Below are positions 1 through 64,000 of a stretch of DNA of 64,000 bases, piece after piece. The stretch comes from Gonatopus flavifemur. Lineage: Eukaryota; Arthropoda; Insecta; Hymenoptera; Dryinidae. The stretch's first letter is position 1. Every line of letters starts with the position of its first letter. The DNA lies in the NCBI GenBank assembly GCA_018340375.1, contig JAFFJZ010000026.1, positions 2,170,001-2,234,000 on the forward strand, in the 5' to 3' direction. The translations under genes were made by a program, and so were the position numbers. The notes beneath the pieces were generated by a model. It had not been told where the DNA came from. It did not search any database and saw only the letters and a program-made list of their open reading frames with translations.

Positions 1-230
1 GATATTAAGAGCTAATGTATTATGGATTTGGTCTTCTTGATAATCACATTGGAAGTAGGAATGTCAACTAAGACTTTATTCAGTTATATTTTAATAGATG
101 GAAAGTCTTTTCACTTTCCTATCAGATATTGAGGAATTGAATATTTATATCCGTATTCGTAATATTTGACAGAGAATTTTAATTTTTCATCGCAAAGTTT
201 CGTTGAAACTTGAGTTTACTGATGAAAGAT

Positions 231-548
231 CCCAAGCAGCACCAGAATATACTATGAACGTTCTTCGAATATTCGAAATATGTTCTATGCACATTCCAAT
301 GAGACCGTTTCATAGGTGCTATGCATATTCATCGAACGTATGTAATCGAATATACGACGATACGCTGATTGAACGTCGATTGAATGAATATCGTACATTT
401 CGAATGTACTATGTATGTTTTAAGTATATTTGAAACAGTCTCATTCGAACATTCTATGAACGTTCATTATATGTTCTTCGTATCTCATTCGTACATTCTA
501 CGAACGTTTCTATTTCGTATATACTCTGAAATTCTGTCGCTGCTTGGG
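231..548 (+). repeat. MITE family A, copy 1 (full length, 318 bp)
   Basis: The element has perfect 10-bp terminal inverted repeats, CCCAAGCAGC at the left and GCTGCTTGGG at the right. It is flanked by AT on both sides, a 2-bp target duplication. The interior is built of short variations on GAACGTTC, ATTCGAA and CGTACATT, so it looks quasi-repetitive. There is no real coding capacity: the short open frames here recur in every copy and only reflect the repeat. At least eight other copies lie in the window. Confidence 0.85.
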
Positions 549-1164
549 ATGTATCGATGGCATCGATAAGACAAAAATCACACATTAAATTCTTGCATCA
601 ATGAATCTAATATTCCATATAATATAGAACTTCCATCACACGACATATAATTCTTATATTATTCCAAAGGATAATTTTTTGATTATTTCATCTCCAAATT
701 AACAATTGCAAGCTTATTCGATCACAACGAAAGGATGTTTCTATTGTTTCTTTGAGGGGTGTAATTTATTGATCCTCGCGATATTTGAAATCTCTTCTTA
801 TTATTACGTGCACCATATAGGGATGAAGAAATTGTTCAAGAATTTAATTATTTCAAATATCGAACTTTCCACTTGAGTGCACGTGACTTTTGTAGAAGAA
901 ATGCTCCAGCCACAAATCTCTAGTTTTTCACTAGCGCATGTATGATAAATTCGAGAATGCCTAGTACTTCTCGACTATGGTGGTTGTAAACTAAAAATCA
1001 TGATTATAGAAATGTTATCAGTCTGAATCTTTTATTGGATGAATTCTTAGTTCAATTCAAAAAAATGAGGCGGGTGTATTTTGGATTTTTAAAATACAAT
1101 CTTGAATCGCCATCCCTGGTAGGAATAAAACATGTATGACCCATATATGATCCATATATCATTA
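549..1164. other. Intergenic, no feature recognised
   Basis: AT-rich single-copy-looking sequence. I see no coding exon, RNA gene or inverted repeat in it. Confidence 0.5.
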
Positions 1165-2651
1165 TACAGGGTGGACCATTTTAAATGATATAGTCGAATA
1201 TCTCAGAAACTAGTAGGAATGGAAAAAAATGTTTCAGATAAAAGGTTTAGGGTTCCAAGGGGGAGGGTGATGCTGACCTTGAAAAATCCATCAGAGGTCA
1301 TTTTGAAGGTCATTTAAGGGTTAAGTTGGTTTTTTTTATTTGGACCACCATTTTTTTACCATGGCATGTAAAAGCTGAGTTCAAACCCTTTGCGAAACAC
1401 TGGTCCACCCGTTGGGGTGCGAGTTGAGGACCATCGGAGTTATTGGTGACCACGCGTGCGGTCTGGGGTCTACGAGGGGGTGATCGCATGGAAGGGCTTG
1501 ATGATTCCAGCAGGGAGACAAAGATTAGTGATAACCCCCCCCCCATCTCTAAAGTGAATTATCTGAAAGCTCGGAGGATGTTTGTGTCTGTTCGAATGCG
1601 CACCTCAATCAACGTTATGTGGTATGGTTAATACTTTCAATGTTTCAAGCAACCCTTCAACAATTCCTGAGGGTCGATACTGATTTAGCCCTGATTGAAT
1701 CAAATGGGATTTCAAGTGCAATAGCGAATCGTAATAAACCGAACACATAACTGCCTTTCATAATAATCTGAGACTCGATGTTCCCGTTTGTTCATGTTTA
1801 CGTTTTTTTCTCCAATGAAATCAACTCTAATCTCTGTTGGATTCAGTTCAAATCTCCGAAGAAGAATTCATAAACAAATAGAAACATCGAATCTTGGTAT
1901 ATTATGGTTGGTTATTATGTGGATGTCCACGAAAATACATGATCATTCAAACACTGGTTCGGAACTCAGGCCATCACAATCGTTATTTTCCCTTGTGTAT
2001 TCAATCACCTCAATTCGTTGATTTATTTCATTATTCAATCGAAGAAATGGACTATCAACCCTCTGAAATAGACGATAAGTTGCTTGTGCTAGGCGAATGT
2101 CAGACTAATTACAACGGAGCCGCAAGAGTTTACCGGGATCGGTATCCCGACCGCCGCATTGTGAGCCTTACGACTATCCGTCGACTCGAATTGAGGGTTC
2201 GACGAGGAGTATTAATGTGCGATAGAAGACATCAACAGCACGATGAGAATGATATCCGTGCACTTACCATATCGGGATTAATTCATTTGGACCCTCATAT
2301 TAGTAGCAGATCATTGGCACGAGTGACTGGTATACTCCGGACAACTATATTGAAAATCCTGGAGCATGTCAAGTATCGACCATAACACATTACGTTAACC
2401 CAAGCTCTCACCTTAAACGACATGAGACTTCGGATTAGATTCTGTGAATGGGCAATAGGCAAGGGTAGTTGACGATCCCCAGTTCTCCGACTATATAATG
2501 TTCTCTGACGAAGCGTGTTTTCAGAGCACTGAGCATTTGAATAGACACAATTCTCATTACTGGTCGGATGTTAATTCGGATTGGTACCGAACAACCGACA
2601 ACCAACATCGCTGGAGCGTAAATGTGTTGTGCGGGATTGCCAATGACTGTT

Positions 2652-2750
2652 CAGTGGTCACAGATCTGAAGCGCCGACCTTACTCACACGAACGTAACAG
2701 TATATACATGTGAGGACATGAACGTCGGCGTTTCGGATCTGTGACCACTG
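2652..2750. mobile_element. 99-bp hAT-type MITE
   Basis: Its TIRs are about 27 bp (CAGTGGTCACAGATC...). It is flanked by a perfect 8-bp duplication, TGACTGTT, at 2644-2651 and 2751-2758. Both the 8-bp duplication and the CAGTG ends are hAT hallmarks. Removing the element plus one duplication rejoins the transposase reading around it, which shows the insertion is precise. Confidence 0.85.
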
Positions 2751-2872
2751 TGACTGTTAAGTCGGTCCACATTTTTTCAACGGCACTTTGAACGGTCTCA
2801 TGTTTCTAGAATTGTGGATCTACAAACAAGGCAGAAGATGTGGATCCAACTGGATGGGGCGCCACCCCACTA

Positions 2873-3190
2873 CCCAAGCAGCACCAGAATATACTATGAA
2901 CGTTCTTCGAATATTCGAAATATGTTCTATGCACATTCCAATGAGACCGTTTCATAGGTGCTATGCATATTCATCGAACGTATGCAATCGAATGTACGAT
3001 GATATGTTAATCGAACGTCGATTGGATGGATATCGTACATTTTGAATGTACTATGTACGTCCTGAGTATATTTAAAACAGTCTCATTCGAACATTCTATG
3101 AACGTTCATTATATGTTCTTCGTATCTCATTCGTACATTCTACGAACGTTTCTATTTCGTATATACTTTGAAATTCTATTGCTGCTTGGG
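2873..3190 (+). repeat. MITE family A, copy 2 (full length)
   Basis: CCCAAGCAGC...GCTGCTTGGG with TA duplicated on both sides (2871-2872, 3191-3192). It is inserted in the QLDGAPPHY catalytic segment of the transposase. Its right TA is also the left TA of the next MITE. Confidence 0.9.
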
Positions 3191-3192
3191 TA

Positions 3193-3448
3193 CACGCAGA
3201 GCCAAGTTATCTAAAAAATTACTACACTTTATAGTAAACTAAGGACAAAATCACGTTTTGGGGTTATGTATTATATGTTGTCATTCAAATTACTATACTT
3301 TCTAGTAAGCAGTGATGGAATTCTGTTATTTATTGATAGAAAGTATAGTCATTTCAATGACAACATATAATAGATAACCCCAAAACGTGATTTTGTCCCT
3401 ATTTTACTACAAAGTGTGGTAAGTTTTTAGGTAACTTTGCTCTGCGTG
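3193..3448. repeat. Hairpin MITE, CACGCAGAG ends, TA duplication
   Basis: The two halves are inverted copies of each other over nearly the whole 256 bp (shared words such as ACAAAATCACGTTTTGGGG). TA flanks it at 3191-3192 and 3449-3450. It sits directly against family-A copy 2. Confidence 0.85.
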
Positions 3449-3763
3449 TACGCATTGATTGTGAGAGAATACCTTGATCACCATTTCCCGCACAGATGGA
3501 TCAGACGAGGTGGCCCAGTTGCGTGACCTCCACGTTCACCCGACTTGACATCTCGCGACTTCTTGTTGTGAGGATTCCTAGAAGATCAAGTGTACAAAGC
3601 TCAACCAACAACGAGGGCAGATATGATAGATCGTATTCGTACTGTTTGTGCGAACATACCCCGATCAGTGTTACTGAAAACTGTTGTAAATTTCCGGTGG
3701 AGACTGGGATTGTGTATCCAAGTAGAGGGAAATAATTTCGAACAATTATTGTAACACCATCAA

Positions 3764-3890
3764 ACACCCCACACGTGAGACGCAAGGGGACTCACAACAA
3801 TCAAGCACCCCACATGTGAGAGGCAAGGGGACTCACAATAATCAAGGACCCCACATGTGAGAAGCGAGGGGACTCACAATAATCAAGCAT
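3764..3890. repeat. Tandem repeat, about three 41-bp units
   Basis: The unit reads roughly CCCCACATGTGAG, then AAGGGGACTCACAA, then TAATCAAG, repeated at about 3766, 3809 and 3850. It lies just after the transposase stop and before the right TIR. No function is evident. Confidence 0.7.
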
Positions 3891-4263
3891 CCCGGAGGAA
3901 ACAGAGAACTACCACGCCCACGTCGTTGTTCCTGGGTAGCACTAAGAGTAGTTCATCAATAAATTCGATGGTCCATAACTCGCATTCCAACAAGCGGAAG
4001 GGGATCCATGAACAGTGTTTCGTAAAGGGTTTGGAACCAGCTTTCACATGCCATGGTGAGAAAATGGGAGTCCGATTTGAAAGAATCATCTTGACCTCTA
4101 AATGACCTTCAAAATGATCTTTGAGAGATTTTTCAAGGTCGGCATCATACTTCCCCCTCAGAACCCTGAACTTTTTATCTGAAACATTTTTTCCCATCTC
4201 CACTAGTTTTCGAGATATTTGACTATATCATTTCAAATGGTCCACCCTGTATATGGCCATATA

Positions 4264-6116
4264 CAGGGTGATTCAAAATTCCCGCACTCTTTTTTGGGAG
4301 TAGATTCCTGATGAAATTCTAAAACGATTTGTCCTTTTGCACAATGCTCTCCGACGCATAATTTCCGAGATATAATTAATCAAAGTTGACTAATTATGAG
4401 GTGGATCCATCGGTCATTCAGGAGCGTCATAACAGAACAAGAGAGGAAGGTGCTTGCAGAGGGCGCTCATACGATCAGCTGATCGGTATAATCGATACGA
4501 TTTACCAACATACAAATTGGTAAATTTTCTATGTAGAACGATTGAATTCGTCGACACTGTGGAAAAATTGATTATTGTCATGAATTCTTATCACGATATG
4601 CTGTAGGTGAAAGTTGTAATTTCAGTAATGATTTTTATTACGCAGACAAATGTAAAATAGTGTTATTACGTAGGGATAGGGATTCAAGTGGGAGACAAAA
4701 GTACAACTACTCGTTTTCAATGAGAATTTTCATGTAAAGAAGAAAACATGAGAATTTTCATTCATCCGATACCCAATTTGAACGGTTTGATTAGTGAGTT
4801 TACCACAAGAGATTGGATTCCGAATCCTGTATTCTGATTGGTCGAGAATCAATGTATGTTTGATCAATCCTCGGCCGTTTCAAATGATTCTTCTGGAGAA
4901 TGTGTTTTCGACTTATCCCAACCACAACATTGAACAATGATGAATTCATTCGAATTCACCCTTTTTACATCATTCGATGATTATAAAGGGTTTATCGAAC
5001 GTTAATAACTTACTCCAACTTGCAGAATCCATCAATTTTGACGAAAATAGAAGGTGTGACATCGTATACGATCCAATCATTGCACTTGATTGACATTGTA
5101 ATCGCATACGGTTTGTTTAGCTTAAATCAACCATTCGTGATACGAATCAACCAATCAGGTGACAGCTCGAAACAGTTTCATTTAAAGCACATATGACTTC
5201 AAAGGGCATATTGTTATTTCAAATGGAAAAAGAATTGTCTTTGAAGATTAACCAAATCCGTCCTTTTTAGGACGAATACATTTTCTAAACGTAGAAACGC
5301 GCTCGAACTTGCACGCAATTTGAATTAGATTTTGATTTAAACATGAATGATCTTGAGTGATCTCAAGTAAGTTATTAACGTTCGATGAACCCTTTATAAT
5401 CATCGAATGATGTGAAAAGGGTGAATTCGAATAAATTCATCATTGTTCAATGTTGTGGTTGGGATAAGTCGAAAACACATTCTTCAGAAGAATCATTTTA
5501 AACGGCCGAGGATTGATCTAACATACATTGATTCTCGACCAATCAGAATACAGGATTCGGAATCCAATCTCTTGTGGTAAACTTACTAATCAAACCGTTC
5601 AAATTGGGTATCGGATGAATGAAAATTCTCATGTTTTCTTCTTTACATGAAAATTCTGATTAAAAACGAGTAGTTATGCTTTTTTCTCCCACTTGAATCC
5701 CTATCCCTATGAAATAACACTATTTTACATTCGTCTGCGTAATAAAAATCATTACTGAAATTACAACTTTCACCTACAGCATATCGTGATAAGAATTCAT
5801 GACAATAATCAATTTTTCCACAGTGTCGACGAATTCAATCGTTCTACATAGAAAATTTACCAATTTGTATGTTGGTAAATCGTATCGATTATACCGATCA
5901 GCTGATCGTATGAGCGCCCTCTGCATGCACCTTCCTCTCTTGTTCTGTTATGACGCTCCTGAATGACCGATGGATCCACCTCATAATTAGTCAACTTTAA
6001 TTAATTATATCTCGGAAATTATGCGTCGGAGAGCATTGTGCAAAAGGACAAATCGTTTTAGAATATCATCAGGAATCTACTCCCAAAAAAGAGTGCGGGA
6101 ATTTTGAATCACCCTG
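4264..6116. mobile_element. 1.85-kb palindromic foldback element, TA duplication
   Basis: The arms 4264-5014 and 5366-6116 are each 751 bp and nearly identical inverted copies, around a spacer of about 350 bp. Ends are CAGGGTGATTCAAAATTCC and complement, flanked by TA (4262-4263, 6117-6118). There is no transposase, so it is non-autonomous. The ends resemble those of the neighbouring 1167-4249 element only in the first CAGGGTG bases. Confidence 0.85.
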
Positions 6117-6143
6117 TATATCATCATCATCATCATTAAGTAT

Positions 6144-7690
6144 TCAGCCTTGCGACTGGTTTGATGAAACCCTCCACCCCTGTCTATTATCTGCCAAACG
6201 TTCAATTTCTACATATCTCCTACATCCCTTGTCTTGTACGATTTGCTTCATATAACTTGCTCTAGGTTTACCTTTACCAGTTTTACCATTCATTTTCCCT
6301 TCCAATATTGTTCTCAATAAACTCTCATGCCGTAATGTGTGTTCTATAAGATTGCTTCTCCTTTTCACGATGTGTTTCAAAAGATTTCTTTCTTCATTTA
6401 TCTGCTCGAGTACTTCTTCATTTTTGACTTTGTCTATCCATTTTATTCTGAGCATCCTCCTATAACACCACATTTCAAAAGCTTCAAGTCCTCGTTGATC
6501 AGTTTTCCCTATTGTCCAAGTTTCGCAACCATATAATGCTGTGCTCCAAACATAACTCTTCAAGAATTTCTTCCTTACTTCCGAGCTTATATTTTTTGAG
6601 CATAATAACTGTTTCTTTTGGTAAAAAGCCTGTTTCCCTTGTGCTATTCTTGCTCTTATATCTCTTTCGCTTTTGCCGTTTTCTGTAATTATGCTTCATA
6701 GATATTTGAATTCTTTCACCTGTTCAATTGTCTCGGTATCTATTTTATTTTTTGTTTTTCTAGCTGTTTTCGCTGCTGTACACATCATGAATTTTGTTTT
6801 GTCTTTATTTATATTCATACAATAGTTCCCCAATAATATTGTTCTCATAGTGTTGAGAATATTTTCTAACTCAGTACTACTCGTGGCAAGTATAGCTATG
6901 TCATCCGCGAATCTCAACATACTTATATTTTCTCCCTGAATCTGTAATTTGGATTGAATTTCCTCCTTCACTTCGTTCATTGCTCCTTCTATATATAAAT
7001 TGAAAATCAGTGGCGATAATGAGCATCCTTGTCTCACCCCTCTTCTTATTTGTGCTTCCCCTTCCTGACCCTCTATGTCTATTATTGCACTACGATTCTT
7101 ATATAATTCGTATATTATTCTTCTATCTTTATCATTTATTCCCACCTTCTTCAGGATCGCAAACATCTTCTCCCATTCCACATCATCAAGAGCCTTTTGT
7201 ATATCTACAAAACCTATGTACACAAGATTTCTCCAACGCTATCGTTTTCTCTATTACTGCTCTAAGTGCTAAAATTGCTTCTCGCGTTCCCCTATTTTTT
7301 CTAAAACCGAACTGATCTTCTGACAATCTACTCTCTATTTTATTTTTCATCTTCCTGTATATAATTTTGGTCAGTATTTTCGAAGCATGTTAAGTTAAAC
7401 TGATCGTTCTGTAGTTCTCGCATTTGTCTGCCCCTTATTTTTCCGGGATAGCGACAATTTTATTCTTTTGGAAATCTTCCGGTACTTCTCCTTTTTCGTA
7501 CATATCTCTAATCAATTCAAACAGTGCGTCACGAGTTCCTTCACTGAAGGCTTTTATAAGGTCCGCACTTATGCCATCTATGCTTGGCGCTTTATTATTT
7601 TTCAATTCTTTCGAAGCCTTGTCGAATTCTGATCTCAATATCGAATCTCCCAATTCTTCCTCATCTACACGGAAAAAAGAAAACAGCAAT
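6144..7690 (-). pseudogene. RTE LINE reverse transcriptase and C-terminal domain
   Basis: Pieces in order on the minus strand: NNKAPSIDGISADLIKAF (fingers region), EDQFGFRKNRGTREAI (about 7315-7270), then RRGVRQGCSLSPLIFNLY and LRFADDIAIL, the polymerase FADD box. The C-terminal piece has LYGCETWT and RRMLRIKW, conserved in RTE elements. Frameshifts occur near 7430, 7225 and 6700-6560, so no full protein can be made. An upstream linker piece (8538-7849, rich in Lys and Glu) joins this to the endonuclease. Confidence 0.8.
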
Positions 7691-7900
7691 GGTTACTGTG
7701 AATCGCAGTAATTCATTGAAAAAAAATCAAATTCACGCCGTTCATTACTGCGTCTCCCAGTAACCGTTAATGTCCAAGCAGCATTGACGAATTTCACTGC
7801 AGTACACATCACTGTAATCGTGCTAACCTCTATCATCCAAGCGTGTTTTCATTTGTTTTTCAACTGATTGCTGTTATGGACAGTAACCAGTGCTGTTTTC
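7679..7900. repeat. Hairpin MITE inside the RTE LINE
   Basis: The ends GAAAACAGCAATGGTTACTG and (inverted) GAAAACAGCACTGGTTACTG define imperfect TIRs of about 50 bp. It splits the LINE between the linker and the RT domain. I could not fix a target duplication. Confidence 0.6.
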
Positions 7901-8554
7901 TTCTTTCCGTGTACATCCTTCTCCTTCTCTAAAAGTGCTATATCATCGTTTCCTCTATACAAGTCTTCCAAATGATTGATCCACTGTTCTATTTTCTCTT
8001 CCGTGTTTATCAATTGTCGTCCTAGAGAGTTTCTAATCTTATTGCTTCTAGATTTCATTTGTCCGAAAAATCTGTTAATAATCCTATATGCTTCATCTAT
8101 TTTTCCTAAATGCAATCTTCTTTCTATTTCCTGACATTTCTCTTCTAACCACTGTTCTTTTGCTTTCCTTGATTCTCTTATTATTTTATTTCCCAATGAT
8201 TTGTATCGTTGCTGGCCTTCTTGGCTATCATTATTCTTGTATTTTCTTCTTTCATTTATCAATTCTAGAATTTCTCCCGTTACCCATGGGTTTTTAGGTT
8301 CTACTCCATTATTCTTCAAAATCTTATCCGCACCTTCTCTTATATTCCCCTTCATCTTTGTCCATCCCCTCTCTATTCCCAAGTCTTTCTCTTTTTGATC
8401 TCCCAATTTTTCATCCAACATTTTCTCGAATGCCTCATGTGTTTGTTTTTGCTTGAGGTTCTTCAAATCCCATCTTTTCTGCATTTTCCTTTTCTTCTTC
8501 AGAGATTTGAATTTCAGAGAATATTTCATCATCAACATATTATGATCACTATAT

Positions 8555-9280
8555 CTATATATCTATCACTATCACTATATCATCTATATCTGCACTGGGA
8601 TAAGTTTTACAGTTTTTCACTTGATTTCTAAATCTTTGTTTCACTAATATGTAATCAATTTGGTATCTTGCTGTATCTCCTGACATTTTCCAAGTGTAGA
8701 TTCTTCTTGGATGATTTTCAAATAAAGTGTTTGTGATAACCATCTTATGATTTTCACAAAATTCGACTAAACGTTGTCCTCTATCGTTCCTCCTTCCTAA
8801 CGCAAAATCTCCTATTATGTTGTCCTCTTTTCCTTGTCCTCCTACCGCATTCCAATCCCCCATCACTATCAAATTCTCTTTTCCCTTCACATATTCTATC
8901 ACTTCTTCTATTTCTTGGTACGTTTTTTCAATATCTTCCTCCAAAGATGCAGATGTGGGCATGTATACTTGGACTATGACTGTGTCTACCAGTTTTGTTC
9001 TGATTCTAACCATCATCACACGTTCATTATGTTGCAAATAATTTTCTATTCTATTTCCTACTCTTTTATGCATTACAATTCCTACACCTGCTTGACCATT
9101 CTTTGATCCTGTATGAATTATTCTATAATCCCCACTCCAGAAATCGCCTGCTTGTGGCCATCTCATTCCGGTAATCCCCATTACGTCTATATTCAACCTT
9201 TTCATGTCTAATTTCAAATTTTCTAATTTTCCCGCTTGCCTTAGTGATCTAACATTCCACGCTCCGCCCCATATATAATG
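8555..9280 (-). pseudogene. RTE LINE endonuclease domain
   Basis: The minus-strand translation contains WNVRSLRQAGKLENL near its start, then GITGMRWPQAGDF, VYMPTSASLEEDIE, a catalytic-site MGDWNA motif and YQIDYILV near the end. This is the exonuclease/endonuclease/phosphatase fold used by RTE and BovB elements to nick target DNA. The frame runs through an upstream ATG at 9346 that lies in foreign sequence, so the true start is missing. The C-terminal catalytic SDH motif is lost in a degenerate ATATC-rich stretch near 8540-8580. Confidence 0.8.
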
Positions 9281-9333
9281 CACACATAATCCACATCGAA
9301 TCCATATATGTCTTATACATGACCCATTAATAT

Positions 9334-9520
9334 TACGGCCGATCATGTGAGTTTTGAGCTTTCATTGTATTCAAATAATTCTGTTGAAAGTATATGATCA
9401 AAAAGTTGGATAATAAAATCTTCAACGTCCGGCATGTTCGGCATTGACATAGATTCCAAAATCTACTAGACACGACCAACACGTTTGGTTTGGAATAACT
9501 TAGCGCTGTTTCTAGTAACA
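9334..9520. repeat. Fragment of the palindrome family seen at 56,055-57,138
   Basis: It shares GAGTTTTGAGC, GAATTCTGTTGAAAGTA-like sequence and TTGGTTTGGAATAACTTAGC with the spacer and right arm of the 56-kb palindrome. Only one arm is present. Flanking sequence up to 9643 shows nothing recognisable. Confidence 0.55.
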
Positions 9521-9643
9521 CATGGGCTGAGAAGTACCGGGCCTAACAGATAGATGGCGTGAATTTTACTGCATTCACCTGTTTCTTAGTTAGTACTAAC
9601 TTTCGAAAGACAGCTGTCAAAATTTCATGATATTCTATTAATT

Positions 9644-9961
9644 CCCAAACAGCAACAGAAGTTCAAAGTATATACGAAATAGGAACGTTCGTAGAATGTA
9701 CGTATGAGATGCGAAGAACACATAATCAACGTTCATAGAATATTCGAATGAGACTGTTTTATATGTACTGAAAACGTACATAGTACATTCGAAATGTACG
9801 ATATTCATTCAATCGACCTTCGATTGACGTGCTATTGTATATTCGGCTACATACGTTCGATGAATATGCATAGCACCTATGGAACGGTCTCATTGGAATT
9901 TGCATAGAACATATTTCGAATATTCGAAGAACGTTCATAAAATATGCTGGTGCTGCTTGGG
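9644..9961 (-). repeat. MITE family A, copy 3
   Basis: CCCAAACAGCAACAG at the left and GCTGCTTGGG at the right, in reverse orientation and 318 bp long. The flanking bases (TT and TC) no longer match. Confidence 0.85.
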
Positions 9962-9996
9962 TCTGCTGTGCATTTGTTAAATTTTGCGTGAAAGGT

Positions 9997-10388
9997 CCCG
10001 TACAGCACAACCACCAATCCTCCACCTAGGACTTCGGTGGACTGGAGGTGGAGAATTGGTGGAGAAATGGGGGCCGTGGAAATAAGGGAGAAATAAGGGA
10101 GAGTCTCCGTTGAGGCAACGGAGAGGCGACGGAGAAATGTCCGCCCCCTGTATTTTCAATATAATTCTTATTGGTGCATTTACGTAACCAAATCTGAATG
10201 TATGAATTCACGGATTCAAGTTTTACTGGAAATACAGGGGGCGGACATTTCTCCGTCGCCTCTCCGTTGCCTCAACGGAGACTCTCCCTTATTTCTCCCT
10301 TATTTCCACGGCTCCCATTCCTCCACCAATTCTCCATCTCCAGTCCACCGAAGTCCTAGGTGGAGGATCGGTGGTTGTGCTGTACGGG
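9997..10388. repeat. Hairpin MITE, CCCGTACAGC ends, 2-bp duplication GT
   Basis: The halves are inverted copies over about 170 bp each (CCTCCACCTAGGACTTCGG, GGGGGCGGACATTTCTCCG). CCCGTACAGCAC at the left matches GTGCTGTACGGG at the right. GT flanks both sides. It is GC-richer than its surroundings. Confidence 0.8.
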
Positions 10389-10410
10389 GTTATTAAACCG
10401 ATAAACGATT

Positions 10411-10717
10411 CCCAAGTAGCACCAGAATATACTATGAACGTTCTTCGAATAATCGAAATATGCTCTATGCACATTCCAATGAGATCGTTTCATGGGCCCT
10501 ATGCATCTTTATTGGACGTGTGTAATCAAATATACGACTTTACGTCGATTGAACGAATATCGTACATTTCGAATGTACTATATACGTTCTGAGTATATTT
10601 AAAACAGTCTCATTCGAACATTTTATAAACGTTCATTATATGTTTGTCGTATCTCATTTGTACATTCTACGAACGTTTCTATTTCTTATATACTTTGAAA
10701 TTCTGTTGCTGCTTGGA
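10411..10717 (+). repeat. MITE family A, copy 4
   Basis: CCCAAGTAGC at the left and GCTGCTTGGA at the right, 307 bp with small deletions. It is inserted in the gypsy pol remnant. Confidence 0.8.
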
Positions 10718-11229
10718 GAAAAGCTTAATCCGTTCTATGCGTGTGCGAGCCAAGAGAAATTTGTATGATCAAGGGATTGTGAGGAAGCGTTCGAAAGGGT
10801 GAAAAAAGAATTCCCAAGCAGCAATGGAAGTTAAACGTATATACGAAATAGAGACATCAATAGAATGTACGAATAAGATTCAAAGAGCATACAATGAACG
10901 TTCATAGAATATTCGAATGAGACTATTTTACGTATACTTAGTATGTGCATAGTATATTCGAAATGTACGATATCCATTCAATCGACGTTCGTTTGACGTC
11001 CGATCATATATTCGATTACGTATATTCGATGAATGTACCCAAGTAGCACCAGAATATACTATGAACGTTCTCAGAATATTCGAAATATGTTCTATGCACA
11101 TTCCAATGAGACCGTTTCATAGGTGCTATGCATATTCATCGAACGTATGCAATCGAATGTACGATGATATGTTAATCGAACGTCGATTGGATGGATATCG
11201 TACATTTTGAATGTACTATGTACGTTTCA

Positions 11230-11472
11230 CACTGAGAGAAATAATGATTAATATCAAGAATTTAAATTCATGAATGCTGCTAAGAATACAAATTCTTGGT
11301 TATAGTTAATATGTTATTGGCGCAAAAGAAATTTCCTTGAATCCAGAAATATTTCCTTGATTTAAGAAAATTTCTTTTGGGCCAATAACACATCAACTGT
11401 AATCAAGAATTTTTATTCTTGGCAGTATTCATGAATTAAAATTCTTGATATTAATAATCATTCCTCTCAGTG
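11230..11472. repeat. Hairpin MITE, CACTGAGAG ends
   Basis: Both halves match as an inverted repeat over at least 52 bp with few mismatches (GATTAATATCAAGAATTT), and the pairing continues to the middle. The target within copy 6 was a TA; the left flank now reads CA and the right TA. It has the same end sequence as the 51,008-55,238 element. Confidence 0.85.
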
Positions 11473-11478
11473 TAAGTA

Positions 11479-11796
11479 CCCAAGCAGCAACAGAATTTCA
11501 AAGTATATACGAAGTAGAAACGTTCGTAGAATGTACGGATAAGATACGAAGAACATATAATGAATGTTCATAGAATGTTCGAATGAGACTGTTTTGAATA
11601 TACTTAGAACGTACGTAGTACAATCGAAACCTACGATATACATTCAATCGACGTTCAATCAACGTGCTGTCGTATATCCGGTTACATACGTTTGATAAAT
11701 ATGCATAGCACCTATAGAACGGTCTCATTCGAATATGCATAGAACATATTTTGAATATTCGAAGAACGTTCATAGTATATTCTGGTGCTGCTTGGG
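11479..11796 (-). repeat. MITE family A, copy 7 (innermost)
   Basis: A full-length 318-bp reverse copy with perfect CCCAAGCAGC/GCTGCTTGGG ends and TA on both sides, inserted in copy 6. Confidence 0.9.
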
Positions 11797-13677
11797 TATA
11801 TTGAAAACAGTCTCATTCGAAAATTCCATGAACGTTCATTATATGTTCTTCGTATCTCATTCGTATATTCTACGAACGTTTCTATTTCGTATATACTTTG
11901 ACCTTCCATTGCTGCTTGGGTACATAGCACCCATAAAACGGTCTCATTAGAATGTGCATGGAATACACTTCGAATATTCGTAGAACATACATAGTATATC
12001 CCGATGCTACTTGGGTTAATTTCACCAACAGTGTTAGCACAGTACAACCCGAACGAAGATCTTGTGCTTGCGTGCGACGTATCGGCCTATGGACTCTCGA
12101 CGATTCTTTCTCACAAATACAAGGACGGGTCAGAACGTTCTATTGCGTACGCACAAAAAAATACCGCGAAATGAGTCAAGCATAACAATAATAGATCAGG
12201 AAGAGGGCGCGATAGTATTCAGGTTCAAACCATTTCACGATTTTATTTTTGAGACGGAAACCATGTTGAGGACGGACCATGAGCCGTGCAATATATTTTC
12301 GGCCCGGAAACGGGTATTCCGCCAACAGTAGCGAATCGATTACAACGCTGGGCTTCTTTTTCATCGGGGTTCAGATACAAAATTGAAAACATCAAAACAG
12401 AAGTGATGAAAATTGCGACGCGCTGTCCCGTCTACCGATAGATGATGAGACCCAAGTTTCCGATACCGATTTCTCTCCAATATATTATATTCAGGAAGGA
12501 GGCAACATTTTAGACTACAAATGCGTCGCGATTGAAACTCAGAAAGATGAGAGTTTGAAATATGTTAATAAAATATATCATACTGGGGCGGCCACATAAT
12601 CAAGCTGACTTATCTCCGGAAGTAGGTAAATATTTCGCTAAGCGTCACGAGTTTTCAATCAAAAAGGGTTGCATTCTATGAGGGTATAGGTTGGTAATTC
12701 CGCAAACACTTTAGCAGAAAATACTCACTGAATTGCATGCATCACACCTAGGGATAGTCAAGATTAAGATGCTGGCTAGATCTTATGTGTGGTGGTCCGG
12801 GATCGATCGCGATATTGAAATGCTTGTGCAGTTGTGTCAAGTATGTTTGGAAGAGAGGAAAAATACGGTTAATACGAAAAATGCAGTTAACTCCATGGTC
12901 ATGGCCAGATAAAGCGTGGACTCGTCTGCATTCCGATTTTTTACGGCCATTTTTGAATCACATATTTCTAGTGGTAATCGATGGGCATTCCAAGTGGTCG
13001 GAGGTAATAGATTTTAAAACAGACACTACAGCGGACAAGTTTATTAAGGTATTCAAGCAGCTTCTTCCTAGGCATGGTTTACTCAAACAATTAGTTACCG
13101 TTAACGGAAGATAGTTTGCTAGCAAAGAATTCAAACCTCTTAAAATTGGGAGTCAAACATATCTTTTCACCGCCTCATTATCCAGCTACTAACGGCGCTG
13201 TGACGAAAATTTCGTTAGTAGTTTTGAAGACAAGATCAGAAAAACTGTAAAGGGGGAAAGATTATTGGAAGATGTGATAAATATTTTCTCGTTCCATTAT
13301 AGAAGCATACCGCATAGCACTACAGGCAGAAGCCCAGAATTCTTGCGAGTTGCGTACTCGTTTCGACGTGCTACGGCCTAGTTTAGAGGATCACGGTACC
13401 GACAAGCAATCAAAGCAAATAGCGAACAGTAGTGGTCTGAGAAATGTAACGCTTGGCGTAGACGACGAAGTAGTGGCACGAGACTACAGTGCTAGAGGTC
13501 CTAAACGGACAAGAGGCAAAATCGTTAAACAATTCTCGCCGTCTTCGTATCAAGTGGAATTAGGGCCAAATTGCGTTTGGAAGCGTCAAACCGATCAACT
13601 AATCAAATTCAAGGCTGAAAACAATGAACTACGGCGTTCAGAGCGTTTAAAATTAAAGGCTGTGACGCCTCCTTTAA

Positions 13678-14387
13678 GGGGCTACATGGGTTTCAGAGGC
13701 CAAAAAAAAGCTGATTTTCTCGATTTTTTTTCTCTTACTATACAAAACATTTTCATTCAGTGTTTTTGGCATATGATTGGGTGACTTTTGAACTACATTT
13801 TGAAAATTTTTCATGGAAAAATATGATGAATTGACTTGATGGCAGTCGATTTTCGGAGGTCCCTCTACTTTGCGGTAGTGAAAATTACTGGCGACTGCTT
13901 CATCTGAAAAATACAAAAAAAATATTTTCTCTTAGTATTAGAGTAGAACTAGTCCCTGAACGAAGGATTTTTTTCCCTTGAACTACAAAAAATTTGGCAC
14001 CGTAATAAATACCGAAAATTTCACCGAAAAAGTGATGTTTTCGTTCAAACCACTGCCAAAAATTCAATTTTCATTTTCTCTTCAAATCCTTCGTTCAGAG
14101 ACTAGTTTTACTCTAATACTAAGAGAAAATATTTTTTTTGTATTTTTTAGATGAAGCAGTCGCCAGTAATTTTGACTACCGCAAAGTACCTTTTTTGTGG
14201 AGGGACCTCCGAAAATCGACTGCCATCAAGTCAATTCATCATATTTTTTCATGAGAATTTTTTTAAATGCAGTTCAAAAGTCACCCAATCATATGCCAAA
14301 AACACTGAATAAAAGTCTTTTGTATAGTCAGAGAAAAAAAATGGAGAAAATTAGATTTTTTTTGGCCCCTGAAACCCATGTAATCCC
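13678..14387. mobile_element. 710-bp hairpin element, TTAA-type target
   Basis: The ends GGGGCTACATGGGTTTCAG and (inverted) GGGATTACATGGGTTTCAG lead into arms of about 290 bp each around a spacer of about 120 bp. TTAA flanks the left end and TTAG the right, suggesting a piggyBac-type TTAA duplication with one later change. It sits just before the gypsy polypurine tract. Confidence 0.75.
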
Positions 14388-14403
14388 TTAGAGGTGGAGG
14401 AAT

Positions 14404-14816
14404 TGTGATGTATGGGAATTACTAACACGTGTGCGTGCGTGTTAGTGAGAGTGTGCGACTATCAACGATAGCGCTACGCCAGTCAATCTTGCTTGAGCTC
14501 TCGGCTGAGCGCATTGCTAATCTTGTATTACAATATACTTATAATATATATATGTTCACATGAGCTTTGTGTTATTACCTACTTCGTCCTATCTTGATCA
14601 CTATATGTTTAAGAACTATACTTAACAATCGTCAAAACAGGATTCAGTCTATTCCTCGATCACAATAATCTTATAGTAAACTCAACTACAAAATTCTTTC
14701 TGTTTCTGTGAGAAACAGTGGCATGGCGATTCATTTGCATTAGACTATTCCTATTCCTCTGTCGCTTCCATCAATACAAACCCCTAAGGGTCCTTCAACA
14801 AGGGAGTTTTGACGGG
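14404..14816 (+). other. Ty3/gypsy 3' LTR, left part
   Basis: After a purine-rich GAGGTGGAGGAAT tract the sequence changes to TGTGATGTATGGGAATTAC, a typical TG start of a gypsy LTR. It carries a TATATATA stretch near 14,540 that could hold the promoter. The giant foldback element interrupts it, or its flank, at 14,817. The LTR end was not found, and anything left of it would resume at 45,143. Confidence 0.55.
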
Positions 14817-14825
14817 CCTAATAAT
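14817..14825. repeat. Target-site duplication CCTAATAAT, left copy
   Basis: Nine bases identical to 45,134-45,142, directly outside the matching inverted ends ATCTCCGTGAAC and GTTCACGGAGAT. Confidence 0.9.
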
Positions 14826-15970
14826 ATCTCCGTGAACTTAGCCAGCAAGTGGGAGATAAAAATTTTTTGTTAATCCCAATCAAAAGTACTTCGTTTGTAC
14901 CTGATTGTACCGCAAAGATTTTCGTTTGTACCTCCAAGGGTACCGAGATATAGCCCGGGGGCTTAAGCCCCAGCCAGCAATTCCGACCAATCGGGACGAG
15001 TCTGGTGTCATTCGAAGGGGTATCGTTTGTACCTGATTGTACCGTTGGAATTTTCGTTTGTACCTAAAAGGAAAAGGAGATATAGAAGAAAATATGTTTT
15101 GAGTCGAGAGCCGGAGGAATCGTCGACAGAAGTGGTACCTTTGGACTTGAAATGACTGGAACTGATCTACTCTGGCTCCAAGCTGCAAATCCATACAGCA
15201 CCACAGTTCAGGGAGAGTTCACGGATAATTCATTTGGACTCGAAATGAATACATTATGAACTCTTTCGGGAGTGTGGTGATGCGTGGGAGGGAACTCGGA
15301 TTTTTTTTTATGGCATCTGGAAGAGGTGTGTAAGTAATTGATTATAACGCGATATATTTTGTTCGTACCGCGGAAATGAAAAAACTTCCATACCCAGAGA
15401 GATGGTTTGAAGGGAGGTTCTAGTCAAAATTGACGGGAAAAATTTTTTCTTTCTTTTTGCTTTATTTTGATTCTTAGGGTCTTGGAAATGTGTAGCCAAA
15501 ATTATATTTTCCCACGCAGTTTATTTTATACTTACGAGTTTTTCTTCCTCGAACTTGAGACGCGTTTTTCTCAAAACTGTTTCTTGCGCGCGGAGCACGA
15601 TTCTGCTTCAACGACTGAACCGATTTTGATGTTTGATGGCTCAAATTGGAGCTTATTCAATTTAGAGGGCCCTATCCAAGCGTTTTCAACAAAATTGTCT
15701 ATTCCTTTCCTTTAACGTTGAAGCAAAAGAAAAAAAACACGGGAAAAAAGGGGCTTTTTCTTTGTAAAAGCTGTTATTTTTTTTTAAATCGTTTTTTAAA
15801 AATCGGAAATCGAGAAGGCCCCCCAAATTTCAATTCTCTCGAGAATGTTTTTGGTTGTTTTGTTTCCTCACACTTGACAGGGCTGTAGAGTGCTCCGCGC
15901 ACATTGATCATCGTCGCGCACGGCTTTGTTCAGTGAGGGCTGGAGCCACCACTTTATTTATTTATTTTTT
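14826..15970 (+). repeat. Outer arm, left, of the foldback transposon
   Basis: Nearly identical, inverted, to 43,930-45,133. It contains paired motifs, CGTTTGTACCTGATTGTACC followed by CGTTTGTACCTCC or similar, at about 14,895, 14,930, 15,025 and 15,055. These are candidate transposase-binding sites. The reading frames here appear in both arms and are not convincing genes. Confidence 0.85.
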
Positions 15971-16039
15971 TTTTAACTTCATTTACATCTAAAAAGATAT
16001 ACGAATAAATGTATTGTTAGTATGTGTTAGTACCTGATT

Positions 16040-18420
16040 GTACCAAAACAAACTCTGGGGCAAACTCTCTATGGGTCAATTATTGTTTGAGCACCTTCCG
16101 AGAATATCCCCTGCAAGTTTCATCGTTTGTACCTCCTTGGTTTGGAAGTTATAAGCCTTGGAATATATAAATATCGAAATTTTCGAACTTTGAAAAATCA
16201 CACCGAATTCCCCCTGACTGGGGCGAACTTTCTATGGATAAATTATTGTTTGGTGACCTCCCAAGAATATTGCCTGCAATTTTCATCGTTTGTACCTCCT
16301 TGGTTTAGGAGTTATGAGCCTTGGAATAAAGCAATATCGAAATTTCTGAAACTTTGAAAAATCATACAGCATTGCCCCTGACTGGGGCGAACTTTCTATG
16401 GATAAATTATTGTTTGAGGACCTTCCAAGAATATTTCCTGCAAGCTTCATCGTTTGTACCTCCTTGGTATGGAAGTTATAGGCCTTCGAATGTACAAATA
16501 TCGGAATTTTCGAACTGTAAAAAATCATACAGAATTGCCCCTGACTGGGGCAAACTTTCTACGCGTTAACTATTGCTTGGTGACTTCCCAAGAATATTCC
16601 CTGCAAGTTTCATCTTTTGTACCTCCTTGGTTTGGAAGTTATGAGCCTTGGAATATAGAAATATCGAAATTCCTGTAACTTTGAAAAATCAGACAGCATT
16701 GCCCCTGACTGGGGCAAACTTTCTATGTATAAATTGATGTTTGGGGACCTCCCAAGAATATTCCCTGCAAGTTTCATCGTTTGTACCTCCTTGGTTTGGA
16801 AGTTATGAGCCTTGGGATATATAAATATCGAAATTTTCGAACTTCAAAAAATCATACATAATTGCCCCTGACTGGGGCAGACTTTCTATGCATGAACTAT
16901 TGTTTGGTCATCTGCCAAGAATATTCCCTGCAAGTTTCATCGTTTGTACCTCCTTGGTTTGGAAGTTATAAGCCTTGGAATATAGAAATATCGGAATTTC
17001 CGAACGTTGAAAAATCACACAGAATTGCCCCTGACTGGGGCAAACTTTCTATGCATTGGCTATTGTTTGGGGATCTCCTAAGAACATTCCCTGCAAGTTT
17101 CATCGTTTGCACCTCCTTGGTATGGAAGTTATAGGCCTTGGAATGTATAAATATCGGAATTTTCGAACTTTGAAAAATCTTACAGAATTGCCCCTGACTG
17201 GGGCAGATCTACTATAGATGAATTATTGTTCCTGGACCTCCCGAGGATATTCCCTGCAAGTTTCATTGTTTGCACCTCCTTGGATTGGGAGTTATGAGCC
17301 TTGGAATATATAAATATCGAAATTTCTGAAACTTTGAAAAATCATACAGCATTGCCCCTGACTGGGGCAAACTTTCTATGGATAAATTATTGTTCGGGGA
17401 CCTCCCAAGAATATTCCCTGCAAGTTTCATCGTTTGTACCTCCTTGGTTTGGAAGTTATAAGCCTTGGAATATATAAACATCGAAATTCCTGAAACTTTG
17501 AAAAATCAGACAGCATTGCCCCTGACTGGGGCAAACTTTCTATGTATAAATTGATGCTTGGGGACCTCCCAAGAATATTCCCTGCGAGTTTCATCGTTCG
17601 TCCCTCCTTGGTTTGGAAGTTATAAGCCTTGGAATATATAAATATCGAAATTTTCGAACTTTGAAAAATCTAACAGAATTGCCCCTGATTGGGGCGTACT
17701 TTCTATGCATGAGCTATTGTTTGGGGACCTTCCAAGAACATTCCCTGCAAGTTTCATCGTTTGTACCTCCTTGGTATGGAAGTTATAGGCCTTGGAATGT
17801 ATAAATATCGGAATTTCTGAAACTTTGAAAAATCATAAAGAATTGCCCCTGACTGGGGCAAACTTTCTATGGATAAATTATTGTTTGGTGACCTCCCAAG
17901 AATATTCCCTGCAAGTTTCTCCGTTAGTACCTCCTCGGTATGGAAGTTATAGGCCTTGGAATGTATAAATATCGGAATTTTCGAACTTTGAACAATCTTA
18001 CAGAATTGCCCCTGACTGGGGCAGATCTACTATAGATAAATTATTGTTCCTGGACCTCCCGAGGATATTCCCCGCAAGTTTCATCGTTTGTACCTCCTTG
18101 GATTGGGAGTTATGAGTCTTGGAATATATAAATATCGAAATTTCTGAAACTTTGAAAAATCATACAGCATTGCCCCTGACTGGGGCAAATTTTCTATGCA
18201 CTAACTATTGTTTGGTGACCTCCCAAGAATATTCCTTGCAAGTTTCATCGTTTGTACCTCCTTGGTTCAGAAGTTATGGGCTCCAAAATATCAAAAATCA
18301 ATGTTTTCCTATATTCAAAAAATCATACAGAATTGCCCCCAGTTGGAGCGAATTTCCCAGTCAACTAACTAAGTTGTTCTCTCCGTACCTCCGTGGTTTC
18401 CCAGGTACTGATTGATACAT
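16040..18420 (+). repeat. Left array of ~163-bp units
   Basis: About 14 tandem units, each with CCCCTGACTGGGG, ACCTCCCAAGAATATTCCC, TGCAAGTTTCATCG, TTTGTACCTCCTTGG and GAAGTTAT. The CTGACTGGGG word recurs at about 16,214, 16,378, 16,541, 16,702, 16,868, 17,028, 17,197, 17,358 and on to 18,176. The last unit before 18,420 is clearly diverged. The array is the inverted counterpart of that at 38,650-43,560. No gene. Confidence 0.9.
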
Positions 18421-18588
18421 ATTCGAAATCGGCTTTGTATTCATTCATTCGCCACAGCAACCACCAGAATTCAGTGAACATGGGAATTTCCAGTCAAAAA
18501 AAAAACCTGGGAACAAATTACATAGAAGCGTAGTGAGAAGGACAAGGAAGGAGGGATTGAGGGACGAATTTGTTCCTTACACATTTAT

Positions 18589-20457
18589 TCATGACATATC
18601 GCTTGTTTGCTCCTTTTTTTTCACAATCTTTACATACATTAATGGAGAAATATACATTTTATTCAATAATACCCTCATAGTCGTCGTTATTGGTTTTTTA
18701 TAACCTTTCAGGTTATCGAATGTTTCCCATTTCCCTGTTATTCTGCGACAATGCACCACGTAGTGCCCGATTCCGTTTGAATTCTCCCGGTCATTCAAAA
18801 ACTGAATCCCCCCGATTAGTCTAAATTCTTCCCCGAAAAATTCAATACTTTCCGGTATTTCTTTTAAAGTAAACGTTCCAGGCCAATCAGGATAACCCAA
18901 TTTCGCGGCAAGCCCAGGGAATTGCAACGCTTCCAAATTTATAAAAAAATGTTCCCCTGTTTCTATTCTAGTATACAAATCTTTCTCTCCACAGTATTTA
19001 CAAATTTCAGCTTTCTTCCCATCAATGCTCTCATATAACGCCTGATTAAGATAACGCATTCCCCCTTGATAGCATGGTATGCAGTCAACATCAAACACTG
19101 AACATTCGATATTATTATTTTGATTGCATTTCGTGCATTCTTATCGTATCCTGTAAGATTTCTTGTTGTTCAACAAGTTCTCGCTGATTAAACTCGCAAC
19201 ATTTGTTGCACAGTCCAAACGACTTCCATCCTTTCGAAATATGAGACTCAATAAGGAAGCTCTTTGTTTGTATACCGCTGAACTTGTACCATGCGTCGAC
19301 AATTGTGTTAAAAATTCAAAAATCGGATTTCCAGTCTCATGAACATAAATGTTATAATTATTCCAATCTCGAAATGCAACTAGTAGTGACTGCATAACTG
19401 AATCGAAAGCGCAGGTATTCCGAATGATCGTTGATTTACCTAATACCGTTTGCGGACCAAGCTGACTCCCGTTTCTGACAGATAATATTTTCGACTTTGT
19501 TTTCTTGCGTATCTCTTCTATGTCCGGGCATGGAGTCAAATATTTCCCCCGTTTCTTTGGTGGTTCATTGTTCTTACCTTTCCACGACCCAGTTTGGTTT
19601 AAGCATTCAACGTCAATCACTTGAACTGCGTCTGATTTTTCCAACGATGGGTTTTCAACATTTGTGAGGACGTGAGTTTTTGAGGCTAAAATCTGAGAAG
19701 TATTAGGAGAGAACTCGTTTTCTGAATGAACGGTCAATGAGTCATCGGTTGACGTTGAAATCAAATTATCACCAAGAGATTTATTCATTTTGAAGTCGAC
19801 TGCAGGAAAATCAAAACATGCATCCTTGTTTCCACCGTCCAAATCCCTTGAAGGGCTCTTACAATTCTCTCTATCTTTAATTTCCTCATCGACCGTCACG
19901 AGCTGATTGCCCACCTTTTTTTTCCCACCTTTCGCAGCAGATGATTTATCATGTCCCTTCACTTGATGGGTTTTATTTTCTCTTGCCAATAATATTTTCA
20001 TGGTACCTTCGATTGATCGCATGTGAATTATCAAGAATTTGTCGACCCGTATCGATTTTTTTCCTTTGAACAATAAGCTCTTCAGTTCCCTGAAATACGC
20101 TTCACTTCTAGCTGAAGTTGCGACTTCATCTAAAATCATATTCGTCCAAAGAGGGAACAATTTTGCCAAGTGCAGCAAACTGGTCACAAATGCAGGGCCT
20201 GAATACGGATTTAGCCTTTCTCCGGATTTATCTCGGTTCACCACCTGCTCATGAATATTGGACAGGAACTGGTCAATTTCCGGTAGTACTTTTTTGTTCT
20301 TGTTCTCCTCTTGTACATGAAATAAAGTTTCATCGTTTTCTTCTTGTCCATTTCTATAATTTGAATCCATATTTTTCATTTCTGTACAAGATTCGTCATC
20401 TTCGGGGCAGTCGTTCTTAAATTGGTCCATTATTTCTTCATATGCTTTTAAATCCAT
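18589..20457 (-). pseudogene. USP-like cysteine peptidase half of the transposon protein
   Basis: The first ~300 residues (from 20,457 down) are acidic and Lys-rich, with LFPLWTNMILDEVATSARSE early on. Then come a Cys box, NTCAFDSVMQSLL (about 19,420), two CxxC pairs (ECTKC near 19,130 and ICKYCG near 19,000) spaced like the zinc ribbon of ubiquitin-specific proteases, and a His box, GHYVVHCRRITGKWETFDN (about 18,760). This order, Cys box, zinc ribbon, His box, is that of USP/USPL1-type deubiquitinase or deSUMOylase folds. A single TAA at 19,141 splits it, with reading continuing in the same frame on both sides. It lies in frame with the transposase upstream, so it was probably the C-terminal part of one protein. 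Its role in transposition is unknown. Confidence 0.7.
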
Positions 20458-20511
20458 TGTCTTGATCAGATTAATTAATCTTTGTTGGGATGCACCTAAC
20501 CATATTCATCA

Positions 20512-22083
20512 TTACTGTTCGATGTAATATTTTTTTTTTTCTGACAAAGCTACCATGAAAATATCACGCAGAATGCTGGAAAAACTGTTCAACAAACTGC
20601 TCGTACATTCAGATAAAATACAGACGCACCGAACGAAAAACTCTTCAATGTCGAAACCTTTATTTTTGAAACAATTCCATCTGCACACAGATTTTATTAA
20701 ATGAGCAATATCAATCTTTATGACGCAGTTGATGCCCATCCTTGAATTTTCATTGTTTTCAAGCATAAGAAAACACTTGTTCAAATAAGTCTTCAACGTC
20801 ATCAAATTAAAAGCAAAAGCAACAGCATTTAAAAGCGCCATAGAATCGTCCGTGACGACTTTTGGAGGACAAGGCGCTCCGGACTTCAACCATTCTAAGA
20901 GCCAAGAAATTATTTTTACTGTATCGTGCTTTTCCGACACCATCTGGGCAACTGGCAAAATTTTTCCTCCAAATGGGGCCACGATTTGATACAAAAAAAT
21001 TGGACTGTTGGTACCGTACGTCTCTGGTAGTTTCTTCACCAATGAACCAGTGGCATCAATGCTGAGACTACCCTCTGCAGTGTGTGTTTTCAGATACTTT
21101 TTATACATGAATATTTGATCAGGGTGAAAATAATAAACATAGAATTTATTTATCCCGATATGTCTTATGAAACCACTGAATTCTGGCCTGTTGGTCAAAT
21201 CATTCACAGAAGTGATAACGTCAGGGACTTTTTCGAGACCGAGTTTCTTGTCCTCCGCTAATTGCTTTGCTTTTCTCAGTACTTCTTCACTGTACAAGTG
21301 AGCTGGTTCGTCTTCACCGAAATTCATCACCTGATTCGCTCTTTCTCTTGTCCATGCGTACGCAGATGAACCGCACAAGTCTTTCACAACTATTTCACGT
21401 TCAACTCCACGTAAGTGACGTTTTTTTTCATGTTGTATTCCCCTGGTATCATACGTGGAAATATTGAGGATGAAATCAGCGTCTAAAGGTGGCATTTTCG
21501 AAGCTGTTGCGTGGAATTCAGCATCGCACTCAGGACATTTGCCTTTTATCTTCAAAAAAATTTGTTTTGTTTCATTAATTTGCGCTGATTTGAAAGTATA
21601 TGGACAAGGTCATTTTAACTGTGTCCAAATTTCTTTGTACAAAATATTCGTCCAACCAGGTTTTAAACTTTGATAATATCGAAACTGATTGCGTAGTGTG
21701 ATAGGGCTAATTTTGGCCCATACATCCGGACTTAAACGCAACTGAACACGGAGCGGTTTACCAAAGTCGAATGTCGAATTCATGGACCAATTTGAACCAT
21801 CTGATTGATTTGACCCAATACTTGTATCAGCGAAAGATCTTTTTTGTCCTTTTTTCTCGGTTTGTATCCCATAATCTTTGTACAGCCGATCGAGAATACC
21901 GTTTCGATTTTGCGAAATATACAAATAAATGTATTTCAACTGTAATGCGCCGTCCAGTTTTCCACACGCATGTTTCCAAACAACATCATTCATAGGGCGT
22001 ACATGACCATGAGCATCAAAGAATAATAAATCCTGAATAGCATTGTGGATCTCATCCACGGTCTTAGTTGGCATACGTGGCAT
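20512..22083 (-). pseudogene. MULE/NOF-like DDE transposase half of the transposon protein
   Basis: Reading starts at 22,083 (MPRMPTKTVDEIHNAIQDLL; a second ATG at 22,074). RVQLRLSPDVWAKISP precedes a Cys/His cluster (PCPYTF, KGKCPECDAEFHATA) that looks like a zinc DNA-binding domain. A TGA at 21,610 interrupts it, probably a decayed Trp codon, and the frame continues past it. The catalytic core has SLSIDATGSLVKKL (first Asp, about 21,055), CPPKVVTDDSMALLNA (second, about 20,860) and KIDIAHLIKSVCRW (candidate third acidic position). It ends by an A11 run followed by TAA-TGA-TGA at 20,506-20,514, after which the peptidase half continues in the same frame. Whole-gene length, about 1,165 codons, is close to that of the 120.7-kDa NOF protein. 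Confidence 0.7.
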
Positions 22084-22370
22084 TTTAAATAATTAAATAG
22101 TCAATTACGGACCAAGGAATGGTGGGAAAGTATCTATCAGCACCTGAAATTCAAACGATTCAAATCACAAAAGTGTCGAAAAGAAGATAGAACATACTCA
22201 GAATGGTTCATGAAAAGTTGCTTGGAAGTTGAATTAGATTAAAAAAAAAAAAAAAAAAACAATTGCATATAATAGCACACTACAAAGGTATTTCCATGAG
22301 TGAAAATCGAATAGTTTGGATGTAAAAGAAATATTATAAAAAAAAGCAATATTGGCATTGGGATAACCTC

Positions 22371-22786
22371 CCCAGCAAAAAATCTGGAATAGAAAAGAAT
22401 TGGAAAAGAATAAGAAAAACCTATTTTCAATTCTTTTCAATTCGAAGTTTGTATCAAAAGAATAGAAAGAAATAGAAATATTTGGATTTTAATTCTGTGT
22501 TTGGAATTCAGTTGCTATTCTTCTTTGAAGTCTTGCCCTAGAATTGAAAATCGCGATATCAATGTCGTCAACAACATTCATTCACAACATAGGAGTTGTA
22601 TTCTGAATTTGACATGAGAAAAATGAAAATTGAATAGCAGATTTGGAATGAGATTTCACTTGGAATAGGTTAGAATAGAGAAGAATAGAATTTCTTCAAA
22701 ATGAATTCTATGACTTCAAAATTCGAATTCAGATTCTTCAATCTCAATTCTTTTCTATTCTCTTCAATTCAAGATTTTTTGCTGGG
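22371..22786. repeat. Hairpin MITE, CCCAGCAAAAAATCT ends, duplication TC
   Basis: TIRs of about 30 bp, rich in GAATAGAAAAGAATTG, with TC on both sides. The right arm at about 35,147 shows the uninterrupted target. Confidence 0.85.
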
Positions 22787-22844
22787 TCTGTTGAAACATC
22801 ATTACTGACATTCAAACAAATGTTTTCCATCAACCCTTTATACA

Positions 22845-23334
22845 CCCGTACAGGAATATTTCGCTTAAATAACTATGGAAAATCTTTGAAAAAACTCTGA
22901 AAAATCTAATATTTTTGGAACATCCTGTACAGACATTTTTCAGAGTTTTTTCAGAGAGTAAGGACGAAATTGCGCTCTGAAAAAATTCTGACAAAACTCT
23001 GCAAAATTTCTGAAATTTTTCTGATTACTAAAAAATGTAAAACCCTATAAATAGTTTCACACGGTATATTCAAATATCCTAGGTGAAAAAAGTGTTTGAA
23101 AATTCAAAAAAAATTTCTCAATAGTCAGAAAAACCTCAGAAATTTTTCAGAGTTTTGTCAGAATTCTTTCAGAGCGCCATTTCGTCCTCATTCTCTGAAA
23201 AAATTCTGAAAAAAGTATGTACAGGATGTTTCAAAAATGTTAGATTTTTCATTTTTTTCCAGCGATTTTCAGAGTCTTCCAGAGTTTTTTACGAGATGTG
23301 TCATAGTTATTTCAGTGAAATATTTGCGTATGGG
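22845..23334. repeat. Hairpin MITE, CCCGTACAGG ends, duplication CA
   Basis: The halves pair across most of the 490 bp (words such as TTTTTCAGAGTTTT and ACATCCTGTACA). CA flanks both sides, and the right arm near 35,090 lacks the insertion (CTATACAGTGAC in reverse complement). Confidence 0.8.
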
Positions 23335-24289
23335 CAGTGACAAAAATTTCATTGTATGAAGCACTATTTCTCTCAAGGCCCATGAAGCTCAAGGAAACTA
23401 GGCAAAACTTTGCTCCATACTTCTCCAACAACTAAGCGTTAAGAAGATACCAGCGCATAGGTGGCTCCATCTGGTGGCAGTTTTGTTTTGACCAAAATAC
23501 TCGGAACTGAATGCATAAAAAAGTCTGAAATTTTCAGGGATGAATCTCCAAAGGTTTATCTAGGTCTCTAAAGAGCCAGAATTTTTAATTTGGAAAATTA
23601 GCAAAAAAAATTTTTTGACGATAACTGCTCTCGATTCCCAAGAATTTTCACCATCATCGATTGTCAAAGTTAGTACAGTATGATTTTCTTACTACCGTTG
23701 ATGGTGAAAATGGTTAGAAATTGAAAGCGGTTACAAAGTAAGCAATTTCTGGCTTATGAAGAAAAAGATGATATGATTATATATGATTGAATTTTGATCA
23801 GTGTAGATATTTCTTTTTGATAATTTGGAAACCTGGAGACATCTCGCAATAGTAAATGAAAAGTGGCAATATTTCTTAAATATCAAAATTCTAATTCTTT
23901 TCAAAGGTGACATATCAAACTATGGAAATTCACATCGGATTATTATATTATCCATTTGGCTGTATTTACAAGATCAGCTGTTGTTCTTATGAGAGGATGC
24001 GAATCAATGATGTTTCAATAGAAGAAATAATGTGAAACGCTTGGTATAAGTACCTACCGGATATGAAATATTTGGATCTTGGTATGCGTACAATATATTC
24101 ATCTAAAATAATGCGACTGCATTTCCCTGGAAATCATCTAAAACCATCCAATTGAATTTCTCTGGGAATGCTCAATGTTCTTTAGAATTTGCTGAAATAT
24201 TTACATTTTTTCACCTTTCAGACTTTTCAGATGTAACCTGTTGGATTTGGAATGAAATAACATGCGAAATTTCAATATGATCACTCAAG

Positions 24290-24810
24290 TGTAGAATATG
24301 CATACTTACGATTAGCATAATATATAATTGATCCATAAGTTTTCCAATATATTGGTAATCACCTTTATTTTCATCAATGATGTTGGTTCATTGTTGGAAT
24401 TACTAAATACACCATTGAATATTTATTACACCAAATAAAGAAGTACGTCACATAAAAGTCGTAGTTGACAACTCGAACTCTTCTCAAGTATTTCATTATA
24501 AAACGTTATATGATTATCTCATGCCTGTGGGAACAAAAAACGAGTTAGTGTAGAATATGCGTACTTACTATTAGCATAATATATAACTGAACCATAAATT
24601 TTCCAATATATTGAATCACCTTTATTTTCATCAATCATGTAGGCTAACTGTTTGAATCATTAATTACACTATTGGATATACATTACACCATATAAAGCAG
24701 TACGTGGAATGTCAAGAGTGACAGAAAAGTCGTATTTGGAAACTCCAAATCTTCACAAGTATTTTGTACTAAACCGTTTTACCATTATTTCATGCCTGTT
24801 ACAACAGAAA
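24290..24810 (+). repeat. Two direct copies of a ~258-bp unit near the axis
   Basis: Both copies start GTGTAGAATATG and share TTAGCATAATATATAA, CACCTTTATTTTCATCAAT and CATTACACCA. The matching inverted copies lie at 25,830-25,970 and 32,525-32,713. The centre of symmetry follows at about 24,840-25,065 (GAATATCGGTTCA against TGAACCGATATTC). Confidence 0.75.
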
Positions 24811-25092
24811 ACCAGTTACATACAACAATGTTCTAACGGTTGAACAAATGAATATCGGTTCAAATGAGAAAAATTCAGACAACGCTACCTGTCGAAGCCT
24901 GCTTGAAACATACGAGGCCGTGCTTACTTGGGATTCCCCGACTGCGGTAGGTTCCACTGAACCACTTGAAGGTGTTACCATTGAAGGTGTCACTTTCACG
25001 CTCCACCAGATAGCGTTGTAGAAATCTTTTTCGTTTACTGAACCGATATTCATTTGTTTAAATAACCTCAGATTGTTTATGTACAACCATAT

Positions 25093-25139
25093 ATTTTTTA
25101 TGTATTGCTTCTTGTGGCAATGAAGTCAATTACTACTAC
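25093..25139 (+). mobile_element. 47-bp 5'-truncated LINE 3' end
   Basis: TATGTATTGCTTCTTGTGG continues to a (TAC)n tail, flanked by the perfect 14-bp duplication ATGTACAACCATAT (25,079-25,092 and 25,140-25,153). This is a reverse-transcribed tail of a LINE also seen at 37,504. Confidence 0.85.
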
Positions 25140-25272
25140 ATGTACAACCATATGATATGGTAATGTAACGCTAACGATTCACAATAAAATACTTTGCAAT
25201 ATTTTTAGTCCTCGAATACGACTTTTCAGTCACTCTTGACATTCCACGTACTTCCTTATATGATGTAATGTA

Positions 25273-25823
25273 CGAGGGTGGATTGATAAGTTTCCGGCCT
25301 GACCAAGAAAAACAACGTTTTTAAGAATTTTTTTTTTTATTTCTCAACATAATCTCCTCCAAGGCTGATACATTTCTCATAGCGGTGTTCTAGTCTAGTA
25401 ATGCCATCTCTATAGACTGATTCGTCAAGCTCCTCAAAATACCCATTTACAGCTTCGATTACTTCTTCATTGTCCGCAAATCTCTTACCGCCAAGCCATT
25501 TTTTGAGGTTAGGAAACAGCTTAACGGTTGAATATGATGGAGAGGATGTCCCCAGTGTTGAGTCCATCTCTTCTTCAATTTCCTTCGGCGTTAACCCCTT
25601 CAAATAAAAGTATTTGATGACAGCACGATTTTCCAGCTTTTTCATTTTTACGAAAAACACAGAGGCGTCTTGGTCAGCGTGCTCTCAAAACTAAACTAAC
25701 ATGGCGATCGGACTGAAACTATAGCTACAAGCTATCTAAGGATGGTACTATAGAACGCCACCTCAAGGTAGGCCTAGTGGCGCCATCTCTTGGTCAGGCC
25801 GGAAACTTATCAATCCACCCTCG
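25273..25823 (-). mobile_element. Internally deleted mariner (551 bp)
   Basis: It has the same CGAGGGTGGATTGATAAG ends as the full mariner at 33,715 and TA on both sides. Its coding strand is the minus strand. The middle of the transposase is deleted, so that SYSTVK runs directly into LFPNLKKW; no catalytic residue remains. The left arm has the empty TA site near 24,679. It would be mobile only with help from another copy. Confidence 0.9.
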
Positions 25824-26363
25824 TATATCCAACAGTGTAATTCATGATTCAAACAATGAGCCTGCATGATTGATGCAAATAAAGGTTATAAACAATACAT
25901 TTGCAAATTTATGTTGGAGTCGTATATTATGCCAATATTAAGTATGTATATTCTACACTATCCCGTTTTTTGTTCCAACAGGCATGAGACAGCAATATAA
26001 CTTTTTATAATAAAATATTGGGAGGTCGATAGAAAATGGAGGCGTTGGCTGATGTAGAGTTTGATTTCGGTTTTCTTTTATGTTATTGGAAGAGTTGTAT
26101 GGAGTGTTGAAGTTTATTTTTGTGTGTCAAAAGTACTTTTGAGCGAGGAGTGTTAATTATTCTTATCAAGAATAGTGGAGTTATTTTTTCTGTGCGTGTG
26201 AAAGACAAAAAGTGTGGTGAGACTCATAAGTGTGAGGTTAGGCGGGAAAGTGGCTTCGGTCACAGGTCTAGGGGGGGATGGGGTTACAGTGAACAAGAGT
26301 GACAATAGCACGAAAAGGCCTAATGATAACAGAAGGGATGGAGAGAAGGATTATAATGATTTG

Positions 26364-28226
26364 ATGGATGATGTGATTGGAAAGTACGAGGATTATGGGA
26401 AAAGACCGGGAATGAAGAGAGATTTAAAGGATTCCGTCAAAGTTGATAGTAAGAGGTTTTGCTATAATGAAAAAAATAGTGCGGAGGTAGCTGAGAAAGC
26501 GAATATGTCTCTTAAAGAAATAAAAGAAGTTATTGGGGTGATTGATCAGGAACAATCATTCAAAGATTTGATTAGTTATAACACGACTAAGTTTGGAGAG
26601 GTAAAGGGGGATGCAGATGGCGGTGGGAATGATGATAAAGTCAGCAAAAAGGTAGAACAAATATATTATGAGGAAGGTATGTGCTCATCATATGTTGTAG
26701 AGGTTAGATTAGAGGGTTGTAAAACTGATTGGTCTAGCTCAGAGTGCAATCAAAGATTGTATAGGAAAGTATGCAATAAAAAAATTGAAGTTGAAGATTA
26801 TAAGATGATAGGAAGAGGTGAAGGAGAGGTTAGACTCAGAAGTTTTAGAGACGCTAACAGATTTATGAAGATTTTCGAAAGCGATATTATTAATTCACAT
26901 GAAAGGGGCGAAAAGGAAGTAGTGAAAGCATTTATTCCGAAGAGGAAATTTGGAAGAAAAGGTGTGATTGTAGATTGGTTTGGTACAATAGAAGAGTTAC
27001 AAAAAGAAATGTGTGAAGATTTAAATATAACAGAATTTATTAGAATGAACAAAAAAATAGTCAATAAAAACAAAGTAGGGTGGATACCAACGCAAAACAT
27101 TTTGATTAAAGTTAAGGGAGATATTTTACCAAGTAGAATCTATTATGGATACGGTCATGCTTGGGTTAATGTTAAACCGTTTGTAGAACCAGTTCTACAA
27201 TGTTATAAATGTTTTAGATTTGGTCATCCGAAAAGAGAATGTAGATCTAAAATTGATCTATGCAAGAATTGTAGCGATAAGTTTCATGGGGAGTGTCAAA
27301 GAAAGAAAAGATGTGTGAATTGCGGTGACAATCACGAAAGCACTTCTAAATCATGTAAAACGAGAATTTTCGAAGAAGAGTTAAAAAAAGTTATGGCACA
27401 TAAAAATATAAGTCTGAACGAAGCTAGATTATTATTAAGAAAGGATGAGAGATTCAAAGGTAGTATTTGGAACAATGAAGAATTTCCAGATTTAGGAGAA
27501 AGGCGTCAGAGAGGTGTTAGAAAGAAGGTGACTGGAAGAATTGGGGAAGATTGTTCTGTTAGGAAAGATGGAAGTGTAGTTGATCAGTTGGAAAGGGAAA
27601 ATAGATTTGCGATTTTACAGGAAAAAAACGTAACAAATGAGTGTGAAGAGTACGGAAACAAGAATGTAAAGAAGGAATTTTATATGCCCAGTGGCAAAGG
27701 TAAAACAATACAAGATGAAAGAAGAAGTGACGTGAGAGAAAACTTTAATGGAGGAGGTGGTTATAGAACTGTTTTTGGGAGAGGTGAAGATAAGTTAAGT
27801 TTTAAGAAAGGACCTAAGTTTAACCTATCGGATTTAGATAGGAAGAATAAGATGGACATCAGTGATAGCTGTTTTAGTTTAAAAGGAGAAAATAGTGTGA
27901 AACAATTTGACAAAAGTAAGGTGTTTGTTTTCGGTTCAAAAGAGAATGGATCGTATCAAAAGGGAGATAACAAAGGGGTATTCTCATTCAAAAGCGTGCC
28001 TAATATTCTCAAAATAGAGAAGTTAGAGGGTTTTAGTTTCAATAAAACTATAGAAGAGGGTAGTGCAGAGGGTAGGTGGGCGAAAGTTTACACGAACGAA
28101 AGCAAAGAAATGAGTCAGAGAGCAGGAGATACAGAAGTACTACATAAAGAGAATATATCGTATCAATGTTTAGAGAATAATGATAGTGTTATAAATGATA
28201 GGGGTGTACATAGTAGTTCAGATTAG
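26364..28226 (+). CDS. LINE ORF1, nucleic-acid-binding protein with CCHC knuckles
   Basis: The frame is open from 26,202, but its first ATG is at 26,364 (MDDVIGKYEDYG). The N-terminal half is charged and probably disordered. The middle is an RRM/PRE_C2HC-like segment, with GRGEGEVRLRSFRDANRFM and KRKFGRKGVIVDW. Residues of about 277-335 hold three zinc knuckles: CYKCFRFGHPKREC, CKNCSDKFHGEC and CVNCGDNHESTSKSC. The C-terminal third is Lys/Gly/Asn-rich. It would coat LINE RNA in a ribonucleoprotein. The stop is TAG at 28,224, but the same frame stays open for another 51 codons to a TAA at 28,377-28,379, so the TAG may be a recent nonsense change. Confidence 0.8.
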   Translation: MDDVIGKYEDYGKRPGMKRDLKDSVKVDSKRFCYNEKNSAEVAEKANMSLKEIKEVIGVIDQEQSFKDLISYNTTKFGEVKGDADGGGNDDKVSKKVEQIYYEEGMCSSYVVEVRLEGCKTDWSSSECNQRLYRKVCNKKIEVEDYKMIGRGEGEVRLRSFRDANRFMKIFESDIINSHERGEKEVVKAFIPKRKFGRKGVIVDWFGTIEELQKEMCEDLNITEFIRMNKKIVNKNKVGWIPTQNILIKVKGDILPSRIYYGYGHAWVNVKPFVEPVLQCYKCFRFGHPKRECRSKIDLCKNCSDKFHGECQRKKRCVNCGDNHESTSKSCKTRIFEEELKKVMAHKNISLNEARLLLRKDERFKGSIWNNEEFPDLGERRQRGVRKKVTGRIGEDCSVRKDGSVVDQLERENRFAILQEKNVTNECEEYGNKNVKKEFYMPSGKGKTIQDERRSDVRENFNGGGGYRTVFGRGEDKLSFKKGPKFNLSDLDRKNKMDISDSCFSLKGENSVKQFDKSKVFVFGSKENGSYQKGDNKGVFSFKSVPNILKIEKLEGFSFNKTIEEGSAEGRWAKVYTNESKEMSQRAGDTEVLHKENISYQCLENNDSVINDRGVHSSSD

Positions 28227-28476
28227 AGGGATGAAGTGAAAATTAATGAAGGAGGTGGAGATCAATGTGATTCATTAGATAATAGGAATGTAAGTAGTGT
28301 GGATGAGGTCCATACTCAAGAAATTGATAGGGGTAAAGAGTGTTTAGATGATATTAGTAAGGAGGAGGGTGATAGTTAAGAAAGATAGACTGATAGTACC
28401 TTTGTCTGATATTCAATAAGTTATAAGTTTTTGTTTCGTTATAGGAATTGTCTTGTGTTTTTTTTTTTTTTTCATA

Positions 28477-31400
28477 ATGGATATTAAACAGAATTTTAAA
28501 TTCGTTGTTTGGAATGCGAGAGGGGTGAAAGGCAAATTGAATGAAATAAGACAAAGGGTTAATGAGTATGATTTGATGGGAATTACGGAAACTTGGTTAA
28601 AAAAAAAAGATAAAATGAAATTGAATGGTTTTGACTGGGTGGGTAAAAATAGAGGGGGGAAAAAGAAGGGGGGAGGGGTGGGAATATTTAGTAGTAGGGA
28701 ATTAGAGTGGAGAGGGGTAGAAGAGTTGGATAGAATAGATTGTAAGGGACTTGATAAGGTGGGGGTAAGGTTAAAATATGGAAAGAAATGGCTGTATATT
28801 ATTGTGATATATAGAGCTCCAGGTACAGCTTTCGAGGAAGAAGTGTGGGAAAAAATAATGGGTTGCAGAGGAAACGATGAAGAGATTATTGTTATGGGGG
28901 ATTTTAACGCACATCACGTGGGTTGGAATTGCGATTACACAGATTGTTATGGGAGAAAACTGTGGAATTTTTGGGAAGGTTGTAACGTTTTTTGCTGTAA
29001 TACGGATTCAGTTTCATATGTTGGGAGTCATAGAGTCAGTAAACAAAGTAATATAGATTTAATTTGTTGTTCGGAAGCTTTAGTAAATAGAATAAAATCA
29101 GTTGAAGAAGAAGAATCGTGGGGCTCAGACCATTTACCGATAACAGGTTTTTTGAAGAATATCGGAATGGCGGTTAAATACCAAAAAATTAGCAATAAAA
29201 TACATAATTATAAAACGGACTGGAAAAGACTGAATGATGAACTGAAATTAGAATGGAGAAAGGTGAGAAAAGTTGAGTCTTTTCTGAAGGGTAGCGACGT
29301 AGAAAAATATGAAAAATTAATCGAGGTTATTATTAAGGTTTTCAATAGAATTTCAAATAGAAAAGAAGACATGAAAATTGAGGAAATCAAAGAGAGAAGA
29401 AAAAAAGGGAGATTTATTAAATGGAGAAATAAAATGAAAGTGGATTGGTGGGATGCGGAGTGTGAGGAAGTAGTTGAGGAGAGAAGATCGGCTTATAAGA
29501 TTTATAAAAAAAAAGAAAACATTTAAGAATGTAATTGAATATAGGAAATGTATTGCAAAGGTGAAAAAGCTTTTGAATAAGGAAAGGAGAGAGAGCTATA
29601 AGAAGTTCGTAGGGTCGTTGAATAAAAATAGTAATGGTAAATATGTTTGGAGAAAAGCCAAAATTCTTAAAAATGCAGCGATAGAAGTAGATTGGAAAGC
29701 TAAAGATGGCGGGAGGAAAGAAGAGGAAATTAGTAAAGCTATAGAAAAGTTATCAGTGCCTTGGGTTGAAAACGACGAAGCAGATAGAATCGTTGATGAT
29801 CTTAAGAGCAAGGGCTTGAGGGACAGGCTGGAGGATGATTTTAGTATGAGGGAGTTGAATAAAGCGATAGGAAAGGGAAGAGAAGGGGCAGCTCCAGGGT
29901 TGGATGGGATTGACAATAGAATTATTAAGGCCTTGCCAGATTTTTTTAGATGGGAATTGTTGAAGATTTACAATGGGTTTTGGAGGTCGGGCATAATGCC
30001 AAAGGACTGGAAGAAGGGTCAGGTGTTTTTTATTGACAAAGCAAATGGAGGTGTGAGGCCAATCACTTTAACATCTTGTTTGGGTAAGGTGTTGGAGAGA
30101 ATGGTCAATGATAGATTAGCTTGGTGGTTGGAAAAAATGGACAAATTAGATGAAACACAAAATGGGTTTAGAAAAGGGAGGTCTTGTTTAGATAGTATTG
30201 TAAGTTTAAATACGGATATAGAATTGGGATTCGTGGAGGACAAGAGCACATTAGCGGTATTCATTGATATAGAGGGTGCGTATGATAATGTTTTACATAA
30301 TGTCTTACTCCAGAAAATGGTAAATATGGGAATGCCGGGAAGATTTATAATATTTACAGGGAATTGGCTTAGGGACAGAAGTAACATTATGTTGGATTAT
30401 TATGGGGGAGAAATTGGAAGAAATGTAGTGAAGGGGGTTCCGCAAGGGGGGATTTTAAGTCCGGTATTATATAATATTTATACGACGGGAGTTTATGATG
30501 ACATAGGACTTGGAGTTAAAAATCTGCAATATGCAGATGACGTAGTGATATATAGAAGAGATAAAGACATTAAAAGAAATATAAGGAAAATTGAGGAGAC
30601 GGTGAGGATAATTAATAATAGATTAATGGATATAGGATTGAAAATGTCGGCCAAGAAAACTGAGGTTATGATTTTTGAAATGAGGGGTAAAAAGAAGGTA
30701 AAAAAAATTAATATAATTGGAAATGAAACTAAGATAGGCAGAAGAGCGAAATTTCTTGGTATCATCATGGATTCGGAGCTTAAATTCAAGGAGCAAGCTA
30801 AGGAAGTGAGAAAAAGAGGGGATAAAAGATGTAATTTGTTGAAGTATATGAGTGGTATTAAATGGGGAGCGGATGTTGAAACTATGGTGATGCTGTATAA
30901 GAGCATGGTTAGGTCAGTGGTAGATTATGGTAGTACTGTATTTTATCAGGGTTCAAAAAATATGAACATGATTAATAAGATTCAAAATAAAGGAATTAGG
31001 ATGTCTTTAGGTTATAGGAATTCTACGCCGTTAAATGTCATGCATTTAGAAGCTGGAATCATGAATTTGGAAAATCGGGTTAACATGTTAACAGAGAATT
31101 TAATTTTAAAAAATATGGAACGCAGAGGAAGTAGTTTAATAAATAAATTGGAGTTGCTAAGATGTAAGAAAAATAGTAGTAGAAAAAGAGAGCAAAGAAA
31201 AAGTAGATGTTTGAAAGTTTATGAAAGATGTAAAAAATATGATAAAACCTTAATAAAGAGTGAGAAAAATAATTTTACAATTTTTGATTACGAGTTTGAT
31301 GAGGTGGTTCAGTGTTTAAATATTGATTTAAACATAGGTAAGAGTAAGAGAAAAGAGAAAATAAATGACAGAAGAATAGTAGATGAATTAATTAGTAAAT

Positions 31401-32326
31401 GGAATTTGAATGGGCAAACGACAGTTTTACATACAGACGGCTCTAAAGTAAAGGGTAGAGGAAAGGTAGGAGCTGCGGTGGTTGGAAGTTATGAAGGAGA
31501 AAAGTTGGATATAGGAGTAGCATTGGATGTGAGGAGCTCTATTTTTACTGCTGAAGCGGTTGCTATAGGTAAAGCGATTGAAATTTCATTGGAGAAGATT
31601 GATAAAGGGAATGTATTGATTTTATCAGATTCAGAAAGTGTCTTAATCGCTTTGAAGGATATAGATTTCAAGACTAATATAAACCCGATGATTTTGGAAA
31701 TTAAAAAACAATTTAGAATATGGGAGGAAAGTCTGAGCACTAATGGGGATAGAGGTAAAATAGTTTTGGGTTGGATTCCAGGACATTTGGGAAGCGAAGG
31801 TAATGATAAGGCTGATGCGTTAGCAAAGGAAATGACATTGAGAGAAGACAGTGTCTCAAGTAAAGTTTTACAGGGGGATTTGAGGAATGTATTTGAAGAT
31901 TTAAACTGGAAAAAATCGATTAAGAAATTCGTTAAAGAAGGGGAATGGAAAGGTAAAGTTTATTTTGATAAATTTTATAGGAAAGGAGGAAAATACCCAT
32001 GGTACAAAAATATGGAATTGTCTAGAAAGAAAATTGTTATGTTGAATAGATTAAGGGCAAACCACTACAACTTGAAGGAATCCTTACATAGGAAGTGTAT
32101 GGTTGATGATCCGTGGTGTGCTTGTGGCAAGGACGATGGAACGATTCAACATGTTGTGGAGGAATGTGTAGTGTATAAGGATGAGAGAAGGGAATTTAGG
32201 GAGTTGTTGAGAGATATTGGGATTTGGAATGTAAGAGGAATTACAGATAGAGCACTTAAATTAGAGTCGATTGCTTTAATATGTGTATTTACGGATTTTA
32301 TTGAATTGTGCGGTTTGAATACGTGA
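28477..32326 (+). pseudogene. LINE ORF2: endonuclease, reverse transcriptase, RNase H (one frameshift)
   Basis: ATG at 28,477 (MDIKQNFKFVVWNARG). Endonuclease motifs: GITETWL, IYRAPGT, MGDFNAHH and WGSDHLPI (about 29,120). An A9 run at 29,507-29,516 puts the rest in the next frame (ends 29,526; continues from within 29,474). The RT has APGLDGIDNRIIK, KVLERMVNDRL, QNGFRKGRSC, VPQGGILSPVLYN and LQYADDVVIY, with an intact YADD box (about 30,527). An RNase H domain follows: LHTDGSKVKGRG, TAEAVAI, LSDSESVL and GWIPGHLGSEGNDKAD. The C-terminus has a CxC...H...C-type cluster (WCACGKDDGTIQHVVEEC). Restored length would be about 1,280 residues. Apart from the A-run the protein is intact, so this copy is young. 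Confidence 0.85.
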
Positions 32327-33714
32327 TCTGATTGGTTCGGGGGTTGGGGATATATAGTGACATGGGCGAGAGTGGAGGGTGGGGAAGAATATAGTCAAAT
32401 GTAGTTTCCTAACCTCTATCTTTTGGAGCAGAACTCAACACATGAGATAAGCTCTAGTGTTTTCCAGGATTTCTCTGGAATTACACCGTTAAAAAAAAAA
32501 AAAAAAATAATAATAAAATATTTGAGAGTTGTCAACTACGACTTTTATGTCACGTACATCTTTATTTGGTGTAATAAATATTCATTGGTGTATTTAGTAA
32601 TTCCAACAATGAACCAACATCATTGATGAAAATAAAGGTGATTAACAATATATTGGAAAACTTATGGATCAATTATATATTATGCTAATCGTAAGTATGC
32701 ATATTCTACACTTGAGTGATCATATTGAAATTTCGTATGTTATTTCATTCCAAATCCAACAGGTTACATCTGAAAAGTCTGAAAGGTGAAAAAATCTAAA
32801 TATTTCAGCGAATTCTAAAGAACATTGAGCATTCCCAGAGAAATTCAATTGGATGATTTCGGATGATTTCCAGGGAAATGCAGTTGCATTATTTTAGATG
32901 AATATATTGTACGCATACCAATATCCAAATATTTCATATCCGGTAGGTACTTATACCAAGCGTTTCACATTATTCCTTCTATTGAAACATCATTGATTTG
33001 CATCCTCTTATAAGAAAAACAGCTGACCTTGTAAATAAAGCCAAATGAATAATATAATAACCCCATATGAATTTCCATGATATGTCACCTCTGAAAAGAA
33101 TTAGAATTTTGATGTTTCAGAAATATTGCCACTTTTCATTTACTATTGCGAGATGTCTCCAGGTTCCCAAATTATCAGAAAGGAATATCTACACTGATCA
33201 AAATTCAATCATATATAATCATATCATCTTTTTCTTCATAAGCCAGAAACTGCTTACTTTGTAACTGCCTTCAATTTCTAACCATTTTCACTATCAACGG
33301 TAGTAAGAAAATCATACTGTACTAACTTTGACAATCGATGATGGTGAAAATACTTGGGAATCAAGAGCAGTTATCGTCAAAAATTTTTGATGTCTCTGAC
33401 ATATTGGCCATCGAGCTCTAAAGAAAACTGGCGAATCTGTGCTACATACTTTTCCAACAACTAAGCGATGAATAAAATTTTTCAGTACGGAAAAGACTTT
33501 GAATATAAATTGAAACTCCAAAGTAATATTTAAACATGAAAGGACATACTGTATGAAAATTATTGACATTTGTGGGTTATTATATTTATGATTCGTTGCA
33601 TAATTTTCAGAAATTTTTTCCAGATGCAATCAAATATTCAGTCTGGTCTTGGCAATGCGTCTCATCACTGCATATTGAAGATCCTGTATTTGATGCTTAG
33701 TTGTTGGAGAAGTA

Positions 33715-35007
33715 CGAGGGTGGATTGATAAGTTTCCGGCCTGACCAAGAGATGGTGCCACTAGGCCTACCTTGAGGTGGCGTTCTATAGTACCATCCTT
33801 AGATAGCTTGTAGCTATAGTTTCGGTCCGATCGCCATGTTAGTTTAGTTTTGAGAGCACGCTGACCAAGACGCCTCTGTGTTTTTCGTAAAAATGGAAAA
33901 GCTGGAAAATCGTGCTGTCATCAAATACTTTTATTTGAAGGGGTTAACGCCGAAGGAAATTAAAGAAGAGATGGACTCAACACTGGGGACATCCTCCCCA
34001 TCATATTCAACCGTAAAGCAGTGGGTTTCCGAGTTTGAAAAGGGTCGTGTGAGCACCTCTGATGAGCCTCGCTCAGGACGCCCCATTGAGGTCACAACTC
34101 CAGATATGATCGACAAAATCCATCAAATAGTGCTGAAAGATCCCAGATTAAAAGTTCGTGAGATAGCTTAGACCTGTAAGATGTCATATGAACGTGTACA
34201 AAATATTTTGCACCAACATTTGTATATGGAAAAGCTCTGGGCAAGATGGGTGCCGCGTTTGCTAACAGTCGACCAAAAATTGATTCGAAAGAACATTTCT
34301 ACCGCCAATTTGGCGTTGTATAAGCGTAATCCAAGCGAATTTTTGCGTCGATTCGTAACCGTTGACGAAACTTGGGTCCACCACTACACTCCTGAAACCA
34401 AAGAACAGTCTAAACAGTGGATTGGACCAGGGGAACCAACTCCAAAGAAGGCAAAAACAATTTTTTCGGCGAACAAGGTTATGGCTACTGTTTTTTGGGA
34501 TGCAAGAGGTATTATATACATTGATTACCTTGAAAAGGGTAAAACTATCACTGGTCAATACTACGCAGACTTATCGCAACGTTTGAGCCACGAAGTGAAA
34601 ATTAAACGACCTCATCTGGCGAAGAAAAAAATCTTGTTTCATCACGATAACGCACCAGCGCACACGTCAATCATTGCGATGGCTGAAATCAACGATCTGA
34701 AGTTTGAATTAATGCCGCACCCTCCCTACTCTCCAGACCTAGCCCCGAGTGACTATTATCTGTTTCCTAACCTCAAAAAATGGCTTGGCGGTAAGAGATT
34801 TGCGGACAATGAAGAAGTAATCGAAGCTGTAAATGGGTATTTTGAGGAGCTTGACGAATCAGTCTATAGAGATGGCATTACTAGACTAGAACACCGCTAT
34901 GAGAAATGTATCAGCCTTGGAGGAGATTATGTTGAGAAATAAAAAAAAAAAATTCTTAAAAACGTTGTTTTTCTTGGTCAGGCCGGAAACTTATCAATCC
35001 ACCCTCG
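33715..35007 (+). mobile_element. mariner transposon (1,293 bp)
   Basis: Ends CGAGGGTGGATTGATAAG and complement, TIRs about 37 bp, TA on both sides (33,713-33,714; 35,008-35,009). Length is right for a complete mariner. The left arm has the undisturbed TA at 23,418, so it jumped in after the two arms had formed. Confidence 0.95.
33893..34942 (+). pseudogene. mariner transposase, mellifera-type, one nonsense codon
   Basis: Starts at ATG 33,893 ([17 protein letters not shown]) with two N-terminal helix-turn-helix regions ([10 protein letters not shown]; the second around VREIA). A TAG at 34,169-34,171, after KVREIA, interrupts it; the same frame continues TCKMSYERV. The catalytic residues are present: VTVDETWVHHYTP (first Asp), HHDNAPAHTS (second) and YSPDLAPSDYYLFP (third), the DD34D pattern. 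WVPRLLT, the linker motif between domains, is intact. Full length would be 350 codons, normal for mariner. Only the one stop and no frameshift separate it from a complete gene. It would cut and paste at TA. Confidence 0.9.
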
Positions 35008-35349
35008 TACGTAGCAAAGTTTTGCCCAGTTTTCTTGAGCTCCATGGGCCTTCAGAGAAATAGTGCTAAATACAATGAAATTTTTGTCACTGTATAGAGT
35101 TGGTGGAAAAAATTTGTGTTTGAATGTCAGTAATAATATTTCAACACAGGTTATCCCAACGCCATTATCCCTTTCTTTTTATAAAATTTCTTTTACATCC
35201 AAATTATTCGATTTATACTCATGGAAATACCTTTGTAGTGTGCTATCATATGCAATTGTTTTTTTAAACCTAATTCAACTTCCAAGCACTTTTTCATTAA
35301 CCATTCTGTCTGTTCTATCTTCTTTTTGGCATCTTTGTGATTTGAATTG

Positions 35350-36477
35350 GAGTCGCCTTCGATGCTACATATTTTCGATGCTACATAGCGGCGATCCTAC
35401 ATATTATGTCCAGGTGCCTCGATGCTACATAAGTGCGTTGCTACATAGCTGCGATCCTACATAAGGAGTTTTTTACAAAATGTCGATCGGCTCGATGCTA
35501 CATATGCTCGATCCTACATATGGTGTTCCTTTGTACAGGTGCTTCGATGCTACATATGCTCGATGCTACATATGGTATTTCTTTGTACTGATGACTCGAT
35601 GCTACATATGCTCGATCCTACATAAGATATTCTTTCGTGGGAATGCCTCGATGCTACATGAGTGCGTTGCTACATAGCTGCGATCCTGCATAGGGATTTT
35701 TTTGACGTAATGTCGAACGGCCCGATGCTACATAAGCTCGATCCTACATATGATATTCTTTTGTACAAATGCCTCGATGTTACATAAGTGCGTTGGTACA
35801 TAGCTGCGATCCTACATAAGGATTTTTTTGACGAAATGTCAAAATGTTTTTGTACAAATGCCTCGATGTTACATAAGTGCCTTATGTAGGATCGCAGCTA
35901 TGTAGCAACGCGCTTATGTAGCAGCGAGTCACTTGTACAAAGGGATATCATATGTAGGATCGAGCATATGTAGCATCGAGCCGTTCGACATTTCGTCAAA
36001 AAAATCCTTATGTAGGATCGCAGCTATGTAGCAACGCACTTATGTAGCATCGAGGCATTTGTACAAAAGAATATCATATGTAGGATCGAGCTTATGTAGC
36101 ATCGGGCCGTTGGACATTACGTCAAAAAAATCCCTATGCAGGATCGCAGCTTTGTAGCAACGCACTTATGTAGCATCGAGGCATTCGCACGAAAGAATAT
36201 CTTATGTAGGATCGAGCATATGTAGCATCGAGTCATCAGTACAAAGAAATACCATATGTAGCATCGAGCATATGTAGCATCGAAGCACCTGTACAAAGGA
36301 ACACCATATGTAGGATCGAGCATATGTAGCATCGAGCCGATCGACATTTTGTAAAAAACTCCTTATGTAGGATCGCAGCTATGTAGCAACGCACTTATGT
36401 AGCATCGAAGCACCTGGACATAATATGTAGGATCGCCGCTATGTAGCATCGAAAATATGTAGCATCGAAGCTCCCCC
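35350..36477. mobile_element. 1.1-kb hairpin made of CGATGCTACATA words, 9-bp duplication
   Basis: Flanked by TTTGAATTG on both sides (35,341-35,349; 36,478-36,486). The left half repeats CGATGCTACATA and CGATCCTACATA words, with spacers such as GTGCGTTGCTACATAGCTG; the right half is the inverted copy, folding near 35,890. There are dozens of copies of the word. Left arm of the giant element keeps the empty target at 22,156-22,164. The 9-bp duplication suggests an MULE-type transposase moved it. The reading frames inside are mirror images of each other and not genes. Confidence 0.85.
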
Positions 36478-36486
36478 TTTGAATTG

Positions 36487-36640
36487 TTTGAATTTCAGGT
36501 GCTGATAAAAGCAGGTGAAATACTATGCCACCATTTTTTGGTCCGTGATTGACTATTACTTATTCAAAACGCCACGTATGCCAACTACGACAGTGGATGA
36601 GATCCACAATGCTGTTCAGGATTTACTATTCGTAGATTTT
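36487..36640 (+). repeat. Right-arm copy of the transposase gene start and upstream region
   Basis: Inverted counterpart of about 22,020-22,160, including the ATG region of the transposase gene. Similarity stops abruptly near 36,637. Confidence 0.8.
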
Positions 36641-36679
36641 TTATTACTCAACCACAAAAATGAGGACATCATTGAATAA
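36578..36679 (+). pseudogene. Truncated duplicate of the transposase N-terminus
   Basis: ATG at 36,578 gives MPTTTVDEIHNAVQDLL, matching residues 4-20 of the left-arm gene, then diverges and stops after 33 codons. It shows that the inverted repeat reaches into the coding region. Whether it is expressed is unknown. Confidence 0.7.
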
Positions 36680-37503
36680 AATATATATGTTTTATATGAG
36701 ATTTTTCAGTATACTTACACTCCTGGATGGGATGTATTGTTTGTTACATATTTGTTTTGGGATATATATCGGTAGAAAGTGTTGGTTTCACAATGCCAAC
36801 TTCCGCAGTGGAAATCATTTCATTTCTTCAATAGATCTTTTCAAATCTGCTTTCTCATTGGCTTTGGGATCTGTCTGAAGAAACTTACGGAAGTAAGTCT
36901 GCAGAAAGCACCTGTTTGAAATCTGGTATAAATGTTATTCCAGAAAATGATGCGAGAACTTCATATTACAAATCATATCTTTGGACATAAGAATCATAAC
37001 AACCCACACAGCATCACAGTTTGGAAAGAGTTCATATTCAATTCATTTGGAACTAGGAGAATCCAGAATGAATGCATTAAGAACTCTTCCTGAACCAGTG
37101 TTGCTGTGTAGGAAATGCACAACAGATTCCTGTTCCACACCTACTTACGTAAGTTCCTTGTCTTCAGATGCGAATACACATGAGGAAGCAGACTTTCCAG
37201 GTTTTGTTGCAGAAAAATGATCACTATTGAAGCATGTGTTAAATGTGTCAATGGGTATGGTTGGCCGAAAACATAACCCTTGCAAAAAAATGGTTACCAC
37301 GGAGGTTATTATTAGTATTAAGGATTTATATGAAATATTTCATCATTTGTTTTTTGGTTTGTAATAGGCTTGTCACGTCGAATATCAAATAAATGATTGC
37401 ATTGGGAAAAATGTTTTCTTATGCTAAACAAAAAGTTTTGTTGATATATGCTCAACCAAAGGAATCATTTACCATAACCTTATTTTGATTCAGGTCACGA
37501 CAT

Positions 37504-37558
37504 GGGATCTTTTATGTATTGCTTATTGTGGCAATAAAGTCAATTACTACTACTACTA
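37504..37558 (+). mobile_element. 55-bp 5'-truncated LINE 3' end
   Basis: TTTATGTATTGCTTATTGTG runs to a (TAC)n tail, flanked by the perfect 13-bp duplication CAGGTCACGACAT (37,491-37,503; 37,559-37,571). Same LINE tail as at 25,093. Confidence 0.85.
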
Positions 37559-37800
37559 CAGGTCACGACATTTTTGGTTGACGTAAGAAAAGTGTTTGTT
37601 GTGAAAAATAAGAGATTTTGTTTATATATGCCTAACTAAATCAATTTGAGGAATTTTGGTTAACTACGCGAAATATTTGGGTAGAACAACCAAAATTTGG
37701 TTGTGCTGAACCAATATTTTGTACATTCAACCAAAACACAATTCGGTTGAAATAACGGCATGTTTTTTTTTCAGTGTGAATGAATAAAGGAATGAATATT

Positions 37801-37869
37801 CCCTGGTAAAAATTTCCTATATGGAAAGTGAAACATCCTACCGGTTTCTATGGGAAATTTTTAGCAGGG
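37801..37869. repeat. 69-bp mini-hairpin, CCCTGGTAAAAATTTCC ends, duplication TT
   Basis: Left end CCCTGGTAAAAATTTCC pairs with GGGAAATTTTTAGCAGGG at the right; TT on both sides. Confidence 0.7.
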
Positions 37870-38076
37870 TTCCTTTTGTGATGTATTCGAACATTGTTGA
37901 AAGAAAAGAATCAACCATCATTACTTCATAAATAAATGGATAAACAAAACCACTTAACTCCTTCTTGACTTATGATTTTGTGTATTTTTTTTTTTATCAG
38001 GACACTGAGAATTCTGATCTGCATAGTTCTCTGGGCAATGCTATTAGGATTCGCGAAATTAATAGAACGCTAACGG

Positions 38077-38198
38077 CCCTGGTTAAAGCATCATGGTGAT
38101 TCATAGGAGTTCTTTTGTATTATTTATGAAATTTCATAAATGAATGTATATGATTGATATCGAGACTTCTATGAATCGCTATGATGCTTTAACCAGGG
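38077..38198. repeat. 122-bp mini-hairpin, CCCTGGTTAAAGCATCAT ends, duplication GG
   Basis: About 35-bp TIRs (CCCTGGTTAAAGCATCATGG and complement) flanked by GG. Confidence 0.75.
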
Positions 38199-38471
38199 GG
38201 ATATGTCAGTCCATGCCTTCTGAACCGAAGAGGTACATAACGAACCAACTGATGAGGAATTCCTCTAGAGCGCCATGTGCTAAACATTATATGTATAAAA
38301 CTACATTATATGTAAAAACATTATATGTATATGTATGACTTGTCCAAGTCTGGGGACGACCAACGAGAATTTTTATATGAATGGAAATTCGGTTTTCTGA
38401 TAGTTCTCAGACAATGCCTTTGAAACTTGGGAAAAACAGAAGGTGGGAAGAAATAGGGAATGTGCTTCAAG

Positions 38472-38643
38472 CCCTGGTGGAAATGAGGCGTTGAAGCGGA
38501 CCGAAGTCCCAGAAAAGTCTAACCTAAAAGTCATCGAAGCGCAACAAAGAGTCACCTAAGAGTAACTAAGGAGGGAATTGAAACATTTTCCCGCTTCACT
38601 TGTTTCAATTCCCTCTTCCTTCACTTTTGGATTTTCACCAGGG
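38472..38643. repeat. 172-bp element with CCCTGGTGGAAAT ends, duplication AG
   Basis: Short TIR (CCCTGGTGGAAAT against ATTTTCACCAGGG) and an internal GAGGGAATTGAAAC hairpin; AG on both sides. Confidence 0.65.
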
Positions 38644-39151
38644 AGGTCCAATGAATTATGCTCATTCAGTATCAGTATAGGGAAATGCACTAGTATGGGG
38701 CAAACGAGTGTGAGTTTTTGAATATACCAACACCCGATTTTTATATATTACCGAGGCCATAATTTCGAAAGTGGGAGGGTAAAAACCATGGAACTCACAC
38801 GCAATCTTGTTGAAAGTGCCGTGACCTGAAAATGGGCAGAAAAAAGTTGCCCCAATCTGGGGAGACCCAGGATGAATTTTTGAGAACATGTGAATATAGG
38901 TTTTTGATATTCCCAAGCCCATAATTGGGAATCTAAGGAGGTACAAACTATAAAACTCATGGGAGATATGTTCCAGAGTCCACCGGACTGTAATTCATAG
39001 GTAGTGAAGTTAATCCAGCCTGAGGCAACTGTGTATGAAGTGTTAAATATATCAAAAAACAAAATTCCAAGATTTCCAAGATCATAACTTCCAGACCAAA
39101 AGACGACGAACGATGGAACTCACAGAAAATTTGTGAAAGAGTACCCTGAAC

Positions 39152-39323
39152 CAGTGCTGCCAGAATGGAGGGCGAGGTCCGTCGAGGCTACCCTCTCTCC
39201 GTTACATGTCCCCTACGGTCCTTTTTTAGTACGCACACGATACGTACTAGAAAAGCACCGTAGGGGAAATGTAACGGAGAGAGGGTGCCTCGACGGTCCT
39301 CGCCCTCCATTCTGGCAGCACTG
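39152..39323. mobile_element. 172-bp hAT-type MITE
   Basis: Near-perfect hairpin with CAGTGCTGCCAGAATGG ends, flanked by CCCTGAAC (39,144-39,151) and CCCTAAAC (39,324-39,331), an 8-bp duplication with one change. Confidence 0.8.
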
Positions 39324-39742
39324 CCCTAAACTGTGATCGATAGGTAGAAAAGTTGTCCCAGGGTGGCGATTCTGTATGAATTTTTGAATATATAAAAATA
39401 CGAACTTTTATTATTTTCAAGCCGATAACTCGCAAACTGAGGGAGTAGAAAGCATGAAACGCATGGGGAATTTTCTTTACAGTCCCTGGGACGGTAATTT
39501 GTTCATAGAAAATATTCCCCAGGCTGGGGCAATTCTGTATGAATTTCAGGGGTGCCCAAGTCACGGTGCAATGGTGCGATTTGCACCATGAAAATTTTTG
39601 GGGGAGATTTTTTATAATGGGAATTTGAAAATTGTTTACTAAGAGTTAGTAATTATTAAAAGCCTGTGTGAACGTATGAAAATTTGTCAGCGGGGAGGGA
39701 CTTTGTTCTTTAGTAATCAAGGGGGGATCGCACCATGTACTA

Positions 39743-39862
39743 TCCTAACAGGAATTCCCGATGAAATACCTCGTGTAATGAAACAAATAGATAGAAAACC
39801 GATCGGTTTCTCATCGATTTGTTCCATCACACGATGAATTCCATCGGGGATTCCTACCAGGG
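39743..39862. repeat. 120-bp hairpin MITE of the CCCTGG type, duplication TA
   Basis: TCCTAACAGGAATTCCCGAT pairs with ATCGGGGATTCCTACCAGGG; TA on both sides. It folds at CCGATCGG. Confidence 0.7.
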
Positions 39863-39899
39863 TATAGGGGGGAGGGGCCCCCTGATGAATTTTTGAATA

Positions 39900-40127
39900 C
39901 CGTAAACTGCGGTTACTTGGGACTGAGAGGGTTACTTTGTGGGATGTATTTCTACGCCCATTCACATATATTTTGTTTTATAACTGTTCGAGAATAATCT
40001 TCCGTCGGACAAGGGAATTATAGGAAACCGATTAGGGGAGTCAAAAACCGCATAGAGAACGATTCCGAATTCATTACGTATTTCACAAAGTAATCCCGAA
40101 AAATCACAAAGTAACCCCAGTCTACGG
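39900..40127. repeat. 228-bp MITE, CCGTAGACTGGGGTTAC-like ends, TA duplication
   Basis: CCGTAAACTGCGGTTACTT at the left and its near complement at the right (GTAACCCCAGTCTACGG); TA flanks both sides. Confidence 0.75.
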
Positions 40128-43100
40128 TATAGAAAAACAAGGAGTTTCATTATTTCCGAGACCATAACTTCTAAACTGAAGAGGTACAAACGATGAAACT
40201 CATAGGGAATCTCCTCTAGCGTCCCCTGAACTGTGATTTATACGTAGAAAAGTTGCCTCAACCAGGGGCTATTCTTCATGATTCGTTAGAGATAGAAAAG
40301 AACGGTTTTTGAATATTCCCGAGCCCATAAGTTCTAAACTAAGGAGGTACAAACGATGAAACTCATGGGGAATCTTCTCTAGGGTCTTGTGAACTGTAAT
40401 TTATACGTAGAAAGGTTGCCCCGGCTCGGGGCAATTCTGTATGATTTTTTGAAGATAGAAAAACACGGATTTTCAATATATCCCGGTACATAACTTCTAA
40501 ACTGAAGAAGTACAAACAATGAAACTCATAAAGAATCTCCATCAGAGTCTCCTGAACTTCAATTGATACGTAACAAGGTTGCCCCAGCTCGGGGCAATTT
40601 TGTATGATTTTTTTAATATAAAAAAACACGGATTTTCAATATTTCCCGGCCTATGACTTTTAAACTAAGGAGGTACAAACGATGAAACTCACAGGGAACC
40701 TTCTATAGGGTCTCCTGAACTGTAATTCATTCATAGAAAAACTGCCCCAGTCATGGGGAATTCTGTATCATTTTTCAAATATAGGAAAACACGGATTTCC
40801 AATATTCCTGGCCCATGACTTTTAAACTGAGGAGGTAAAAACGATGAAACTCATAGGAAATCTTCTCTGGGATCCCCTGAATTGTAATTTATACGTAGCA
40901 GAGTTGCCCCAGCTCAGAGGATCTCTTTATGATTTTTTTTAAATATAGAAGAACACGGATTTTCAATATTTCCCGGCCTTTAACTTTCAAACTAAGGAGG
41001 GACAATCGATGAAACTCATAAGGAACGATGAAATTCGCGGGGAATATTCTTGGGAGGTCGGCGGACAATAGTTGATGCATAGAAAGTTTGCTCCAGTCAG
41101 GGGCAATTCTGTATGATTTTTTGAAGTTCGAAAATTTCGATATTGATATATTCTAAGGCTTTGAACTTCCATACCAAGGAGGTACAAACGATGAAACTTG
41201 CAGGGAATGGTCTTGGGAGGTCCCCAAACAATAGCCAATGCATAGAAAGTTTGCCCCAGTCAGGGGCAATGCTGTATGATTTTTCAAGGTTGCAGAAATT
41301 TCGATATTTCTATATTCCAAGGCTTATAACTTTCAAACCAAGGTGGTACAAACGATGAAACTTGCAGGCAATATTCTTGGGAGGTAACCGAACATTAATT
41401 TATCCATAGAAAGTTTGCCCCAGTCAGGGGCAATTCTGTATGTTTTTTCAAAGTTTCAGGAATTTCGATATTTCTATATTCCAAGGCTCATAACTCCCAA
41501 ACCAAGGAGGTACAAACGATGAAACTTGCAGGGAATATTCTTGGGAAGTCACCAAACAATATTTAACGCATACAAAGTTTGCCCCAGTCAGGGGCAATTC
41601 TGTGTGATTTTTCAAAGTTCGAAAATTCCGATATTTCTATATTGCAAGTCTTATAACTTCCAAACCAAGGACGTACAAACGATTAAACTTGCAGGGAATA
41701 TTTCAGGAGGTCACCGAACAATAGTTGATGCATAGAAAGTTTGCCCCAGTCAGGGGCAATTCTGTATGTTTTTTCAAAGTTTCAGCAATTTCGATATTCC
41801 TATATTCCAAGGCTCATAACTTCTGAACCAAGGGGGTACAAACGATGAAACTTGCAGGCAATATTCTTGGGAGGTCACTAAACATTAATTCATCCATAGA
41901 AAGTTCGCCCCAGTCAGGGGCAATTCTGTGTGATTTTTCAAAGTGATAAAATTCCGATATTTCTATATTCCAAGGCTTATAACTTCCAAACCGAAGAGGT
42001 ATAAACGATGAAACTTGCAGGGAATATTCTCAAGGGGTCCTGGAACAATAATTCATTCATAGAAAGTTTTCCCCAGTAAGGGGCAATGCTGTGTGTTTTT
42101 TCAAAGTTTCAGAAATTTCGATATTCATGGATTCCAAGGCTCATAACTTCCAATTCAAGGAGGTACAAACGATGAAACTTGCAGGGAATATCCTCGGGAG
42201 GTCCAGGAACAATAATTTATTTATAGTAGATCAGCCCCAGTCAGGGGCAATTCTGTAAGATTTTTCAAAGTTCAAAAATTCCGATATTTATACATTCCAA
42301 GGCTTTTAACTTCCATACCAAGGAGGGACAAACGATGAAACTTGCGGGGAATGGTCTTGGGAGGTCCCCAAACAATAGCCAATGCATAGAAAGTTTGCCC
42401 CAGTCAGGGGCAATTCTGTGTGATTTCTCAACGTTCGGAAATTCCGATATTTATATATTCCAAGGCTCATAACTCCCAATCCAAGGAGGTACAAACGATG
42501 AAACTTGCAGGGAATATCCTCGGGAGGTCCAGGAACAATAATTTATCCATAGTAGATCTGCCCCAGTCAGGGGCAATTCTGTTGGATTTTTCAAATTTCG
42601 AAAATTTCGATATTTATATATTCCAAGGCTTATAACTTCCAAACCAAGGAGGTACTAACGATGAAACTTGCAGGGAATATTCTTGGGAGGTCACCAAACA
42701 ATAATTTATCCATAGAAAGTTTGCCCCAGTCAGGGGCAATTCTGTATGTTTTTTCAAAGTTTCAGGAATTTCGATATTTCTATATTCCAAGGCTCATAAC
42801 TCCCAAACCAAGGAGGTACAAACGATGAAACTTGCAGGGAATATTCTTGGGAAGTCACCAAACAATATTTAACGCATAGAAAGTTTGCCCCAGTCAGGGG
42901 CAATTCTGTTGGATTTTTCAAATTTCGAAAATTTCGATATTTATATATTCCAAGGCTTATAACTTCCAAACCAAGGAGGTACAAACGATGAAACTTGCAG
43001 GGAATATTCTCAAGGGGTCCTGGAACAATAATTCATTCATAGAAAGTTTGCCCCAGTAAGGGGCAATGCTGTGTGTTTTTTCAAAGTTTCAGAAATTTCG

Positions 43101-43560
43101 ATATTTATATATTCCAAGGCTCATAACTCCCAATCCAAGGAGGTACAAACGATGAAACTTGCAGGGAATATCCTCGGGAGGTCCAGGAACAATAATTCAT
43201 TTATAGTAGATCTGACCCAGTCAGGGGCAATTCTGTAAGATTTTTCAAAGTTCCAAAATTCCGATATTTATACCTTCCAAGGCTTTTAACTTCCATACCA
43301 AGGAGGTACAAACGATGAAACTTGCAGGGAATATTCTTGGGAAGTCACCAAACAATATTTAACGCATAGAAAGTTTGCCCCAGCCAGGGGCAATTCTGTA
43401 TGATTTTTTACAGTTCGAAAATTCCGATATTTGTACATTCCAAGGCCTATAACTTCCATACCAAGGAGGTACAAACGATGAAACTTGCAGGGAATATTCT
43501 CAAGAGGTCCTGGAACAATAATTTATGCATAGAAAAGTTGCCCCAGTCAGGGGCAATTCA

Positions 43561-45133
43561 CTATGATTGTTTAAAATTCGAAAAAAAAATTTTTTCCCAT
43601 GTAAAATCAGTTTTTCGCTTGTAACTTCCCCCCCTTTTACTTCTTCGAAAAATCCTTTGCGTTACAATCATCTACGTCCCGAGACCTTCTAAATGAGCTA
43701 TCATTCATTAAAATCGGTGGAAGTCGGGGGCAGACCATTTTTTCAAATTTCTGTAACTTCTTTATTTTTGAGGTACAAACGAAATTTTTTTCGGTACAAT
43801 CAGGTACTAACGATGCGCTTCCGGATGCCAAAAGAAAAATTTTTTTCTCCACTTCGGGGGCTAACTTCATATAGGTCGAAAACTAACGTAGTTTCATCAT
43901 TTTTTTTCAAGTGATCCTAAATGTTCCTTGAAAAAAGTTTTCATGGCATTTATTCGTATATCTTTCTATTTGTAAATGAAATTAAAAAAAAAAATAAATA
44001 AATAAAGTGGTGGCTCCAGCCCTCACTGAACAAAGTCGTGCGCGATGATGATCAATGTGCGCGGAGCACTCTACAGCCCTGTCAAGTGTTAGGAAACAAA
44101 ACAACCAAAAATATTCTCGAGAGAATTGAAATTTGGGGGGCCTTCTCGATTTCCGATTTTTAAAAAACGATTTAAAAAAAAATAACAGCTTTTACAAAGA
44201 AAAAGCCCCTTTTTTCCCGTGTTCTTTTTCTTTTGCTTCAACGTTAAAGGAAAGGAATAGACAATTTTGTTGAAAACGCTTGGATAAGGCCCCCTAAATT
44301 GAATAAGTTTCAATTTGAGCCATCAAACATCAAAATCGGTTCAGTCGTTGAAGCAGAATCGTGCTCCGCGCGCAAGAAACAGTTTTGAGAAAAACGCGTC
44401 TCAAGTTCGAGGAAGAAAAACTCGTAAGTATAAAATAAACTGCGTGGGAAAATATAATTTTGGCTACACATTTCCAAGACCCTAAGAATAAAAATGAAGC
44501 AAAAAGAAAGAAAAAATTTTTCCCGTCAATTTTGACTAGAAACTCCCCTTAAACCATCTCTCTGGGTATGGAAGTTTTTTCATTTCCGCGGTACGAACAA
44601 AATATATCGCGTTATAATCAATTACTTATACACCTCTTCCAGATGCCATAAAAAAAAATCCGAGTTCCCTCCCATGCATCACCACACTCCCGAAAGAGTT
44701 CATAATGTATTCATTTTGAGTCCAAATGAATTATCCGTGAACTCTCCCTGAACTGTGGTGCTGTATGGATTCGCAGCTTGGAGCCAGAGTAGATCAGTTC
44801 CAGTCATTTCAAGTCCAAAGGTACCACTTCTGTCGACGATTCCTCCGGCTCTCGACTCAAAACATATTTTCTCCTATATCTCCTTTTCCTCTGAGGTGCA
44901 AACGAAAATTCCAACGGTACAATCAGGTACAAACGATACCCCTTCGAATGACACCAGACTCGTCCCGATTGGTCGGAATTGCTGGCTGGGGCTTAAGCCC
45001 CCGGGCTATATCTCGGTACCTTTGGAGGTACAAACGAAAATCTTTGCGGTACAATCAGGTACAAACGAAGTACTTTTGATTGGGATTAACAAAAAATTTT
45101 TATCTCCCACTTGCTGGCTAAGTTCACGGAGAT
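43561..45133 (-). repeat. Outer arm, right, of the foldback transposon
   Basis: From 43,930 to 45,133 it is almost identical, inverted, to 14,826-16,030. The stretch 43,561-43,930 has GGTACAATCAGGTACTAACG but no left counterpart, so the left arm seems to have lost about 350 bp there. Confidence 0.85.
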
Positions 45134-45142
45134 CCTAATAAT
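45134..45142. repeat. Target-site duplication CCTAATAAT, right copy
   Basis: Identical to 14,817-14,825. Confidence 0.9.
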
Positions 45143-47737
45143 GACTTATGACTGGGCCATAGCCGGAATTATTCGAACAGTAATAGCACCAATCAATGGC
45201 CCTTCGATAGTTGACTGCTGGATGATCACTTAGGCCCAACAATGGCTCAGGAGGCTTGAATCGGTCAATACACAGTAAAAAGTAAATCTTAATTCCATGA
45301 TCGACTGATTTTCAGATGAGGCTTAAAATCAGCAATGTTGCGATTTCAGCCGTGATATGGGATGGAAGAGAGTTATGGCCGTATTAAATTGAATTAAATC
45401 GGGCAATGTGCTGATTATCAGCAAAGCATATCTTATAGGCAGCCATGTAGAGTTCAATTCATAATTGAATCGACGGGAAGAAGAACTCGACGAGCGCTCG
45501 AACCGCGTTGCAAGTTTGATCCAAACGGTCCCGTTGGAGGTCGAAAAAAAGTTGGAATTTTGAAAATCTAAAAATACTAGATGACAGGGCTTGGAAAATG
45601 AATATCAGTATCTGTTTGCCATTTTTCTCTAGGTTACATCGTTTTCGAGAAGAAAAATAAAAACTTCCTATTTTTTCGCACCAAAAATCAATATTTTTCA
45701 ATATTAAACTCGTTCTCACTCGGTCATTTTTCGATGTATCGGGATGAACCTTGCGGATTTCGGTTTGTAAGACTTTTCCGAAGACAACATTGTAGTGAAA
45801 GTTTGTAAGAATTAATAATGAATGAATAAATTTTTAATTCGAAGTGAAAATCATTTTCTCGATGCTTTGCATTGAAAAAGTGTCGGAGGAAGTAAGAGCT
45901 ACAAAAAACTTCTAGCGAAAAAGTTGTTCGCTAGTATATAGACAAACTTTTTGGAAATTTTTAGATCGATTGGACGATGAGTTTGTAAAATACAGCGATT
46001 TATTCATTAGAGCGGAACGAAAACTTTTCATGTTTTTGCGTCGATTACCCGTTGATATTGAAATTCGTAGAAAAAAATGTATTCACTGGATTTCTCATCG
46101 TGAGTTTATGTTTTTTGGGTCGGAGAATCCGAATATCGGAGAATTTTTGTGAAATTCGTCATCCAATTGTTTATTTATTCATTATCCAATTGAATAGTTT
46201 ATAACAAAGAAATTCATAACTATTTTTACAAAATTATATTATATAATTATAGTATATATTCTCCAGTGATCGGCTATGTATTCATGATTAGGCTCGCTAT
46301 ATGGGTTGCGTTTCTAAGAAATATCAAAAGAGTGGAAAAGTCCACAAATATAAAATTAGTAAATTCTCTAAGTATTGCTGATTGATACCCATACTTTTTC
46401 TTGTAGATTTGTTATGTAATCTTTCTAAAAACTGGCCGAGGTCTAGCTGGATGATAAAGTCGAACTAGATTATCATTGTGTTGAAGAATCACTTCGACCA
46501 AATGGAATATGATAAGAATATTCCAACAACAATATTATATATCACATCGAAACATTTTATCGTCCTCAATCGGGACTTGATGAAATTTGCACTGAGAAAA
46601 AGGGTTGAGTTGAATATTAGACAGTTAGGAAATTTCGTCACTCTAAATAAAATCTTGGTTGCACCAAATAAAATGTATTTGTTCCAGCTAAATTTTTCAC
46701 ATTGATTCACATTGACTAAACTGTTACCTGTTGAAAAAATCCAGTATGGTCCAACAAGAAACCAATTTAGTCCCAGCCGGACCAACTTGGTTCCTTATTC
46801 CGTATAGCACCGCCACCGACGAAGTCTCAGACAGCACAAGAATCCCCGCAAAGAGAATCTCCCCGTTATGTGGATAATAATTAATGAGTTCAATATAAGT
46901 CCAGTGAACTCAAAATGGGGTCTTAATCGATGACTCAATGTTTAGGTTTCTTAGGACATTCAATACGTTTTTATTTTGAATTCACTGGATTCATGTTGGA
47001 ATCATTGTTAGTCGCATAACGGGCCCTATTTAAGAGGTCTTCAAGAAGTCTCCATGAATTTAAATTGATCATTTGTGCTGATTGAGGCATGTCATTTTCT
47101 GCAGAGTTTAGGAAGAAAATTTGTGGTTGAACGTTAAACTCGATACAGAAGCAACGTGAACGCATATGCCAAAAATGTCGATCTCGATTTTCATGCGGAT
47201 TTTTCTGCGTTGCTTTCAGATTGCTTTTACCTCGAGGCACTGTTTCACCCCATCGACAGATTTTCCTCCCAAATTCTATGTGGAGGCAATATTTCACCTT
47301 TAGTAGCCGTGCTGTGCTTGAAAAAATAAACCCGAATGAAACGGGCTTAACAAAATTTTTATCCTCATTATGACAATCGGACTATGACTAGTAATATATG
47401 ATGATTTTTTGAGTTTATTTTGTCTTGGATCATCAACTTTTCACGCTCATTCACTCTTGAGCCAATCGACGCCCACCAAAATTCGGATCACCTTAAGAAG
47501 CAAATGAGGAGTTGTATCCTTCTCTTTTGTCTCGCAAAGTGGTCCAACTGAACTTCCATGCATAAGTGAATGGAGTTCTTGACTCAGGCTCATTCCTCTT
47601 AAACTGTGGAGTGAGCCATAGAAAATGATTGACAACTATTTCACCACGATCCACGATTTAATTTCAGAAGGCCATCTGGTGATTCTCTTACAGAAAAGTG
47701 GCGATGAAGAACCGAAATATCGAAAAGCCGACAAATT
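45143..47737. other. Gene-poor sequence, nothing recognised
   Basis: It should begin with the remainder of the gypsy LTR or its flank. Open frames are short and without motifs. No strong inverted or tandem repeat was seen. Confidence 0.5.
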
Positions 47738-48055
47738 CCCAAGCAGCAACAGAATTTCAAAGTATATACGAAGTAGAAACGTTCATAGAATGTACGGATG
47801 AGATACGAAGAACATATAATGAATGTTCATAGAATGTTCGAATAAGCCTGTTTTGAATATACTTAGAACGTACGCAGTACATTCGAAACCTACGATATAC
47901 ATTCAATCGACGTTCAATCAACGTGCTGTCGTATATTCGGTTACATACGTTCGATAAATATGCATAGCACCTATAGAACGGTCTCATTCGAATGTGCAAA
48001 GAACATATTTCCAATATTCGAAGAACGTTCATAGTATATTCTGGTGCTGCTTGGG
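47738..48055 (-). repeat. MITE family A, copy 8 (full length)
   Basis: 318 bp, perfect CCCAAGCAGC/GCTGCTTGGG ends, TT on both sides. It is very close to copy 7. Confidence 0.9.
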
Positions 48056-49073
48056 TTGTGTATCAAACCTTGATTCTCACGAAGAGGGTCAAATTTGATT
48101 CGTGCTCTGATTGGTTGATGTTGATAAAATTAACCAAGTTTCCTTCCAGTCAATTCAACAATAATTTTGATGGTGACGTACCCATACAGCACGCTGGTCT
48201 CGATGTGATTATGGGAAATTCTTTATGAATTCATCATGGAATTCCCTAAGAGTTCCTATTATGACAATTCAGAATGAGTTCTGTATGAATTTTTGGTTTT
48301 CAAAAAGAACCCTGAAGAATTCTCAAGAATTCATTATAAATCCTTTCTGAACTGACATAACAAAAGTTCATTCAGAATGTACGTGTGTTGTGTGAGTTAT
48401 TCCTTGCTGTCCAACCGCTGTAGTAACCGGAGCTCCGGTAATATTAACCGTTTTTCCCGTTCAGTGTAATGATTCAATTCTTTTTCCTGAAGTTCACCTT
48501 GAAACTTGAAAAATGGTGTTACCTTCCAAGGTGTGACTTGCAGCGTTCTTGAGATATTTTTTAATTCTCTCAAAAAATGTGAAAATTTTTTAATCGAAAA
48601 TTTTGCCAAATCAAAAAGTTGTTCCATTTTGACCGTATAATATATTTGTGCAGTATTTACACTGTTGAAAATTTCTTGGATTTCCATTCATTTTTCAAGT
48701 ATACTTGTAAATTGAATTTTAAATTCTTGTTGATTGAATGAGGAATTCAATCACATGTAATTGAATTTTCAATCCTTGCTATATTATATTACCCACAATA
48801 GTACAGTTTATCAACTGAATTTTTATTCAAATGTGATTAAATCTCAAAAACTCTTTCAATCACGTGAGTGGAGATTGCTTCCATCACATGTGATTGAAGC
48901 TTCATGCAGAAATTTTTAACAGTGTACAGTTCGTTCTGCAATGAACAAGTCCTAGGATTTGTTGAGGGGTTGTTGGTAGGATGGTTATTTATGATATCGA
49001 TATTGTTGTACACAATATACAATGTATATATCCATTTTTTATATATTTTTATTTTACTTTTTCCCTGAAAGTA
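48056..49073. other. Intergenic or intronic sequence upstream of the SLC22 exon
   Basis: AT-rich. 48,680-48,930 has repeated TTGAATT/AATTCAA and CACATGTGATTGAA words, perhaps an old MITE. No exon recognised. Confidence 0.45.
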
Positions 49074-49334
49074 CACAGAGAGAACAATTTAGTTATAGTT
49101 ACCAGCATTTGGTAATAGTTACCAAATCTCATAGTTGGATATGGCGAAATAAATATTTAGTTATAGTTACTGACATACAGATTCACAACCAAGACTTCTG
49201 ATTATAATTACCAAATTTTAGTTATTGTTACCAAATCCTGGTGATAGTCATCAAATTTTGGTAATGATAAACCAATCACATATTCGAGAGAACCAAATTC
49301 ATTTGGTAACTGTAACTCAGTTCTTTTATCAGTA
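49074..49334. repeat. MITE rich in GGTAACTATAACTA words, CACAGAGAGAAC end
   Basis: The left TIR, including TTAGTTATAGTTACCA, pairs loosely with TGGTAACTGTAACTCAG at the right. TA lies outside the left end. The end resembles the CACTGAGAG hairpin at 11,230. Confidence 0.55.
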
Positions 49335-49453
49335 TGAACACACATTGTATAAGAATATGATATCATGAATAACACTTATTGCCATTTAAAATCTCTTGCA
49401 TCGTCTACTATTTTGATATTGAGAGGAATAATTATTCGTTTTTATGTTCACAG

Positions 49454-49720
49454 GAGCATGAAGGGTCTGAATGGGAAAAATTGCGTACACCAATTGGATG
49501 AAAGCACAGCTTTGAGACCAAAGCTTGAAACATTTGATGACATCCTTCCGTATGTTGGCGATTTTGGAAGATATCAATGGTTCCTTCTTTTGGCGTTACT
49601 TCCTTATAGCGTCGCTTATGCTAGTCTATATTTCTCACAGTTCTTCCTTACTTTGGTTCCTCCAGAACACTGGTGTCGCATAAGTGAATTAGAAGCATTT
49701 AATTATACACAAAATGAAAG
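49454..49720 (+). CDS. Organic cation transporter (SLC22 family), first coding exon
   Basis: A pyrimidine-rich acceptor ending TTCACAG precedes 49,454, ATG is at 49,458 and a donor AAAG|GTACTT follows 49,720. The exon codes for about 88 residues, ending in phase 2. The protein has ETFDDILPYVGDFGRYQW, the conserved cytosolic start of insect Orct-like carriers, then a first membrane helix (FLLLALLPYSVAYASLYFSQFFLTL) and PPEHWCR at the start of the large extracellular loop. Such carriers move organic cations or anions across the plasma membrane. No later exon could be found to 64,000, so the gene has a long intron or continues beyond; this could also be an isolated remnant. It is the only host gene seen. 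Confidence 0.8.
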
Positions 49721-49857
49721 GTACTTTCATTCATTTGAGCCACTTCCAATTTTTCTATGGATGATACACATTCGGACTCCTGAACCTTGTATTTATTGGA
49801 AATAATTCGACAAATGAGACAATAATTCTGAAAATTATTTCTAATTTTTGGTTCCTA

Positions 49858-50928
49858 CCCTAGCGGATTCAAGTAGACCGAAAAATGACCGAAATATGAC
49901 GTCAGTTTTTGAATTTTTTCGACTGAAAACCGGACAAAGAATTACCCATTTTCTTTGGAATTGCGAAATATGAGCATGGATTTCATTAGGTCATATTTTG
50001 ATCATTTCCCACGAATCAACCAGAAATAGACCATTGCACAGGGAACGCTGTTACTGGTCATATTGCGGTGACTTTTCAGACTAAACGTAGCCAAAATGAC
50101 CCGTGAATTCATGTGGTCGGATTTTGGTTCATTTCATCGAAATGACTGGAAATGCACCATTGGATGGAGAATTAGATTGGGTCATATTCCAGTCATTCTC
50201 AACAAACAAACCGTGAAGAAACCATTGCATAAAAAGCGCTAGTACTGATCAAATTTTTGTGATTTTTCAGACGAAAAGCGTTCAAAATAATCCGCGAATT
50301 TATGTGGTCAAATTTCGGTTGATTTCATCAAAACGACTGAGAAAGCACCAGTCGATGCAGGATTCGATTCGGTCATATTCCAGTCATTTTCAACAAACCA
50401 ACCGTGAATAAACCATTGCATACAAAGCGCTAGCCCTGGTCAAATTGTGGTGATTTTTCAAACTAAAATTATCCAAAATGACCCGCGAGTTTATGTGGTC
50501 AAACTTTGGTTAGTTTCATCGAAAAGAGAATCTTTGCATGCGAGTATCCGGTCATTTATGGTAATCGACCTCAAAATAACCAAAGTCATCCCAAATCTCA
50601 TTGGACCATCAGACGATGTATTTCAGTTACACGACCAATATTCGTTCATCATTGTTCTCCATACGTGTTCGGTTTCTCTGGTCATTTTCAGGTGTGTGCA
50701 TTTGAATGAGTTTACCACGACCGATTTTGAGTTGAGGTCCATTTTGGGTGTGTTTCCGGTCCAAAAAATTCACAAACTAGCCTTAATAATATGGTTACGA
50801 TCCAGCCAACTTCCAGTGAAAAACCTCTTTATGACCACTTTCTTACCTGAAAATCACCAGTTTCTGACCGAACCCAAAAATGACCGAAAACTGACCAATT
50901 TATTTCGGTCATTTTGAATCCGCTAGGG
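49858..50928. mobile_element. 1.07-kb TIR element, CCCTAGCGGATTCAA ends, TA duplication
   Basis: Ends CCCTAGCGGATTCAA and complement, flanked by TA. The interior has about five loose ~180-bp units with AACCGTGAATAAACCATTGC, GGTCATATTCCAGTCATT and TTATGTGGTCAAA words. If the SLC22 gene is intact, it lies in its first large intron. Confidence 0.8.
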
Positions 50929-51829
50929 TACTGAAGAAAATATATTCTAACTAGGAAGAGTCCCATTACACGAATGACTCAGGCCACCAAATTCTGTATA
51001 AATTCTACACTCAGAGAAAAATCTGGTTCTCATAATCAGGTGACGTAGTTAATTTTGGCCTTAACCATTCCATCTAGTTGCCACCCCTGGTTAAAAAAAA
51101 CGATTGATTCCGACCAAATACTATTGATCAATCGACTGATCGGAATGAATCAGAACATTGTGCAGTCGAAATGCTGATTGAATCCAATCGGATCACTGCC
51201 ATGGGCTGTCTTATTCATGAATAGGAAAAGAAGCGAGTATGACTGATGGATTGAATCCCTGGTTAAACAATCCGATTGAATCCGATAAAAAAAATTTTAT
51301 CGGAATGAATTGAGTTTCCGCATCGGAAATTTCCTATTGATACCAATAAAATAATTTTTAACTGGATTTAATCGGCATTTTCCCTGGTGAAAAAATCCGA
51401 TTAAATCCGATAAAACAAACTTATCGGAATGAATTGATTCCTGCATCGGGATTTTCTCATTGAATTTTATTGGTTGTTAACCTAACCAACGAACGGTTTA
51501 TATACATTATATACGCGCATTTTATATCAATTAAACGAACACATATATCATTCATTCAATCATTACGTATGACAAATTATTGCTGAAATAAATTCAAACG
51601 ATCATTTATGTGTTATTAACATGGTGATCACCCATCCACCTTGTACCGCAGTTGTCGTTGCTTAACCTAGAAGATCGATCTGGAACACCCGCTCGCTCGA
51701 TGCCGTGGTTCGCTTCCTATCAATGTGAACTAAATGACTGTCTTATGTCAGGGATGGGTGTCCTATAGTAATGAGATTCAATTGGTAATAGTCCATTGGA
51801 CATATGAGGGATTGTATCGGTCGTAATGA

Positions 51830-52650
51830 GAGCATGGGAGTTCATTAATAATGAAAATCCCAATGAAGACCTAGAAAATATTTCCCAATTGGATTCAATC
51901 GGTATTTTATCAATTATGAAAATTCTAATTGATGCGAGTCAAATATTTTCCAATGGGATCCAATAGGTATTTTATCAATAATAAGAATCCCGATTGATAT
52001 CAATGAAATATTGTGTAATTGGATTCACTTGGTATTTTATGATCAATGAAAATCCCGATTGACGCTAATACAATATTTTTCAATTGGATTGAATCGGTAT
52101 GTTATTAATTATAAAGATTCTAATTGATACCAGTCAAATATTTTTCAATGACATCCAATAGGTATTTTATCAGTAATAAGAATTCCTATTGATACCAAGA
52201 AAATATTTTTCATTTGATTAAATCGAGATTTTATTGATTATTGAAATTTTAATTGATATCAGTGAAATATTTTTTAATGGAATTCAATGGGTATTTCATT
52301 AATCACAAAAATTCCAAATGATACCGAGAAAATATTTTCTGATTGGATTCAATGGGTATTTTATGGTTGATAAAAAATTCCGATTAATACCAATAAAATA
52401 TTTTTTAATTGGATTGAATCGGTATTTTATTAATCATGAAAATTTCAATTGATACCAGTCAAATATTTTTCAATGGCATCCAATAGGTATTTTATCAATA
52501 GTAAAAATTTCGGTTGATACCAATACAATATTCTTCAATTTGATTCATTCGGAGTTTTATCAATCATGAAAATTCTAATTGATACCAGTAAAACGCTTTT
52601 CAATGGGATCCAATTGGTATTTCATCAATAATAAAAATTCCAATTGACTC
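51830..52650. repeat. Tandem array, ~60-bp units
   Basis: Roughly 13 units on the theme TTGGATTCAATCGGTATTTT, then ATTAATCATGAAAATTC, then TTGATACCAGTCAAATATT. Confidence 0.8.
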
Positions 52651-52849
52651 GTTTACAAGGCAACGCGCACTAACTTCTGACGAATGAGGCGCAAACAGAC
52701 ATTTGAGCGCTAAATAACAGATGAAATAACATGGAAAACAAAAGATTCCGACAATATCCCAAGCGCGGTTCGTTTGAATAGAGAATTCCGAGTACTTTTT
52801 GATCAGAAGGTATATAATACTTTTTAAGGTGTTCAGTGTGGTTTAGATT

Positions 52850-54420
52850 TCGTATATTGATATGACTCATTGAATAAGATACAATCCAATCGGCTATACC
52901 ATGATCGGATCCGATTGAGTAGTAGAACCTCTCTTTAATAAAATTTCATTCGTCTACAGATTTTCTGAGTCGACTAAACCTCCATTGAATCCGATTGAGT
53001 CAATTGGGCGATTCCTGTTTACAACTTAGTTGCAATAGTATACCTTGTATATCAGCATCTCAGTATGATTCCCATCCTCTATCGTGATATGAACCAGTGA
53101 ACTATAGAATACTATAGAATCCAATTGGTCATGTCTCTATCGAATCCGATTGAGTAGTACAGTCTATCTTTGATGAAATTTTATTCGCAAACAGATGTTG
53201 TGAATCGGCTAATTGCCCATTGGATCCGATTGGGTCAGTTGTGCGATTTCTTTTTACAACTCATTTTGGATAGTGTAATTTGCAAAACCATGTTTTGGCG
53301 TGATATCATTGTGCATCGTCATATGACTCATTGATTACGATAGAATCCAATCCATCGTACCCGTAGCGAATCCGGTTCAGTACTAGAGTCTGTCTCTGAA
53401 GAAATTTGATTCACAAATAAATGTTTTGGATCGGTTAAACCCCCATTGGATCCACTTAGGTCAGTCGTGCGATTCCTCTTTATAGATCATTGTGAATAGT
53501 ACCATTTGCATAATCAGTGTTTTGGGATGCTTCCCATTCCACATCTTGATATAACTTAATGAGTACGATAGAATCTAGTCGGTCACATCCCTATTGGATC
53601 CGATTGAGTAGTAGACCCGATCTCTGGGAAAATTTCATTCGCCTACAAATGTTTAGAATCAGCTCGGCCCTCATTACATCCCATTGGGTCAATCGGGAGA
53701 TTGCTGTTCGCGAAACACTCAGAATAGTGTACCTCGTATATTAGCGTCTCAGTGTGATTTGCATTTCATACCGTGATACGGCTCAAAGAATACGATAGAA
53801 TGTCATCGGTCATACCACTATCGAATCCGATTGAGTAGTAGATCCTACACTGATAAAGGTCCACTCGGTTCCAGATGTTTCAAATTGACTGAACGCTCAT
53901 TGAATTCGACTGGGTAAATGAGGCGATTCCTGTGTACAACTCACTTGCAGTAGTGCACCTTGTATATCAGCGGCTGAGCGTGATTTCCATCCCGTATCGT
54001 AATGTAAATCATTAAATACTATAGAACGCTATTGGTCATGTTCTTATCAAATCCGATTGAGAAGTAGCGCCTATTTCTGATAGAATTCCAGTCACCTACA
54101 GATTTTTTGAATCGGCTACATCCCTATTGAATCCGATGTGGTCAATTGTGCAATTCATTGAATATTATAGCATTCAATCGTTCATTATTTTATCGAAACC
54201 AATTGAGAAACAGAGCCCATTCCTGATGGAATCTCACTCGCTCAGAGAGATTTAGAATTAGCAAAACTCTCATTGACTCCGACTGGGTGAATACTTTCAA
54301 CCTCAGTTGAATCTACCTTGAAAAAATAAAAAATTGCATATCAGTATTACAGTGAGTTTTTGAGTCTCAATCGTATCATGAATTACTGAATACTGTAGAA
54401 TCGAATCAGCTATTCTCCTA
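52850..54420. repeat. Tandem array, ~180-bp units
   Basis: About eight diverged units with GATAGAATCCAATCGG, GAATCCGATTGAGTAGTAG, GATTCCTGTTTACAACTC and CAGTGTGATTTCCATCC-like words. Confidence 0.75.
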
Positions 54421-55238
54421 ATGAATCTGATTCCGAATGTACAGCCCTTTGACAATATGTTCAACTGGAAAAACTTTCAACGAATCAAATTCGCTCACAA
54501 CGTTCAAATTCCCTATTCATTGCGATTCCTCAACTCCGTACATTTACCGATAGATTCTCAAGTATTTATATTGGTTGATTCGTTGGCATGCTCAATAAAT
54601 CCAATTGTATTCAATCGGGATATCGACTGCACAATGTTCTGATTCAATCTCATTCATTTCTCATTGCCACCATTCTCCGTTTATATTGTTCTTTCTCCTA
54701 TTCAATCTCATTGTCTATTGCGTTTCAACATTACTGGGCGAATGTCGATTCATCCCCATTCGCCCACCCGTTGATTTCCGTTTTAATTCCCAATCAATAT
54801 AATCTCCGATTTTTCCATTCCCAATCCACCATTTGATTCTGTTTGGATTGCAATGGGTGAAACGATCATTGAATCCTATCGAATATCATGCGAAAATCGA
54901 AATGTTTAAATGACTATTGAATCCAGAAACGTGAATATGTTCAAACCGCATTCGATCTGATTACATTTTTTTCCCCCATTTCCCTGTGAAGAAGTGTCCC
55001 TTGTTTCACCTGTATGTCCCTGATTCAGTACCATTCATCAAAGCATGTCTATTGGTTCTGATTAAATCTGACCAATTCTGATTGAGGCTCAATCGTCAAA
55101 TATTGATGCTCCAAAGTACGTACTATTCATTCAATCAGATTTGGTCAGAATCAATCGTTTATTTTAAGCAGGGACAACCACATCGTGATTTTGTTGCGCA
55201 GGGATGGTTTCTGTGACTATGTTGTTTTTTTCTCAGTG

Positions 55239-55866
55239 TATACTGTATACTGGATACAGATTTGATGATATGCACACAATATGCATGAACAACATATGAC
55301 CGTTATAGTTACATAGTGCATTTTTGTGAAATGAAACGCTCCTTCTACCAAACGCGAGGACTTCAGTCTGTTATAGTAGGAATTTTCACTCGTGGTTTAT
55401 ATAATTGGGCCATTCTATCGAAATTTGTCATTATTCTGAAATCATATATTTATTTTTTTCCAGCATCAGCTATTTTTGATATAATAGTATCTTCTCTCCC
55501 TTTGCATGTTACATTCATTGAATTCTCAAGGGGGTCAAAAAATGTTCGCATTTCGTCGAAGTATCGATGATTTCTTAAGTGTGGTCATACAAAAATCTGA
55601 CGACCGTCGCTTCCTCTGTATATTTACATTTCTGTTGGATTGAAAATTTATAATTACGTCTGAATTAACGGAACCCGTCAAAATTGGTATAGATATCTTG
55701 ACTTGTCATTTAAACATTAATGAAATTGTGCGAGTGTTTCTTTCATACGTAAGATTGATCACTCCGTTAATTGGGCTTCCAACCAGCCTCTCCGTTAATT
55801 TGGTGATTCTTTCAGATATGACAATGTGAATGGTTTATTATGAAAGGAATAACCGATCGATGCGAG
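55239..55866. other. Intergenic or intronic, nothing recognised
   Basis: AT-rich; no exon or repeat recognised. Confidence 0.45.
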
Positions 55867-56053
55867 AGCAACAACAGAAGTTCAAAGCATGTACGAAATA
55901 GAAACGTTCGTAGAATGTATGAATGAGATACGAAGGACATATAATGAACGTTTATAGAATATTTGAATGAGACTGTTTTAAATATACTCAGAACGTATAT
56001 AGTACATTCGAAATGTACGATATTCGTTCAATCGACGTACCGTCGTATATTTG
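55867..56053 (-). repeat. MITE family A, copy 9 (half only)
   Basis: The first 187 bp of a reverse copy, lacking the CCCAAGC end, is cut off at 56,053 by the palindrome that follows. The other half is not found beyond it. Confidence 0.75.
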
Positions 56054-56054
56054 A

Positions 56055-57138
56055 CCAATAAAAAAACTTCAAAAAAGTAAAAAAATCACGCCAAGTACAT
56101 GAAAATGCGGTCAATCCTAAAAAAAAATCTAGAAATACATTCAAACGAAAATTCTCCTACAATGAGAATTTCGATAAGATACAACAGGATATGCTTCACT
56201 TGAAAAAAAAAGATGTGAAACCAATATGAGCTGCCAAGTACATTCGGTTATTCAAATGGTATGTAAACGATTTCTTGTATATTGTAACTTCATTTTGTTT
56301 AAATTGTATTCAAAGAGATTTATGATTGTATTGAATTAATAATATATAGTGAGGTGAAACAAAAATTAGGTTCAACCACTTGACATACTAGAAACAACTC
56401 TGACCTATTTGAAACTCAACGTGTTGATCGTTTCTAATATGTTTTGAAATTTTTCACATACCAGAAACAGCGCTAAGTTATTCCAAACCAAACGCGTTAG
56501 TCGTTCCAAATAGATTTTGAAATCCACGTCAATGCGGAACACTTGGCGCGGCTGATGAAGATTTTATGATCCAACGTTTTGATCACATACTTTCAACAGA
56601 ATTGTTTGAATACACTTGAGGCTCAAAACTCACGTAATCGGCCGCGCCAAGTGTTCCGCATTGACGTGGATTTCAAAATCTATTTGGAAAGACTAACGCG
56701 TTTGGTTTGGAATAACTTAGCGCTGTTTCTGGTATGTGAAAAATTTCAAAACATATTAGAAACGATCAACACGTTGAGTTTCAAATAGGTCAGAGTTGTT
56801 TTTAGTATGTCAAATGGTTGAACCCAATTTTTATTCCACTCCACTGTATACTTTCAATCGAATACAATCATAAATCGCTTTGAATACAATTTAAACAAAC
56901 TGAAGTTACAATATACAAGAAATCGTTTACATACAATTTGAATAACCGAATGAATGTACTTGGCAGCTCATATTGATTTCACATCTTTTTTTTTCAAGTG
57001 AAGCATATCCTGTTGTATCTTATCGAAATTCTTATTGTAGGAGAATTTTCATTTGAATGGATTTTTAGATTTTTTTTATGATTAATTTTCATGTACTTGG
57101 CGTGATTTTTTTTACTTTTTTGAAGTTTTTTTATTGGG
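56055..57138. mobile_element. 1.08-kb near-perfect palindrome
   Basis: Arms 56,055-56,551 and 56,641-57,138 of about 497 bp, around an 89-bp spacer. Ends CCAATAAAAAAACTTC and ...GAAGTTTTTTTATTGG. A single-arm relative lies at 9334-9520. No coding content. Confidence 0.85.
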
Positions 57139-58129
57139 ATTTCACTTCTTTTTCTGGATGTGTCCTTAACTGAACATAAATAAAATTCGAATGCTCATGT
57201 CTAATTTAATAGCGATCGTAGCGATGAAGAAAATGTCCTCAGATCATTTGTGATATGAAAAACTCACTTGGGTTTCCATCAGTCATCTCATCATTGGACA
57301 GCAATAGATAATCGACATAAAGAATAAAGAAGAGGAGGAAAGAAAAGTGAATTCCCATAAATCAATACATATGTGCAGGATTCCGAAAAGTAAATATTAA
57401 TTGACCGATAAGTTGGCGCTCAAAGCAGCCCACGATTTTGTTTTAAACATGTATTGTGCAAGAATTCCCATTGTTTTTAAAATATGATTGTTAGGAAAAC
57501 GAAACAAAACAGATTTTACGAACAGAGAAAACTTGCACACAATATGTTTAAGGTATCCAACGAAAATTTTTTTGTTAAAATGAGAATTTGTACCATTTGG
57601 CATGAAGTTGAAAATAGTTTCCCAGCAAAAATGTTTCAATGACTCTTTAGGATTATTTTAAAGAGTATCTTAAAGAGATGTCAAATATTCATTTATCATG
57701 CAACAAAAAGAGATATCTTCAAAATATCTGGTCAAGAGAATTTTCCAGTACTGTACAAGAAATTTTTTAGAATTTTGTGAAATATCCATCAAAATCATTT
57801 TGAAAAATTCTTCAAGAATATTTAGTCGGTTGTGGTATTATAAACGTATACGATGTTCTTCAAAATCACCTATACAAGATTATAGTAATTGAATTGTTAT
57901 TTGATGAGCAAGTGAAATTATTGCTTTTTGAAGAAATATATGTATGAGTCTTTAGCATAACGTGGCCAATTTCGTTCTTCAACTCGCAGATCATGAATAA
58001 ATATCCACTTTGTACCTTTACTTCGTAACATGCACGTAAAGTTACCTTCGGAAATACTTCTTCCCTGATGAAAAATAACGGCTATAACTTTATAAAAGTG
58101 TCATGCAATTTGGATTTTTGTGGTTGGCA
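57139..58129. other. Nothing clearly recognised
   Basis: AT-rich, with local TTAAAGAGTATCTTAAAGAG repetition near 57,650. No exon seen. Confidence 0.45.
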
Positions 58130-59840
58130 CTGCTTTTATACAGATATATGATATATCTGCATCTTACCTGTTTTTCCTTCATCCACCTGTAATTCTACTC
58201 GAAGAATCTAGGGATTCATTATCAATTGAATCCACTTTGTAATCTGTAATGCCAATTGATAGTGGTGATAGCAAACTCACAGATTTATGGTATATTCGCT
58301 TCATTTTGTTTCTTTCTCATCCCCCTGAAACACTACGCAAAGAATCTGATACCATCATCGGATAGATCTGTGATATATCCACTGCACTTTTGCCTTTTCT
58401 TCGTTCGACTATGAGGTCACCAAATGAGATTGACAGTGACAATAGCTAGCATACAAATTTGTGATACGTCTGCTTCATTTCTGCTTCGTCTCCAGCCACC
58501 TATGATTCTACTCCAAGGAAATGATGAGCCCAGCATGTTGTAAGAATCTGTGGCATATCTACTGTGTTTTCGCCTTTGAAAAAATCGCTTTGATATACTT
58601 CAGTGTGACTAAAGTAACTGGTGACCAACTTCAACTTCTACCGTTGGTCAAACTATTCACATCTCTTTGAGGTTTTGTCATGAACTTCACTCTCTAAAAA
58701 CTTTTTATATTTCATTGGGGTTTTTTGATGAATTCCCCTTTCCGATTATAAGTGATGATTCAGTTATTGATTCATTACATAATCTTTAATCATCCATTTC
58801 ATGCCATTCATTATCAATTGAATCCACTTTGTAATCTGTAATCCATACATTCAATACAAAATTTCCACAAGACCGCCTATATGAAATTGATAGTGGTGGT
58901 AGACGACGTACAGGTCTATGGTATATTCGCTGCTTTTTCGTGTTTTCTTATATACCTGTGATACTACTCAAGCAATCCGATAACAACTCTTGGTCAAGAA
59001 AGTATCAGGCCAATGAAGAAAGACAAAAACGACGAAAATATACCACTCGATCTGTACGTCGTCCACCACCACTATCCATTTCATTTAGGCAATTTCATAG
59101 GCAATTTTGTATTGAATGGATAAACTACAGATTATAAAGTGGATTCAATTGATAATGAATGGCATGAAACGGATGATTAAAGATTATGTAACGAATCAAC
59201 AATTGAATCATCGCTTATAATCAGAAAGTGGAATTCATCAAATATCAAATATAATCAGAACGTGGAATCATTCAAAAACCCCAATGCAGTATGAACAATT
59301 TTTAGAATGAGAAGTTCATGACACAACCTCAATGAGATATAAGAAGTTTGAAAAACGTTGAAGGTTGAAGTTGGTCTCCAGGCACTTTAGTTACATTGAA
59401 GTATATCAAATATTTTAAATCAAAACTATTAATTCAACAAAACGATTTGTCTAGAGGCAAAAGCACAGCAGATATACCACAGATCTTGACGACATACTGG
59501 ACTCATCAGTTTCTCGGAGTAGAATCACAAGTGGATGGAGACAAAGCAGAAATGAAGCAGACGAATCATAAATTTGTACGCTAGCTATTTAGCTAGACGA
59601 TAGCTGTCACTATCAATTCCATTCAGTGGCCTCTTAGTCGAGTAAAGCGAAGGCGAGAGTGCAGTGAATATATCATAGATCTATCCGATACTATTATTAG
59701 ATTCATCGAATACCATTACAGGTGGATGAAGATGAAACAAAATAAAGCAAATATACCATAGATCTGTATGTTAGCTACCAATACTATGAATTTCATTCAT
59801 ATTCAAGAATCCGATAACAGCCTTTGTCAAAGAAACCTAC
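58130..59840. repeat. Imperfect inverted repeat, arms ~850 bp, axis near 58,985
   Basis: Matching inverted segments include 58,790-58,850 against 59,125-59,185 (TTATCAATTGAATCCACTTT) and 58,630-58,700 against 59,330-59,385. Arms also contain direct repeats of a GGTATATTCGCTTCATTTTG word. Ends were not fixed. Confidence 0.65.
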
Positions 59841-60099
59841 TGAATCTTGTACAATGTTCTAGTTGAAGTCAATGCAGTAGAATGTAGTTCATGTTGTTGT
59901 TGTTGTAGTCAATGTAGTTGATTGATGTCTGATTCTGAATCAAATTTGGTTAGATTCAATGGACTGTTCCATTAGATAATACTCTTCATCAAAACTACAA
60001 AGACAATAACATTATATTAAACGTACCTTTTCTTACCAGACATCTCTTTATGGTTTTCTCTCTGAAGAGAGATGAAAAAGATTCGGAACAGTTATTTTA

Positions 60100-60770
60100 G
60101 AGCTTAGGTATTCAGTTGAGCTTAAGTATAGTCATTGTCGATCAGGGTATGCAGGGAGGACAATGTTTCATTCATTCACTTCTCTCGGAGCAGGCTCAAT
60201 ATCATCTGTTTCATTATTTGCTCATGATTCTATTGGGAAATAGTATAGATCAGTGGACTGTCCATCAAGGGTATGGTATATCCACTATAATTTTACCTGT
60301 AAAGAAATAGCGAATAAACTTGAATACTTCTCAAGCAAGCTCGGTATGATCTTTCCCATCAATTGTCTACGATCCTAATTGGAGAAATTGACAGTAACTG
60401 GCTGTCCGTCAGGAGTTATGATATATCCGTCATGTTTTGGCCTATAGAATGATTGCGAATCAATTTGAATCATTCCCCTTGAGCATACTCCGTATGATCC
60501 ATTCGATCATCTGCCAACGACTCCAGTAGGAGGGTAGGACAGTAGCGGACTGTCCATGAAGGAATTATGACGTATCCGATATGCTCTCGCCTCAGAATTT
60601 ATAAATTTGAATTATTTTCCATGACTAAACCTTGTATGATTTTCTATGATTCGTCTCTGGTTCCGGTTAGAACCACCAGTAGCAAACTATCCGTCACGGA
60701 TTATGATATATCCGCTATGCTTTTGCCTGTAAAGGAATCTTGCATTTCATGAATAATCCATCATACAGAG
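60100..60770. repeat. Diverged tandem modules, ~125-150 bp
   Basis: Four to five modules share GACTGTCCATCAAGG-, TTATGATATATCCGC- and TTTTGCCTGTAAAG-like words. They are related in part to the 58-59 kb repeat. 60,771-61,157 shows nothing but AT-rich sequence. Confidence 0.6.
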
Positions 60771-61157
60771 CTTACCTGTGTATATTCCAATTTTCTGAAT
60801 GTAGCAAATGGATTTATTTATACCTTTTTCAAACTTTCTCTTTTTTTTTTACAAATAACCTCTTCATCATTTATTCATTCATTAATTCATGAATTTTTTG
60901 AAGTAATATATAAGAGTATATATAATTCCAAGTTGTTTATTTATGTTTCATTGTTCTGAATGACCTGTAGTAATGTAGTCACCTGTAATTTAATTATTCT
61001 TTTAATATTTCAATAACCTATCAACACATCGCCTCATTGACAAGTTATATTTGTTCACGTATTTACAATGTATAAACCTGTAGTAATCTGTAATAATAAT
61101 GTAGTCACCTGTAATTCATTCATCTTTTGATTATTCTTTTAATATTTTAATAACCTA

Positions 61158-62828
61158 CCCTGGTCAAAAAAACTAAACAAACCTAAACAAAAAATTCTTT
61201 TTATGAGTACTTCCGACGTACTAGGTGTTTTTGTCTCGGAAATTTCATAACTAAAACTAAACCTTTGATTGAGGAGTTACTTTCGGATAAAGGCAATCAA
61301 CGGCTTTCCGATTGTTTCAGTATTTCATTGATCAATTCACTTAGGTGCATTTCAAGTTTTGATGAAACAATTTTTTTCCGCTCACTTCCGCAATTGAGGA
61401 ACTGGATTTTTTAGGTTTCGTTCCGCATTTGGAAAAATAATTTATTTGAAATTCAACATCGGATTTACCAATAACTGGAGCAAAAATAAAAATGAAAATT
61501 CATTCAAACACTCGATATCTTCTGTGAATTTGTGGACACCAAAATTGGTGCATTCCACTTGGTAATGAGGATAAATAAATTCATTCCTACCTAAAGGGGA
61601 TTTGAACACTTACCGAACCTATCTACCTACAAGACCTACCTACTTAACCTCTAAGCTATCCTAACACGCTGCTCCAAGGGCAAATATTGTCTCAGATATT
61701 GTACAGCTGATCAGAAGTTTGATCACGCATGCGTCATTCTGTTTCGGTTCATTTCCGTGTAGATGCAAGAAAACTGTTTCCATGCATTTCCGATTTATTT
61801 CCGCACGAATATACTTGGAGGTACTTACGTTTACTGACCGCGTGGATGATTTCTTATTACTTAGATACATCTTAGGTTCCAATCTGTTTAGGTGTACTTA
61901 TGAAAAATCGGAAATGAAATTTTGAAAAGTGTTTACGTATACTGTGAATTAATTTACTTCCGCGACTTTATGCTGAGACCTAAAGAGAATACTTCGGTTT
62001 ACTGATGCTTTCTTTCCGGCTCGATGAACTTGGAAGAAGTTATGAATAATATGCACATACTGTTTTTCTATTACTTGGGAGTATTTGAGGTTCTACTCTA
62101 CTTCCGTTCACTTATGAAAAATCAGAAATGAAATTTTGAAAAGTGTTCACGTATACTGTGAATGAATTCACTTCCGCGACTTTACGCTGAGGCCTAAAGA
62201 GAATACTTCGGTTTATTTATGCTTTGTTTCCGCACTGATGAACTTGGGTGGAGTTATGAATAAAATGCATATAATGTCTTCCTATCACTTGGGAACATTT
62301 TAGGTTCCCATCTGCTTTCGTTCACTTATGAAAAATCGAAAATGAAATTTCGACAAATGTGTACGCATACTGTGAACTAATTCACTTCCGCGACTTTACG
62401 CTGAGACCTAAAGAGGATACTTCGGTTTATTTATGTTTTGTTTCCGCACCGATGAACTTGGGAGGAGTTATGAATAATATGCATATAATGTCTTCCTATT
62501 AGTTGGGAACATTTTAGGTTCCCATCTGCTTCCGTTCACTTGTGAAAAATCGGAAATGAAATTTCGAATAGTGTTTACGCGGTGTTTTGAATAGGGTTTA
62601 GCGAGCGGGAGAAATTTGTTTCGTCAAAACTTGAAATGCACCTAAGTGAATTGATCAATGAAATACTGAAAGAATCGGAAAACCGTTGATTGCCTTCATC
62701 CGGAAGTAACTCCTAAATCAAAGGTTTAGTTTTAGTTATGAAATTTCCGAGATAAAAACACCTAGTAAGTCGGAAGTAGCCATAAAAAAATTTTTTTGTT
62801 TAGGTTTGTTTAGTCTTTTTGACCAGGG
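61158..62828. mobile_element. 1.67-kb foldback, CCCTGGTCAAAAA ends
   Basis: TIRs of about 190 bp (CCCTGGTCAAAAAAACTAAA; GTTTTTGTCTCGGAAATTTC). Inside, a ~212-bp unit is repeated about 3.3 times from 61,868 to 62,575 (TTCACTTCCGCGACTTTA, GAGACCTAAAGAG). Flanks are TA and AT, so no exact duplication. No coding domain. Confidence 0.75.
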
Positions 62829-63231
62829 ATCAGGTCACATGACACCGTTAACATTTTTCAAAATTTTCTTTCCGATTTTTCATAAGTACACCTGAACAGA
62901 TTGGAACCTAAGATACAACTAAGTAATTAGAAGCCATCTACGCGGTCAGTAAACTTGACTACGCCCAAATATATCCGTGCGAAAATGAATCGGAAATGCA
63001 TGGAAACAGTTTTCTTGCACCTACGCGGAAATGAACGGAACCATAGTTTAGTGCAAGTCATACGTAAGTAAACCTAAACTCTTTACGTGTGGATTGCGGA
63101 AATCGGCGGAATCAATTATCATGTGGAAGAAAATCCCAAGTAGAAACTCCCTACATGTGTAAAATCTTCGTTCGGAAGTACTCGGAAGGGATCCTAAGTG
63201 ATTTGAAAACATCTACTTCAAAAATATTTAG
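62829..63231. repeat. Inverted copy of part of the 61,690-61,930 interior
   Basis: Shares GGAAACAGTTTTCTTGCA, CGGAAATGCATGGAAAC and GGTTCCAATCTGTTTAGGTG (as complements) with the preceding element, so the cluster was built by duplication of larger units. Confidence 0.65.
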
Positions 63232-64000
63232 CCCTGGTCAAGAAAACTAAACAAAAAATTTTTTTACGACTACTTCCGACTTACTAGGAGTTTTTGTCTC
63301 GGAAATTTCATAACTAGAACTAAACCTTCGATTCAGAAGTTACTTCTGGATGAAGGCAATCAACGGTTTTCCGATTGTTTCAGTATTTCATTGATCAATT
63401 CACTTAGGTGCATTTCAAGTTTTGATGAAACAAATTTCTCCCGCTCGCTAAACACTATTCAAAACACCGCGTAAACACTATTCAAAATTTCATTTCCGAT
63501 TTTTCACAAGTGAACGGAAGCAGATGGGAACCTAAAATGTTCCCGAGTAATAGGAAGACATTATATGCATTTTATTCATAACTCCTCCCAAGTTCATCAG
63601 TGCGGTAACAAAGCATAAATAAACCGAAGTATCCTGTTTAGGTCTCAGCGTAAAGTCGCGGAAGTGAATTAATTTACAGTATACGTAAACACTTTTCAAA
63701 ATTTCATTTCTGATTTTTCATGAGTGAACGGAAGCAGATTGGAACCTAAAATGTTCCCAAGTGATAGGAAGACATTATGTGCACAGCATTCATAACCGTT
63801 CCTAAACTTATTGGTTCGCAAATAGAGTGGAAGTGTACGGAAACAGTTTTTTTACTTCCACACGGAAATAAACGGAATCACAGTATAGTCCAAATAATAC
63901 CTAAGTAAACCTAAACTGCCTACGTGTGTAGTGCGGAAGCCGGCGGAATCAACTGTGAGTCGGAAAAGAATCCTAAGTGATTGGAAACTCTCTACTTGTG
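63232..64000. mobile_element. Second CCCTGGTCAA foldback, runs off the window
   Basis: Starts CCCTGGTCAAGAAAACTAAA and follows the same left TIR as 61,158. From about 63,450 it carries the 212-bp units in reverse orientation. The right end is outside the window. Confidence 0.7.

What the first reader, a model, noticed from the sequence alone, without database searches (positions are those of the whole stretch)
14817..45142. A 30.3-kb foldback transposon with a perfect 9-bp target duplication
Seen: matching inverted ends at 14,826 and 45,133, CCTAATAAT directly outside both, and three nested inverted layers around an axis near 24.96 kb. Known: Drosophila FB-NOF elements combine tandem-repeat TIRs, 9-bp duplications and an MULE-type transposase. 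Inferred: this is a giant relative in which almost the whole element is TIR. Its outer arms differ at only a few bases, so it is young or its arms are kept alike by conversion.
Basis: partly seen in the sequence, partly recalled or inferred. Interest (0 to 1): 0.92.

Follow-up and report, generated by a model that had tools for sequence, protein, structure and literature searches.

The report
Giant foldback transposon in an insect
This is a real jumping-DNA element, a very large relative of the fruit-fly FB-NOF element, whose ends carry long repeat arrays and whose gene joins a transposase to what looks like a ubiquitin-cutting enzyme.

Summary
The element is real. Inverted ends at 14,826 and 45,133 match at 97.6% over 1,187 bp, and CCTAATAAT abuts both. 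I found 13 inverted pairs of these ends in the genome (a lower bound): 8 with an exact 9-bp duplication, 3 matching at 8 of 9 positions, 2 with none. It is a mobile family, not a misassembly.

The protein places it with FB-NOF. A sister copy (contig 26, 33,119 bp) keeps an intact 1,166-aa frame alignable nearly end to end with Drosophila NOF. Its catalytic part folds most like the IS256-family ISCth4 transposase; its C-terminal 295 residues fold like a USP-type (C19) deubiquitinase. NOF shares that region by alignment and keeps the Cys/His/Asn-Asp pattern.

'Almost the whole element is TIR' fails for this copy: about 9.5 kb is four later insertions, and outer arms plus 163-bp arrays are 8.5 of the remaining 20.8 kb. 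But two short copies (6,519 and 3,499 bp) are nearly all TIR, and an inverted, gutted relic of the gene suggests a once complete palindrome. One contig 26 arm holds 89 units. The nearest published structure is Rehavkus-1_TC of Tribolium (9.5 kb, 164-bp unit). I file it as a giant variant of a known kind.

The parts
14817..14825 (.). left copy of the 9-bp target duplication CCTAATAAT
14826..16011 (+). outer domain of the left arm; begins with ATCTCCGTGAACTTAGCC
16055..18346 (+). left array, 14 units of about 163 bp
   Evidence: TRF; nhmmer
18589..22083 (-). NOF-type transposase gene, frame broken by stop codons into four pieces; 98.3% identical in DNA to the intact frame of contig 26
18617..19501 (-). 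part coding for the C-terminal USP-like (C19) domain (limits approximate, carried over from contig 26 residues 864-1158)
19990..21200 (-). part coding for the catalytic DDE core (approximate, residues about 300-700)
22021..22369 (+). outermost arm of the inner palindrome; overlaps the first codons of the transposase gene; partners at 35,148-35,347 and 36,478-36,637
23606..24474 (+). middle arm of the inner palindrome; partner 32,526-33,388 (95.4%)
24485..24681 (+). innermost arm of the inner palindrome; partner 25,823-26,020
25272..25823 (-). later insertion 1: internally deleted copy of the mariner element; TA site, empty in contig 26
26019..32510 (+). later insertion 2: non-LTR retrotransposon (endonuclease, reverse transcriptase, RNase H), A-rich tail, site empty in contig 26
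33716..35007 (+). later insertion 3: mariner element, TA site empty in contig 26
35350..36477 (.). later insertion 4: small foldback element of about 16-bp units with its own 9-bp duplication TTTGAATTG, site empty in contig 26
36478..40127 (+). right interior; its left end corresponds to the contig 26 stretch with inverted relics of the first 20 residues and of part of the last codons of the transposase gene; decayed 163-bp-type units at 38,697-39,522
40128..43584 (-). right array, about 21 units of 163 bp (inner ones decayed)
43947..45133 (-). outer domain of the right arm
45134..45142 (.). right copy of the 9-bp target duplication

Best explanation
This is an aged copy, with a broken gene, of a giant foldback DNA transposon of the FB-NOF kind, structurally closest to Rehavkus-1_TC, probably in a dryinid wasp or a near relative. 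Shown: conserved termini, 9-bp target duplications, a NOF-homologous protein with a predicted IS256/MULE-like catalytic fold and a predicted USP-like C-terminal fold, tandem-repeat arms, and two short copies that are almost only arms. Inferred: an intact copy such as that on contig 26 supplies the protein; the protein binds the arms (the repeats perhaps adding binding sites), cuts at ATCTCCG and inserts with a 9-bp stagger; short and broken copies move in trans. Also inferred: the USP-like domain is a working isopeptidase that removes ubiquitin or SUMO from the transposase or from chromatin and repair proteins at the break. Arm length grows by unequal exchange or slippage in the 163-bp arrays. 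The inner palindrome is what is left of an inverted duplication that once covered the gene too; the second gene copy was gutted.
Against: No biochemical or transcript evidence. Pfam finds no DDE or PHD domain in the protein, and UCH only weakly (best E 0.00088) in 6 of 21 members of the alignment, not in the query. Synonymous and non-synonymous changes are too few to show selection on the frame: dN/dS 0.56 (contig 26 and window), 0.92 (contig 26 and third copy), 0.45 (window and third copy). Two of 13 pairs lack a duplication, and the right 9-mer of C78 equals the duplication of C240, which could mean target preference or recombination between copies. No empty allele of the window site was found in the assembly. 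The contig 26 array could be mis-sized by the assembly, which I could not check against reads. The relic of the gene's 3' end is short.
Confidence: 0.87

Rival explanations
1. The inverted arms are an assembly artefact (a false palindrome).
For: Long inverted repeats are a classic place for assembly errors (general knowledge); the contig 26 array could not be checked against reads.
Against: Thirteen pairs on twelve contigs, eleven with their own complete or nearly complete 9-bp duplication; the window's arms differ at 27 positions, and the arrays differ in length and sequence between arms.
Confidence: 0.02
2. It is a foldback element of another superfamily (for example P element, as Galileo is), and the NOF-like gene is a passenger or an independent insertion.
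For: Foldback termini arose several times; Galileo carries a P-type transposase (PMC3573991, search listing; PMC3169594, discussion). P element ranks near ISCth4 in the fold comparison.
Against: The gene lies between the same left array and inner palindrome in the window and contig 26 copies; in a third copy on contig 176 it lies 6.5 kb from the single end found, against 5.7 kb in the window. Its relatives include the gene of the foldback element FB-NOF; duplications are 9 bp; ISCth4 outranks P element by about 3 Z units.
Confidence: 0.05
3. The C-terminal domain keeps the USP fold but is catalytically dead and serves only as a protein-binding module, like Pan2.
For: Pan2 pseudo-hydrolase is among the fold matches; the triad pattern was recognised in only 20 of 28 long relatives.
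Against: All 28 keep the Cys box. Of the eight that fail the pattern, four were seen in alignments: two carry near variants (NHY, GHF), one ends early, one runs into unrelated sequence; the other four were not looked at.
Confidence: 0.3

Closest known systems
FB-NOF foldback element, Drosophila melanogaster (NOF 120.7 kDa protein)
   Same: Protein homology over nearly the full length, including the C-terminal USP-like part; foldback arms; long target duplications (FB4: 9-10 bp, TIRs about 700 bp, PMC8277862, passages seen); short copies without a gene.
   Different: Unit of 163 bp, not the short units I recall for FB (recalled, no call); arms up to 16 kb; element 20.8 to 33.1 kb, longer than the fly element (recalled).
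Rehavkus-1_TC, Tribolium castaneum (Repbase; described in PMC10218199, passages seen)
   Same: Inverted termini built of a 164-bp unit; Rehavkus elements have 9-bp duplications (PMC6446971, table and passages seen).
   Different: [quoted passage not shown] 14 and about 21 units in the window and 89 in one arm of contig 26. Rehavkus TIRs are given as 26-400 bp (PMC6446971).
Tetris, Drosophila virilis (PMC4079207, passages seen)
   Same: Foldback arms with an outer flanking domain and an inner tandem array (220 bp), 8-10 bp duplications, proposed as source of a satellite.
   Different: No transposase-coding copy known for Tetris; TIR up to 1,735 bp.
Tm1, root-knot nematodes (PMC3169594, abstract and part 1 of the discussion read)
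   Same: Foldback arms, 9-bp duplications, Mutator-type transposase in one copy.
   Different: Phantom-type 496-aa transposase with a FLYWCH finger, unit of about 14 bp.
Ginger1 and Mutator transposons with Ulp1 or OTU proteases (PMC2836005, passages seen)
   Same: A cysteine protease of the ubiquitin/SUMO pathway in transposon proteins; the authors also cite a Trichomonas transposase with a C19 domain.
   Different: Ulp1 or OTU domains there; here a USP-type (C19) domain in the NOF family.

Membership tests
FB-NOF | encodes a homologue of the NOF protein | tested here: met
   30% over 747 and 26% over 352 columns for the contig 26 protein; the window copy is 98.3% identical in DNA to that gene but broken
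FB-NOF | 9-bp (9-10) target duplication | tested here: met
   8 of 13 exact, 3 of 13 with one mismatch, 2 of 13 without
FB-NOF | long TIRs made of tandem repeats | tested here: met
   unit length differs from the fly's (recalled)
Mutator/MULE superfamily | IS256/MULE-type DDE catalytic core | tested here: met
   [not shown]
Rehavkus | 9-bp duplication and a satellite-like array at the TIR | tested here: met
Rehavkus | TIR of 26-400 bp (range given in PMC6446971) | tested here: not met
   outer domain alone 1,187 bp, 3.5 and 5.0 kb with arrays; membership in Rehavkus is therefore not claimed, only structural nearness
Rehavkus | PHD finger in the transposase | tested here: inconclusive
   no PHD match in Pfam for any of 21 members at E 0.1; conserved CxxC pairs at 186/189, 985/988 and 1030/1033 exist
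Rehavkus | sequence kinship with Repbase Rehavkus transposases | not testable with these tools
   Repbase sequences are not held
Phantom | FLYWCH finger and Phantom-type transposase | tested here: inconclusive
   no FLYWCH match in Pfam for 21 members at E 0.1; no Phantom sequence compared
USP (C19) peptidase fold | USP fold with Cys/His/Asn-Asp triad | tested here: met
   activity not tested

The most novel reading that the evidence does not exclude
The NOF family as a whole, fly FB-NOF included, encodes transposases fused to an active USP/USPL1-like isopeptidase needed for transposition; and the wasp element began as a complete palindrome with two inverted genes, in which one gene was later gutted and one arm began to amplify a 163-bp unit into a satellite.
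Probability: 0.4. Interest if true: 0.78.

Novelty: new variant of a known kind. Interest (0 to 1): 0.62.

Why it matters
A 2021 paper still calls fly FB4 an element moved by an unknown transposase (PMC8277862, passage). Long NOF homologues in several insect orders make the protein testable: a DDE core like IS256 and a deubiquitinase-like tail. The family also offers a size series of one transposon, pairs of ends from 1.4 to 33 kb apart and arrays seen from 3 to 89 units, which is a direct view of how foldback arms, and possibly satellites, grow.

Tried and rejected
Misassembly: rejected from 13 pairs with their own flanks. A second, inverted transposase gene in the right half: no long relic by tblastn, but a closer look found short relics of both gene ends in order, so the gene was gutted rather than never there. 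A free 163-bp satellite elsewhere: 385 matches with a cut list; the listed rows lie mostly at copies known by their ends, nine rows (C88, C392 at 5.86 Mb, C35, C370, C323 at 40.39 and 47.02 Mb) do not and were not looked into, so this is not settled. Empty window site: only the two flanks themselves and a dispersed repeat in the right flank among the rows listed. Relatives in viral contigs: none confirmed among 273 pattern matches. Pfam on the four pieces of the window gene: no match. PDB by single sequence: no match for the C-terminal piece, two chance-level hits for the whole. The VIA table of the whole model was filled by USP folds, so the catalytic part was modelled apart. Selection on the frame: too few changes to tell. 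Literature for a USP domain in NOF, FB or Rehavkus: the listings showed no paper that names one, but most listed papers were not opened, the library holds only open papers, the Phantom paper is not held and Repbase reports are not held; UniProt already labels two relatives 'USP domain-containing'.

Dropped before counts: only 40 of 399 candidates were scored, so 13 pairs is a lower bound. Of its 42 matches, 33 start at base 1 with at least 95% identity; 26 of these form the 13 pairs and 7 are unpaired; 1 is an internal fragment, 7 are 81-83% matches and 1 is 76%. One exact 18-mer (contig 359, 12.17 Mb) has other sequence behind it and is not in the 33. In one search arms of 6 of the 13 elements were compared, and in three of them one arm is of the short form. 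In one search units under 100 bits or shorter than about 150 bp were left out.
Full report
What was checked. CCTAATAAT directly precedes base 14,826 and directly follows base 45,133. The outer domains of the arms, 14,826-16,011 and 43,947-45,133, are 97.64% identical over 1,187 columns with 27 mismatches and one gap. Inside them lie arrays of a unit of about 163 bp, 14 units on the left (16,055-18,346) and about 21 on the right (40,128-43,584, the inner ones decayed).

Other copies. The genome has 636 Mb in 402 contigs; the window is contig 176, bases 2,170,001-2,234,000. The 18-base end occurs 26 times. The first 575 bp of the left arm match at 42 places (40 of 399 candidates scored, so a lower bound); 33 start at base 1 with 95% identity or more, 26 of these form 13 inverted pairs 1.4 to 33 kb apart on twelve contigs, and 7 are unpaired. 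At the 13 pairs the nine bases outside the two ends are identical in 8 (window, C26, C57, C68, C218, C342, C240, C197), differ at one base in 3 (C78, C292, a second on C57) and are unrelated in 2 (C166 1 of 9, C382 2 of 9). The eight exact duplications are all different, as expected of independent insertions. One oddity: the right 9-mer of C78 is the same as the duplication of C240.

What is inside. A copy on contig 26 (69,292-102,410, 33,119 bp, TTCCAAATG on both sides) matches the window element from array to array. Against it the window copy has four insertions, each with an empty site in contig 26: an internally deleted mariner copy (25,272-25,823), a non-LTR retrotransposon (26,019-32,510), a mariner (33,716-35,007) and a small foldback element with its own 9-bp duplication TTTGAATTG (35,350-36,477). 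They sum to about 9.46 kb, so the element itself is about 20.8 kb, of which outer arms plus arrays are 3,521 and 5,006 bp.

The inner palindrome and the second gene. In contig 26 a palindrome lies upstream of the gene: pairs 89,079-89,430 / 93,581-93,933, 90,396-90,498 / 93,423-93,525, 90,668-91,508 / 92,282-93,118 and 91,349-91,567 / 91,973-92,193, at 84 to 94%. On its far side the first 20 residues of the open frame recur inverted at 93,856-93,915 (16 of 20 identical), and just behind them, in gene order, 29 bp of the gene's 3' end recur at 93,956-93,984 (93%, E 6e-7; the best of 50 shuffled controls reached 0.001). No long stretch of the gene's middle was found there. My reading is that an inverted duplication once covered gene and upstream region, so that the element was close to a complete palindrome, and that the second gene was gutted. 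The 3' relic is short, so this is inferred.

Arms and arrays. The left arm of contig 26 holds 89 units over about 14.5 kb; unit identity is about 0.85 at most lags and 0.894 at a lag of 22 units, and each unit has a mean 98.9% best twin in its own array against 91.6% in the right array. So the array grew recently, in part in blocks. Outer arms: window left-right 97.9% over 1,150 bp, within the 96.9-98.2% to the other long-form arms; C68 97.6%; contig 26 99.6% against 96.7-98.2% to the others; 6 of the 13 elements were compared. Over the first 300 bp C78 left-right is 100% and window left-right 98.3%. Conversion or a recent common copy is therefore likely in contig 26, possible in C78, and not shown in the window.

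Host. Cytochrome oxidase I copies are in the assembly; the best one, read with the invertebrate mitochondrial code, is 85% identical to Dryinus (Dryinidae, wasps) and at most 80% to the other 119 of the 120 listed. The query may be a nuclear copy, so 'a dryinid wasp or a relative' is an inference.

Compared with what is known. [quoted passage not shown]). Rehavkus elements have 9-bp duplications, TIRs given as 26-400 bp and a satellite-like stretch before the 3' TIR (PMC6446971, passages). A survey of MULEs in 4,268 arthropods lists complete elements of 1,875-9,972 bp and three hymenopteran species (PMC13359780, passages); Rehavkus was its outgroup. Proteases of the ubiquitin or SUMO pathway in other transposons (Ulp1, OTU, and one C19 case) are discussed in PMC2836005 (passages), with the idea that they act in repair after transposition. 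Tetris shows a similar arm plan with a 220-bp unit and satellite spread (PMC4079207, passages).

Judgement. A real, large, aged member of a mobile family, a new variant of the FB-NOF kind. Its surprises are the size to which one arm has grown in the sister copy, the traces of a gutted mirror gene, and the deubiquitinase-like tail shared with fly NOF.

Noticed in passing
window 35,350-36,477: A separate small foldback element made of about 16-bp units (CGATGCTACATA) with its own 9-bp duplication, nested in the giant one: possibly a second foldback family in this genome.
   Followed up: partly
window 231-548, 2,873-3,190, 9,644-9,962, 11,479-11,797, 47,738-48,056: A repeat of about 319 bp in five places, 88-96% alike, both orientations; a simple scan at four of the five found no target duplication.
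   Followed up: partly
window 56,055-57,137 and 9,642-10,720: Two further palindromes of about 1.08 kb (90% and 83%) outside the element; no convincing target duplication by a simple scan.
   Followed up: partly
L052 (contig 359, 12,173,839): The exact 18-base end followed by quite different subterminal sequence, as if a related family shares only the terminus.
   Followed up: no
contig 88, 5,680,214 and 5,683,976: Two inverted matches at 82 and 81% to part of the outer domain, 3.8 kb apart: perhaps a diverged subfamily.
   Followed up: no
contig 323, 26.42-26.52 Mb: Several diverged NOF-like genes, two with identical scores 34 kb apart, as in a duplicated cluster.
   Followed up: no
   Followed up: no
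C78 (contig 78, 330,341) and C240 (contig 240, 2,488,717): The 9-mer right of the C78 element is identical to the target duplication of the C240 element: target preference, or exchange between copies.
   Followed up: no
L071, L072 and other contigs: 24 matches to cytochrome oxidase I, several nearly full length with TGA codons, probably nuclear copies of mitochondrial DNA.
   Followed up: no
P0175: A catfish (Tachysurus vachellii) protein annotated as chromobox 1a matches the NOF family: NOF-type elements or a fused gene model in fish.
   Followed up: no
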